From Taxawa tesnikishii (nom. ined.) (taxonomy: Eukaryota > Ascomycota > Dothideomycetes > Dothideales): 64,000 bases of DNA. The stretch spans positions 1,860,001 through 1,924,000 of the forward strand of contig JAPDRO010000001.1 of the NCBI GenBank assembly GCA_030247885.1, read 5' to 3'. Positions 1-64,000 of this stretch are shown piece by piece (the stretch's first letter is position 1; every line of letters starts with the position of its first letter). The notes beneath the pieces were generated by a model that saw only the letters and a program-made list of their open reading frames with translations, did no database searches and was not told the DNA's origin. The translations under genes were made by a program, and so were the position numbers.

Positions 1-20
1 GCTAACGACGCGTGCTTCAG

Positions 21-310
21 GCCCAGCCTACACCATCCTGCAGCTCCTCGACCGTCACCCGATGAGACCCGCCCACATCCACTTGATGATCACCCACGAC
101 GACTACAAGTCAGTCATCACCCAGATCTACCCCAAGGACGACCCATGGCTCGAGACCGACACCGTGTTTGCGGTCAAGGACGACTTGGTCGTCGACTTCA
201 ACCCCACCGACAAGGACCCCAAGGCTGAGCTGGACATGGAGCTCAACATCATCCTTGCGCCAAACAACATCCACGAGGTCTCCAAGCCGACCAGTAACGC
301 ACACTCTTAG
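21..310 (+). CDS. Intradiol ring-cleavage dioxygenase, 3' end only
   Basis: This is the last exon of an intradiol dioxygenase (catechol or hydroxyquinol 1,2-dioxygenase type), a cytosolic non-haem Fe(III) enzyme that opens ortho-dihydroxylated aromatic rings. The exon follows a textbook intron end: CTAAC at 2-6 and AG at 19-20. The motif RPAHIHLMI supplies the two iron-binding histidines (HxH). It is followed by the typical [23 protein letters not shown]-type C-terminal strand region and ends at TAG 308-310. The two iron-binding tyrosines and the N-terminal domain lie left of the window. The next gene on the same strand is a CMD-family protein, a plausible aromatic-catabolism partner. The family call is firm; the substrate cannot be read from this fragment. 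Confidence 0.9.
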
Positions 311-800
311 AGTACCGCGCTCGACGACGACAACACTGGGGTTGCCGATTCGATGTTTGGGTTACTAAATCTAACCTCTGAATGGGTCACGACGGGGTCA
401 CTGGAGTAGACGGGACATTTTGGATGAGGGTATGGGGAAGGGGAACTTTTAACCGTCTATAGTGTTTATGTGAGAGGGAGACTCAACCGTTGTGAGCGTA
501 CGGATTAGTTTGGCTTTTGTGTATATGACCGCATGCTTGAGCAATACATGCTACGAAAACGCCGTGTACTCCGTCCGAATCAGACCCATCAAACGGGCAC
601 GTGAGAGACCAGCAGCTCAGTATAAGAAGCTCCAATCCCCCAGACACAGCCCTGTTCTCTGCATGTTCTCACTCTGCCTGCCAAATCGCTGTGCCAGACT
701 TCTTACCAAGCCGCCAATCCACCCAACCCAATCACGGCCGATCGTCTGCCTTGCTCAACCGACCCGGCCGCGAGCTTATCATCCATCTACGAGGACGACA
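311..800. other. Intergenic; CMD-gene promoter region
   Basis: No supported gene. It holds the dioxygenase 3' flank and the presumed promoter of the CMD gene, with a TATA-like element near 621. Open frames at 492-899 and 601-1230 are out-of-frame shadows that run into the CMD gene. Confidence 0.6.
621..628 (+). promoter_or_regulatory. TATA-like element upstream of CMD gene
   Basis: TATAAGAA lies about 175 bp before the proposed ATG at 801, which would allow a leader of roughly 140 nt. Position and sequence are suggestive only. Confidence 0.35.
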
Positions 801-1381
801 ATGCGTCTCCCTACTCTCCTCCGGAACCACAGGACCCGTCTCCAGAGACAGCAGCAATCTACGAAAGAATCAAGGAGCGACGAAACCCACGTCCGCTAAC
901 GAAGCTCGACCTCGCACTCCTCTACAACCCACAGATCGCCGACGGCTGGAACACGCTCCTCGGCGCCATCCGCTCAAAGACGACGCTGCCGGCCGCTCTC
1001 ACCGAACTGGCCGTCTGCCGCATCGCCGTGCTCAACGGCGCCACTTACGAATGGCACGCGCACGCTCCGCTGGCGTTGAAGGGCGGACTGAGCCGCGAGG
1101 CGCTGCAGACGTGCCGCACGGCACCGGCATTCGCAAGGGGTGGCGAGGGCGAGGGCGGGATGAGCGGCGCGGAGTGGGCGATCGTGAGGTACACCGACGC
1201 GATGACGAAGGAGGTCACGGTCAAGGATGAGGTCTTCGAGGGGCTGAAGGCGCACTTTGACGAGAGGCAGATTGTCGAACTGACGGCGACGGTGGCGACG
1301 TACAACTGTGTGAGTCGGTTCTTGGTTGCCTTGGATGTGTGTGAGATGAATGGGAAGGAGATCGAGATGCCGAAGGAGTGA
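801..1381 (+). CDS. Carboxymuconolactone decarboxylase / AhpD-like family protein (one-base frame slip)
   Basis: CMD/AhpD-like fold protein; fungal members are usually about 190 aa and poorly characterised. They are related to 4-carboxymuconolactone decarboxylase of the beta-ketoadipate pathway. Recognisable parts are LTKLDLALLYNPQIADGWN, LAVCRIAVLNGATYEWHAHAP and the C-terminal ATVATYNCVSRFLVALDV. The main reading frame has no in-frame ATG before residue M at 1028. The ATG at 801 begins MRLP, and adding one base to the CCC at 809-811 gives MRLPYSPPEPQ, a normal start for this family. The length then becomes 582 nt, or 193 aa. I therefore place the start at 801 and read the slip as a missing base in the assembly. 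No intron is needed. Confidence 0.8.
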
Positions 1382-1522
1382 AGGGGTTAAGGCGGGTTGC
1401 CGGAGAGAATGGAAGGTGGCTTTGGGGAGATCTTCAAGGAGGCTGTTGGGTCGCGGACTCGAGCAGCACTTCTGCAAAATTTTGCATTTCATATATCAAC
1501 ACCATACATTGTAGTATTTGTG

Positions 1523-2349
1523 CTACTTGCAGGCCTCCTGCGCTTGACGTCTGTTGATGTTTGCCGGGGTTCTTCTGATATTCTTCATCGCATTCGCGAT
1601 GGTCCAACGGAAGCATCGACCTACGTGCAATAGGAACTGGTCCATCGCTGTGCGGTGGTTGCCAACGAACTCTGCTTCAGTGACATAGCTCTCTGGGGAA
1701 GACCGTTGGGAAACATGACCAAGTTCGCTAACGCTACAGGAACGGAAGGTATAATATTCTAGTCTCAAAACCTCGGGCATGTGGCTGATCACGACCTTCC
1801 AGCGACCTGGCCCTAGAGTACGGACTGTCCCCAGTGTGAGGTTTGCAAGGGTGGCTGTATGGCAGCAAAGAAAGTCATTTAGGCCAGATGCAATTGTAAA
1901 ACATTCCGAGGTAAGCGCTTCCGAGTGTGACAGCATCGTTGAGGGACCAGGAACACAGCCGAAGGCGTAGAAAACCCCTCATACCAATCATAGTTAGAGA
2001 GTCAGAGGTCCGGCCTGGTAATATCTGGTGCTTGTGACGATGAAGCGTCAATGTCGCGGACAATGTGTGGCACATGCCAGTCTCCAGGCGGAGACTTTGA
2101 AGAGACAGATAGCTTGTAGCTGGCGGTAACGCCTAAGTGTTCAAGGCCACTGAACATGGGGACAGAGCCTTTCTGACTCCTGGGGATCTCGCATATATCG
2201 CTCGAAAGAGGCTCAAGCTCATCTTGGGATTGCCACAGAGGCCCGGGACTTCCTATAACGAATTCCTGCAAGGACGGTCGTTCCGGGCTGGGATGCGCGG
2301 TATATCGCGCCGTTGATTGGGAAGAAGACAGGCAAAGATGGGTCACCAT
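1523..2349 (-). pseudogene. Decayed LRR-like hypothetical protein gene
   Basis: Two minus-strand open segments, 2349-2002 and about 1975-1523, read like one fungal hypothetical protein with leucine-rich-repeat rhythm: SLQEFVIGS, MFSGLEHLGVTASYK, then GLNDFLCCHTATLANLTLGTV and WKVVISHMPEVLRLEYYTF. Between them, in the frame of the first segment, is one TGA (near 2017) followed by a -1 slip beside GGGG (about 1975-1978). No good GT-AG intron explains both. It may be a decayed gene, or a real gene hit by assembly errors as elsewhere in this window. I cannot name a family, and the true 5' end is not determined. Confidence 0.4.
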
Positions 2350-2838
2350 TGAGAACTCTCCTAGGAAGCGGTAGGGGATTGTAGGCCGTAAATCTAAAGC
2401 TGTGGTGGAGGTGCGTTATTCAAAGAATTAAAGCAAGGAAATGGTCATGTCGCATAGAAACTGGCGGCGCTCCGTCATACGTGCCGTGACTCTGTGCGGC
2501 ATGAACTCTGCTGCACGACGCCCTAACGTGTCTCGTGTCTTTACAATCGAGGATGCTCTGGGCTCCTCACAGCTCTTCTTCGTCATAAAGTTCATCGCGG
2601 AATCCGCCTCTGAGCTCTGAGGAAGTAGGTCCGCCGCCGTGCCTTACTAAGCATTTGCTTGAATGAACCTCGGTCCCAAGCCTGCGGGGGGATTGAGCCG
2701 CGGGATGGAGTTATGGCGAATGTGGAGAACCCACGGGGAGAAGAGAACTTACATCTGTGCAAGCAACTGTTTACCTGTTTCATCTTCTTGGTACGTTTTG
2801 ACAAACTACTTGCGTATCGTCGATCGGAGTCTACCAAA
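2350..2838. other. Intergenic
   Basis: No supported gene. It holds the presumed promoter and 5' leader of the acyl-CoA ligase that follows. The frame open from 2659 is an upstream extension of that gene's first exon and is not favoured as the start. Confidence 0.5.
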
Positions 2839-4912
2839 ATGCCTTGGAAAAGCCACTATACAACAGACATCCCACAGACAGATCTAGCAAGCTATGTCTT
2901 CGGCTCTCCCACGAAACCACTACCTGATACTCCGATCTTGCTCGATGCTGCGCATCCTAACGATTATTGGTTGTCTCACCAGACCTACAGATTGTGGTGC
3001 AAGCGTATAGCAGCAGGTCTCAGGAAGAACGGACTGCAACCGGGTGATCGTGTGCTGCTCTTCTCAGGCAATACGCTCTTCTTCCCATGTGTGTTCATGG
3101 GTGTGATAATGGCCGGCGGTGTTTTCACCGGCGTAAGATGCTCACCGGAAATGAATGATATCGAACAGTGTCGCTGATCTATCCATGTAGGCAAATCCGA
3201 GCTATGTAGCCAGAGAACTTGCCTATCAGCTCAAGGATTCTGGCGCAAGATTCCTCATCACCGCTGAGGCCAGTCTGGATACTTCTCTCGACGCCGTAGA
3301 CAGCATAGGATTTGACCGCAGTCGCGTATTCACCTTTGACGGCGGCTACGATACGTTCAACGAAAGCGGCCGTCCTCTCAAAGGAATCAGGCATTGGAGT
3401 CATCTGATCGCCAGTCCTGAGGAAGGTGAAAGATTCGCATGGAATCGCTTGAGTACTCGCGAGGAAGTTGATGGAACCATTTGCTTAAACTACTCTTCTG
3501 GCACCACAGGTGTAAGTACAGAAGTCGAGTACGTCTTGGACCGTGTTAACATCTCCAGGTTCCAAAAGGTGTTATGATTACCCACCGAAACTACATCAGC
3601 AATACCGAACAAGTAATAGCGAACGGAAAGCTGGATCCAGACTATGACAATCTAATCAACTCAGCGCGATGGCTTTGCTTCTTGCCAATGTACCATGCCT
3701 ACGGGCAGACGTACTACTGTGTCGGTTCCGTGCGTCGCGGCGTGCCCGTATACGTCATGCAAAAGTTCGACTTTGAAAAAATGCTCGAGTATATCCAAGC
3801 GTACAAGATCACGGATCTGACGCTGGTGCCACCCATCGCCGTGGCTTTGGCCAAGCGCCCTATTGTAAAGCAATACGATTTGAGCAGTGTCAAGCACGTC
3901 GGTTGCGGAGCTGCACCACTAGGAAGAGAGGTTTCTGTCGAGGTAGAATCGCTATGGCCAGACCATCGGGTAAACGTCAAACAAGTAGGTTTAGCCAATA
4001 TCGAGTCGCGTCATTCACTAACGTGACCAGGGATGGGGAATGACTGAGTAAGTCCGTTGCCGGAAATGCAGGCCGAGCTGGAGAAGGGCACGTTCGGAGA
4101 CGGCTCACTGACAACCACAGGGTTACGTGTTCCGCTTGCAGCTGGGATCCGAGAGAGAAATCGGAGGACAACTCGGTTGGCGAGCTAAACGCGAACGTTG
4201 AAGGCATGATCGTAGACGAGAGCGGAACATCCGAAGTACCTCAAGGACAACGAGGCGAATTCTGGGTCCGAGGCCCGAACGTCATGAAAGGCTATTGGCA
4301 GAAACCGGAAGCTACCAAGGAAACCTTGACGGAGGATGGGTGGCTGAAGACTGGAGACATTGCGTATCTGGACCAGCAAGGGAAGCTGTTCATTGTTGAT
4401 CGCAAGAAGGCGCGGCTCTCCTTCCGCACTGCATCTCCAAGACGTTGGCTAACTATCTGTTAGGAGCTTATCAAAGTGAAAGGCAATCAGGTGGCGCCCG
4501 CAGAGCTCGAAGCGCTCTTGCTTGATCATCAGGCTGTCGCAGATGCCGCAGTCGTGGGGGTCACTATGTGAGCTGGCGTGCGTATGAAGAAGCAGAACGA
4601 TGCTAACGTATTGCAGCAAAGGAGAAGAGTTGCCACGCGCGTATCTGGTGCTGAAGGAAGGTCAGAGTATTAGCGTCGAAGACGTGCACAAGTTCATGGA
4701 AAGCCGGGTGGCCAGACACAAGCGTTTGGTGGGCGGCGTGGTTTTCGTCGAGGCGATCCCCAAAAATCCGGTAAGACAAAATTCGTTAGATTGTAGGAGT
4801 TTCTTCTGAGATAGCTGACGTTCCGTAGTCGGGCAAGATCCTTCGGAAAATATTGCGCGAACAAGCGAAGCAGGAAGTGGGAGATTCGGACGCCAGAGAG
4901 TCGAGGCTGTAG
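2839..4912 (+). CDS. 4-coumarate:CoA ligase-like acyl-CoA synthetase, probable peroxisomal enzyme
   Basis: AMP-forming acyl/aryl-CoA ligase of the ANL superfamily: carboxylate + ATP + CoA to acyl-CoA. Eight exons: 2839-3132, 3191-3511, 3559-3984, 4031-4047, 4121-4409, 4464-4567, 4617-4770, 4829-4912 (1689 nt, 562 aa, all phases consistent). Motifs: P-loop YSSGTTG-VPKGVM around residues 200-210, GWGMTE around 348, TGDIAY and DRKK, ELIKVKGNQVAPAELE, and PKNP-SGKILRK with the catalytic lysine near 538. The protein ends in SRL, a type 1 peroxisomal targeting signal, so import into peroxisomes is likely. Exon 4 is only 17 nt. Intron 5 (4410-4463) starts with GC instead of GT. The substrate is unknown; 4CL-like fungal enzymes act on phenylpropanoid, medium-chain or polyketide acids. 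ATG 2839 is chosen because the family alignment starts there. Confidence 0.9.
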
Positions 4913-5368
4913 ATAGACCTACTTGTGATCCATGCCGCTTGGATAGAGTTAGACTCCATGTACATAGCCTCAGCAGAGAAGACACCGGCTAGATCTGTAT
5001 TGTTATGGAAGCAGGCAGTGCGGCCTTGCCTTGTTTTGCGCGATTGAACGCTGAGCTGAGCGCTGACATTCAGAATCAAATTGATTTCCGAGAGCATAAC
5101 GTGAGCGTGTAGGAATATTGTTCCAGTCTCTGAAGTAAGATCGTGGTGATACTCATTAGTGTATTGAATTATATCGTATTGCGTAGTTGTCGAGAGGCAG
5201 TTCAACTCGTCGTCGCAGCCATGTTCATGTTCACAACTGCCAAGACACCCGTCGAGACTGCTTTTATGTAGCGCCAAGCTTTTACCCACGCTTAATATCG
5301 CACTTTGTGGATTTGCGTTTTCTCTTCTCCTCCGACAACCCAACTTGATCCGACAATCAACGATCACG
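4913..5368. other. Intergenic; RPL5 promoter
   Basis: No gene seen. It carries the ligase 3' flank and the promoter/leader of the ribosomal protein gene. A 244-aa minus-strand open frame across 4786-5520 resembles nothing and is rejected. Confidence 0.6.
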
Positions 5369-6452
5369 ATGCCTTTCGTAAGTCTTTCCAATGACTGAGG
5401 CTGACTGTCTGTCTCGGGCACCAGCCTAGTCAATTTCGGTGGAGTCACTGCAAGATGCTTCGGAAGGTCTGAAGCGCGAATTGCTGACTCGGGACTTTTC
5501 CTACAGACCAAGTTGGTCAAGAACTCGGCCTACTTCTCGTAAGTTCAACCATTACTTCACTGCGTGCGACCCTTCTCTGACCTTGACCAGCCGCTACCAG
5601 GTGAAGTACAAGCGCCGCAGGGCAGGAAAGACAGACTACTATGCTCGTAAGCGCCTGATCACCCAGGCCAAGAACAAGTACAACGCTCCCAAGTACCGTC
5701 TCGTTGTGCGCTTCACCAACCGCGACATCATCACCCAGATCGTCTACTCTGAGATCACCGGTGATAAGGTGTTCGCCAGCGCCTACTCCCACGAGCTCAA
5801 GCGCTATGGTATCACCCAGGGTCTGACCAACTGGGCTGCCGCCTATGCCACCGGTCTGCTCCTTGCCCGCCGTACCCTCAAGAAGCTCGGCCTTGACGAG
5901 CAGTTCACCGGTGTTGAGGAGCCCGATGGTGAGTACAAGCTCACCGAGGCCGTCGAGACCGACGATGGCACCCGCCGCCCCTTCAAGGCCTTCCTCGACG
6001 TTGGTCTTGTCCGTACCTCCACTGGTGCCCGTGTCTTCGGTGCCATGAAGGGTGCTTCCGACGGTGGTATCTTCATCCCCCACTCCGAGAACCGCTTCCC
6101 CGGTTACGACATCGAGTCTGAGGAGCTCGACGCTGAGACCCTCCGCAACTACATCTTCGGTGGCCACGTCTCTGAGTACATGGAGACCCTCGCCGACGAC
6201 GATGAGGAGCGCTACAAGTCCCAGTTCCAGGGCTACATCGACGATGAGATCGAGGCCGACGGTCTCGAGGAGCTATACGCCGATGCCCACAAGCAGATCC
6301 GTGAGGACCCCTTCAAGAAGGACGAGGACGAGAAGCCCAAGAAGTCCAAGGAGGAGTGGAAGGCCGAGAGCAAGAAGTACAAGAAGGCCAAGCTCAGCAA
6401 GGCCGAGAGGGAGGAGCGTGTCAAGGCCAAGATCCAGGAGCTTGCTGCTTAA
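5369..6452 (+). CDS. RPL5: 60S ribosomal protein L5 (uL18)
   Basis: Large-subunit ribosomal protein that binds 5S rRNA and travels with it, together with L11, into the 60S particle. Three exons: 5369-5377 (9 nt, MPF), 5507-5538 (32 nt), 5591-6452; 903 nt, 300 aa, the usual length. Exon 2 gives [21 protein letters not shown] across the junctions. Exon 3 contains [37 protein letters not shown] and the lysine-rich basic C-terminus. The first two tiny exons with a 129-nt first intron are a common layout for fungal ribosomal protein genes. Codon choice is strongly C-ending, for example proline almost always CCC, as expected for very high expression. Long antisense frames across this gene come from that bias and are not genes. 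Confidence 0.97.
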
Positions 6453-7463
6453 GCGGCCAGACCTACGAGGGTATGGCAGGGCATGACGAATGGGTTGGGC
6501 TATGGTTTGCAAGGTCGTTGCGGCGTTGGCATGGCTTTTGCAACACGTGCACAGTGAATAGACTGTGAAAAGCAAAATTTACGTTCTGAATGCACCTGAC
6601 CAGCTCTATCTCACATTGTAGTGTCCAAGTTCGCCAGTGGAGACGTGGTGTTTGCTCTCTTATGAGACTGATTGTCCATATTGCGTGGCCTGATAGCACC
6701 GTCGCTCCTTGTACGCACACAACAATGCCGGTCTCTGCCAAACCGTCGTCTTGGACGACGAGTGATACGTTCGCGGCTCGACCTCTTGCAATATTCATGT
6801 GGTGCTTTACGAGTCTTTTGCTGCGTTGTGTTGCATGCAGAAGCACGGGACGATTACCGAACTCAGCAATGGGGTCTGTGTGCTCAGCCGTATATTATGT
6901 TACGCTCGGTGCGGGCTAACCTGCACGAGTACTCGGATGACCCGAGCGCAGCGGGTGTGGTAGCAGCCGCAGACTTCCGTGTTGCCGAGTCGGTGTTGCA
7001 ATGGGGTGCCGTAGGAGGAGTGGATATTGACGAAGAAGAAACAAGAAGATATGTTTGTCTTTTTGCGTATGCCGTGCAGCAAGCACTGAAGGATAAGGAT
7101 TCAACAGATGCGACTCACTTGGCCCAGGCCAAGGTTTTGCTAATCAGGGCTGGGCTAGAACAACAATGCATATAGTGGTTATGCACACGTGTATCGCTCA
7201 CGTGTGCTCTCCTTCAGTCTAGCATAACGTCACCCAAACCGCTCACCCTTCTCCGCTCCGCGGGTCGTTTCTAGATCCTGAGCCCGAGATGGCACTACAC
7301 ACAACCACACCGCTAGCTGACTAGCACTACTATGTCCCTTGGCCACTTACAGATGCGCTTACGCGCTGGTTGAACCTTCCCGCTGTCGTTCCCCCATCTT
7401 ATACACGGCGCTGCCATTAAAGAGTCGTGCCTGTCCCAAACTCACTACAGCCCCGCCTCAGCT
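6453..7463. other. Intergenic with one weak ORF (6897-7175, +)
   Basis: Mostly unexplained. From ATG 6897 a 92-aa frame runs to the stop at 7173-7175 with believable amino-acid composition (EYSDDPSAAGVVAAADFRV ... ETRRYVCLFAYAVQQALKD). It could be a small gene or a terminal exon, but I recognise no family and see no flanking splice sites that settle it. The rest holds the RPL5 3' flank and the Mhp1-like gene's promoter. Confidence 0.3.
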
Positions 7464-10400
7464 ATGGAGAGCGTGCACGGCGTCGATGTGAGCTGGCTGC
7501 ACCAGCCGAACAAAGGTAAGCAGCACACTCTGTCCTTTGGAGAACGTCACTCCATTTCCTGCAAGTAAGGGCGCTCACCTCCTCACAGAACACCACCACA
7601 GGAAAAGTGCGCCCTCGACTCCTGGTCTTCCACAAGACACCCGACCACCGACATCGTCGCATGGCGGTATACCTACCACTTCACCGCCAGGTAGCAACGC
7701 AAGCCAGCCCCAACCTACAGCCACTCCAGCACTACCTGTGCCCCAGCAGCCAGCGAAAGCTCTGCCGGCTCAGACGACATCTACTTCTTCGACGACACCT
7801 TCCAAGACACAGACCAGAAGACCCAACATTCTCAATCGATCCGGCTCAGACAAACAGCGTCGCAACTCATGGATCTCGAATATAAGCTCCAAATTCTCGT
7901 CCTCCCCCAGGGCCAGCAGCAGCCTGCGCCGTCTGCAACCCCGCCGCAGACCTCCAAGACCCAGATTAATGGTACAAATGCGGGCGCATCACCAGTGACA
8001 GCGAGGGAGAGGACACAGGGGGTCTCGCCGCCCAGCACGCAGAACGGAGAAGCGCAAGAACTACAACCATACGTGCCGCAAAAGCCAAGGGAATCGACCA
8101 GCTCTTTCTTCTCGAGTCTGACCCGTCGCATCTCGAGCAACAACCAGACTGGCGGCGCCACTGGTAAGTTTATGGAAAATGGTGGCATGTGTCCTCGACG
8201 TGTGATGAATGTAGATCCGAACCGGGAAAGATGCTTGGTTCCGGAGCTGGATTCCACAAAGTTGAGGAGAGTTGCATTCTCTGTAGATGTTGAGATCGCT
8301 GGAGGACCCCGATATAAAGACGAGGATGATCCCAGTGCAAAGCAGAAGAAAACACGAGATAGGAAAATCAAGGAAAGAGCAGAAGGAGAAGCGTTGAAGC
8401 ATCCGGAAGCCGTTGTAGAGAGTAAAGAACGTGGTGATACGATACAGGTGCCGGTCGATGACACCGCTGCGGAGGCGCAAACAGATATTGGAGTGGCAGA
8501 AAAGGACGCAGAGGGAGAGAGGATAGCCCACAAGAAAGAGAAGAAGAGGCGCTCTGAAGAAGAACGAAAAGAGAGGAAGGAGAGAAGGCGCAAGAAAGCA
8601 GAAGAGAATGGCACCATACCAGTAGAGATGGCGTCCAAGGACGACGACGACGAAGCAAGCGATGCTTCATCTCCTCCGGCGTCTGGACCCATAACCCCTA
8701 AACCTCAGGAAAGGCCCACTACTGATCCGGTCAGAATATACAGGAGATGTTGTCAGCTACGCGAGTCACCAATTCTGAAGCGTATAACCGAGCAGCTAAT
8801 GTCGCCAACATGCACCGTACCCGGCGACCCCGGCACTGTCACCTGCTTAAATCTTACTGGTTCGCGCCTGCAACTTGCCGATGTTGTCACTCTCGGAGAC
8901 TGGCTTGCAATTGTGCCTGTGAAACGCCTGCTTCTCGAAGATGCTGACCTGACTGACGAGGGTATTCGGGTCATCCTTGCAGGATTACTTGCTGCAAAGA
9001 CGCCCCAACCTACGAAGCGGCGTGCTAAGAGCGACTTGTCGAAACCGGTAGAGGAACGATCTGGTATCGTTGAGAAGATAATCTTGAAGAACAATCCTAA
9101 GATCACCAGAGTTGGCTGGAAGCACATCGCTTGCTTTCTCTACATGTGCCGCTCAATAAAGGCCATTGACGTTTCCATGGTTCACTTCCCTCGACAATTC
9201 CATCAACACCATACACCGGCACAGCGAAGTCACCGGAAACTCCGTCGAAGACTGGCCAACCCGTTGATGCTGCGGAAGTGTTGTACAAGTCACTTGCGGG
9301 CAGACGAGGAGGCGCACGACTGGAAGAACTTATCATGGCTGATTGCGGGCTGGACGCAGCGCAAATCCGTAAGATCGTTGACGGCGTGACGGTCAGCGGT
9401 GTCGCGCGATTGGGTCTTGCCAGTAACCAGCTCGACAACGAGGGATTCGAGTATACACTTCATTACATCCGCTCGGGCACCTGTCAGATCATAGACATTG
9501 GCGGAAACGACCTACGTGGGAAGCTCGACCGGCTTGCTGAGGCTCTTAGACACAAGAGTGACTGCCCTGTGTGGGGCCTAAGTCTGGCCGGTTGCAACCT
9601 GGATACTGCTTCACTCAGAGCGCTTCTCCCAGCCCTAGTAGAGCTTCGAGACTTTCGTTTCATCGACCTCAGCCACAACAGAGAGCTGTTTGGAGGGCAG
9701 GACTGTGCATCGCATTTGTTGCGGAAATACCTTCCCAAGTTGAAGCATCTCAAGCGCCTTCATCTTGTGGACGTAAACATGACATGTCGGCAAGCCATTG
9801 GAATAGCAGAGGTAAGCGTTGACGTTGTGATTTGAACATAGCGATGCTGATTGTTCCTTAGGTGCTTCCCGAAGTGCCCGTCCTTGCTCATCTCAACATC
9901 TTGGAGAACACACCACTCTCCGCGCTTGTATCCTCTGCGGATGAGAATAGCCAAGAGGAAGCCTGCGCTCTCTATGCTGCCCTTATGGCTGCTGTGAAGG
10001 CTTCGAAGACCATTGTCTGTATAGACATCGATGTAAGTACTCATCCTATCAACGATGGAAATTTGGCTGACCGAGTGTTGCAGGTTCCACGTGCAGACAA
10101 CAGTGAGGTCGTCAAAGCCCTCGCGAAGCAAGTCGTTGCCTATTCTCTCCAAAACATGGAGCTCTGCGCCATTCCGGGAGCAGATTCTGCCACAGCGGTG
10201 TCAACGCTCACGAAACCGCATGGCGTGTCCGACCCTAAGGAAGTTTCGGTTCCCGATGTGTTGCTCCACCTCGTTGGGCACGTAGAGGGCTTCCATGAGA
10301 ACCACGATCTCGACGGCCCTGCTCCGGAAGAAGATTACATTGTCGGCGGAACCGGCGTCGTCAAGGCACTACAGTATTGCTTGGGTGAGAAAGCCTTGGA

Positions 10401-11340
10401 AGTTCGACGTGGAAGTTTCCCTGTTTCGGGAACCACGACACCAAGGGACAGAGTGCAAGAGCCAGACAGAGAGGACCAACGCAGAGGCCAAGCTAAAGAG
10501 ATGAGCAAGAACCTTCTTGCCAGTGCACGCAATATCCGTGCCCGCCTGCAACCGGCGTTGGTGAAGGAAGCAGCTGCCGGGGATGAGTTGGCCTACCGTA
10601 AGTTCCCGAGTAACCCACCTACTGTCGATTCTGTTATGGGTAACGCACCTTGTACTGACTGTACTCCAGGTCGCTTGCTACTTCTCGACCAGACTTTGCA
10701 AGGTATGATCCAGCGCTTCGAAGACGAGTATCCCGAAACGCGTCTCGCGCCGCCATCACCGAAGCAAACAGCCTCGCTCTCGTCTTCGCTCGGCACCGCC
10801 GATTCCGTGTCCGTTTCTGTTCCGCCAGATGGCCTAGCAAGCTCCGTCGGCACACTCGCAACCGAAGTGTCTGCCTTGTCCAATGACTCGGATATTGATG
10901 ACGAAACGTTGCACCCGCCTCGCATGCCGAGCAGACACAACAGCGATGTGGGAATCGCCTCGCGCGCCCTGGCGCTGGAAGAAGGTCGCATTCACCGCTT
11001 GGGTCAAAAGGTGCGGCGAGACGTGCTGAATGCACCTTCGTCACGACCAGGATCGGTATCTGGTCCTAGTGGCCAGGAAGTGCACGCGCAAGCCCTGGAA
11101 GCCATCGACCCGCATCTTGCGGAACTCTCTGACCGGCTGGAGAATCTGTCTGGTACGGAGTTGCAGGGCAGGCTGGAGAGAGACGGCTGGGAGGGCGTAC
11201 TGAAGAGCCTCGGCGCAAATTATGAGGAGTTGAGACAGTTGCAGGAGAGGGATCCCGTTGGTTGGGAGCAGTTCAAGGAAAGTCAGCTCAAGGCCAGGGC
11301 GAACATAGGACGGGGAGAAGAGGCGAGTGCGATCGAGTGA
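7464..11340 (+). CDS. Mhp1-like RNI/leucine-rich-repeat protein (annotated as cell wall biogenesis protein Mhp1 in fungi)
   Basis: Large conserved ascomycete protein. Homologues carry the name of yeast MHP1, but function in filamentous fungi is poorly established. Exons: 7464-7515, 7589-9811, 9862-10032, 10084-10597, 10670-11340. Exon 1 encodes the diagnostic start MESVHGVDVSWLHQPNK. Then come a Ser/Pro-rich region (KQRRNSWISNISSKFSSS), SFFSSLTRRISS, the conserved CPRRVMNVDPNRERC and KLRRVAFSVDVEIAGGPRYKDE, a Lys/Glu-rich helix, and an RNI-like repeat domain (VSGVARLGLASNQLDNEGF, IDIGGNDLRGKLDRLAEAL). The frame slips -1 twice, at C5 7904-7908 and at CCC 9188-9190. Spliced length is 3631 nt; adding two bases gives 3633 and about 1210 aa. 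Introns 3 and 4 (51 and 72 nt) are multiples of three without stops. Confidence 0.85.
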
Positions 11341-11925
11341 TGCGAGTCCTGTTGGGTCTCTGGCAGGCGTATGCCAGTTTTCTTACCACCCACCCTTGGG
11401 TCGCTTGGTTGGGCATGGGTCATGAAAAGGTTTTCTCTTACGAATGCTTTTCATGGCGTGGAACTGTCTTTACCGCAAGATGTTTGGGACTGATACCACT
11501 CCTGTAATCGTTGCACTTTTTTATAGGATTCTCTAAGAAGTAGGCGCGAGGCAATCGCCATTGGGGTTTGGTGTCTTTTGAAGCCCCATGTGTGTTTTGT
11601 TTCTAGGAGGAAAACTCCCGGGTGGCCACCAATGGTGAGCTATCACGAAACCGAGCCGGACATTCCTTGTGAGAGCAGATGCCTGGAGCTTTGCCTTTTG
11701 TACGCGCAAACATCCTTGTTAAGCCGCATGAGACGATGCCTCGCCCTCTTCCATCCGTCAGAGCAACTTCCTGCCTGTGTGAAACCCAGGAATATCCGTT
11801 GCAACGATCCAACAACCCCCTTGAGCACAAGCAACCCGCGAACGCCAGAACACCTCGCTGAAGTCTCGAATCCCCCTCCCCATCCGTGTCCTGTGATATT
11901 TCCTTCCGTAGCCGTACGCGTCACG
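11341..11925. other. Intergenic between convergent genes
   Basis: Shared 3' region of the Mhp1-like gene (+) and the FAM32A-like gene (-). No gene seen; expected to hold both polyadenylation sites. Confidence 0.6.
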
Positions 11926-12456
11926 TTATCCAGGCCCGATTCTGGGCATGTCGTGGTGCTCGCTGAGCGTGGAGAGGTACTTGTTGAGTTCCTCCACACG
12001 CTCCTTGTGCGTCTTGACACCCTCGCGCTTCAGGCGTTCGTCGAGCTACGCGTGTCTCCATGTGAGCGAAAACCGCAGCCTCGAAAACCCCGGACTCGGC
12101 GCCCGGCGAGTGGGTTGAAGAGCTAGGGCAAGAGAAGGAGAAAGAAATACGCACCCGCTTCCTCTTGCGCTCCTCGTGCCTTCGCTCCGCTTCCGTCTTG
12201 TAACCCCCGGCGCGGAAGTCTCCCTCGAAGCCGTGGCCGCGCTTCCTCCTCGCTCGTCTACACCCGCTGCCTCCTTGTCTTCCTCTTGCTGCTCTTGCAC
12301 GACCTTGTTTCCCTCTGCCTGCTTGCTCTCGCCCGGCTCGTCTGCGGCGGCCGCCGTTGGTTTTGATTTCTTCTTACGTTTCTTGTCGACGCCGGCGTTT
12401 TTGGCGCCTTTGAGCTTGAGGCCGCCGCCTACTCCGGTATAGTCGGAGGATGGCAT
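11926..12456 (-). CDS. FAM32A-like protein (small spliceosome-associated basic protein)
   Basis: Homologue of FAM32A, a small lysine-rich nuclear protein known from human spliceosomes as a step II factor near the active site. Two exons: 12456-12155 and 12045-11926, with intron GTGCGT...TAG. The N-terminus is SSDYTGVGGGLKLKGAK followed by DKKRKKKSK. The C-terminal exon gives LDERLKREGVKTHKERVEEL and then NKYLSTLSEHHDMPRIGPG, the family's hallmark. Exon 1 reads in one frame to about EDKEAAGVDER, then FEGDFRAGGYKTEAERRHEE in the -1 frame. Exon lengths 302 + 120 = 422 nt become 423 with one extra base (140 aa), so a single missing base somewhere about 12190-12300 is the simplest reading. A longer upstream frame to 12555 lacks family similarity, so ATG 12456 is preferred. 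Confidence 0.85.
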
Positions 12457-13414
12457 GGCGAACGACTTGGACTGGTGCAGTGGGCGGTCCTCGGCAATGC
12501 TTGAGTGATGGACTGTAGCTGGCGCCAAGACTTGCACGTGCACGAGCTCCTTCACTCTTGGTCACGCACCATCACCTTCTTGCAACGGTATGCAACGTTT
12601 CAATCCGACGTCAGGCAAAAAGATACTCCTTTCCATCACGTACAGGTGCGCGGCTACGATGGACCGCTTGCCGGACCCTTGCTCGGGTACGGTCCGCCAT
12701 TCCTGTTGTTGTGGTCAGGCCACTGTTCAATGTGTAACTACATCAGCAACTGTTTGATCTCAACACCCGAGAACTTCGGCCGGGGAGCGGAACGTCGGGA
12801 AGAGAGAGAGAAGTCATGTGTGGTTCGCTGAGCAGGCATACCGCATCTGTCTGATTGTGTACCTGCATGCAGGTTGCTGCAGTCTTACTCAGCGGCGCGC
12901 CACTAGGGCAGCAAGAGGTGCGTCTCCTGCCTCTGTGATTATGCTTAGGGCTTGGGGTTCAAAGCCGCACTCTAGCCTGATAAGGAAATGGGTTGTGTTC
13001 ATGAGCCCTGCCAAGCATCTCAGTCACTCATTCTACGGCAAACCGAGGCCTTTTCTACTCTTCTTACGGCCATTTGAGGAGGCACAAGGTGATTCTGTAA
13101 GAGAACGTTTTCGGGAACCTTCTTCCGGAGTGCGTGTTGGACCGACGGGTTGCAATACCCTCCGTGTGAACGGATGTTCATCCGCTCCAAGTATCACATC
13201 TTGGCTTGAATGAAGCCGAGTATGGATTTACATATAATGTCGATCGCCGGTCTGCCAGGCAAAGGCATTACCCTCTCAAGTTCGACTGCTATCGAAGACA
13301 ACTCCAGGCTCTTGGTTCCGTAAACCATTTGCACTCACATCATCACTCAATCGCGGCAACCAACTACGCCTCTTCACCCATTGCTACCAGCCTCATCGTT
13401 CTCTTTCAGCCAGG
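12457..13414. other. Intergenic, divergent promoters
   Basis: No gene recognised in 958 bp. It separates the divergent FAM32A-like (-) and OYE (+) genes and presumably holds both promoters. Open frames of 95-131 codons here show no family features. Confidence 0.5.
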
Positions 13415-14918
13415 ATGCCAGCCGACATCAACTCCCTACAACTCTCTTCCCCATTCACTCTCCCCAATGGTCTGGTCTTCCCGAACCGCCTGATCAAAGT
13501 GCGTTGCTCGACTCCCTTCAACTCCAGTCACCTATCCTCCCAAAGAAGAAAACCCCGAACACAAACCACTAACCGTTCCCTCCACAGGCAGCAATGGCAG
13601 AACACATGGCAGGCAATGACTACCTCCCCGACTCGAAATTCGATCAGGTCTACAGTCAATGGGGCTCTGGCGGCTGGGGCGCTCTGCTGACAGGCAACGT
13701 GCAAGTGGACCCGACATGGCTGGGCTCCGCCAGCGACGTCGCGCCCGATCTATCACAGCTGTCCGCTGTCAAGAAGACATGGGCGTCGTGGGCCACGGCT
13801 ATGGGCAGCCAAGGCACGCCGGCTATCATGCAGATAAGCCACCCTGGACGGCAGTCGGGTCTGGGCGCGGGAAAGAAGGGAATCTGGGGCAAGAACATCG
13901 CGCCCAGCGCCATTCCGCTCGATTTCGGACCCGGAGTTGTGGCAAAGGTGGCAAGCAGAACCATGTTTGGGACGCCTAAGGAGATGACAGTGCAGCAGAT
14001 CGAGACGGTTGTGGAACAATTTGCGAGGACGGCCGAGCTCGCGGCCGAGGCTGGATTTGCGGGTGTAGAGTTGCACGGCGCCCATGGGTACCTCCTCGAC
14101 TCGTTTCTTTCTGCTCGGGTAGGTGTCTTTGCGACGACGCTATGCACGGGTGAATACTTGGCTGACACTCTCTTCGTTAGTCAAACCTCCGAACAGACGC
14201 CTACGGTGGCACGCCAGCTAAGCGCGCAAAGCTGGTCCTCGACATCATCGCCGAGGTCCGGAGGCGTGTACCAGCATCCTTTGCCGTTGCATTAAAGATG
14301 AACTCGGTCGACCACCAGCGTGACTCCGACATGGCCGCATGTCTGGAACAGGTCGCACTGGTGCACGCCGCCAAGATCGACTTCCTCGAAATCTCCGGCG
14401 GCTCGTACGAGGATCCCACAATGCAGGCCACCGTACTGCCGGAAAAGCACGTCAGTGCCAGCACGACCGCTCGGGAAGCCTTCTTCCTCGACTTCGCCAA
14501 AGCGATTCGCCAGCGCCACCCCGATCTCGTCCTCATGGTCACAGGAGGGTTCCGCTCGCGCAAGGGCATGGAGGCCGCTCTGCGGGGTGGAGGCTGTGAT
14601 CTTGTTGGTATCGCCAGGCCAGCCGCTGTGAGGCCGCAGCTGCCGAAAGAGATCATCTTGAACCGACACGTCCCGGATGACGAAGCTACCATCTATGTCG
14701 CCAAGATCGAACCATCTTGGTTGTTGAAGCAAATCCCTGTCAAATCGATCGGTGCTGGTGCTCAGAGCGTAAGCCATCCTTGAGCCTTTTTCAAACACCG
14801 CGAGTGCTGACGGTGAATGAAGGCGTACTTTTCAAGACAAATTCAACGTCATGGCAAAGGCTTGCCAGTGGAAACGAAGCATGTTGTGGGCAGTGTTCCA
14901 CTGGCGACGAAAGCCTGA
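13415..14918 (+). CDS. NADH:flavin oxidoreductase, old yellow enzyme family
   Basis: FMN-dependent TIM-barrel ene-reductase that reduces activated C=C bonds using NAD(P)H; the natural substrate is usually unknown. Exons: 13415-13498, 13588-14118, 14181-14768, 14823-14918 (1299 nt, 432 aa, all in phase). Features: SSPFTLPNGLVFPNRLIKAAM at the N-terminus, WGALLTGNVQVDP, the active-site region MQISHPGRQSG, FAGVELHGAHGYLLDSFLS with the FMN/substrate-binding motif, SNLRTDAYGG after the third exon starts, DFLEISGGSYEDP, and VMVTGGFRSRKGMEAAL phosphate-binding strand. It belongs to the OYE-like subgroup common in ascomycetes. It is convergent with the unknown gene at 15068. All splice sites are canonical and no frame problem is seen. 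Confidence 0.92.
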
Positions 14919-15067
14919 ATTCAGTATACTGTGCCCTAGTGGTGTTAGGGTTAACAAGAGCGATAGTTGCTAATCATAGGTTCTGTTCTGGAGGAAGGCG
15001 TCAGTGTAGTGCAAGTAATTCGGAGTGTTGATAGACCGGTGTTCGCAAATTGCTTGTTGTAGAGAGT

Positions 15068-16932
15068 CTACAAATCATCAAAGCTTCCTTTGTTTTCCTC
15101 TTCCCATGCTGCTCTTATTGCCGGATCGACCTGGTCCGCTTTTGCCTGCGCTTCTGTGAGTTCTCGCTCCTCACGAGCTGGTTCGCTCTCATCCTCAATG
15201 AGCTTTTCCACTACCTCGATTCCACGTTCCAGCCAATACTTTTGATGTGCAGCCGGATCAACGCTATGATCAAGTGTCTCCCAATCTTTGTCTGGGTTTT
15301 CTTCAAGAAGCTTCTGCAGCTCTTCTCTCTGCTGTGCGACTTGCGCCCGCATTTTCTCCTTCCTCTCTTCAAACTTCTCCTGTGTCGTAACGTGATAGCG
15401 TGTGTCTGAGATCTTCTTTTCTAGTTTTCGTCTCTGCTCGGCGTCTGCGTCTGCCGGAAGTGCGTCCAGCTCGGCTTGTGCCTCTTTGAGGGTTTGTTCC
15501 CGTTCTTTGCGCATCGCAGCCCATTTCTTTAGCGCCTGTAGCGCTCTCAAGGGTTCCTCGGCGCGGTAACGGTCACGCTCACCTTCCTCGTATGCATCAC
15601 GGCGGCGGGAAAATGCATCACCGTTAAAGTCATCTGGCCAGCCGTTCTCGATGTACGCTTGCTTGTATGGCTCATATTCGGGCCATCCCTTCCCGTACAG
15701 ACCTCCTGGAATATACTGCAACGTTTTAAAGCGATTGATCATGTCTCGAAGGAGTTCAACCGCAGGCCGGCTGGGATACTGATCCAAGTCGTTCTCATTT
15801 ACAGTTTCTGGCAAATCTTTGACATCCGAGTCGTGGTCGTCTTCTCGATTGTCACTCCGCCCTGACTTCGAGTCATAGTCTCCTTCGCCGGCGGATTCAT
15901 GGTTTTCTTGTTCAGAGTGGTGATCGTCTTCGTCGTCGGAGGCATTGTCGGATTCAGTGTCGTTTGTTCCCCCTGAATCCGAGTCTTGGGAAGAATGATG
16001 TTGCCCAAAGTAAGGGTCTGCCGTGCCGCCCAGCTGTTCTATGAACCACATTTTGAAGTCTTTGGTGTCGAGTATCATGACGCTACCGTGGTTCCCACAA
16101 TCATTCAAGGCAATATACCAGGGTCTCATGAAGAGGCCATCTTTAGCGTCGTAGCCTCTGACCGCCTGCCGCCACTGCGCTCCAGGACGTGCGTAGTCAA
16201 GAGCATAGAAGGGATCTACGAAGCTGCGAAACCAACGCTCGGTGTCTTCTGACGCATCGCCACGCATGTCGGGTCCGAACTCGCCGCCAAAAGAAATTCT
16301 CCGTGGTCGCTTCCGTGATTCCAGTTGCCCTCTCCAGGATTTTTATAAGGAAGCATTTGCAACAAATCGACAACGTCCTTGGTGAGGCCTAAGCGTGCCG
16401 CCATGTTGATGTCGACAGGCTTCGTGGTGTGCGGCGGGTATGCGAGATCTTCCGCATTGATGTAACGCGTTTTAACGAACAGCTCATACAGCTCCGTCAT
16501 TAATCTTGCAATTTCTGCAATCACGGGATGAGGGTTTTCGGGGTATACGGGACTATAAACTGACGGACTCAAGGGAGGATTGTACACCTGCAGTTCTCCT
16601 ATGAGGTCGTCCATGTTGGTACCGGCAGCAGGCCACTTCTTCTCAGGACTGGGAGGCTCAGGGACTGGATTATTAGCAGCGACCCCATTGAAACGAGAGG
16701 CGATGAGGTTGCCGATGGCTTCCTTGAGTTCCCTTGGCTCTCCCAGATTTTGACCAAGGATCTCCTCTAGGCCTGTGCGAACACGCTTCGTTGATACAGT
16801 AGACAGATCACTATTGGCGAGAACATCATCGATGACAGATGCATACGATGCCTCTTGTTCTTTGGTTACTGTTGATTGGTCAGAAAGCGATACCATGGAT
16901 AAGACAGACGGCAATGTCTCCGTACGAATCAT
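15068..16932 (-). CDS. Conserved fungal hypothetical protein, acidic middle, charged coiled-coil C-terminus
   Basis: Not assigned to a named family. Segment 16932-about 16300 has an alpha-helical region ending GLTKDVVDLLQMLPYKNP...NHGSDHGEF, and segment about 16300-15068 continues GGEFGPDMRGDASEDTERW, WYIALNDCGNHGSVMILDTK, then a long Asp/Ser-rich acidic stretch and an Arg/Glu/Lys coiled coil to the stop. The two join by a -1 slip beside AAATT at 16294-16298. One added base gives SDHGEISFGGEFG and a total of 1866 nt, or 621 aa. The part around residues 200-290 resembles ascomycete proteins of unknown function that report on small-molecule or SMI1/KNR4-like folds, but I would not call that. 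No signal peptide or membrane span is seen. Confidence 0.7.
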
Positions 16933-17434
16933 TGCATTTGGCTGTTATGCTGTCATCAGAACGTGCTTTTATAGGGGCTGTGTAAAATGGTTGTTTGACG
17001 ACTTAACGATGGTACAAGGGGGCCTACCGTACTTTCACACGATAGTACGAGCAGACAAGCCTTGGTCGAGAGGAATCAATGCACAAGCATGCTTACACTG
17101 GGCTCAGCGTCTCTTCATATAAGTAAGGCCGTTTGAGACGTGGGAGCGGCGAGAAGACAATTGTTGCCTGTCAGTGGAAGTATTAGATGTTGCTGCCTCC
17201 TGCGGGCGGTTCACACGGTCTTGGCACGCTAAGAAGATGATCTTTACTGTTGCCTGAATGTAAAAGCTAAGGTATGAGAGGACAGTGACATTAGATGTGA
17301 TTTATTAAGAAAATTTGTATATTTCCAATCGTAGACATAACCACCAACGCCGCGCTGGACATCAATTATGCAAACATGCTCATCAACAAAGCGTCAAAGG
17401 CTCCAGCATCATCATCATGAACCTCCATAATCAC
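16933..17434. other. Intergenic
   Basis: Promoter of the 15068-16932 gene and 3' flank of the GH43 gene. No gene seen. Confidence 0.6.
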
Positions 17435-18478
17435 TCAAACGGTGGAAGAGACAACCTGCCGCGACGTATCAATGCTGATCGTGGTCTGGTACATGGCTCG
17501 GTAGCCCAGGTTTTGAGGGCCGACATCTCCAGCGTGAAAGACCATATGGACTCCGTCATGCGCAACATGCGCACCGCCGGGCGAGTACAAGCCATCGGTG
17601 CCGGTAACCATCATGGGTCCGCGCTTGACGTACGGCCCTGTGATCTTGTCCGCGAACGCGTAGCTGACGTCATAGTTGTCCGTCGCAAAGCAGTTGCTGC
17701 TGAAGAAGAGAACGTACTTTCCGTCAGACGTGCGGGCGAGTGAGGGTGCCTCGATCAGCGGGCCGTCGCCATCGCTGCGGTCAAGAAGCTGAGTTGGCGC
17801 ACCAACGGGTGTGTAGCCGTCACTCTGCAGGCGCTGGAGCATGATCGGGGTGGGTACGATGGGCTGAACGGTGTTTCCGCATGAACCGCCGTGTCCAATG
17901 GAGTTGCCATCGACCTTGTATACCAGCCAGTACGAGCCGTCTGCATCATGGAAGGCGGATGAGTCGATTGCACCGCCAACGGCCAAATTGCATGCAATGG
18001 GTTGCGGTTGAGGGGTGTAGGGGCCCTGTGGTTTGCTGGCTACTGCAGCACCCACGCAGTGTTTCGACGGATCTCCTCCATAGGCTGCGCTGTAGTGCAG
18101 AACGTACTGGCCTTGAGCATTCTTGACGACGTTCGGAGCCCATACGGCGGCTCCTTGAGCATGAACCCAGGCACCGACGGTAGGCAAGGCGTCCTGGCCG
18201 GTGACGGTCCAGGAGTTGAGGTTATCCGTGGAGTGCGCTACTTGTACATTGATGAGGCTTTGGCTTCCAATAGCGTTGGGTTTGCCGAGCGTCTTGTGAT
18301 TGTTCGTAGAGAAGGCCCACCAGTCATTGTAGTCCTGGAAAAGACTGGGGTCTGCAAAATCTTGACTAATGACCTGCTTCACCTTTGTGGTGCCGGTAGT
18401 CTTGACTTGCGGTACAGGAGAAGCCAGGGTGGCGGGAAGAAGCGCAAGAAGCGCAGGAAAGAATGCCGATGCGATCAT
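17435..18478 (-). CDS. Secreted glycoside hydrolase family 43 protein (arabinanase/xylosidase type)
   Basis: Five-bladed beta-propeller glycosidase acting on arabinose- or xylose-containing plant polysaccharides outside the cell. Single exon, 347 aa. Residues 1-20 form a signal peptide (FFPALLALLPATLAS, with likely processing near PVPQ). Catalytic features: the general base Asp near 43 in FADPSLF, the pKa-modulating Asp in GGAIDSSAFHDADGSYWLVY near 170, and the acid Glu in GPLIEAPSLARTSDGKY near 244. FSSNCF and GLYSPGGAHV complete the blade pattern. No carbohydrate-binding module or membrane anchor. The exact GH43 subfamily and substrate cannot be fixed by eye. Confidence 0.92.
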   Translation of the reverse strand: MIASAFFPALLALLPATLASPVPQVKTTGTTKVKQVISQDFADPSLFQDYNDWWAFSTNNHKTLGKPNAIGSQSLINVQVAHSTDNLNSWTVTGQDALPTVGAWVHAQGAAVWAPNVVKNAQGQYVLHYSAAYGGDPSKHCVGAAVASKPQGPYTPQPQPIACNLAVGGAIDSSAFHDADGSYWLVYKVDGNSIGHGGSCGNTVQPIVPTPIMLQRLQSDGYTPVGAPTQLLDRSDGDGPLIEAPSLARTSDGKYVLFFSSNCFATDNYDVSYAFADKITGPYVKRGPMMVTGTDGLYSPGGAHVAHDGVHMVFHAGDVGPQNLGYRAMYQTTISIDTSRQVVSSTV

Positions 18479-19956
18479 GATCCTGCTGTGCCTCGAAGGA
18501 GAGGGAAGGAATAGAATAAGTAGATATTTGTCAAGGACACTGAGATGAGATGAGATGAGATGATAGCGAGTGCGCTGGTACAGGGGGCAGAGGAAAGAGC
18601 TTATGTATAGTATCGTCTTTCACGGGCGAGGACCTACCGTTTCTACACGAGAGCGTCTCGCAAGCTTTGAAATGTCGAGCGACATCTGGATGTTGCTAAT
18701 TTGGGTAGAGCTGGAACCGACCGCTATGCCGTCGTTGGCGAAGTAGAAGCCTCATGGAGGAAGACGAGCTGCTGTCGGTCTGCAAAGTGCAGCCGGAGAG
18801 CGTAGGCACAGCGAACTAACGGCGCACAAGCTCAGCTGTAGAGACTACCATACGAAGCATGCTTAGACGACCTCTGCCGGCGGCTTGACCGACGCGGTGA
18901 GGCTCACTAGATGCACTCATGACTGCGTGCGGCGTTCGTGAGGTACCGGTTCCGTTCGTATTCTGGCTGTTAGTGATGGAGGAGGAGCTGGCGGATGTGG
19001 GCGTTGGCCGAGCAAAGGCTTTGGGCCAGACCCTGTCCAGGCTAGTCCAGCAAGCGGTGCCTATTTTTATCCACCACGTGTTTTACACTCGACTTCTTGA
19101 GCCATCACCCATTCTGTTGCCCACACGTTCACTTTCGAGCCGGTTTCCTTCTCTTCCGCATCCGTCGCCCGTCGTGAGTCTGAATACAAGCCACTACTTT
19201 TGGTTCCATCGTCTCCTCGGGTATGTCCGACAAGTCTTGATGAGGATGGTGCTCTACTAAATCACCTGCTTCTCATCCGTATGACTGTTGTCAATCTGAC
19301 AAAAGACGATGCGGTGTAACCAAATGACTGCCTGGACGTAATGCCATGCTGGATAACACAGGAGCACGTTTCGTTTTCACACCACACTTCCTGGCTACGC
19401 TGGCTCTCGCAGCATAGGTCCCGTACTCACGCTGTCATCCTCTTCACTTACCTCATATCGGGGATTCTCTAGATTGTCATGCGTAGGTTCGGATAGGAGC
19501 TAGTCAGTGATGTAGACATATAACTCCAAAGAGTCTGTATCGCACGCTCTCGCCTTCGCGGTGTTGTGGCAACACGCGTCTCCTGGCTGACAGATGGAAA
19601 CTCCGGGAGAAGCACTGCAGCTTGAGACTGCGAGGGATGGTTCGGTACATTGTTAAATATTTCTTTCCCGGAACTGGTGGACGAGGAACTGTTGATGTTA
19701 CAATTGGGGTTGTTGTGGACAAGCTTTCTCTGATTGTCAACTCACGCAACCCTTGCGCTTGGCTGACATGGCGTCGTGCAGGAATCACACCGGGACTTGT
19801 AGTGGAGCTGGGCGTGGAGAAGATTCAGATCACTCTACATTGTAAGTGTAACAAGAAGCAAGAATTCGTTGATGGGCTAAAGAGCGAGGCTTTCGTCGCG
19901 TATCGGGCTATGTCAAAACCTACATGTAACCTCTACTTCTTAGCCTGCAACCTCTT
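18479..19956. other. Long intergenic stretch
   Basis: No gene supported in 1.5 kb. Just upstream of the GH43 start is a short pentamer repeat (TGAGA/ATGAG type, 18541-18563). Open frames at 18919-19260 (+) and 19504-19788 (-) show no family features. Confidence 0.5.
18541..18563. repeat. Short (TGAGA)n microsatellite
   Basis: About four and a half copies of a five-base unit in the GH43 promoter region. Confidence 0.7.
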
Positions 19957-20580
19957 CTACTCCACCTCCACAATCTCAAGGATTGTGTCCTCAATACTGG
20001 GCATTGTCGGCTTCCACCCAAGATACTTCTGTGCGCGACCGCTCCTGGCCCTTGAGTTCAGGCCCCAGCTGAGTGCCTGGAAGTCCGCCGTCTCCCAGGC
20101 TTCATCCTTGCCCATGGGCTGCACATGCGCAGCTTTGATGTAACCCTTGTCGGCAGCAGACTTCGCAACGACCTTGGCCAGCTCGCCCCACACAAACTCA
20201 CCGTTCTCGACGATGTAGTAGCCCTTGGGGCCCCACAGACCGGTACCCTCTCTACCTGCAGCGGCTGCTTCTGCAAATAGGCGGAAGAGAACCGCGAGGT
20301 CATGCACGTGCACGCTATTCCAGCGCGCCTGCCCTTTCCCGATGACGGGTGCTTTGCCCAGTTTTAGGGTGGATTCTGCGAGCGTGGGTGTTTGACGGGA
20401 ACGCTGTGAGACGGGACCTCGACCGCTGCCTGTAATCAAATCAGAGGATGGCCAACAAGGGTGGCGAATTGAGAGACTCGCCGTAGATGGGGAGGAGGAG
20501 GAGGAGGAGGAGGAGGAGGAGGAGGAGGAGGAGGAGGAGGAGGAGGAGGAGGAGGAGGAGGAGGAGCTGGATAAACATTC
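19957..20580 (-). pseudogene. NAD-dependent epimerase/dehydratase, C-terminal half with a GGA expansion
   Basis: The C-terminal half of an extended SDR epimerase is clear in exon 20429-19957: GSGRGPVSQRSRQTPTLAE, ARWNSVHVHDLAVLFRLF, GPKGYYIVENGEFVWGELAK, ALSWGLNSRAR and AQKYLGWKPTMPSIEDTI. A 52-nt intron (20481-20430) with a GC donor (TACG|GCGAGT) joins it to PIY, completing the conserved PxxIYG motif. Directly upstream the frame is 25 leucines encoded by the GGA/TCC repeat, where the family has a short strand ending in PPT. Further upstream I find no Rossmann GxxGxxG nor catalytic YxxxK in any frame before the divergent SDR begins. The N-terminal half therefore seems lost, or is unreadable because of assembly errors. 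Confidence 0.65.
20491..20566. repeat. (GGA)n trinucleotide microsatellite, about 25 units
   Basis: A perfect GGA/TCC run of about 76 bp. On the minus strand it reads as poly-Leu in the epimerase frame, poly-Pro and poly-Ser in the other two. It sits exactly before the PIYG motif of the epimerase remnant. Confidence 0.95.
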
Positions 20581-21084
20581 TTCCGCGCCTTCTGTGCTGC
20601 TCCGCAGCGCGTGTTTGCGCGTTTGCTCGATCCGTCGTTTTGTATGCACAAGCAGTTCGATTCGACATCAGATTGCGCGTAGTTTACAGCATCATGCGAG
20701 CAACCCGCGAGCACTTGTCGGGGACGTGCGACTGGGCATCGTCTAGTATGCTGTAATCGATCCGTGTAAGTGTATCATAGAGTCGCGTCGGGTCCCAAAC
20801 GGCTGGCCTTCCATGGCGGTCTTGGCTCCTTCAGGCTCGTTGATGAAGACGGCCAGGCGTTTGAGGCCCTTGCCCTCACTGCAGGATTGCAGTAGGAGCA
20901 GAAAGCTGGATTTCTAGTAGAGTCAAGTTCGACAACACTCAGCAGCTGCCTCTCACATACTCCCCTTGAAGAATCAACACATGCCATCTGTGGCACCGTC
21001 AAAGCGAGCCGCTTCAGTACGTCATCGCCCATCACGAGCGAATCACTCGAGCATCACAGCAGCAGAATGAAGAAAGAGCAGGGG
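20581..21084. other. Region between epimerase remnant and SDR promoter
   Basis: An intact epimerase would need its N-terminal domain here. The minus-strand frame 21035-20775 (MGDDVLKRLALTV...) is the only candidate and has no Rossmann signature. Otherwise nothing is seen. Confidence 0.4.
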
Positions 21085-21090
21085 TATATA
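21085..21090 (+). promoter_or_regulatory. TATA box of the SDR gene
   Basis: TATATA preceded by GGGG. It lies 107 bp before the preferred ATG 21192 and only 20 bp before the upstream in-frame ATG 21105. That spacing argues that transcription starts downstream of 21105 and favours 21192 as the start codon. Confidence 0.5.
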
Positions 21091-21191
21091 CACTCCCACG
21101 ACATATGTCTTCGCCTCTCACTCGTCTTGAACAAACAAGCCAGCACCTCTGCAACTTCGCACAACCAGTTGAACCATCACAAACACCACCA

Positions 21192-22080
21192 ATGTCCACC
21201 ACCAAGACAGCCATAATCAGCGGCGGTGCTCGAGGTATCGGTCGTTGCCTTGTTCGACGCTTCCTCGAGCGCGGCTACAAAGTCTACGTCTTCGACATCG
21301 ACGAGGAGGAGCTCAAGCACACCACTACCGTCCATCTGAAGCAGTACTACGACAAGAAGCAAGTCGAGTCGGCCGTATGCAACCTCCGCTCCGTTGACGA
21401 AATCCGCGACAAGGTCAAGCAAGCCGCGGAGTGGCTCGGCGGCCGCATCACCGTTCTTGTCAACAATGGAGGTATTGCAACGCCAACCTGGCCCGAAGGA
21501 AAGACAATGGCCGACTTCGACACTATTTCGCAGTGGCAGGCGTAAGCTCCTTACCCGTCTCCTCCATTGTGACCTAGGTACTGATAGCAAACGCCGTAGC
21601 TACGTCGAGACGAACCTCACAGCTCCCTTCGCTGTCTCCCAAGCTTGCCTGCCCTTCATGAAGCAGGAGGATGAGAAAGATGCTGCCCACCACGACGATG
21701 CCGATGCCGGCCCTTGCATCATCCACATTGGTTCCTTCCGCGCCCTACAATCCGACCCGAACCAAGAGGGTTACGCCTCGACCAAGTCTGGCCAGCTGGG
21801 TCTTATGCACAGCATGGCTATTAGTCTGTCGCGGTGGGGCATCAGGGTAAACCTCGTGGCCCCAGGCCGCATCAAGGTCGCCCACGAGAGCAAGGACGGT
21901 GATGAGAAGGGCATGCAATGGGCAGAGCTGAATGAGGAGCAGGACGTGGAGGATCACCCGACGAATCGTGCTGGACGGCCAGCGGACATCGCGGATGCAG
22001 TTGAGTATCTCGTCAATGCGGGATTCGTTACTGGCCAGGACATCACAGTCGATGGAGGCGCGAGCAAGAAGAAGAAATGA
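21192..22080 (+). CDS. Short-chain dehydrogenase/reductase (classical SDR)
   Basis: NAD(P)-dependent oxidoreductase of the classical SDR family. Exons 21192-21541 and 21600-22080 (831 nt, 276 aa). Cofactor motif SGGARGIG at residues 10-17, followed by VYVFDIDEEEL, whose acidic residue after beta-2 suggests NAD(H) preference. NNGG replaces the usual NNAG. Catalytic set: Ser in IIHIGSFRA, then YASTKSG with Tyr and Lys. The C-terminal GFVTGQDITVDGGAS is typical of glucose-dehydrogenase/3-oxoacyl-reductase-like SDRs. An upstream in-frame ATG at 21105 would add 29 residues, but it lies too close to the TATA box. The gene is divergent from the epimerase remnant. The C-terminus is KKKK; substrate unknown. 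Confidence 0.9.
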
Positions 22081-22808
22081 GCGGATGTAAGACGCATGAA
22101 TGAAAGCTACCGAGAGGAATCTGGCTCTGCGGTAGAGTTCTCAAGTATTGCTTTCAAAGGCAACTTTGCTGGATGAGGGTATAATGACGAGATCATGACG
22201 GAACGACAACAAAAACAATGGCCTTACGATGATTGATTTCAGAACACTACGTCTCACCGAATGTGTATTAATGTCGGGGCAGACAACCACCTCCCGCTCT
22301 CTACGTCCCCTGACATGAAGATTCGGTGTTGGTCAGCATTTACAAGATACTGGGAGGGGCTTTAGCTCTACATCGAGAAGGAGAAGCGAAACGCGAGTAC
22401 TTGGACAAGGGTTCCCATGCCCGTTAGCAGTCGCGAAAAGTCTCATGTCGAAAGACCTACCCTTCTGCTTCTACCACATGTCTCGGTGCGCTCCCGAACT
22501 CCAACACGCATACACACGCTTGTCGTACAGCAACTTCCATCCGCATCTCCTATGTTGAGGGACTGTCGCAAGAGTACGCTATCCAATGCTCTCTGCGGAT
22601 CGTGGACCTATGGCCGTCAATATCGCCTGACATCTGTAGGAGAGAGAGGCACCTACAGATACTTAGCCTAACGGAGATGGTGAGAGCTAGCGCAACTAGT
22701 AATCCTTGCCGTAATCTGAAGCAGTGGTCTTAATGTCTTCTTCGACCGGCATATCGACCGTATATCTGCTTAAAATCCACAGCCTCATGCTCCAATTCTC
22801 CGCCCCCA
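22081..22808. other. Intergenic between convergent genes
   Basis: No gene seen. It holds the 3' ends of the SDR (+) and the proline-rich protein (-). Confidence 0.6.
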
Positions 22809-23804
22809 TCAGCCCTTGTCGTTCGCCGCAAGCATACCCCACTCTCCCCCGGTCTGCCTATCCTTCGACTTCCTACAACTCGATTCCCACACTGCAAACG
22901 CCGTGATCAACACCTCGTCGCACTCCACCTCCTCCAGCCCCTGTCTCGAGAACTCCAGGACTCCCTTCTCCATCTTCGCCACCACGTCGCCCTTCTTGCT
23001 GCCTTCACACAGCAGGAACGCATCCTTGTTCCTCCTCCAGAACATCATCCTCCCTCCACAAAGCGGGGAGCAAGGTTTAAATTTCCACCGTTCGGCAAAC
23101 ATACCATCGGTTGACAACACCGTCTCTCCCACGCCGGACACCGTTACGTTGATATGAGACGTCGAGAGATGGTGGAAACGCAACGTGCCCATGGCGAGTC
23201 CTCTCGCCGTCCGCGTGAACGTCAATAGCGGCTTCGAAGATAGCGCTGCGGGCAAGTGCACGCTGGCTCTCGTGACGGTGTACAGTGTGACGCCTGTTGC
23301 GGAGCTGAAGATCTCTTCGCGCGTGAGGTGGAGCGGTGGTGTTGTGGCCACGGCGGAAGCGTTCGAGAAGGTCGGTATACTGTCCGGTTGTATCACGGAA
23401 TCGGCAAAAGAGGGCTGGCGCGGTTGAGTGGATTCGTACGAGGGTCTTGTTGGCGAGGGCACGGATGCTGTGGGTACCAACGGCGGAAGTATTTGCGGGG
23501 TGTTATGTGGGTGTGGCGGAGCGGAGACGGAGTGCGGTCTCGAGTGTGTATGCGGTCTGGGTGGTAAGGGCGGTGGTGGAGGTTCTCCAGCTGTTGGTGA
23601 CGCCGGATGTTGGTATGGCTGTTGGCCATGGTTGACGTTGCGACCCCAGGCGTCCTGGTACTGTTGCGGGCTTTGCGGCGAGAGAGTCGCTGGTTGGTGG
23701 AACCAGTAGCCCGTCTGTGGATTTGGTGGTGGTGGAAAGATATATTCCTCCGGCATGGGCATCGCCAACGGCCCGCTGCGTGCTTCCGACATGGTTATGG
23801 CCAT
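22809..23804 (-). CDS. Proline-rich protein with a tubby/DUF6593-like C-terminal module
   Basis: Single exon, 331 aa. Residues 1 to about 155 are low complexity, rich in Pro, His and Gln, including PPPPNPQTGYWFHQP and a PPPPPLPPRP run. Residues about 165-320 look folded: GVTLYTVTRASVHLPAAL, FTRTARGLAMGTLRFHHLS, ERWKFKPCSPLCGGRMMFWR, VVAKMEKGVLEFSRQGLEEV, VLITAFAVWESS. This alternation of strands with a late LIT(A/G)xAVWE motif resembles the lipid-scramblase/tubby-like C-terminal fold of many fungal proteins (DUF6593-type). That is a resemblance only and no function follows from it. The start is ATG 23804; M at 23792 is an alternative. Confidence 0.75.
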   Translation of the reverse strand: MAITMSEARSGPLAMPMPEEYIFPPPPNPQTGYWFHQPATLSPQSPQQYQDAWGRNVNHGQQPYQHPASPTAGEPPPPPLPPRPHTHSRPHSVSAPPHPHNTPQILPPLVPTASVPSPTRPSYESTQPRQPSFADSVIQPDSIPTFSNASAVATTPPLHLTREEIFSSATGVTLYTVTRASVHLPAALSSKPLLTFTRTARGLAMGTLRFHHLSTSHINVTVSGVGETVLSTDGMFAERWKFKPCSPLCGGRMMFWRRNKDAFLLCEGSKKGDVVAKMEKGVLEFSRQGLEEVECDEVLITAFAVWESSCRKSKDRQTGGEWGMLAANDKG

Positions 23805-24360
23805 ATGGGATATGCAAAGGCAAGCGAAGATGCTTGCCCACGGTTGTTGTTTACAGATGTGTAGTAGGAGAATGTGAAGATGGCGTTTACATCAGATGGA
23901 CAAGTATGAACGAACGAATTGAAAGGAACCGGGCTCAGCCTGCCTTGACAATGCTTGCTGATCCTTCTCCTCCTGGTCACCGTTCCTCACCTGGCTTCGA
24001 CGTAACCGTGCAAGCTCCGTGGCTTGGAACGAAAGACGGGGCCCATTCGTCGCTATTTGCGGGCATGTCCAGGATCGTCTTCCGCTCCGCCCCCGTCTCG
24101 GTCTGAAGTTGCAGATGCGACTGGTTTGGCCCCCAAAAGGATCACCAAGCTCCGCAGATCGCACTGTGGCTTTGGAGTACGTGCGTAGCGGGTGGCCTAA
24201 CATCACGTGGTCCGCTGCGGCTCCTGTGTGTACATTTGCTGTTTTGTGTGGTTTGACCGAAGATTAATACACACATCACATTGCGAGTTACTTGCCCTTT
24301 GTGTGCGTTCATGTGTAAGCACATGTAAATGCATACGGATGGCCATAGATTAGAATCCAT
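23805..24360. other. Intergenic
   Basis: Promoter of the proline-rich protein gene and 3' flank of the phosphatase gene. No gene seen. Confidence 0.6.
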
Positions 24361-26298
24361 CTAGTGCTCCTTGCATTCCCAATGCTCCTCTATCCAGTCG
24401 CTGATGACTTCTGTAAAGCTCTTGCCATCCATGGTGGAGTGAGTATCTTCTACACTGTACGCCAAACCCAGGTACCGCAGTGCCAGAAGAACCCATCTCT
24501 CGATGAACTCGTTATATACTAGATCAACCGTTTCAGGTGGAGACTTGGGATCAAAAGCCACATCCGCCGAAATGCAGTTTGGCACATCGTAAAACTGGAT
24601 CTGTTGGTGCAACGTATCGTCTCCATCGTTGCCAGCGTCATCGACAGTAGTATAGCCAGGCGTAAGCTTCGAATCATCAGTGAAGTGGACTTTGCCATTG
24701 CTCAATACGTCTTGCGGAATTCCGTTATGTTGATAAGTGCGAATGGGACTCTGCAAGGATTTCAGCCCGACTGGCGGCATGGGAGGCGCGAGTTGGGAAA
24801 GCATGTGTGGGCCGAACGCGCCAAGATCAAGATACTGTTCGCTCAAGCTCATCAAGTCTGTGAGCAGGATCTGCCCTTCGTTGTTCAGAAGCTTCAGCAC
24901 TCTGTTGGCCGCGCTGTAAGGTACGTCCTTGATCATGCGGAAGCCGCTCGTGAAGGGAGAAACCAAAAATGTAGTATCGATCGTGAAAGGACCCTCGAAG
25001 ATATCGAAGCGCATTGCACCGCTGTTCGTTATAATCAGTTGAGGTTTGTCGGAGGCGGCAAAGGTGCGTGCGGTGTCCGGTAGAACCTCGTTTTCGAGCC
25101 AGGTAAGAATACTGTCGTCTGCCGGGTATGGAGCACGGTTCAGCCAGTAGTCGTGAGGAGCGCATCCATATGCCTTGTCGAGATGCAATGCCTCGCGTGC
25201 TGCATCAATGGCAGCAGAAACGTTCCGGCCGTGTTCTGTATGGAATGTTGTGTCATTTTTGTTGGAATGATGATACAAGGAGAAGAGGTTGTTGTCGATG
25301 TAGCGGCGTTCAAACTTGAGACCAGAGCTTTCCTGTTCGACCATGCCACTACGCTTTTCATGACCGAGTCCGGAAAGGGACATGAAGCCAATGGTTTCCA
25401 TATAGCGGCCGCTTGCAAGACCATAGGATTTCTTGTCAAACTTGCGGTAATCCCGGATATGATAATGGCCGCCGAAAAATTGGATGGGCGTGTCCCAGTG
25501 TACATCACGGATGGCCTTGAAGATCGCCTCGTATTCCCTAGAATCCCGAATCTGCACATGACCTGCGACGAGGAACAGATCTACATCTCTCTCCCGAATC
25601 GCGTCTTGAAACCATTTCTCCTTGATACTTTCCTCCACAGGCTGTACTACCGTATTGTTCGCATTCCCCTTAAAGTCGAACAGGAACCCGAATGCTACGA
25701 TCCGTATCCCCTGATTCTTGGTGGTGAACTTCCGGTACCGTGGCGCCAGAGGCTCGAGCTTGCCAGTCTCTGGGTTGTAAATATCAAGGTTTGATGCAAC
25801 GTAGTTGTCCTTGAAGTCTGGAACAGTCTTGTAATACTCGTTGTCGGAGGAATTTTGAAGGTAAAGTTCATGGTTGCCGGAGGTTATCACGTCTATTCTC
25901 TGCTCCCTGAATATGTCGAACGTGTATTTGCCTTTGGGGTTTGAGGCATCGTACAGGCCATTCCCTTCGACGCGATCGCCAGTATCTATGAGAAGGAGAT
26001 CGCTGCCATCTGCATCTGCTTTATCCTGAAGGTGCTTTGTGAAGGATATATAGTCACCCCAGTCTGCCGAATACTGCGCTCTAGTGTGGTCAGCGCAACG
26101 ATCTCGTCTCGCACAGCCAGACACCCACTCTTGGAGATGGCCTCCATGCCAGCCGTGCGTATCAGTGGTATGGAGGAAGTTGAGCTGACCCCAAGGCAGC
26201 TCTCTCAATGGAGCAGCTATAGGCGCCGGCGCGTTGGGCTGCGCACCTAATGCATAATGGACAAAGCCAAGAAACAACGGTACTCTGGCAAACAGCAT
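24361..26298 (-). CDS. Secreted metallophosphatase / 5'-nucleotidase-like protein
   Basis: Calcineurin-like metallophosphoesterase related to the yeast YHR202W-type putative vacuolar or secreted phosphatase. Single exon, 645 aa. Residues 1-19 form a signal peptide. Metal-binding blocks are in order: DTHGWHGGH (46-54), LLIDTGDRVEGNGL (about 100-113), TSGNHELY (about 140), FLVAGHVQ, and FFGGHYHIRDYRKF (about 283). The C-terminal part contains IITNSGAMRFDIFEG, the nucleotidase-like substrate domain. Predicted site of action is the vacuole lumen or cell exterior. No frame slip is seen in nearly 2 kb. It is divergent from the SR-protein gene, with a 338-bp shared promoter. Confidence 0.92.
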   Translation of the reverse strand: MLFARVPLFLGFVHYALGAQPNAPAPIAAPLRELPWGQLNFLHTTDTHGWHGGHLQEWVSGCARRDRCADHTRAQYSADWGDYISFTKHLQDKADADGSDLLLIDTGDRVEGNGLYDASNPKGKYTFDIFREQRIDVITSGNHELYLQNSSDNEYYKTVPDFKDNYVASNLDIYNPETGKLEPLAPRYRKFTTKNQGIRIVAFGFLFDFKGNANNTVVQPVEESIKEKWFQDAIRERDVDLFLVAGHVQIRDSREYEAIFKAIRDVHWDTPIQFFGGHYHIRDYRKFDKKSYGLASGRYMETIGFMSLSGLGHEKRSGMVEQESSGLKFERRYIDNNLFSLYHHSNKNDTTFHTEHGRNVSAAIDAAREALHLDKAYGCAPHDYWLNRAPYPADDSILTWLENEVLPDTARTFAASDKPQLIITNSGAMRFDIFEGPFTIDTTFLVSPFTSGFRMIKDVPYSAANRVLKLLNNEGQILLTDLMSLSEQYLDLGAFGPHMLSQLAPPMPPVGLKSLQSPIRTYQHNGIPQDVLSNGKVHFTDDSKLTPGYTTVDDAGNDGDDTLHQQIQFYDVPNCISADVAFDPKSPPETVDLVYNEFIERWVLLALRYLGLAYSVEDTHSTMDGKSFTEVISDWIEEHWECKEH

Positions 26299-26636
26299 GT
26301 TTGATCTCTTCTCAAAGAATCAAATGCTTCCTTCCGTACAAGTTGTATAGAGTAGACACAACGAGTGTGGAGAACGAGGAGCAAGCACCTACATGGCGCG
26401 CGTCATTTTGCATGACTCGCGCGCGTTGCAGGAAGCTCGGACCTGCGTGACAACACAAGCTTCGATTGGATTGTTATAATTCCGCAGGAGAAAGAATCAC
26501 GCGCAACATACTACAACTTTGTACAACGTCTTCGACTTGGATTATTCCCTCATTTGCAACAAACTGTTCCGTCCTCACGACAACAGGTTAACATATACCG
26601 CCTGCGCGGTACCACAGAGACATCCCCATCCTGGAC
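26299..26636. other. Divergent promoter, phosphatase / SR protein
   Basis: 338 bp without a gene. It must carry both promoters. Confidence 0.6.
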
Positions 26637-27649
26637 ATGCCCTCGCGCTCGCCTACACCGCGACGCTCCCTCTCGCGGGGTCGTTCGCCCACCCGGTCCA
26701 GGTCGCGAGATTCTCCACGGAATGCGCCAGCTCGATCGCGTTCCCCACGCCGCACAATATCGCCAAGGAGCTCACCTGGAGGACGTAATGGCTACCGCGG
26801 AAGAACTGGGACGCGTTCACGAAGTCCGATGCGCGATGCAAGCAGGAGCCGCAGCCGGTCAGGCTACAGGGACAGGAGCTACTCCAGGAGTCGCAGTCGA
26901 GGGGAAGCCCGGTCATGCCTAGGAGCTCCAAGGTAGGGCATTGCGTATCGGTACGTGGAGGGCAGCACTAACATCTTGCTAGATCGTCGTTGAGAAGCTT
27001 ACCAAGAACGTCAATGAGGGCCATCTACGTGAGATATTCGGCACCTATGGCTCCATAGCAGATCTTGACATGCCCATGAACCGACAATTCATGACCAACC
27101 GGGGTACCGCATACATTCTCTACTCTACCCCTCTGCCGCCGAATCTGCCATTGCACATATGCATGAGGCGCAGCTGGATGGCGCGCAAATCAACGTGAGC
27201 ATAGTGCTGCCTCGACGCCGCTTCTCGCGCTCTCCGCCTCCAAGACGTCCTCCGCCAAACCGCTTCGGCGAACCACACCGCTACCGCGAGCCCCCGCGCC
27301 TCCGCCAAGGGCCGGCGGAGGCCGGTACAGGTCACCTCCACGCCGACGCTCTCCTCCGCCACGGGGTTACGGTGCGGGTCCCGGTTACGGAAGAGGATAC
27401 GATGATACAGACAGTTACCGTCCCAGGGAAAGGAGCTACAGCCCTAAGAGGAGCCCAAACCGGAGCCGGAGTCGGAGTCGTAGCTACACACGGACTAGGA
27501 GTCCTACGAGGAGTCCACCGAGAAGGAGAGATTACAGCCCGCCGAGAGGCGGCGGCAGGAGAAGAAGAAGTCCTAGCTACAGTAGCTATGGCAGTCGCAG
27601 TCGGAGCAGGAGTTACAGTCGGGATCGACTAAGAGGAGGCAGGAGATGA
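26637..27649 (+). CDS. SR-type RNA-binding protein (RS-RRM-RS), three frame slips
   Basis: Nuclear splicing-related protein in the RNPS1/transformer-2 style: an N-terminal RS-rich region, one RRM, and a C-terminal RS/RGG region. Exon 1 is 26637-26932 and exon 2 is 26983-27649. The RRM begins IVVEKLTKNVNEGHLREIF with RNP-like GTAYILYST and ends INVSIVLPRRRFSRSPPP. The tail reads RSPPPRGYGAGPGYGRGYD and SRSRSRSYTRTRSPTRSPP. The frame slips -1 at GGGG 26901-26904, CCCC 27128-27131 and the CC at 27299-27300. One base at each restores the family sequence (RG-GSPVMPRSSK; YSTP-SAAESAIAHMHEAQLDG; PRPPPRAGGGRYRSP). Spliced length 963 becomes 966 nt, 321 aa. The stop is TGA 27647-27649. Translating without these corrections gives nonsense tails. 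Confidence 0.85.
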
Positions 27650-28423
27650 AGGGCAACCGTGCAACACACACAAGCCGTGCAGAAGGAGCCAGTCGGTTCC
27701 GGACTAGGCGCGACGGTGCTTCTGGAGACTGCGCGCATAAGCATGACAAGTCTGAAAACTTCACGTCAACGCATCCGACCTGGAAACGCGAGTGTTTTTG
27801 CGAAGATTTACAACCAAGGCACCTGGAATAGAAGAAATTGCCGGGAAAGGGCATGACTACAGGCCATGCTATACAGCCGCCATCAGAATTAGTAAGACGA
27901 CTTACCGCTTTGTAAGTCCTCATGATCGACGGCGATCGTTGCGAGCGTCGCCCCGTGTACTTGGTCATGCCCTTCGAAAGTTTGTACATTCATTTTTGGC
28001 CCGCTCTAAGCGTGTGAGAGGGCACGTAAGGTAGCTTCAGATATGCAATAGCAACCCATGACCTTGACGGATTGCTGGATCGACAATTACCATGCCTGGT
28101 CGTCTCGCTGCAAGACCAAGATTCTCGCTCTTCCGCGGCGATGCCATGTAAGTCGCTTGTATGAAGCATGTGCTCTGTACCGTATCGTACCATGTCGAAG
28201 AAGAGAGTGAGAGAGTAGGGTCCCCAGTCTTGGCGTTTGTTGCTGCTGGCCAAGCCACATGCGGCCGGCTGTCGGCGCAGCGTTGTGGTGCATCATCCAT
28301 CTCGAGCTCATTCCGCTATATTGACACCCGCGACTCCCTGTATTATGGCCATTACACCTTTGCGATAGCTCAAGCCTCCGGATCTTTCATTCTCGAGTAC
28401 AGGCGACGCAATCGTAACCAACA
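27650..28423. other. Intergenic; VPS35 promoter
   Basis: No gene recognised. Small open frames on both strands lack features. Confidence 0.6.
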
Positions 28424-31311
28424 ATGGCGACGCCGCCTCCGGTGGAGGACCAGGCGCGTCTGCTGGAGGAAGCACTCGGTGTCGTGCGGCAGCAGGCGGT
28501 GCTTATGCGACGATGCCTCGAGGCACCGGGCAAACTGATGGACGCGTTGAAATGCGGGTATGTACTGGGCCATGGCGTTGCTCCTACATTGCTGAATCTC
28601 GTGTACCAGATCGACCCTCGTGTCCGAACTGCGAACATCCAGCCTAGGCCCCAAGCAGTACTATGAACTCTACATGTCCGTCTTCGATGCGCTGCGACAC
28701 CTATCTGTATACCTTCGCGACTCACATCCTACAAACCACCTGGCCGATCTCTATGAACTTGTACAGTATGCAGGCAACATTGTACCTCGTCTGTATCTGA
28801 TGATCACCGTTGGCACTGTCTACATGGGAATTGAGGACGCTCCGGTCAAAGAAATCATGAAAGACATGATGGAGATGAGCAGGGGAGTCCAACACCCAAT
28901 CCGCGGCCTGTTCTTGAGGTACTATCTGAGCGGACAAGCGAGAGATCATCTGCCGGCTGGAGATGGACAAGGACCAGAGGGCAACCTCCAAGATTCGATT
29001 AGTTTCGTCCTGACAAACTTCGTGGAAATGAACAAGCTCTGGGTTAGGTTGCAACACCAAGGCCACTCCCGGGAGAGGGAACAAAGGACAAAAGAGAGAC
29101 AGGAGCTTCAGCTTCTCGTCGGAAGCAACCTCGTGAGGTTGAGTCAGCTAGTGGACTTGGACTCCTACAAGAACGTCATTCTGCAGCCCTTGTTGGAGCA
29201 AGTGGTCCAGTGCCGGGACGTCCTTGCGCAAGAGTATCTGCTTGAGGTTGTCACCCAGGTCTTCCCGGATGAGTTCCATCTCCACACTTTGGACCAATTC
29301 TTGTCAGCAACAGCGAGATTGAATCCGCATGTAAATGTCAAGGCGATTGTTATTGGTCTCATGGATCGTCTTTCTGCATATGCTGCTAGGGAATCGGAAT
29401 CGGACTCCCCGAGGATCGCAAGAAGGCGGAGGAAGACGCTACCGTTCGACTGCTCGAGAAGCTCAAGATTGCGAAAGAAGCTAAGGAAGCCGAGGGTGAG
29501 CAGGATGCGGAAGCCCAACAGAACGGCGCGCAAAGGGACGGCGAGCAAGAAAACGCAGAATCAGCTTCAACGCAGAAATCGCCGACAGACGCTGGGGCGG
29601 AAACTGAACCGACACAAACGAACGGCGATGGCAAGAAGAGTCGAGGCATTCCCGACCACGTCCGACTCTTTGAGGTCTTCCACGAGCAGGTCATTCACCT
29701 CGTTAGCATGCAAAGGCTACCTATTCAGGACATTACTGCCTTGTTGGTTTCATTGGTGAACCTTGCACTGTGAGTATCCCGGACGGCTTTGCTCCCGTGT
29801 TTTGCTAATGCTTGGTAGGAACATCTACCCCGATCGACTCGAGTACGTCGATCAGGTATTCCAATACGCCAATAAGGAGGTCTCGAGATTTGCCAACAGC
29901 GCTGACCTGCACTCCCCTCAATCTCAAGGCAATCTCCTCAGTCTTCTTTTGGCTCCTGTAAAGGCCTACTTTTCTCTTTTCACTGCTCTTGCGATACCAA
30001 GCTTTATTCCGCTGCTCAACTCTCAAACATATCCTACGAGGCGCGCTGTCGCTGGGGAAGTGGCTCGGAGTCTTCTTCGGAATGAAACGAAGATTGAGAC
30101 GCAGGAAAACTTAGAGGGAGTCCTTGCGATCCTCCAAGTTCTCATCAAAGAAGGCATGCAAGCACCATCTGGTTACCCAGGAGGTCCAGCACGCAGAGGT
30201 GCGGCGGAAACAGACGAGACGATTGAAGAGCAAGGATGGCTTGCTCGGATGGTCCATCTCATTCGTGGCAAAGACACGAACGCTCAGTTCAAGGCAAGTC
30301 AAAGCGATTGTCAGAATCACACAGAGACTGACTTGGCGTCACAGCTACTCCAAACTGCACGGGATGCATTCGCGGAAGGGAACGAACGCATCAAGTACAC
30401 CACCCCAGCTCTTCTCACCGCTTCTCTCAAGCTTGCACGGCGATTTAAAGCTCGCGAACACCTACAAGATGATTGGTCCGTACAATCTTCTGCCCTCTAC
30501 AAGTTCTGTCATTCCCTCGTGTCCACTCTCTACACGCGCGTTTCCGCTCCTGGAGTTCCAGATCTCGCGCTGCGTCTCTTTGTCTCCTGCGGGTCCATTG
30601 CCGATCAGTGCGGATTCGAAGAGGTGGCGTACGAGTTCTTCGCGCAAGCGTTCACCGTCTACGAGGAGAGCGTCAGTGATTCAAGGGCACAGTTCCAGGC
30701 TGTGTGCATCATTGCGCAGGCACTCTGCGGCGCTAGAGGCTTCAGCAGAGAGAACTATGATACTCTTATCACCAAGTGTGCTCTCCACGGAAGCAAACTG
30801 CTCAAAAAACCCGACCAGTGCCGTGCCGTGTACCTTGCAAGTCATCTGTGGTGGGCAGTTGAGAAGGGTGAGGAGGAGGGCGAGAGCAAGGAGGTGAGTC
30901 AAATAACTGCACCATTGCCGTTCAAAGCTGACATTGGAAAGCTGTACCGCGACGGCAAACGCGTCCTTGAATGCCTGCAGCGGGCCCTCCGCGTTGCAGA
31001 CGCCTGCATGGACACCGCCGTCTCCGTTGAGCTATTCGTCGAGATCCTCAACCGCTACGTCTACTACTTTGATCAAGCCAACGATGCCGTAAGTCACATC
31101 TCCGCTCCCTTCAGCACATGTCCATTCAGTTACTAACAGTCTCTCCAAGGTCACAACGAAATACCTAAATGGTCTTATCGAGCTCATCCACTCCAATCTC
31201 AACACGAACGAGAACACGTCAAGCCTCGAGAACCCGCGGAAGCACTTCCAGAGGACCCTCGAATATATTGCCGGCAGGGAGTACGAAGGTGTTGAGACGA
31301 GACCAAAATGA
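28424..31311 (+). CDS. VPS35: Vacuolar protein sorting 35, retromer cargo-recognition subunit
   Basis: Core subunit of retromer (with Vps26 and Vps29), recycling sorting receptors from endosomes to Golgi or plasma membrane. It is an alpha-solenoid. Exons: 28424-28557, 28610-29769, 29819-30293, 30345-30893, 30942-31088, 31150-31311. N-terminal [17 protein letters not shown] and [20 protein letters not shown] are typical. [10 protein letters not shown] near residue 105 is the invariant Vps26-binding motif. [26 protein letters not shown] and [20 protein letters not shown] follow. A -1 slip beside GG at 29402-29403 is corrected by one base; 2627 nt becomes 2628 (875 aa, normal size). Intron 3 (30294-30344) is a GC-AG intron with AAG|GCAAGT. 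Introns 3 and 4 are stop-free multiples of three. Confidence 0.95.
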
Positions 31312-33597
31312 TGCGATTGATGGGTGGTTGATTCGGTCTTTCCCCTGGCGAGTTTTCTTGTTGTCCGTGGTGACGGTGGCATAAGAGTGTATGCTAGATG
31401 CTTGTGTCTTGTGCATAGCCTGGAGAACGACATATCTACTGATCGAGCCGGTATTACCCTCTGCTGTAAACTGTACCATACGATATCTCCTACGGTTGAG
31501 AAAGGACAGGAAGTTCGGAGAGATGGTCCGAACTGGAATGGGACCATTGCTGCTTTCTCGACAAAGTCTTCCACTATCACCGCTGATACTGCTTGATGAA
31601 AGCTGAAACCTACAAAACAGAGGGCCGTGAATTGGATACTTTAAAAGAGCTGCATACGGCATTGCGAACATTTTTGGATTTTTACACTGGACTTGCTGCG
31701 AGAACGTGCGACGTGAACGTCGAACGACCCGTCCTATGGATCGAGGCCACAAAAGTGGAAACGGCGGCCAAGGTACGCGTATTCCCACCGCCGCTCCGCT
31801 GTCGCCAGTGTAAAACCCTGTCTGAGTCCAACTCTTGCATGTCCGAGAGAGCGCATATTTTGTCGTCGACGCCAAGTACAGACCGGGACAGTCGTAGGGC
31901 TTGGCAAAATGCAGTCCGGCCCCTCTCTTCTTGGTCCCTCACCCAGCGTCGTTCCTCCTTCAGCACCGGTTTGTCCTACTCTTGTCACACTGCGTACTCT
32001 ATGGTTCTTGTGCGCATGTTTTCTTCTCCTGTACCTACCGTAGCTGCGAGAGCGAGTTGTCTAGTCAGGTGGAACAGCAACAGAACTTGGAGCGCCACAA
32101 TTGCCATATCGAAGGTCGGAGTCACGGAAACGACATCGATACTTGACCCGCGATTTGCAAGAGCCACTGCGTCAGGTTGTAGCCGTCCCAACGGAAATAC
32201 GCGAAAGCGCGTATGATATCGTGGGACGCGTGTTTAAGGTTGCGGGGCGCAGGGCTAACGGAAAGCTTGGTCGCGGCAGACCGGTTAGCGTGCGGGCGGT
32301 GGCAAGCTGGAGAAGAAAGAGAAAGGGCGGAGATGGCCATGTCACCGTTGGTGATGCGACGAGAGGTTCCTCGATGAGAAGACGTTTCGACGGAGGAACG
32401 GATGTGGCAAGCGGCCATTAGACTCCTCAATGGCGCACATGGCATCCTTTGCGACACTCGTCATCGATGTCTCACCACCAGCGCTGCACGCAGTGACATG
32501 GCGACCGCGATTGCAGGGCCCCCATGCGTGTTCGGGCCAGAATGCTGAAGAAGGGGAGGAATTCTCAACGAAGAGGAGATGGTGGTGCCATGCAGAAGAT
32601 GGTTCGACGAAGGGGACAGATGGTGGAGAAGCGCTTGGCACGATTTGCAAGGCGCGCATCCGACGCCGGAGAGGACTGCGATTGCCAGACCCATGTTCGC
32701 CCGTGGACGATCTGCTATGTATCGGAGATTTTTGCCTAGTGCCTCTATACAAGGCGCGCGTCATCCCTTTGCAGTACGTACAGTGACGCCCGAGTGGGGG
32801 GTCAATTTGGGCGTAGCTCGGCGGTGTCTGTCTCATCATGAGTGAGTTGATATCGTATTCTCAAGCAGAATGCAGAATGCAGAATGCAGAATGCAGAGCG
32901 CTGTCGGCAACAGCCATCATTGCCAGTGAGATAGGGCCGAGCCGACTACTGTTTCGTGTTGAGCCTCGTAGCGGATCGGTTGCAGCGTTCACCAGGAGCA
33001 GAGTTGCGTCTCCCGGCCTGTTCGCTTGGACGAATGGCATGCGCATGGACGGCCTCATTTATCGAAAATGACGACGGGTGGTACCAATAGAGTAATGCGG
33101 CTCTGCTGGGCTCTGCTTCTACCTGCATGTCCGCAGAGGTGCCGCGGTAGTTTGTTGTACCATCAATTGATAAGATAATGCGAAACCTGCCCTAGCGCGC
33201 ACGCTAGATTGAGCCTCCTCAAGAGTGACGTAATGATGAGAGCATCGCGAACCGATCTTTGCTTTCGCGTCTCGGTTGTCTCGATGCATCGATCTCTACA
33301 ATGCGCCCGGCAACATCTACCGATGGGTTTAGTCGACAAACACGGCACGCCAACGCTGCCAGCAACTGAGCCGTCGTCCGACGGTTTGCTCTTCACCAAT
33401 GCGAACTGCTCCTGCAGAGCGGAGTGAGCCGCGTCCGTCGGCCCCGTTCCAGTGGCGCGTCCAAGGAAGCCCGTACCAGCTCTTAACCAGATTGGGAGTC
33501 ATGAAGTCACTCCTTCTGCAGGTTCACCGATGACGCTTGGTCTGTGGCAAGCCCATGGCGTGCGAGAGCAGCAGGTACCCATGCGCAGACCTGCAGG
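31312..33597. other. Long intergenic stretch
   Basis: About 2.3 kb without a supported gene. It contains a heptamer tandem repeat at 32865-32897. Open frames of 60-207 codons on both strands show no family similarity or consistent splicing. No transposon features such as terminal inverted repeats or a transposase frame are visible by eye. Confidence 0.5.
32865..32897. repeat. Tandem heptamer (GCAGAAT)4 plus partial copy
   Basis: Four perfect 7-bp units followed by a partial GCAGA. Confidence 0.95.
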
Positions 33598-33604
33598 TAT
33601 ATAG
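33598..33604 (+). promoter_or_regulatory. TATA box of the Rds1-like gene
   Basis: TATATAG, 72 bp before the ATG at 33676, a normal position for a strongly expressed fungal gene with a short leader. Confidence 0.6.
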
Positions 33605-33675
33605 TCGGCCGCCATGCTTGCTTCTCAAATGCCCTTCTCATCGTCCAGAACATCTTCACGAGCACAGCCATCAAG

Positions 33676-35237
33676 ATGCACACCAAGAACGTCCTCTCCT
33701 CGGCCCTGCTCGCCGGACTGGTCGCTGCCGCGCCAGCTCCTCAAGTCTCTGGATACACCGATGCTGATGCGCCTTTCAGCGAGACTCCAGCCCCTCTCAC
33801 TGACTTGGCGACCTCCTTCGGTCCCGACTCTACCATTGCGGCTATCCCTACCGCTCCACCAAATGGTACCGAGCCAGGCGCAGCTGCCACCCGCCGCAGC
33901 AGCATCCTTACTGGCGCCACCTCCCATGGTCCATTCTCTGGTACTCCAACCACCGTCGGTGCCGTCACCACTTCCGCCGCCAGTCTGACCATTGCACCAC
34001 TCCCACCAAACCCAACCGCCACCTACTACAACACCAATGGTTATCTCCAGAACGTGGAGCCCATCCCATACCAGCCAGCCGGTGGCCTTGGTACCAACGG
34101 TACTCTTCCACGCTACATGGTCAACTCTGACTTCGACTATGAGTCCATCACCCTTGGTCTGTACCAGGAGTGGATCGAGCTCGATCTCTTCCACAACGGT
34201 CTTGCTACCTTCTCTGAGGAGGACTTCCTCGCTGCCGGTCTCACTGCTGAAGACCGTGCTCTGATCGAGTTCATGGCCCACCAGGAGACTGGTCACGCCA
34301 CTCTCCTTACCAACATGCTTGGTGAGACTGCCCCGCCTCAGTGCACTTACGACTACCCATTCTCCACTGTCCGCGAATTTGTCGACTTCAACCAGATCCT
34401 TACCCGCTGGGGTGAGTCTGGTGTCTGGGGTTTCATCAACCACCTTGACAGCCGTGAGGTCGGACAGCTCCTCGCTCAGTCCATCGCCACTGAGGCCCGC
34501 CAGCAGATGGCCTTCCGCCAGATGAGCGGTCTTTTCCCAATGCCAGTTTGGTTCGAGACTGGTATCCCACAATCCTGGCAGTGGACTTACCTTGCTCCAT
34601 ACATCAGCTCTTGCCCAGCCAACACCACCCGTCTGGCTTGGCAGAACTTCCCAGCTCTCCACGTTGTCAACCAGGCCAACATCAACCGTTTCTCTCCAAA
34701 CGACACTGCTCCCTACGAGCGTGTCGGCAACAGGACATCTGACCCAGCCATCTCCACCATCCCACAGAACGAGAGCTGCATCAACCTGAACGTCACTGGT
34801 TTCGGCTGCGGCCCTGCCATCTCCCGCAACAGGTCTGAGCCTCTCTCCTTCCCAGGCAAGCTCGTCAACCTTACCTGGGACGCCCCAGGCCAGAGTGTTG
34901 GCCCCAACAACAGCTACGTCACCTCCGTCTCCCCAGCTGCCGGTGCTCCAGCCTTCGTTGCCTGGGTCTCCCAGCTCAACCTGACCTACACTCCTCTTGA
35001 GATCACTGGCAACAACACCGGTTACACTTACCAGCCAGCCTCTGAAGTCTACAGTGGTGAGGGTGCTGCCAACGGCACCATGTTCATTGCCATCACCGAT
35101 ACTGATCTCTACCTCACCCCATTTAACCTCTCCATGATCAAGTAAGTTTTCCTCCCACTCTATGTACCTTATACAGCATTACTAACGTCGCCGTCAGCCC
35201 CCACGTGGTCGGTCTCGGAATGTACCAGGCTGGTTAA
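33676..35237 (+). CDS. Rds1-like stress-response protein with ferritin-like domain, secreted
   Basis: Homologue of the fission yeast Rds1 group: secreted or wall-associated proteins with a ferritin-like four-helix domain, induced by nutrient or other stress. Exons 33676-35141 and 35198-35237 (1506 nt, 501 aa). The signal peptide is residues 1-19 (VLSSALLAGLVAAAPAP). A Ser/Thr/Pro-rich linker follows, then the ferritin-like helices: YQEWIELDLFHN (Glu near 164), EFMAHQETGHATLL (Glu and His near 203 and 206), ATEARQQMAFRQM (Glu near 272), candidate di-iron ligands. Many N-glycosylation sequons (NGT, NTT, NRT, NES, NVT, NNT) occur. Codon use is strongly biased, with proline mostly CCA, unlike RPL5. 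The frame upstream from 33544 is an extension without signal peptide and is not used. The 345-codon antisense frame is a bias artefact. Confidence 0.93.
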
Positions 35238-36796
35238 GCATTTGATAGGATGCTCGATACTCGAAGGTTGTGGTTGAAGGAGTGAAATGAAAGGAGAAGA
35301 TCTCGTATTCCCCAGCTTGTACACCAATCTGTGAGCAGGCTTCCAGCCGCTCGCATCACTTGTACTATTAGATCAACAGCAACGATTTACGAATAATTAT
35401 AATATGTTGAGATCATCTTCTTGTTCCTGTTGTGCAGTTTCGACTAAGGTGTCAGTTTGTTCCTGTTTCGTCTTGTGAGCTGCTCTTCTATCCGCAGTTG
35501 CCCTAGCGTTACTCTGTCATATCAAACCAATTCGTCTCGAAATCTCTCTGTCTCACAAAGCATCTACGCAATGCCTCATGACGGTAGCGGAACATCCGAC
35601 AATGCCGTCGAAGCCGGTGATCACTTGGTCCATGGTGCTGGCAGTGCAGGCCTTTCCCAATGGCTCTAACTTACAAGACAACCTCCCTAGTGAGCCTTTC
35701 TAACACAAGCGCAGAAAGCATCATCCGACGTAGACAGGTCATCCAAAGCAGCACCAAATGCCTGAGATAAGAAAAGGACGCCTTACATGAACGCCATGTT
35801 GATAAGCGTCCCCAGACCAACTTGTCTTGCGAAGACAATTCTGCACCTGTTCCCCGAAACGCTATCAAGCCACATTCGCCCCCTTAACGAGCTGTTCTCG
35901 AGGGGAACCCCCTCTTATCGCAGCTTGTCTGCTGCCTGCAAAGGTGCGATGTGAGTGGGTTGCTACACCGTCACGTCACTGCGCATGGAATTCTTATCCA
36001 AACCTCGCATGAAGCCTTCGCAAAGTGATGAGGACTTGGAGCTTCAGACGTTCTGCGGCTCAATTTACGTTGCCTTGCTTTTACGTCATCTGGTTTCTGC
36101 AAGCTGATTACACCGCGACCAGTGAGTATGCAATCACGGAGTACCTAAGGAACATAATGCTCTGTTGTTAAGTTTACGACTTATGTGCCTCATTATATCT
36201 GCACATTGTGATCAACATGGGCGTCGGCGACAGGACCTTTTTTGTGTTGTAAAGCCTGCCTCAAAAAACCAGCTAAAACAAGTGAGCCCAGGACGGACTA
36301 ATTTGGTACTTTAACGATGCCTTCCGGGACTTGTTCATCGTCAAGTTTCGAGTTGGATCGATTTCAATCTCCCTTGCGTCCTCTCTTTCTGTTGCCAGAT
36401 GTCTCCCGTACTGACCGAAACACAAGCCATCCTGGTTCGTCTTCCAATACCTGCGCGACGTGCTGCACTTGCGGGATGCATATAGTACGCATGGCGGACA
36501 TGGATACCTCTTACTGGAGCAACCCAATCAGAAGCAGATTGAGCGTAGATATGATGGAGAAGGAGAAGAGCAACCGATCGTGAGAATAGAGTCGGCCGGG
36601 CCGGAATTGATGGATCTTCGTTGTGAGCCCGGCAGCGCCCTCTGATTCGATGCGGGCTCGACATGCTCTTCGTATGTCTTGACGGTCTTAGAAAGGCAAG
36701 TGTGCAGCAGCAACAGACAAGTACCTTGATAGACAGGGTCATGATCAACGGTACGAACTACCGAGAACCGCTGTCGAGTTCTGTCTGCCTTTGGAC
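35238..36796. other. Long intergenic stretch
   Basis: No gene supported in 1.6 kb between the Rds1-like gene and the minus-strand gene at 36797. Open frames are short and featureless. Confidence 0.5.
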
Positions 36797-37591
36797 CTAC
36801 CGCGCAATATCGTCCCATCCGCTGTCTCCCAGCTCCGCCCTCTTTACCGCATCTTCAATAGTACCTCTGCTAAGACCCGGATCTTCGAATTCGTCAGCCT
36901 CTACGGGATCAAAAGTGGCATTGTCCGCCTCCTCGTCCGGGCTTGTGCCCTCTTTCGCGCTGTATACATCCACGTCCTGCTCCCATATCGCCAACTGTCG
37001 CTCATAATCTTTCTTGAGCGTGCTCTCATTCAGTTCGAGATGTAGCCTATAAGCCTCCTCGGTCGCAAATTGCGCCCGTCTTTCATCCGGCTTGTCGATG
37101 AGCTCAGAATTCCAAGGCTCATTTTCCAGATCTTGACAGTGCGCTTGTACGAGCCGGCCTTGCTCGATGGTCATTTCGGCGTTTTGGGCGATACTTTCAT
37201 TCATTCTGCGTCGCTCGGACCCGATGTATGGCGGTATGGGAGGAAAGCTTTTGCTCTTCCAGGGTGAAGTCGTTGGCGAGATGAGCGAGACGAGCGATGG
37301 TTGCGTAGCGAAGCGGGTCTTGTATTCTCGGGCTATTTGGATAATGACTTCAGTCTTGCGCTGCAGGATCTGGAGCTCGCGTAGGTCGGCGGCTCTTAGG
37401 AACTCGATGGCCTCTGCACGTAGCTCTTCCCGCGGGTTGTCACATTCCGCGTCTTTGGCGGAGGATCCGTCCTTGGCTGCAGCAGCAGTGTTGCTGATGC
37501 TGTTCTGAGCTGTGTACAAGCGTGCTATGGATGAAAAGCAGCGCGTAGCAGGTCGTGTGCATGGAGCGGTAGACGATATTGGTAGCAGCAT
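36797..37591 (-). CDS. Hypothetical protein with mitochondrial presequence
   Basis: Single exon, 264 aa, family not recognised. The first 40 residues are rich in Ser, Arg, Thr and Ala with no acidic residue up to Asp41 (RPATRCFSSIARLYTAQ), typical of a mitochondrial targeting peptide. The rest is charged and mostly helical: EAIEFLRAADLRELQILQRK, PYIGSERRRMNESIAQNAE, EEAYRLHLELNESTLKKDYE and an acidic tail. The length and charge pattern would suit a mitochondrial ribosome or assembly factor, but no specific similarity supports that. It is divergent from eIF3c, 309 bp away. Confidence 0.75.
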   Translation of the reverse strand: MLLPISSTAPCTRPATRCFSSIARLYTAQNSISNTAAAAKDGSSAKDAECDNPREELRAEAIEFLRAADLRELQILQRKTEVIIQIAREYKTRFATQPSLVSLISPTTSPWKSKSFPPIPPYIGSERRRMNESIAQNAEMTIEQGRLVQAHCQDLENEPWNSELIDKPDERRAQFATEEAYRLHLELNESTLKKDYERQLAIWEQDVDVYSAKEGTSPDEEADNATFDPVEADEFEDPGLSRGTIEDAVKRAELGDSGWDDIAR

Positions 37592-37900
37592 ACTGATGGC
37601 TTGCTTTGCTACGGTAGAGTGAAGGTTATCTGGGGTCTTTGCATGTGAAAGAGTCCCGGCTCTCTCTAAGCGAACAATCCCGCAAGTTTTGACAGCGGTG
37701 AGTCAAAAATGCATCGCACACAGTGAATGCCAAGACCAAAGTTTCCAGCGCGAAAGGCGACCAACAGCCTGCAACACATCCTCCTCCACCACTGTACCTT
37801 CCTGACCCCGCCGCAGACATCTGCAAGTCGACGCACCCCCACAGTCGACGCAGGACATCTACCAACCGACGTATTCGGCAGGCTACGACAACCACCCAGC
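37592..37900. other. Divergent promoter, mitochondrial protein / eIF3c
   Basis: 309 bp without a gene, holding both promoters. Confidence 0.6.
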
Positions 37901-40526
37901 ATGTCTCGGTTTTTCTACGGTAGCGACACCTCCAGTGAGAGCTCCGACGAGGATGAGGTTTCGTTGAACAGCGAGGGGGAAGAGAAGAGAGACGAGTCTG
38001 AGGAGGAGAGTGAGGAGGAGTCCGACGAGGAGGATGAGTCGGAGGAAGAATCCAGCGATGAGGAAGGAGTTGGAGGCGGTGCCAATCGCTTCTTGAAATC
38101 AGACGACGAATCCGAAGAAGAATCCGATGAGGGGGAGCAGGTCACGATCGTCAAGAGCGCAAAGGACAAGCGCTTCGACGAGCTTGAGGGCATTATCAGA
38201 CTGATTGAGAATGCGCAAAAGATCAACGACTGGAATGTCATCAACGAGCGTAGGTTGTGCACCGGCGTGTAAGCCTAAGCATGGGCTAACAGCACGCAGA
38301 ATTCGACAAGATGAATCGCCAGATCCCAATCCTGATGCGCGACAACAACGGTAAACCACCAAAGATGTACATCAAGACTATTGCCGACCTGGAGAAGGCC
38401 AACACCGAGGCTGTGGAGAAGGCAAAGGTCACGCCCAAGAAGCTCAACGCACAAGCCGCGAGAGGTCTCAACGCCATGCGTCAGAAGATCAGAAAGAACA
38501 ACAAGGATTACGAGACCGAGGTCAAGGCTTACCAGGCGGATCCGGACGAGTACTTCAAGGATGACGTGGTCGAGGACGTGACGACGGCACCGAAGAAGAC
38601 CAAGAAGGCACCGCTTATGCCGGCTGAGCAGACTATTGATGCGAGCGATGACGGCTTCACCATGGTTGGTGCTGGTGGCAAGGCCATGACCTACACTCCG
38701 GAGAGCATTCTGAAGCACCTGCGCACAATCGTCGAATCCAGGGGAAGGAAGAACACCGACCGGCTCGAACAAATCCGGGTCATGGAGAGGCTGCTTGACG
38801 TTGCCGTTACTGACTACCAGAGGATTCGCGTTCTTATGACGCTCATCTCTACCCGCTTTGACCTTACATCCGGCACTGGCAGTCAAATGTCCCAGGAGCA
38901 ATGGATCCTTGCCCAACAGGAGCTTTCTAAGCTCTTCGGAACCCTTGAGGCCAACCAGAACATCGTCGTCGTTGAAGGCGCCGAGGAGTGGGAAGACGAC
39001 GAGAAGCAGCCACAGATCAACCCTGGCGAGACCTTCAAGATCCCTGGCAGTGTTGTGTCCTTCGTGGAGAGGCTCGACGATGAGTTTACCAGAGTTCTCC
39101 AAGCTTTAGACCCTCACACCGCCGAGTACGTGGAGAGGCTGAGCGACGAAGGTGTCCTCTACACTGTCATCGTCCGCTGCCTGGTCTACATGGAGCGCAT
39201 CAAGGCGAAGCCTGAAGTGGGCGCGTCCCAGGACCCTCTCAACCGCACTGTCATGCGCAGGCTGGAGCACATCTACTTCAAGCCATCTCAGGTCGTCCAA
39301 ATCCTGGAAGAGAACACCTGGAAGGCCTTGCCAGAGAAACTCGACTCCCTCATCACACCTCGCACCCAAACTGCCGACAGTAGTGCGCTCGTCCAGACTC
39401 TTTGCACATACCTCTTCAGGAACAGCGACGCCATTATCCGGGCTCGCGCCATGCTTTGCCAAGTCTACCATCTCGCTCTCCACGACCAATATTACAAGGC
39501 CCGCGACATGATGCTAATGTCTCATCTGCAAGAGACTATTGCTCAGTTCGACGTCAACACTCAGATCCTCTTCAACCGCACTCTTACTCAGGTCGGACTG
39601 TGCGCCTTCCGCGCTGGTCTTGTGTACGAAGCGCAAAACTCCCTCCAGGAAATCTGCGGCAGCCAACGGCAGAAGGAGCTTTTAGCCCAGGGTCTGCAAA
39701 TGCAGCGTTACTCTCAGATCACTCCCGAGCAGGAGCGTCTTGAGCGTCAGCGCCAGCTGCCGTTCCACATGCACATCAACCTGGAGCTGCTTGAGTGCAT
39801 CTACCTCACGTGCAGTATGCTGCTCGAGATCCCACTGCTCGCTCAGGTCGGCTCTTCCCCAGATCTCAAGAAGCGCGTCATTAGCAAGTCCTACCGCAGG
39901 ATGCTCGAGTACCACGAGCGGCAAATCTTCACCGGCCCACCAGAGAACACCCGTGACCACGTCATGCAGGCATCGAAGGCGCTGGCACAAGGTGAGTGGC
40001 GGAAGGCCGCCGATTTCATTGTCGCGATCAAGATCTGGGACCTGCTTCCTCAGGCACCAAAGATCAAGTCTATGCTCGAGGCTCAGATCCAGGAGGAGGG
40101 TCTCCGGACATACCTCTTCACCTACGCACCGTTCTACGACACCCTCGCCATCGACAAGCTCGCCGGCATGTTCGATCTTCCGGAACGTAAGGTTGCAGCC
40201 ATTGTCAGCAAGATGATCTCCCACGAGGAGTTGGCAGCCGCCCTTGACCAGGTCAACAGCGCCATCATCTTCAGGAAGGGTGTCGAGCTCTCACGCCTGC
40301 AGAGCCTGGCACTCACCCTCAGCGACAAGGCCAGCGGCCTCATCGAGAGCAACGAGCGCACGCTCGAGCAAAGGACACAGGGCACGGCCAACGCGTTCGA
40401 AAGGCAAGGCGCCCAGCGTGGTGGAAGGGGAGGTCGGGCGGTGCCCGCGGCGGTCGTGGCGGCATCGGTGGCAGGAGAGGTGGTGGATTCACAGGTGGCG
40501 TGCTCGGCAATGCAATCAGGACATAG
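37901..40526 (+). CDS. NIP1: Eukaryotic translation initiation factor 3 subunit C
   Basis: Core PCI subunit of eIF3; it binds eIF1/eIF5 and the 40S subunit during start-codon scanning. Exons 37901-38249 and 38300-40526. It starts [19 protein letters not shown], the family hallmark, then a long Glu/Asp/Ser region, [20 protein letters not shown] and [18 protein letters not shown] across the intron. The central solenoid and C-terminal PCI domain are clear: [40 protein letters not shown]. Near the end the frame slips -1 at GGG 40436-40438. One extra base gives an RGG-rich tail, [18 protein letters not shown], ending [10 protein letters not shown] with TAG 40524-40526. Length 2576 becomes 2577 nt, 858 aa. 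Without the correction the frame runs on about 60 codons too far. The symbol is the yeast name. Confidence 0.95.
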
Positions 40527-40967
40527 TGGGAAGTGTAGGAATCGGGTAACGGCGTTTTATTACTTTGACGCTTTCTTTGAATTGGAATGCATGAGGGTTG
40601 CAACGGAAAGTTATGCAGCCATGCCCAGGCAGATGTGCTCCGGTCATTACATAACTAGAATGGGAGAAGAATGCATGCGAAACGTTCCACTTATCCACGA
40701 GCTTGTTGAATAGTAGAGTAGTGCGACCACCGTATGACCATGCGATACGATGCACCGCGGGGATACGAAATCCGTTGTCAAGAAGACGTATGCAGCTATA
40801 TGCCTTAGCATGTATATCGACAAGAGAAGTTTGACCGATATTCACCACGGATTCCCGACAAAGCGAGAAAACGTGCCACCACTGATCTGACAAGATGCAT
40901 GGAACGCACCATCACCATGCTGGAAGGAGCTCTATTGTCTTGGTAGTAGATGTGCTCTCCCCAAAAA
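40527..40967. other. Intergenic between convergent genes
   Basis: 3' flanks of eIF3c (+) and the acidic unknown gene (-). No gene seen. Confidence 0.6.
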
Positions 40968-42190
40968 TCAGTCAATCCCCAGGTAGCACACCCTTTGCTC
41001 TTCACCAGTGGCTTGACCGACTTTTATACTAGTAACGTCTGTGACGATACCGTCGTCGACGAACCGACCAAGGGTCTCTCCATCCTCTGTGAGGAAGCGG
41101 CCATCCTGAGTGGCGAATCCAGGATCGCCCATGCCACTAAAGGTGTAACCGTACATGGGGTTATCCTCGTCCACAAGATCTGGACGCTGTCCACTGTACC
41201 GCATCTGGGTTAGGTAAAGCTGCGGCATCGACCCTGGAAGAATGTCAGTATGAAGGCAGAGTAACGAGAAATCACCATGAATGAGTACTCACCTAACTCT
41301 GCATCGTCACTGCTATTGCCCTCGCTGCTGACAGAGCTAACGGCGTTACCCTTGCCCTTCGCGATAGACTTGCCCTTGCCTTTCTCAGTTGACTTGCCCT
41401 CGCCCTCGCCCTTGCGCTTGGGGCGGTACGGCTCATCTGAATCTCCACCATCATCTCCATCGTCATCTGACTCCGCAGCTCCTTGGGTATCAGAATCTTC
41501 GGGGTCTCCAGTGGTAGATTCCTCTGAGCCACTCTCATCCTCTGGGCCTACAAGGTGCTCATCTTCGATCTCAACCCCTTCGAATGCCTCCGTGAAGTCC
41601 TCCTCTTGGTACTCCAAGTCGCCAAAGTCATCTTGCGCGACATGAGACTGGGTGACTGCGGTCCGAGAAATTCTCTTTGGCGCTGGGAGAGATGGATCGT
41701 GGTATCGTGGTGGGATATAAACATCTTTCAGGATATCAACGGCAACGGGGTAAAGTCTCTCGCTGACCTTGACGGCCTCTCTACCAGCCTTTGACAACTC
41801 ACGCTTACTGAGGAGAGCGTCGAGCCTGTTGTACTTCCGCTTCCAGTAGTCGACCGTTGCGGCTATGTTCGACTCCTCCTCCTGGGACGCGGTTGATTCT
41901 GAAGTACTGTCTGACGTCTTCTTGGAATCCATGTCCTTCTTCGACACTAGCTCGTTTCCCTCTGTCGACTCCTGAGCTTCCGCGATGTCGCCTCCCGACT
42001 GTTCAAGTGACAACTTTGTGTTGCCTACCGCAACCACCCGGCCGAGACTGTTCGCTCGACGTGGAGATGCGACGCTTTCTCTTACGCGAGGCGGTAGATT
42101 TGGGCCCCGTATCGGATGCTGCTTGTACCGATCAGGAGAGGTGTGGAACGTGTAGGAGTGGGTTACGCCGCTGCTGTTACAGGGTGGTCC
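40968..42190 (-). CDS. Acidic nuclear-type hypothetical protein, 5' end unresolved
   Basis: Family not recognised. The main exon is open on the minus strand from about 42188 to 41293, with a GTGAGT donor. It joins by a 58-nt intron to exon 41233-40968 (GSMPQLYLTQMRYSGQRPD ... GEEQRVCYLGID). Readable parts: RVRESVASPRRANSLGRVV, IAATVDYWKRKYNRLDALL, GREAVKVSERLYPVAVDILK, YIPPRYHDPSLPAPKRISR, an Asp/Glu/Ser-rich middle, a Lys/Gly repeat GKSTEKGKGKSIAKGKGN, and the C-terminal YGYTFSGMGDPGFATQDGRF. The first in-frame ATG lies well inside (near 41930), so an upstream exon probably carries the start. The low-complexity acidic and basic blocks suggest a chromatin-associated protein, by composition only. 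Confidence 0.65.
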
Positions 42191-43879
42191 ACGAGCAAGC
42201 GCTCAACCAAGTAGCTCAACGAGCAAGCACCCAAGCCATTCGTTTTAGGCAAAGCACGCTTGTGTACTCGTCTGCTTGACTGAACAGCTTGATCGCTTGT
42301 TCGGTTGTCTGCTTGCTTGTCCGGGATGCACAGGAGAACAAGCAATCGATGGGATTGAAAAGGCCGCAAAGCTGGTTGAGAAGTTCCAAGAATAGTGGGA
42401 AGCGTCATAAAGGCGAAAGATGGAAGATGAACCACGAAAGATGTTCCTACGACTTTCGTGAAAAGTAGGCGGACAAATCTTAGTATCAGTCAAAACTGTT
42501 CAAACACGCTTTTCTGGTCCACCTGCCGGCCCCTCGCAACACCCTTTCCATCACATCAACATCCAAAAAGATGCTATAACAGTGGCAAAGCGAAGGCAGA
42601 GCTATTAGAAGGTGCTAAAGAAGCCCTTGAGGAAGTCAAGAAATACGCCGAAGAGCATTCGGATGAGGATGAGGATGCAGATACGGATGAAGAAGAGGAA
42701 GAACTAGAGGAGGTAGAGTATTTCCAGGAAGACTCGCAGAAGGAGGGCACAGAGCAGAGAAGAAGGGTCCAGAGCAGAAGGAGGGCGCAGAGCAGAAGTG
42801 AAGCGCAAGTAAGCCTCGCCGCGTCGACTCGGCCATGACCGCCGCATCCTCTAGATCCAGGCGCACACCCTCAGCTCCTCTGCGCTATGGTTACGACTTG
42901 GAGTGATAAGGGAGGTCACATGTCTGTCTGCTGCTGTCGTACTACCGGAATGGTCGGTCGATTTAGCTGGGATTGACGCGTGAGAAGACTTCTGTGAGGA
43001 GAGGAGAGACGTATCGGCAACGTAGGTCTCGAGGACTTTAAGGTTGTCATGACCTGCGATAGTTGTTGGGAGGATAGCACATGCACAAAGCGTCTCATCC
43101 AGTCTCACCTCGTCTTATCGATGATGTATCTATATCGTTGCGGTGCGCTGTATCTCATGATATACGATAATTGCTGCAGACTTTTCAAACACTCAGTGCA
43201 GCTAAAACATTATGGAGCGGAGTGGGACGTCAGCAGAACCAATATATCCGCACGCGTGTGTTGCATCGAACGTGATCGTGTACATATGTGAGAACAGAAG
43301 CGAGAACAGACAACCGGGCGGGACCACCTGCCCCTCCACCCGGCAATAGGGTCCAATAGACACATGCATCGGCTTCTGCGCGTGGCTTACAGGCGCTGTT
43401 CTCGATGCCGTTGTGCAATTGCGTGCTCTGATTTCATCGTCATCGCAGTTGTCCCGGAACCTAATGGAGCGTTGGCTTAATAATTCTTCAACAATGCGCT
43501 TCCTTCAGTCTGCCATGCCTGCGCCCACTGCGTTTGGATCGTTTCTTCAATCCCTGCTCATCACAGTCGCTGCCCCAGGTTACTCGCCCCGGACCTGCTT
43601 GAGCCGCCGCCTGCTTGGTCAAAGTGACTGCCGTTTCGTACCGCGGTATCGACCCGCACTCGCGCTAGCCGAAAGTCATAAGAGTTTGATATTTTCTTGC
43701 GCCGTCATGCAGTAGCGACCTAGAGCGCGCCAAAAGCAGCCGGTACAGTGATCGTACCATCTGGATACTCGGGCGCTTCCTCAATTTGAAGCGAAGCTCT
43801 TCCTTCCAACACCGCGAACCAGTCCCGCATCACCCCCACTACACAAGAAACCAACTGCGCGCTCACGAGGCATTGAGCC
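42191..43879. other. Long intergenic stretch with one weak ORF
   Basis: Probably holds the first exon of the minus-strand gene just left. A plus-strand frame at 42458-42838 encodes an acidic helix (ALEEVKKYAEEHSDEDEDA) followed by Arg/Gln/Ser repeats from a short GCAGAG-type imperfect repeat. It could be a small gene, but splice sites and start are unclear. Nothing else is recognised. Confidence 0.35.
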
Positions 43880-46192
43880 ATGGGTCTATTGTAAGCGTGA
43901 CTGTCCAATTGAGTGAGAGTTCGCTTGCTGACACATCCCTTCTAGAGCATTGGGTACTCCTCTTAGCTGGCCGGAAGCGAAGAAAGTAGCGAGCCACGTC
44001 CGAGAATGGGGAATTGAGGTATGCAGGAGCAGGAAGTTAGGCAACACGAGAGGGCGGGGACTGACTGGACACCAGCAACTCCTGGCCACATGGCGACGGG
44101 CAAAGGGGAAAGAGCGCGATGCACTGCTGTGGGGAGATGAGGTATGGTAAGCGCGCTTCTACCTATCGGGACGCCATTACCTTACAACGACTATAGATCG
44201 AATACCTGGTGGTTTGCTACGACGACCAGAATCGCCAAGTCAAGCTTTCCCTTCGCCAAGCGGATATCTTACAGGCTCTGGCGCATGACGAGGAACTGCT
44301 GAAACAAGGCGGCGGAGTGCCAGATCTTCAGCGCGGAGACAGCAAGTAAGACAGTCCTTCGGGGTGGCCCTGGACGCCATGCTGACTGGAACCACCTAGG
44401 GATCACGGCAAGACCGCGCCTGTATTCCACCCCGAGTTTGGCCGCTTCATGTTGGAGGCTACCCCAGGCGCGCCATGGGGCATTGGGTTCAAGGACCTCC
44501 TCGATGTAGAGCGTGATATGAAGTGGAGGTGAACACAAGCAGTTGTACACGTCAGGATTCTACTGACTTTGATGGCAGGCGAGAAATTGCCAGGAACCAC
44601 ATGGAGTCTTCCGAATATCCCATCACCCTTACCACATTCCCTAGACTAGGTGCCAAGGACCGTTCAATCATCCCCGAGTACCCATTGTCGGGCGAGAAGC
44701 TCCGGTCCCAATTCTTGCCGGATGAAATTGCTAATCCGCATATTCGGTTTCCCACTTTGGCAGCCAATATACGTGCACGAAGAGGGAGGAAGGTAGAGAT
44801 CAATGTTCCAGTCTTTAGAGACGAAAAGACCCGATGGCCATTCAACGATCCCACTGTGGACTACGATCTGCACAACTGGCCGGAAGATGACGATGTTCGA
44901 AATGGCGCAGCAAAGGAGAATCATATCTACATGGACGCGATGGCTTTTGGCATGGGAAGCTGTTGCCTTCAAATTACGTTTCAAGCCAAGAACATCGAAG
45001 AAGGACGGAAGATGTACGACCAGCTCAGTCCAATCGGACCGATCTTGCTCGCCCTCACTGCTGCCACGCCCATCTATAAAGGCTTCCTTGCGGATACGGA
45101 CGTTCGGTGGAACCAAATCAGCCGAGCGGTTGACGATCGGACACCGGAAGAGCTTGGAGAGAAGGTTCGTTCCCGAAGTGAACTGCTCATGGATCTCGTA
45201 CTGACTTCGCTTAGCCTCTGAAGAACGACAGATGGCGTATACCAAAGTCCAGATACGCTTCGAACTCTACTTATATAGCGCAAGATCCGCGGCTAAGGCG
45301 CGAATACCTTGACCCGGACTTGGTGGTGGACCAGGATCTCAAACAGAAGCTTGTAGATGGCGGCATGGATGACCTACTTGCGACCCACTTTGCTCACCTT
45401 TTCATCCGGGATCCTATCGTAGTCTTTGCAGAAGACCTCCAAGACCTCGACCTCAACAAGGTTGACCACTTCGAAAACCTGCAATCGACGAACTGGCAGC
45501 ACATGCGGTTCAAGCCGCCTCCACCAGGGAACGGCATCGGCTGGCGTGTCGAAGTCAGGCCTATGGAAATTCAGATCACGGACTTTGAGAACGCCGCCTT
45601 CTCCGTTTTCGTGGTCTTGATCACCCGCGCTCTCCTGAGCTTTGACCTCAACTTCTACCTCCCGATCCCACGAACAACAGAGAACATGGAGACGGCGCAC
45701 GTTCGCGATGCCGTCAACACGCAGAAGTTCTACTTCCGGAAGAATCCATTCCCTAGTCGGCCAGTCAGAATGAACGGATCTTCGGGCACTTCGACACCGA
45801 CCCAGCCAAGTCGACCTCCTACACCTGTTGGGCCCGTCGAGGATGAGTATGAACTCATGAGTGTAGACGAGATCATCAACGGGCAGACGTCGGCTGGCGG
45901 GTTCCCCGGACTCATTCCGCTCGTCGAGAACTACCTCAACAGCGTGAACGTTGACGTGGAGACCAGATGTGAGCTGGCAAAGTATCTATCACTGATCCGA
46001 AACAGGGCAAATGGCAAGTTATGGACTGCAGCGAAGTGGATTAGACACTTTGTCGCCGAGCATCCAGAATACAAGAAAGATAGCGTTGTCGGAGAGGGCA
46101 TAACGTATGATTTGGTGAAGGCAGTGGAGCAAATGACGGTCAATGAGGGAAGGGATGGGTTGGGCGCAGAGATGCTCGGGAAGGTTAAATAG
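43880..46192 (+). CDS. GSH1: Glutamate-cysteine ligase (gamma-glutamylcysteine synthetase), catalytic subunit
   Basis: Rate-limiting enzyme of glutathione synthesis: Glu + Cys + ATP to gamma-Glu-Cys, cytosolic. Seven exons: 43880-43890 (11 nt), 43946-44018, 44076-44141, 44197-44345, 44400-44528, 44579-45164, 45215-46192; 1992 nt, 663 aa, all in phase. Start MGLLALGTPLSWPEAKKVA is typical. Other blocks: WGDEIEYLVV with metal-binding Glu, FHPEFGRFMLEATPGAPW, LTTFPRLG, HIYMDAMAFGMGSCCLQITF, RRYASNSTYI-like KSRYASNSTYI, TNWQHMRFKPPPPGNGIGWR, EVRPMEIQITDFENAAFSVF and FFRKN-type FYFRKNPF. It belongs to the eukaryotic GCLC family. The start is fixed by the 11-nt first exon, ATGGGTCTATT, followed by GTAAGC. 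Symbol from yeast. Confidence 0.95.
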
Positions 46193-47228
46193 ACGATAGA
46201 TGAAACAGCAAAGTATTCATGAGAGATAGAAAGTCTCGATTGGTGCGTGCACACGGGAAAGAGGGTTGATCTCTGGAGTATACGTGGAACGCGTTCAAGC
46301 ATTCCTTTGACAAGATGGTTGCTTTGTCACCAACCAAATGATGTACACGTCAATCGCAAAGCACAGAAGGGAGCGATGCTGTGGCATGTGAGTCTTGGCG
46401 TCATACAAAAAGGACGTTGAGCAGGGCGGCGAATCAGCACAAAGAGGGAGGGGCAATGCATATCGATCGTCAATCTTCCTCACCTCGCCTCATCCAAAGC
46501 ATCACCACAGCCAGCAATCGTCAATTGAAAGAAACAGCGCCTTCCGTTGGCCGTGAGACCGCACACAATCAGACGTCGATAAGACATGAGCAATCGAATT
46601 AGCTACAATCAAACACGGCCGGGTCAAGGGAGGACCGCGGATCTAGAAGACCGGCCGAGTTAAACTAAGCTCATTTTCCATTTCCAATACTCACCACTCC
46701 CTTCTAGAGTTCCCAGCAGACTCTCCAACAAAACAAGCTCCCTTTCTTCCCAATCACGTCCTTCCCCCTCTCCTTTGCTGACGCGCAGCGAGGCAGCCGT
46801 CCGTCCATTGCCTTCCGGCCACTTCCGTTGAACTGCCACTCGTTTCGCCCCCATCACGCTCTCGCTCATAACGCTCTCGCTCATAACACTCTCGCTCTCA
46901 CAGCTTCGGCCTTGTCGCCTCCTCCCATCCCTCCTTTCCGCGCCACCTCTCCGTCGCACTAAGCCGCAGCACATACCCAAATCCAGCGTCTACCCCTCCT
47001 CTCCTTCGTTTCCGTCTCAGCCGCCCACCCTCCGGAAACCATAAATCTCGCCCATTCTGCCCCGCCATACCCCACCATCCGAAGTCGCTTCAAATAACTC
47101 ACGCCATCAACCGATCTCGCACTCAATACAAAAAGCACCCGGACAAGAGAAGCAAGGACAAAACGCTACAAAGCTCGACAGCTGCGTACAAGGCTAGTTG
47201 GGATTCCCCTCCGCCTTCACTAGCCACC
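46193..47228. other. Intergenic; IDO promoter and pyrimidine-rich leader
   Basis: No gene. About 46680-47200 is strongly C/T-rich on the plus strand, as in many fungal promoters or leaders. It includes a 15-bp tandem repeat at 46856-46900. Confidence 0.55.
46856..46900. repeat. 15-bp tandem repeat, about three copies
   Basis: Unit ACGCTCTCGCTCATA twice, then a diverged third copy (ACACTCTCGCTCTCA). Confidence 0.85.
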
Positions 47229-48696
47229 ATGATTCCCTCTATTCCCCGCCTCAGCGACTACGACGTGTCACAAGAGTACGGATTCCTGCCTTCCGAATTA
47301 CCGCTGGAGGTCCTCCCAGATCCATACTACAGACCATGGGAGAACATCGTTCGCAACCTGCAGGGTCTTATACTTAGCCGCAGACTACGTGGTCTGGTCG
47401 ACAATCTACCTATACTCTCTACCGATTACCTACGGACAGATGCAGAATGGCGGCGAGCATACATGGTGCTCGCTTTCATCTCCCACTCCTACATATGGGG
47501 TGGCGAACGTCCGGCTGAGAGGGTCCCGCCTGCCATTTCCATTCCCTTTGTCGCTGCCTGCAAGAGGGTCGAGTTGCCGACGGTCGCCACATACGCTGGG
47601 GTCGTCTTATGGAACTACAGGCCACTGTTTGACGATGAGCCCGTTGACAACCTGGACAACATCGCTACTCTTACAACTTTCACTGGCTCACTTGACGAGT
47701 CATGGTTCTATCTGGTCTCCGTCGCCATAGAGGCACGGGCCGCTCCTATCATTCCGCTCATGCTGCACGCCATCGAAGCAGCACGCTATGGCGATAGGGC
47801 TACCGTTACGGAGTGTCTGCGTTCGTTTGCGGAGCGTCTCGACGAACTTGGATCCCTCTTGGTGCGCATGTACGAGAACTGCGATCCACACGTCTTTTAC
47901 CATCGTATCCGACCCTTCCTCGCTGGAAGTAAGAATATGGCCGATGCTGGCCTGCCCAACGGCGTTATCTTCGACACTGGCAGCCCATCTGACGAATACG
48001 TGCAATACAGCGGTGGTAGCAATGCACAGTCCTCTATCATTCAATTCTTCGATCTCGTCCTTGGTATCGAGCACCGGCCCACAGGCACTTCATCAGCAAC
48101 CGTTCAGCCAGGCTCCGCACCAGCAGTCTCTGCCCCCTCACAATTTCATCCATGACATGCGCACATACATGCCCGGTCCACACGCACGCTTCCTGGAACA
48201 CGTCTCTCGAGTTGCGAACATCCGGTCCTTCGTGACGCAGCACCGATATGACCGCGCATTGGCGACCGCCTACGATGCCTGTCTCGCTATGCTGCGGGCC
48301 ATGCGAGACAAACACATCCAGATGGTGTCCCGATACATCATCGTCAAGTCGCGGGAGACGCGTTCGCACTCCCGCTCTCTGTCACGCGACGCACCCAAGG
48401 CGCCCGAGCGGATGAACATCGCCACAGGCTCCGCAAAGGAGGGCGCGGACCGCAAGAACCTCCGCGGTACGGGTGGCACAGCGTTGATTCCGTTCTTGAA
48501 GCAGGCAAGAGACGAGACGGGTGAGCCCGCCATCGATGCCTGGGCCAGGAGACTGTTGAACAACGGTCCAGGTGCGCCCCAAGCTGGCGTTCGCATGGGC
48601 AAACTGGGAGAACATGCCAGCGGTGAGACGGAGATTGTGGGTCTCGCGGGAGTCTGGAGCGTGGATGACAGCGATGGTGGCATCTGCCACTGGTGA
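47229..48696 (+). CDS. Indoleamine 2,3-dioxygenase family protein
   Basis: Haem dioxygenase that opens the indole ring of tryptophan to N-formylkynurenine, the first step of kynurenine/NAD synthesis. Fungi usually have several paralogues. No intron is needed. N-terminal IPRLSDYDVSQEYGFLPSE, FISHSYIWGGERPAERVPP, SLDESWFYLVSVAIEARAAP and VFYHRIRPFLAGSKNM are typical. C-terminal MRTYMPGPHARFLEHV and RDKHIQMVSRYIIVKSR carry the proximal haem His (near residue 362). The frame changes between EHRPTG (about 48085) and LPPHNFIHDM (about 48140). Here the offset is +1 (or two missing bases), unlike the -1 slips elsewhere. The junction lies in a poorly conserved Pro/Gln linker, so its exact place is uncertain. 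After about 48400 the tail is low complexity. Confidence 0.9.
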
Positions 48697-49783
48697 TTGT
48701 TCCCTAAACGTATTTTTTTGTCTATCTGCGGTTTAGCGGGCGTTCTGGAGAAACGGGAACTATCTATTGTGGCGTGTCTTTGCGGGATGGGCAGAGAGGT
48801 CATGGGAAGGCAAAAAAGTTGCATTTGCGAGATACCACCAGAAGCGATCTAGAGGTTGAACAATCAGAACCCTACCTTAATATGTTCTTCCAACGCGTAC
48901 CTATTCTCCATTTTTTTGTCTTCGTCCACCACTTTGCTTGTGTAGCTTGCCTAAGGAGTGTACAGCTCATCACGCAGACCCGCAGGACTTCAATGTTCAC
49001 ATGATACAAGCCACTGTTCGAAAAGACACTGAGGGAAACAGAGAACACTATCCCAAAAGACTGCGAAATGGTCACCTTCCTTGAGCTCGTGGTACGCTTT
49101 TGGGAGCCGGTTCTTCGGCGTAAGAAACTTGCAGGCCCTTTTCCTTGGAGACAGGATCCTTGGGCCATTATGGCTCTCTCGATCGGGCGATGACCGCAAG
49201 CTTCTCTCGAATCTTGGAGAAAGCAGAGTTGGGCGGGGCGCTCCGGGGCACACTCTTTCTGGACCGGAGCCATACTCAGGTGACGTGCAGGCTAGCTGCG
49301 TTCCTGGTTGTCCATACATCCAGCACAAGCGAGGAACAAACGACCAGAACCATGGTAACCATTTTCATACGTGCTACGGTTCTCCTTATGGCAGCCTGCC
49401 GGCCTGTTTTGCTTCTCTGATGCAGATTGCGCTCGATTCGACCGGGAGTGAACAAATATACGATGGACTGCCGTCCTGTATAGAGTCTCCCTGGCTACAC
49501 GTAGCTATAGAGGATGAAGAGGGATGTTTGGCACTGAATGAATGTCCTGTCATCTCGGCAATCTCGCGTATCGGACGGCTAATATATCGACGGTTCGGCT
49601 CCGGCTCCCAGTCGATAGCTCAAGACCTCCCCGCTATCAGTTGCGCTAACACATTGTCCCGCGATCGTCAACAAAAATGTATACATAATTATAGACACTG
49701 ATAAAACGCTCTTAACGTAGGCACATTGACGCTCTGTCGTCCTTCACTCTCTCTTCGCTCCACTGCACTTCCCTTCATTGATC
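48697..49783. other. Intergenic
   Basis: About 1.1 kb without a supported gene. The plus-strand frame 49081-49701 (206 codons) shows no recognisable features. The last 100 bp carry the GT8 promoter and leader. Confidence 0.5.
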
Positions 49784-50734
49784 ATGGAAAACGTGAACCC
49801 GCACCCAAAGCGGGTGGTTGACTCGCCCAAGGTCTGGACAACGCTGATCACCAACACCGCCTACCTCTCCGGCCTTCTCACGCTGGACTATTCCCTCAAA
49901 GCCGCCGGGTCCAAATATCCCCTTGTCGCGCTCTACACCTCCACCTTCCCACCCGAGGGTCACGCCGCCCTCCGCGCCCGTGGCATCCCCGCGAAAGAGA
50001 TCCCTTACCTCCTCCCCAACACGCCCAAAGATTACAGCAACGACCCACGCTTCTACGACTGCTGGTCGAAGCTGACGCCCTTCAGCCTGACCGAGTACGA
50101 GCGCGTGGTGCAGCTCGACTCGGACATGCTGGTGCTGAAGAACATGGACGAGCTCATGGATGTTGCGCTCGACGGGCCCGAGCTCGAGGGCCGCGGAAAC
50201 CGCGTCTTCGCCGCCAGCCACGCTTGCGTCTGCAACCCGCTGAGGAAGCCGCATTATCCAAAGGACTGGGTACCGGCGAACTGCGCCTTCACGACGCAGC
50301 ACGGCAGGCCGGACGAGGCGCAGACGGTGGGCGCGCCCCCGACTGCGGGGCTCGCGATGCCGAATGGTGGGCTCCAGGTCGTGGTTCCGTCAGCGGCCAT
50401 TTACCATCAGATCACGGAGAAGTTGGGCAATGCGACCAGTACTGCTGCTTACGAGTTTGCCGACCAGAGCATGCTGAGCGATCTCTTCCCTGGACGGTGG
50501 GTTGCGCTGCCGTACGTGTACAATGCGCTGAAGACGTTGAGGTGGAAAGGCGTGCATGATGCGATTTGGCGGGACGAGGAGATCAAGAACGTACATTTGT
50601 TGCTGAGTCCCAAGCCGTGGGATGAAAAGGGTGACGACAAGGGAAAGAACGATGAGACGCACAAGTGGTGGTGGGATTATAATGATAAGAGATTGAAAGA
50701 GGAGAAGGAGAGAGGCGTCGATGATGGCTTTTAA
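49784..50734 (+). CDS. Glycosyltransferase family 8 protein (glycogenin/galactinol-synthase-like)
   Basis: Retaining GT-A glycosyltransferase that uses a UDP-sugar and Mn2+. Single exon, 316 aa from ATG 49784. Features: VWTTLITNTAYLSGLLTLDYSL at the N-terminus, CWSKLTPFSLTEYERVVQLDSDMLVLKNMDEL with the DxD metal site at about residues 112-114, FAASHACVCNPLRKPHYP, NGGLQVVVPS, ADQSMLSDLFPGRWVALPYV and VHLLLSPKPW. It lacks a signal peptide or membrane span, so it is probably cytosolic. It lacks glycogenin's long C-terminal glycogen-synthase-binding region, so it is more likely one of the small fungal GT8 enzymes of unknown acceptor. Confidence 0.92.
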   Translation: MENVNPHPKRVVDSPKVWTTLITNTAYLSGLLTLDYSLKAAGSKYPLVALYTSTFPPEGHAALRARGIPAKEIPYLLPNTPKDYSNDPRFYDCWSKLTPFSLTEYERVVQLDSDMLVLKNMDELMDVALDGPELEGRGNRVFAASHACVCNPLRKPHYPKDWVPANCAFTTQHGRPDEAQTVGAPPTAGLAMPNGGLQVVVPSAAIYHQITEKLGNATSTAAYEFADQSMLSDLFPGRWVALPYVYNALKTLRWKGVHDAIWRDEEIKNVHLLLSPKPWDEKGDDKGKNDETHKWWWDYNDKRLKEEKERGVDDGF

Positions 50735-51683
50735 GTCATGGTCGCACATATACCACATTTTGGACCCGACGGAGAGGTCGGCCCTGGATACAGACTTGAT
50801 TTGGAAACCACAAACGCGAACCTCAGACCCAAGACACAAATTCTTGCCTTTCCACGCGTGCAATCCACTGCGTCGGACCTCGTTTGGACAAGGGCACGAA
50901 CGTATGCTCACCGCCGCTACCAATATGACAGTAGAATCCGTCTTCTGCACACGCCCTTCTTCAAGTGTGCTAATGGCTGCCGCTATACCAGTAAAGTGTG
51001 AGTTTGATACGAACATATTGGATTTCTCCGGGTTTTGGTTGGGTTTGGTGAGCATCAACAGCTCTTCGACGGGCAGTTCCAGACCGTCGAGTTCTTTTCT
51101 GCACCAGAACTTGTAATTGTACTGCAGGCGTCCAATTCAGCAATTTGCCACTTCACTTCCCGTCCATATGCCCTCCGCATCATCGTGGTAACTAGGTTCG
51201 ATTCCATCACCCAAGCTTCCACTTCCAGCCCTGCTACATGAACCCATGTTCCAGGTCTTGTCACAGAGGCTCGAGCGTCGGGTTGTGCCGATGGGACTGG
51301 AAGATGTCTGGGAACTCGATGCCATGCACGAGACCTTCGTGTTCGAGGACGTGCCCACAGACAGATTTCTTCAATTTGCCAGTAAACACACAAACCTAAT
51401 TCACCGACAGACTGCCGGATAGTCTCGACGGATAGAAGGGAAGAGGATAACGCACGTAGCGTGAGAGAAATGCGAACAGCTCGCTATGAGCCTGAGTAGA
51501 GGCTCAATCAATGGCTCTCTTCGGTGAATACATGTAGTGGAAACACACTCGCCTTGATGTGTACCCCTCGTCAGCTCGCCGGCTGCGGATTTCAACTCCG
51601 TGATGCCCAAATACGCCCAGAACACCACGCTATGCTCAATGTTTTCAAGAACAAAATTCGAAGTGCACCATGAAGCTCAAGCA
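50735..51683. other. Intergenic with weak coding-like signal (51035-51422, +)
   Basis: Two plus-strand frames in tandem have protein-like composition: about 51059-51241 (FDGQFQTVEFFSAPELVIV, CHFTSRPYALRIIVVTRFD) and, in another frame, 51246-51422 (VPMGLEDVWELDAMHETFVF, DRFLQFASKH). They may belong to one small gene hit by a frame slip. No family is recognised. Confidence 0.25.
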
Positions 51684-52496
51684 TCACTGCTCAATGTTCG
51701 TCCGTCCCTCGACATCCACGCCCTCGTCGTCCTCACTATCGCTAGCTGGTTCCCAGCCTGCCTTCGCCCTAAGCAACTTGTTCTCACTCTTCAAGGCCGC
51801 TATCCTGCGCCGGTAGCTCAAGCTGCCGTCCTCGGATTCCTTGTAAGCAGCTCGTAACAGCTCGTGCAAGCGTCCCAGGCTGGCCTGCCAGCCCTGATGT
51901 GTCAGCTGTGCTTGCATTGTCTCGTTCCGGCTCTGGGTGAGTAAGGAGTTGTAGTGCGCGTGTAGAGCGGTAAGAGAGGACGTGTGCGAGTACGAGTAGG
52001 TGCGTAGCCGTTCCATGATGTCTTCGAATGCAGTTTCGTAGGTGGTTAGGATGGCGGTTTGCTCGCTGTAGGCGGATTCGAGGCCCGTCAGGCGCGTTTG
52101 GAGGGACGAGTTCTCGCTTATCAGGCGAAAAGTGTCGGGGTTCTGCGCTTGTTGTGATGGTGAGTGCGCGTTTGTGTCGCCGTTGGGAAGAGAGAGATTG
52201 CTGGAAGATCGGCGTAAAGCGCCATTTGAACCGTTGTTCGTGGAGCGGGTGTTTGCCTGTCGCTTCGGGGATATCAGTGGAGTGCAGAGGAAGTCGTGGA
52301 CGTGTCCGACCTGAACTTTCTCGAGCTGATCAGTCAATTCGCGCACGCGTTCTCGATTCTCGGCCAATTGCTGTGCTAGGAGCTCGATAAGCTGGTTGAT
52401 CTGCTGCATATCCAAGTGATGGCCTGCGTTCGGCATCATGCTGTTCCCGAGAGCGTACTGCGCGCCCACAGCTGTGGCCATGTTCGGGGCAGCCAT
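51684..52496 (-). CDS. Coiled-coil hypothetical protein
   Basis: Single open frame, 270 aa. Residues about 28-65 form a heptad-rich coiled coil (QQINQLIELLAQQLAENRER and VRELTDQLEKVQ). A Ser/Asn-rich linker (RRSSSNLSLPNGD) follows. A second helical region runs from about 118 to 250 (SENSSLQTRLTGLESAYSEQ, YRRRIAALKSENKLLRAKAG), and the tail is acidic (DSEDDEGVDVE). The segment VQVGHVHDFLCTPLISPKR interrupts an otherwise polar region. It could be an unspliced 3n intron, but its GTCGGA donor is poor. No named family; a structural or cytoskeletal role would be a guess. No frame slip is evident. Confidence 0.75.
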   Translation of the reverse strand: MAAPNMATAVGAQYALGNSMMPNAGHHLDMQQINQLIELLAQQLAENRERVRELTDQLEKVQVGHVHDFLCTPLISPKRQANTRSTNNGSNGALRRSSSNLSLPNGDTNAHSPSQQAQNPDTFRLISENSSLQTRLTGLESAYSEQTAILTTYETAFEDIMERLRTYSYSHTSSLTALHAHYNSLLTQSRNETMQAQLTHQGWQASLGRLHELLRAAYKESEDGSLSYRRRIAALKSENKLLRAKAGWEPASDSEDDEGVDVEGRTNIEQ

Positions 52497-52950
52497 TGTG
52501 TTAACAGGAGGAGAAGGAAGCCGTGTGCAAAGTAGAACAGAAGACAGCAGTGAGCCGGAACGCGGTGCTGAGAGAGAGAGAGAGATGAGAGACGGGGGCC
52601 TGTACTGAAGCGGGAAAGCGCGAGGCGGAGAAGACTTGGCGGCGTCTTACGCGCTTTCCGCTTTCCGCTTTCCGCTTTCCGCTTTTCTCTTGGCCTTTCA
52701 ACGTTTGGCAGAACTCCGGAGCTGAGTTACAGTATGTGAGGCATGATCCGTACGCTTGAAGCCGAGTGAAGCAAGCTTTCATGCATCGTATGATATAATC
52801 TGTGAGCGAGCGGTGTCTTGCAACAGCGTCATACAATCGCTGTTCGGTAGAAAACCACGATTAGACTAGATTGCAAGGAAGGCAAACCCGTTCCCATGCC
52901 AGGCTTGCATTCGATCCTATAGCAGCGTGGCATAGACAGATTGGAATGAC
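52497..52950. other. Intergenic
   Basis: Promoter of the coiled-coil gene. It includes a GA-rich run near 52571 and a heptamer tandem repeat at 52654-52681. Confidence 0.5.
52654..52681. repeat. Tandem heptamer (CTTTCCG)4
   Basis: Four perfect 7-bp units followed by CTTTT. It is the second four-copy heptamer array of this window and unrelated in sequence to the one at 32865. Confidence 0.95.
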
Positions 52951-53211
52951 ATGGCTTCCATCGCCCACTACTCCACATCGGAGTCAAGACGGCCGGTATC
53001 CATTCTAGCACGCAGCAGGCCGGCTATCTCCTCATCCTCGGATGCCAAACGCCGTAACAGCCTGTCCAGCGCACCGGTACTCGGGCGAGCGAACAAACGC
53101 GTCTGCTCGGTCGAGTTGTTGGACTCGAGCGACGATGGGTGCCTGCACAGCAGCCTAAATCAGCCGACTAACCAACGACCCTTGCAACGGCATAGGCAAC
53201 AACGACACTGA
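52951..53211 (+). CDS. Small hypothetical ORF, 86 aa
   Basis: ATG 52951 opens a frame rich in Ser, Arg and Pro (SESRRPVSILARSRPAI, SDAKRRNSLSSAPVLGRANK, VCSVELLDSSDDG), ending 11 bp before the 3' end of the convergent minus-strand gene. Composition resembles disordered regulatory proteins. No family recognised and no transcription evidence. Confidence 0.35.
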   Translation: MASIAHYSTSESRRPVSILARSRPAISSSSDAKRRNSLSSAPVLGRANKRVCSVELLDSSDDGCLHSSLNQPTNQRPLQRHRQQRH

Positions 53212-53222
53212 ATGCGCAATCC

Positions 53223-54262
53223 TTACAGCTCGCCCTCAACGCCTATCCACACACCGAACGCCCTCACGAACCCGTCTTTGACCGCCCCGGCCGTCTCGTC
53301 CCTCTCTCTGCGCCCCTCCCTCCTCTTGTCTGCCTGCGCCTCATACTCCTTCGCCGCCCTTGTCGCCGCATCCACCCACAGCGTTCTTGGCGCAGCCGCG
53401 GTCAGCGCCAGCATCACCCTGACCGTGTCCACGTCCTTCCTCACCGCGTCCAATACCTCGTGCAGCTTGTGGTCCTTGAGTGATAAGACCGTGTTCTGCT
53501 CTAAGCTGGCGACGGGATTCCACGCCCGCGGGTGGGAGTAGCGTATCGTGACCTCCTTCAACTGCGGGTAATCCCTCACGAGCGAGCGTTCCGCACTGTT
53601 GCTATTGAACCAGCTCGTCCAGAGTCGCGCATCCGTGCCCTTGATCCGCAGCCTCAACTTCTCAACCCGCACGCTGTAGGGGCTCGCGAGCGCGTGCCGG
53701 AACATGTTCGCGTCGCTCGGGTGTCCAAAGTCCAGCACGTTCAGCGAGTACAGCAACGGCGCGCTTTCCTCGTAGACTGGCTTCGCGACGCGCAGCAGCA
53801 CCGGCTGTAGACCGAGCGATTGCGCCGGCGCCGGCCACGGGATCGTTTCCTCGCTTCTCAACACTAGCGACCAGATCTCGTTTCGCAACTCGCGCGGGAG
53901 GGAAAAGAGCGGCGACGCGGCTACAGAGGCGGGCACTGCTGTTGCTGGTGCCGGTGCTGGTGCTGGTGCTGGTGCTGGTGCTGGTGCTGCTGGATTGCTG
54001 TTGGGCTCGGGGAGCGGGATCGCATCTCGAGGCCCGCTGCGTCGGATTCGGAGATCTCGGAGAGAGAGGTCATGGTGTCTTTGCGAGCTGGTGGATTGGG
54101 GTGGGGCGGGCTGAATAGATAGCTGGTGTTACGACTTAGTGGTCCTCGTGGTGAATCGAGCGCGTCGGCGGTGCTCAGGTAAGAAAGACTGCGCGTAGAG
54201 AGGACGGATTCATGCCATTGGTATGGATCGCTCGGCGTGGACGAAGGCTGCTGTTGCGACAT
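53223..54262 (-). CDS. F-box/2EXR-like fungal hypothetical protein
   Basis: N-terminal part from ATG 54262 (MSQQQPSSTPSDPYQWHESV) is disordered, with a histidine/glutamine repeat. The C-terminal part begins ASPLFSLPRELRNEIWSLVL, the start motif of the 2EXR/F-box-like domain found in very many ascomycete proteins. It continues PVLLRVAKPVYEESAPLLYS and LNVLDFGHPSDANMFRHAL. The two frames are offset by -1 inside or next to the GCTGGT repeat (53944-53993). One added base gives 1041 nt, 346 aa, with the repeat read partly as Pro-Ala (PAPATAVPASV) and partly as His-Gln. Molecular function of such proteins is unknown; some act as substrate adaptors. Confidence 0.7.
53944..53993. repeat. (GGTGCT)n hexanucleotide repeat, about 8 units
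   Basis: Near-perfect GGTGCT/AGCACC array within the coding region of the F-box/2EXR-like gene. It encodes His-Gln or Pro-Ala depending on frame. Confidence 0.9.
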
Positions 54263-54649
54263 GATTCGACTGTTGTCTACCACAGATGATGGGTATGGTT
54301 GTTATTGAAGAGTCGCATGAAACGCGGAAGATAAACCAGGATGCTTATTTATGGTATAGCCGGGGAGGGCTTCTTGGCATTTACCCACGGGAAAGCCGTA
54401 CTTCAAGCAGACTGGTCATTGGCAAATCTGAACGTGTGTCACATCAAGGCAGATGTATTTGATTCCTGGACAGAATGCGGTTTACTTTGGGAATAACAAG
54501 TGCGAGGATAACTCATCTAGATCTATTATCCACGCCTGATGATACCTTCCGCCCGAGTAGAACCCCTAACAAAAGCGCCACTTCCACACGGTGCAATCCT
54601 TTCTCCTTCTCGCTGTTGGCTGCATTGGCACCCTTGTGCTCACGGACGC
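54263..54649. other. Intergenic
   Basis: 387 bp: promoter of the F-box/2EXR-like gene and 3' flank of the small secreted protein gene. No gene seen. Confidence 0.55.
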
Positions 54650-55087
54650 CTACGACTCGCTCAAAGTGGCCGTAACGAAGGTCTTCGGCATCAGGGTGAT
54701 GGTCTTGTGAATAGTAACAGTCGGCGTGTGGATGATGACTTTGGTGCTCGTGCTCGCCGGCCTTCCTGGTCCTGGGCTACCATCCCTAGCCTCTGATTCC
54801 TCCTTCGAGTCAGACTCCTCATTCGAAATGATGGATGGCTTGAAATGGTTCTTCAGCCGAATTTTCAGCGGTTCCATCCACTCGGGGTGGTCGTTTTTAA
54901 TTTCGTCAAGAGCGTCCTCAATTTCGTCGAGAACTTGCAAGACTTTACGGGCTGGCTCGGGAAGGTTGCCAAAATCGATCTCGAGATCCGGGCCGGAGTT
55001 GGTGACAATGTTTGGTGCAGGAGTCACTGGAGGAACAACCGCGCCAAGGACAGTGACTCCGAAGAAAAGGGGGAGGAATGCCCTCAT
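54650..55087 (-). CDS. Small secreted cysteine-free protein
   Basis: 145 aa from ATG 55087 (an upstream extension to 55222 would hide the signal peptide). Residues 1-18 form a clear signal peptide (AFLPLFFGVTVLGA). The mature part has a short Pro-rich start, an acidic helical segment (ARKVLQVLDEIEDALDEIKN, EWMEPLKIRLKNHFKPSI), a Ser/Glu/Gly/Pro linker, and a striking C-terminal alternation of Thr with Ile, Val and His (KVIIHTPTVTIHKTITLMPK). No cysteine follows the signal peptide. No family recognised; size and secretion match the loose category of fungal small secreted proteins, which includes effectors, but nothing here shows such a role. Confidence 0.7.
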   Translation of the reverse strand: MRAFLPLFFGVTVLGAVVPPVTPAPNIVTNSGPDLEIDFGNLPEPARKVLQVLDEIEDALDEIKNDHPEWMEPLKIRLKNHFKPSIISNEESDSKEESEARDGSPGPGRPASTSTKVIIHTPTVTIHKTITLMPKTFVTATLSES

Positions 55088-55423
55088 GATGACTTGGATT
55101 AGGAGCAGTGTCTTGCCTTTGTACCTTGAGCATCCATGGCATACAACAGGTCCATGAGGAATCGTCATACCTGGCAGTGCTATCTTTGCAGCAAGATCGA
55201 CGTTCGTATATTCAGCGACCAAACAAGTGATGCTTTAGACAGCTTCTCGAGAAAATTTCCTACAGGATTTCACTACTAGCTGTACATATATATGCTGCCG
55301 CCTGGTGCCAAAGCGCTGAGGAAGAAAAGTAAGCTTCGAGGGCACGAAAGACTCTTTCGAAAGATTTTGTGGTGCACTGCCGTCAGTTCGGGTTGTCCCC
55401 ATTGACATGTAAGAAACTTCAAC
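55088..55423. other. Intergenic
   Basis: 336 bp: promoter of the small secreted protein gene. No gene seen. Confidence 0.55.
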
Positions 55424-56017
55424 TTAAGCGTGGCTTAGATGAAAGTATCCTATCCAACCCAATGCGCCACTAGGTGTTCGGTATGGGTAGGTTCCACCGA
55501 TGGTGCTGACTGCGGAAGTGGCATTCCTGCTGTAGATGCCTGTGTCCACCACTGTCACCTTTGCTCTATGATGGACCATGGGCGCTCTGCCCCCGTTGGC
55601 AGAGATTTGTAAAGCTTGCAAGTCAGATTTTCCAAGTCTTTCAGCCCAATACGGTCCGAGCAAGCAGTATGTGGAATCTGCAGCTTGATCCTCCAAACCG
55701 TAAGCGAAAACTCGCTTTACGAAATCTGCGTCCGGTCGCTTGCGCAGTCTGGTGAGGATTTGGCTTCTGGCTCCGGGTGGACTGGCTTTCAGCAAGGCTC
55801 GCAGGTCGACATTCATTCCAGCATCCGAGGAGTCAACAGCTGGGTCGAGCTCAATGACAATATTATCCAGCCGATTCTTGCCCAGATTGAGCATTTGCTG
55901 TAATTTTAGGTTTGGAGCACAGGCGAACTTTCGCTTGTCACCCCTACTGAGCTGTGCGCTTGGATCCACAGGTTCCGAAGGAAATTCCATTAAGACTTCC
56001 GTATATTTATACATCCC
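55424..56017 (-). CDS. Hypothetical protein, 197 aa
   Basis: From ATG 56017 a single frame encodes EVLMEFPSEPVDPSAQL, NLKLQQMLNLGKNRLDNIVI, NVDLRALLKASPPGARSQIL, KRVFAYGLEDQAADSTYCLL and a C-terminal GGTYPYRTPSGALGWIGYF. Composition is protein-like and the helical segment looks genuine, but I recognise no family. The frame extends upstream to 56098 without an ATG. It could be a gene, a 3' exon, or a decayed copy. Confidence 0.45.
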   Translation of the reverse strand, partial: GMYKYTEVLMEFPSEPVDPSAQLSRGDKRKFACAPNLKLQQMLNLGKNRLDNIVIELDPAVDSSDAGMNVDLRALLKASPPGARSQILTRLRKRPDADFVKRVFAYGLEDQAADSTYCLLGPYWAERLGKSDLQALQISANGGRAPMVHHRAKVTVVDTGIYSRNATSAVSTIGGTYPYRTPSGALGWIGYFHLSHA

Positions 56018-57187
56018 TGGAGACTTTTCAAGGAGCCAAGGATGGCTGCATCGATGATGATTCCGTTCCGAAATTGGAGCCTGAACTTTTCTTCTCAACG
56101 TCTGTGATCAAGGACAAGAGTGGGAGCAAAAACTCCACGAACACAGAACGGTTCTTCACTAGTCGGTGTGAATCAGCGTAAGCCCTGAGTCCCTTGCGAC
56201 ATCGCTGGTTCACGCTGCGCAAAGATCATGTCATTCTAGCCTGCATTTTGGCGTAGCCTGTTGGAAAGCCAAGTTCGCTCCCAATGTGTCGCGGAACAAA
56301 TGAACCTTGCCTGCTGTTGCATAGAGTCATCCGAGGGCAATCACGGGAGGTGGCTCAATATGGGAACTGGAGTAGGATTTCCAGAAGACGATTCGTTGGT
56401 GACGAAAGTATCAATGACATCCCGGTTCCCCGAGATAAGGATAAGGGTATAGACAAGATCAGCTGCTGAGGTGACGGCTTACGAACGACAGCCCTTCCTG
56501 CGTGGCAAGCGAAGGCATTTTGTTGATCGAGTGCTTCTCGAGCGAACACGGTGTGTACATGAAGATGTGCAGAATACTCTCCAGCTTCAGCCTGCCCCTT
56601 AGCAATACAGGAGACGGATGCAAGTTCGGTGGAGGAGAAAGATTTCGAAGGTGCGTAGACACGGATGACACAAGATGATCGTCCATCAGATCCTTGGCTG
56701 TACCAAGGCACCAAGTCCCGTTTGTAGACTGAATGGCGGCCAGCGGTTCATATCAATGCGCAGGACACGAGTCAGCTAACCTGGGCAGACGTCGACCACG
56801 ATCTTGAGTTAACAAATCAATTCCCTTTCTGTGTCTAGATTCTCGTCTTGGCAGGATGCGTACGTGTACTCGGTTTGAAGAAATGCCTTGACCGGGGCCG
56901 CTTTCACCGCCCTCACTATGCCGCGGTACAAGATAGATGACGTCCTAATCTAAAGCCCCCGGATCTCTTGGACTCCGAACAACTCCTGAGCGAAGACAGC
57001 CAAGTATATGTCTTCCGATTTATCGTACCATATTACTTCTTGTGTTTCTTTCAATTGATCTTTTCGGTTCCTTGCTTGTCTATAGATACCCCAACAGACT
57101 AGAGCCATCTCCAGAATCTCCTACCCCACTGTATCGCCACTATACAGTAATACCTACACAAATAGAGTACGGCGAAACTCACACACC
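56018..57187. other. Intergenic
   Basis: No gene supported in 1.2 kb. The last 200 bp hold the esterase promoter and leader, with a long pyrimidine/adenine-rich run before the ATG. Confidence 0.5.
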
Positions 57188-58653
57188 ATGGACAACTCTT
57201 CAACAGGAATGCTCAAATTCCTTGTCCCGCGCATACCCTCTATGATGAGGGCTGCGCTAGCTCACTCGGTCTACATGTCACCTACCTCGACCAAATGGGA
57301 CCTGCGCACTGAGTTGACAGTACATGTCCTGCGCTCGCTGATGTCCGGCGACAAACCCTCCCCAGTCGGCAAAATACAAGCCTCGACACTTCGAGGCCCC
57401 GGACCAAAGGGAAAGATGTGGGTAGCGGAAACAAGCATACCGGCGCCGTCGGACGATGGGCTGCGCGAGGCTGTGGTCAAGTCAGTGGACGAAATGAATG
57501 AAGGTGGCGAGGTCTACTCGGTAGAGAAACTCAGCACTCCGATGCGTGCAGAGTGGACCGGGTTCCGTCCGAACGTTGGAAACGAGGATCCGTTGCCAGA
57601 TATCTCGGAAGAGGAGAAGTACAAGAAGTTGATGGCGGAGCCTTCCAGAACGAGCAAGACAACGGTGCTATACTTCCACGGCGGTGCATACTACCTGTGC
57701 AGTCTTGCCACTCATCGTGTCAATGTCTCGAAGCTCGCAAAGGCATGCAACGGCCGGGCGCTTGCCGTGGAATATCGTCTTGCACCACAGGTCGCATTCC
57801 CAGGGCAGCTTCTTGATGCGCTGAACTCATACCTATATCTCCTCTACCCGCCTCCAGGATCTTTGCATGAGCCGGTCGCTGCTAGTGAGATCGTCTTCGC
57901 TGGTGACTCCGCGGGCGGCAATCTTGCATTTTCACTTCTGCAGCTGCTTCTGCAGTTGCATCGTACCAAGCCGGCATCTGCCGCAAACCCAACAGTGCAT
58001 TACAACGGAAAAAGCGTCGAGGTGCCACTCCCTGCAGGAGTGACAGCAAACTCTGGCTGGTTCGACGTTACTCGATCCATGCCCTCTTTGCAAACCAACG
58101 CCAAATACGACTATCTGCCCCTCCGGATCACGACGATGCAGTTTCTCGTTTTCCGGAGGACGATGTCTGGCCGACAAAGCCACCGCGTGGTGACCTTTTC
58201 TGTGATCTCAGCATGCTGTGCCATCCGCTTGTTTCCCCACTTGCTGCGAAGGACTGGTCAGGTGCGCCACCTCTCTGGATCGAGACGGGCGAGGAGATGT
58301 TGACCGACGAGGATGCCGTTGTTGCGGTCAGGGCGGCGAGCCAGGGCGTCACCGTCCAGTGGGAACAGTACGAGGCCATGCCGCACTGTTTCGGAATGCT
58401 TCTTCCTGCTCTGGCGACCAGTAGTCGCTGTATGAAGTCTTGGGGCGATTTCTGTAGGCGTTGTGTCGAGGGCGATGTCAAGACGAACGGCACCTGGATC
58501 GCGGCGAAGACAGGCCAGGAGAAGGAGGTTGATGTGGCGAAGGTCACAGGTCTAAAGTGGGAGGACGCAGTGGCAAGAATGAAGGAGAGCCAGTCCAAGA
58601 GGTTGAAGGGTTGGGAGAAAGAGGGCAAGGCCATGCCCAAGCCCAATCTCTGA
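57188..58653 (+). CDS. Alpha/beta hydrolase, hormone-sensitive-lipase (HSL) type esterase
   Basis: Serine carboxylesterase of the HSL/alpha-beta hydrolase-3 family. No intron needed. VLYFHGGAYYLCSLATHR near residue 160 gives the oxyanion-hole HGG. GDSAGGN near 238-244 holds the nucleophile Ser. WIETGEEMLTDEDA carries the acid, and YEAMPHCFGM the catalytic His. The frame slips -1 at CCCC 58118-58121. Adding one base gives YDYLP-PPDHDDAVSRFPED and a length of 1467 nt, 488 aa, and keeps all three catalytic residues in one frame. No signal peptide is evident; the N-terminal helix region (RIPSMMRAALAHSVYM) may be membrane-associating. The substrate is probably a short-chain ester; not determinable. 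Confidence 0.9.
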
Positions 58654-59177
58654 GATCTATGTGCACTTCTCTGAAGAAGCCGCGACTCCTCAGCGACCAG
58701 GAAGGGTGTTCTCGTAGACGCTGCCCATAACCAAGCACGTTTGCGGAGTACGGGACAAGGCGAGAGCAAGCAATAGAGTAGACTAGAACACAACCCGCAG
58801 GGGCGAAGTATGATGGGAGAAGGAGCCGCGCCGAGTTCTCGTCGGTCAGAGCAGTGGAGCGAGAAGAGTGCATGGCATTAGCGTAGATATCGGCCTGGTA
58901 CTAAGCGCAATCATCAATGCCAAGAACGCTGTTCGAATTTGCGTGCGTTTGTCGTGTCGATAGTGAGATTGAAGCGCCGTAGGATGTTGGAATATGGCGG
59001 AGTCGAGACTGCTGATTCGCCGGATTAGCTATTAGGTATTGGGCAGTAATACTGGGGGGTCACTGTGACCGCAGCGACTAAAGTAGCATGCGCCAGTATC
59101 AGCCGCCGTGCATGGACTGCTGGCGAAGTTGCTGCCGCTCCATCATTTTCTTTTCCTGCTGCCACAAGCTCACAGTA

Positions 59178-59220
59178 TTGTTGTTGTTCCTGTTGTTTCT
59201 ATTGTTGTTGTTGTTGTTGT
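59178..59220. repeat. Interrupted (TTG)n repeat
   Basis: TTGTTG runs with C and T interruptions. Confidence 0.85.
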
Positions 59221-59385
59221 GCCTAAAGCGCAGTACAGGCGTGCTTTTGAGGGTTCGTCATACCACTACGTCTCCTCGACTCCACATGTTCAGCTAACGG
59301 CCGGCACTCGCGTACAGTTACAGCAGTAGAGGAAGCCTTAGCCCCGTCAACCAGTGCGAGCAGCCAGCGGAGGGAGGCCTGTCAA

Positions 59386-59412
59386 TCTGCCTCTGCCTCT
59401 GCCTCTGCCTCT
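59386..59412. repeat. (CTGCCT)n hexanucleotide repeat
   Basis: About four and a half perfect units followed by pyrimidine-rich sequence. Confidence 0.85.
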
Positions 59413-59833
59413 TCTCCTCTGCTGCACCGGAATCTGTCTTTCACCGCTGCAGCAGTATCGACGCCGAGCTGAGCTTCTGTGAGAGTGCAACTCCGCTGCT
59501 GGTCCTTGTCGCGCAAACTGCCCAGCCCGCCGGCCAGCCCCTCGTCGTCGTGGACCACCACATACGCCCAACGCATCCTCGGCCAAGCGGTCACAGACAC
59601 AGTCACCTCTCCGAAATACCTGTCTGGCAAGCCCTGCTCTCGTCTTGCGGCCGACTGCATCCTGCAGAGAAAGGCCAAGGCTCGCGGCATCGTGATAGGG
59701 TCCGCGTCCACCACCCTGGATCGAGGCTGACACAACTAACATTAAGGTACCTTACCTGACACCTCTCCGCTCCTTGACCTCGCACAGCATCTGCTGCTCC
59801 ACCTGAACATACCCGTTCTCGTCTTCTGCACCT

Positions 59834-62826
<2,993 letters not shown>

Positions 62827-63625
62827 GTGGAGCGGGTTGGGTAGATCGGATAAGATCTTTCAGCCAAAAATTGAAGAGGAAAATGTTGTTCGGTCTCCGT
62901 TCGGGATTATGCTCGGAGTGCACATGGCTCGAGCAGGAGACATCACCGTAGCCCGACTCCAAGCAACCAGCGGAAGGAATGGGAGGGAGAAGGGAGCCTT
63001 CGCCGCTGACATGTTCAGTGAGCCTGGGAGATTGAAAGAATGTGGTTTCTTCGAACAGAGGGACAGGAAGCATTTCTTGCCATCAACAGGATAGGGCAGT
63101 TTCTCTTCAACGTCGTCATCGAATGGAGAACTCATGTCAGATGCGCACTGTCGTTTCTACGTCAACAACGAGCTCGATTGTCAACCGCCTAGCGCGACGA
63201 TATCTGCCGTACGGGGGTTGATCCGGTTTTCCTCTTGCGTAGATTAGGGAAAGAAGAGATGGAAGGAAGAAGCGTTACAGGATAGGAAATCAGGTTGTAT
63301 ATGTATCCTTAGACTGTCAAAATTCATGGAATCTCTCGTTGAGAAGGAGAGAATGAGCTTAGTTTCGGTTCTCCTTTTTGAGAAACGCCGTTCATGCATC
63401 GTTTGGTTCGGTGAGTGCAGGTTTGTAGTACCTCCTGTAACTGACCAGCATTCGCTGACCAGCGCCTCAGCATTCGCATCGAACCACACCCATTACGCCC
63501 AGATGTTCCAATTCTTCCATTCCTCCCATTCACCAGCATCCCTTTTGAACTTCCTGAAGACGTTCGTCTGGGTTTGCAGTACCGTCTCCTTCACATCCGC
63601 CTACAGCGGTTATTCTTTCTCGAGC
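62827..63625. other. Intergenic between convergent genes
   Basis: About 800 bp between YAK1 (+) and the sulfatase (-). Minus-strand frames below 63655 contain EWEEWKNWNIWA-like peptide (about 63505) that could be a terminal sulfatase exon or chance. No other gene seen. Confidence 0.4.
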
Positions 63626-64000
63626 TTATACAAACTTGCGCCGCCTCCTTCGTAACAATGCTCCCACCCCACTGTCTTCGCCTGAGAAAAGATCGGTCGC
63701 ATGGCCATCAAACTCCCGCTCCGGCTTGGGCTTCAACCCATCATGTTGATGATAGTGGGCGCTATATCAACGTGCCCGAAGACGAAGTTCGATCTGCTCT
63801 GCCCTTTAACGATACCCGGTCCGCGGATGATCAGAGGCACACCGATATCCTCTTCGAAACATTGCTTCTTGCCTCCCTGGAGCCGATGCTGTCCCATGTG
63901 GTATCCATTATCACAGCTGTAGATCATACAAATGTTGTTCAGGAGACCTTTTTGTTCGAGTTTTCGAACGACTTGCTCAACCATGTCATCGACGGATTTC
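63626..64000 (-). CDS. Sulfatase (arylsulfatase-like), 3' part, cut by window edge
   Basis: C-terminal part of the catalytic domain of a formylglycine-dependent sulfatase that hydrolyses sulfate esters. From the right edge: SVDDMVEQVVRKLEQKGLL, IYSCDNGYHMGQHRL (metal-site DN and His; the usual SDNG is SCDNG here), the Lys of LQGGKKQCFEEDIGVPLIIR, and FGHVDIAPTIINMMG. The frame then stops at 63733 unless one base is added to CCC 63737-63739 (minus GGG). That gives GLKPKPEREFDGHATDLF and a stop near 63626. It is consistent with the -1 slips in this window. The nucleophile CxPxR motif lies beyond the edge. The true 3' end is uncertain because the predicted tail (LLRRRRKFV) is not family-like. 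Confidence 0.85.

Follow-up and report, generated by a model that had tools for sequence, protein, structure and literature searches.

Single-base frame slips at short homopolymers in conserved genes of a Taxawa tesnikishii assembly: very probably consensus errors

A break in the reading frame of a conserved gene may be an error of the assembly, a true mutation, a misread intron or a place where the cell itself changes frame. The question is raised by a 64,000-nucleotide stretch of Taxawa tesnikishii DNA (hereafter the window; G000:C1:1860001-1924000), in which an earlier note had listed a series of slips of exactly -1 and ascribed them to sequencing error. The assembly totals 29,367,862 bases (29.37 Mb) in 34 contigs. 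The window has a G+C content of about 54% and holds members of the RPL5, GH43, NadN-type nucleotidase, VPS35, eIF3c and glutamate-cysteine ligase (GCS) families, as well as an IDO-family gene, an AMP-binding enzyme, a Yak1-like kinase (named after the earlier note), an esterase and a sulfatase. Short introns are typical (median 60 bases, n = 192 decoded introns), and gene content and intron size both point to a fungus. Scans for Rfam families and tRNAs returned no match in the window, and a 75-base GGA repeat array is located at position 20491.

The listed slips (n = 13) comprise one in a CMD-family gene, two in an Mhp1-like gene, one in a FAM32A-like gene, one in a gene described as unknown, three in an SR-type gene and one each in VPS35, eIF3c, a 2EXR gene, the esterase and the sulfatase. 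The listed regions were translated in three frames and the frames were placed by peptide anchors. All 13 display the -1 direction ascribed to them, the downstream codons starting one base early. Database matches flank both sides of the slip in two cases (VPS35 and esterase) and a single side in seven (CMD, FAM32A, the unknown gene with its DEK_C domain, the second SR slip, eIF3c, DUF7730/2EXR and sulfatase), while neither side is matched in the remaining four (both Mhp1-like slips and the first and third SR slips). Acidic stretches gave weak matches to CDC45, which were disregarded.

VPS35 is the clearest case. Residues 35-301 of structure 6h7w are matched in the frame of 28596-29756, as far as window base 29411, and residues 302-412 in the frame of 29390-29770, from base 29411 onward. 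The two matches meet at this base and there is consequently no room for an intron. The -1 junction is located on the forward strand at about 29405-29411, with CCCC at 29407-29410, and was also called by the blind coding model described below. A slip is thus present in VPS35 as had been reported, but its placement at 29402-29403 was a few bases early. Exon 3 starts at 29819, and the six exons sum to 2627 bases, which matches the figure given earlier; this is the one spliced length that was rechecked. Further along the gene, positions 30294-30344 form an apparent in-frame 51-base GC-AG intron with a GCAAGT donor, which appears as an insertion relative to solved relatives.

Some of the other sites could in principle be ordinary short introns misread as slips. 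The intron test considered GT-AG or GC-AG introns of at least 38 bases between peptide anchors picked by eye and covered 12 of the 13, all but the first Mhp1-like slip (7880-7920, forward strand), which was placed by frame inspection only and has no Pfam match. With these hand-picked anchors, no GT/GC-AG intron is possible at 10 of the 12 slips tested. On the forward strand, these include, besides VPS35, the CMD slip near the gene start (809-822, CMD domain in the downstream frame), the second Mhp1-like slip (9170-9232, seen by frame inspection, no Pfam match), the first SR slip (26895-26905, seen by frame inspection, GGGG in the interval) and the second SR slip inside the RRM (27122-27137, RRM_1 1-48/70 in the upstream frame, CCCC at the junction). 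The forward strand also carries the slip in the glycine-rich tail of eIF3c (40405-40440), where eIF-3c_N and PCI lie upstream and the tail was read by inspection, and that of the Abhydrolase_3 esterase (58112-58152), where profile positions 1-121 and 149-208 fall in two frames with CCCC in the interval. Two weak intron possibilities arise in the esterase with Pfam anchors alone and none with peptide anchors. The reverse-strand sites of this group are the DEK_C-domain gene (16219-16342), in which two open frames overlap and DEK_C lies in the upstream frame, the 2EXR/DUF7730 gene (54000-54030, DUF7730 in the downstream frame, blind-model call at 54022) and the sulfatase (63722-63742), where the slip falls at the stop directly after the domain (Sulfatase 212-300/301 in the upstream frame) and the downstream 46 amino acids have no match.

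The two remaining sites do offer candidate introns. In the FAM32A-like gene (12199-12300, reverse strand), where FAM32A 4-77/91 lies in one frame and the blind model placed a deletion at 12254, 22 intron combinations are possible, some with a GTAAGA donor. The third SR slip, before the RS tail (27222-27331, forward strand, seen by frame inspection), admits two introns, both with weak donors. These two sites may be introns. Elsewhere in the genome, a CCT6 locus (C3:921536) resembled a slip in the match table and was rejected, as it proved to be an ordinary intron. Conversely, the matches abut or overlap at VPS35 and at the CCT5, RPB2-like and Hsp70-like loci presented below, where no intron is possible, and introns cannot account for the overall excess of deletions. 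We therefore consider it improbable that introns lie behind some of the slips. Three of the genes that had been described as free of slips behave as expected: intron-sized gaps are found at the junctions of the 4CL-like gene, of GCS and of the searched part of the Yak1-like kinase. The OYE-like and SDR junctions likewise show intron-sized gaps and no slip.

The claim of a single direction does not hold strictly. An IDO-family gene absent from the initial list (48087-48138, forward strand) has its profile (PF01231) split over two frames, with positions 2-286 in the frame of 47229-48152 and positions 287-411 in that of 47788-48693. Profile position 286 ends at 48095 and position 287 starts at 48127, leaving 31 bases between them; no intron is possible at this junction, and the stretch holds CCCCC at 48133-48137. 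Since the IDO gene slips by +1 or -2, the -1 direction is a strong bias and no rule. The direction also bears on the proposal that the cell recovers the frames by programmed -1 ribosomal frameshifting or by editing its transcripts. The 13 listed changes all have the classical programmed direction, but a canonical in-frame X XXY YYZ heptamer is present in none of the seven junction stretches, the sites lie scattered among housekeeping genes, the chain of the VPS35 relative runs unbroken over the site, and the IDO change belongs to another class. Recoding of this kind is scarcely conceivable here.

The breaks are not restricted to the window. Six protein families were searched genome-wide, and in the 60.3 kb of conserved domains matched (a sum that includes overlapping and sub-cut-off rows) three junctions without room for an intron were found. 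These are -1 slips in a chaperonin subunit which, from its motif, we take to be CCT5 (C1:528261-528264), in an Hsp70-like gene (C3:494622-494625) and in the second-largest subunit of RNA polymerase (RPB2-like, C7:204783-204798). A fourth -1 slip was located in a GH92 glycosidase (L019, about 5923-5947), where Pfam positions 132-139 overlap in two frames. All four slips pinned by homology outside the window are thus -1. Ambiguous pieces in another frame of an adaptin (C12:1613878) and of a tRNA synthetase (C1:572421) were left out of this count. The C-terminal piece of CCT5 is at best 27-40% identical to the other chaperonin loci in hand, and no close second copy exists among them. A genome search with MFS_1 scored 9 of 454 candidates and yields no rate.

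Both CCT5 and the RNA polymerase subunit have an essential role in the cell. This weighs on the possibility that the deletions are real, as in a mutator lineage, for instance one devoid of mismatch repair, that loses bases in short runs. Real slippage also favors single-base losses in runs, and the pattern of losses would fit such a lineage in that respect. Against it, the breaks fall in core genes (CCT5, the RNA polymerase subunit and eIF3c) with undamaged sequence to the left and right, and a search for MutS, as opposed to MutL, identified six MutS_V loci in the genome. Intact core sequence on either side of the breaks and the presence of MutS-type loci make real loss of function unlikely, and we regard a mutator origin as extremely improbable.

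A homology-independent estimate was obtained from a two-strand coding model with introns, in which a lost and a gained base carry equal penalties. This blind model was trained on 289 kb, consisting of the window, 20 sampled 10-kb stretches and 8 short loci. At a penalty of -9, 15 deletions and 2 insertions were called over the 157 kb decoded as coding, split into 4 versus 0 in the window (39.0 kb) and 11 versus 2 elsewhere (118.1 kb). The corresponding figures are 23 versus 4 at -7 and 47 versus 14 at -5.5. A synthetic control of 600 kb (about 331 kb coding) with no planted errors gave 0 deletions and 1 insertion at -9, 7 and 6 at -7, and 25 and 26 at -5.5; these balanced results indicate that the model is not biased toward deletions. 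Single-base losses therefore exceed gains, on several contigs and at unrelated loci.

The blind model is nevertheless weak. Of 101 deletions and 101 insertions planted in synthetic sequence, it recovered 19 and 27, respectively, at -9. The same penalty recovers three of the 13 slips on the list, and at some of the listed sites the model prefers introns or calls no gene. Among the 23 deletion calls at -7, two-sided homology support was obtained for VPS35 and GH92, and when the flanks of the blind calls in L009, L015, L017, L018, L020, L022, L026 and L027 were searched with Pfam, no single family matched on both sides. An insertion call at L011:848 is unsupported, as MFS_1 matches cross it in one frame; the actual break lies upstream of 848, within a gap about 211 bases long. 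In the window, an extra deletion call at 42758 (forward strand) falls in an unnamed gene and is without homology support. Taken at face value, and leaning on the sensitivity measured with synthetic DNA, the calls would correspond to the loss of about one base in every 2 kb of coding sequence. The methods disagree on how dense the slips are: the window holds 13 or 14 in its 39 kb of coding DNA, and the three pinned slips in 60.3 kb are several times fewer than either the window or the model estimate would give. Slips close to the end of a domain escape the family search, and the slip density of the window may be above the genome average.

The association of the slips with homopolymers, mainly of C or G, had also been proposed and is well supported. 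The narrow junctions lie at a run of exactly 4 in five cases out of five (C in VPS35 and in the second SR slip, G in CCT5 and the RPB2-like gene, A in the Hsp70-like gene), four of them being C or G. A run of at least 4 is found within 12 bases of 7 of the 15 deletion calls at -9 (p 0.002) and of 10 of the 23 calls at -7 (p 0.0006), compared to about 14% of random coding positions. These figures are also relevant to the collapse of alleles or repeats of unequal length, which has been described in a diploid parasite as a source of false indels (PMC8445201). Such a collapse would likewise be a frame-breaking artefact of assembly, yet neither a preference for deletions nor one for runs of 4 would be expected from it, and the SR and VPS35 stretch (26500-31500) is single-copy in the genome, with no second copy in the assembly. 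Collapse is accordingly very improbable as the source of the slips.

The run-length distribution was also considered. A/T runs extend to no more than 8 bases in 131.6 kb of noncoding DNA, where nine of them reach at least 7; the drop in these runs is weak (p 0.09). Noncoding C/G runs continue from 3, 4 and 5 bases with frequencies of 0.22, 0.15 and 0.12, and none of the 76 coding C/G runs of at least 5 reaches 6. This scarcity of long runs, seen within this one assembly, agrees with runs being under-called. Some eukaryotes are described as having no excess of long runs (PMC4194402). Long runs do survive: a run of 19 C is present at L022:5058, in an assembly where runs beyond 6 are otherwise very rare, and the genome contains 24 exact A12/T12 runs. 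Run length is therefore not capped. The 5S rRNA genes served as a control, which revealed little. They are dispersed, a whole-genome search giving 47 matches across many contigs, of which 44 are 120 bases long and the other three 119, 122 and 99. Five fetched copies show marked divergence from each other and were too diverged for comparison with the 119-base copy.

Taken together, the observations support the sequencing-error reading of the earlier note. Frame changes biased toward deletion are spread across the assembly, are associated with runs of about 4 and are present in core genes; with no slippery heptamers at the seven junctions checked and six MutS-type loci in addition, real mutation or programmed frameshifting fits poorly. 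We conclude with high confidence that the slips are consensus errors of the assembly, in which runs called one base short break the frames of otherwise normal fungal genes. Runs of identical bases, commonly assembled as 4 letters, would have been called one base too short, and the shortened runs would then break reading frames at scattered places, the living genome carrying longer runs. The likely cause would be long-read base-calling or consensus building. The converse scheme, in which the DNA itself carries the short runs and slippage of polymerase or ribosome at these runs puts the frame right throughout the genome, would amount to an undescribed deletion tolerance in a fungus, and we give it next to no credence.

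Consensus errors of this kind have several parallels. Frame errors are described for nanopore-only assemblies of Drechmeria coniospora, with insertions outnumbering deletions after polishing, in a study that examined G/C or A/T runs of at least 4 (PMC7500977). The present assembly resembles that system, as described there, in being fungal and in having frame breaks at short homopolymers within conserved genes, and differs from it in that deletions dominate. The Kastor study describes gene-fragmenting indels that are mostly false deletions in homopolymers of 2 to 8, most of them after 4 to 5 (PMC12007338). The predominance of false deletions at short homopolymers is shared with those cases, in which A/T runs are reported as commonest, whereas four of the five narrow junctions here are C or G. 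A strong deletion bias is likewise described for an early nanopore human assembly, where it came from truncated runs capped at about 5 (PMC5889714); in contrast, runs of 8, 12 and 19 survive here.

The signature is thus an ordinary artefact of assembly and no real biological feature, and it carries no wider biological meaning. Its importance is practical. Claims of gene loss or of odd protein ends drawn from this assembly need accurate reads first, and its annotators should expect core genes to show up falsely as pseudogenes, with truncated proteins and spurious short introns.
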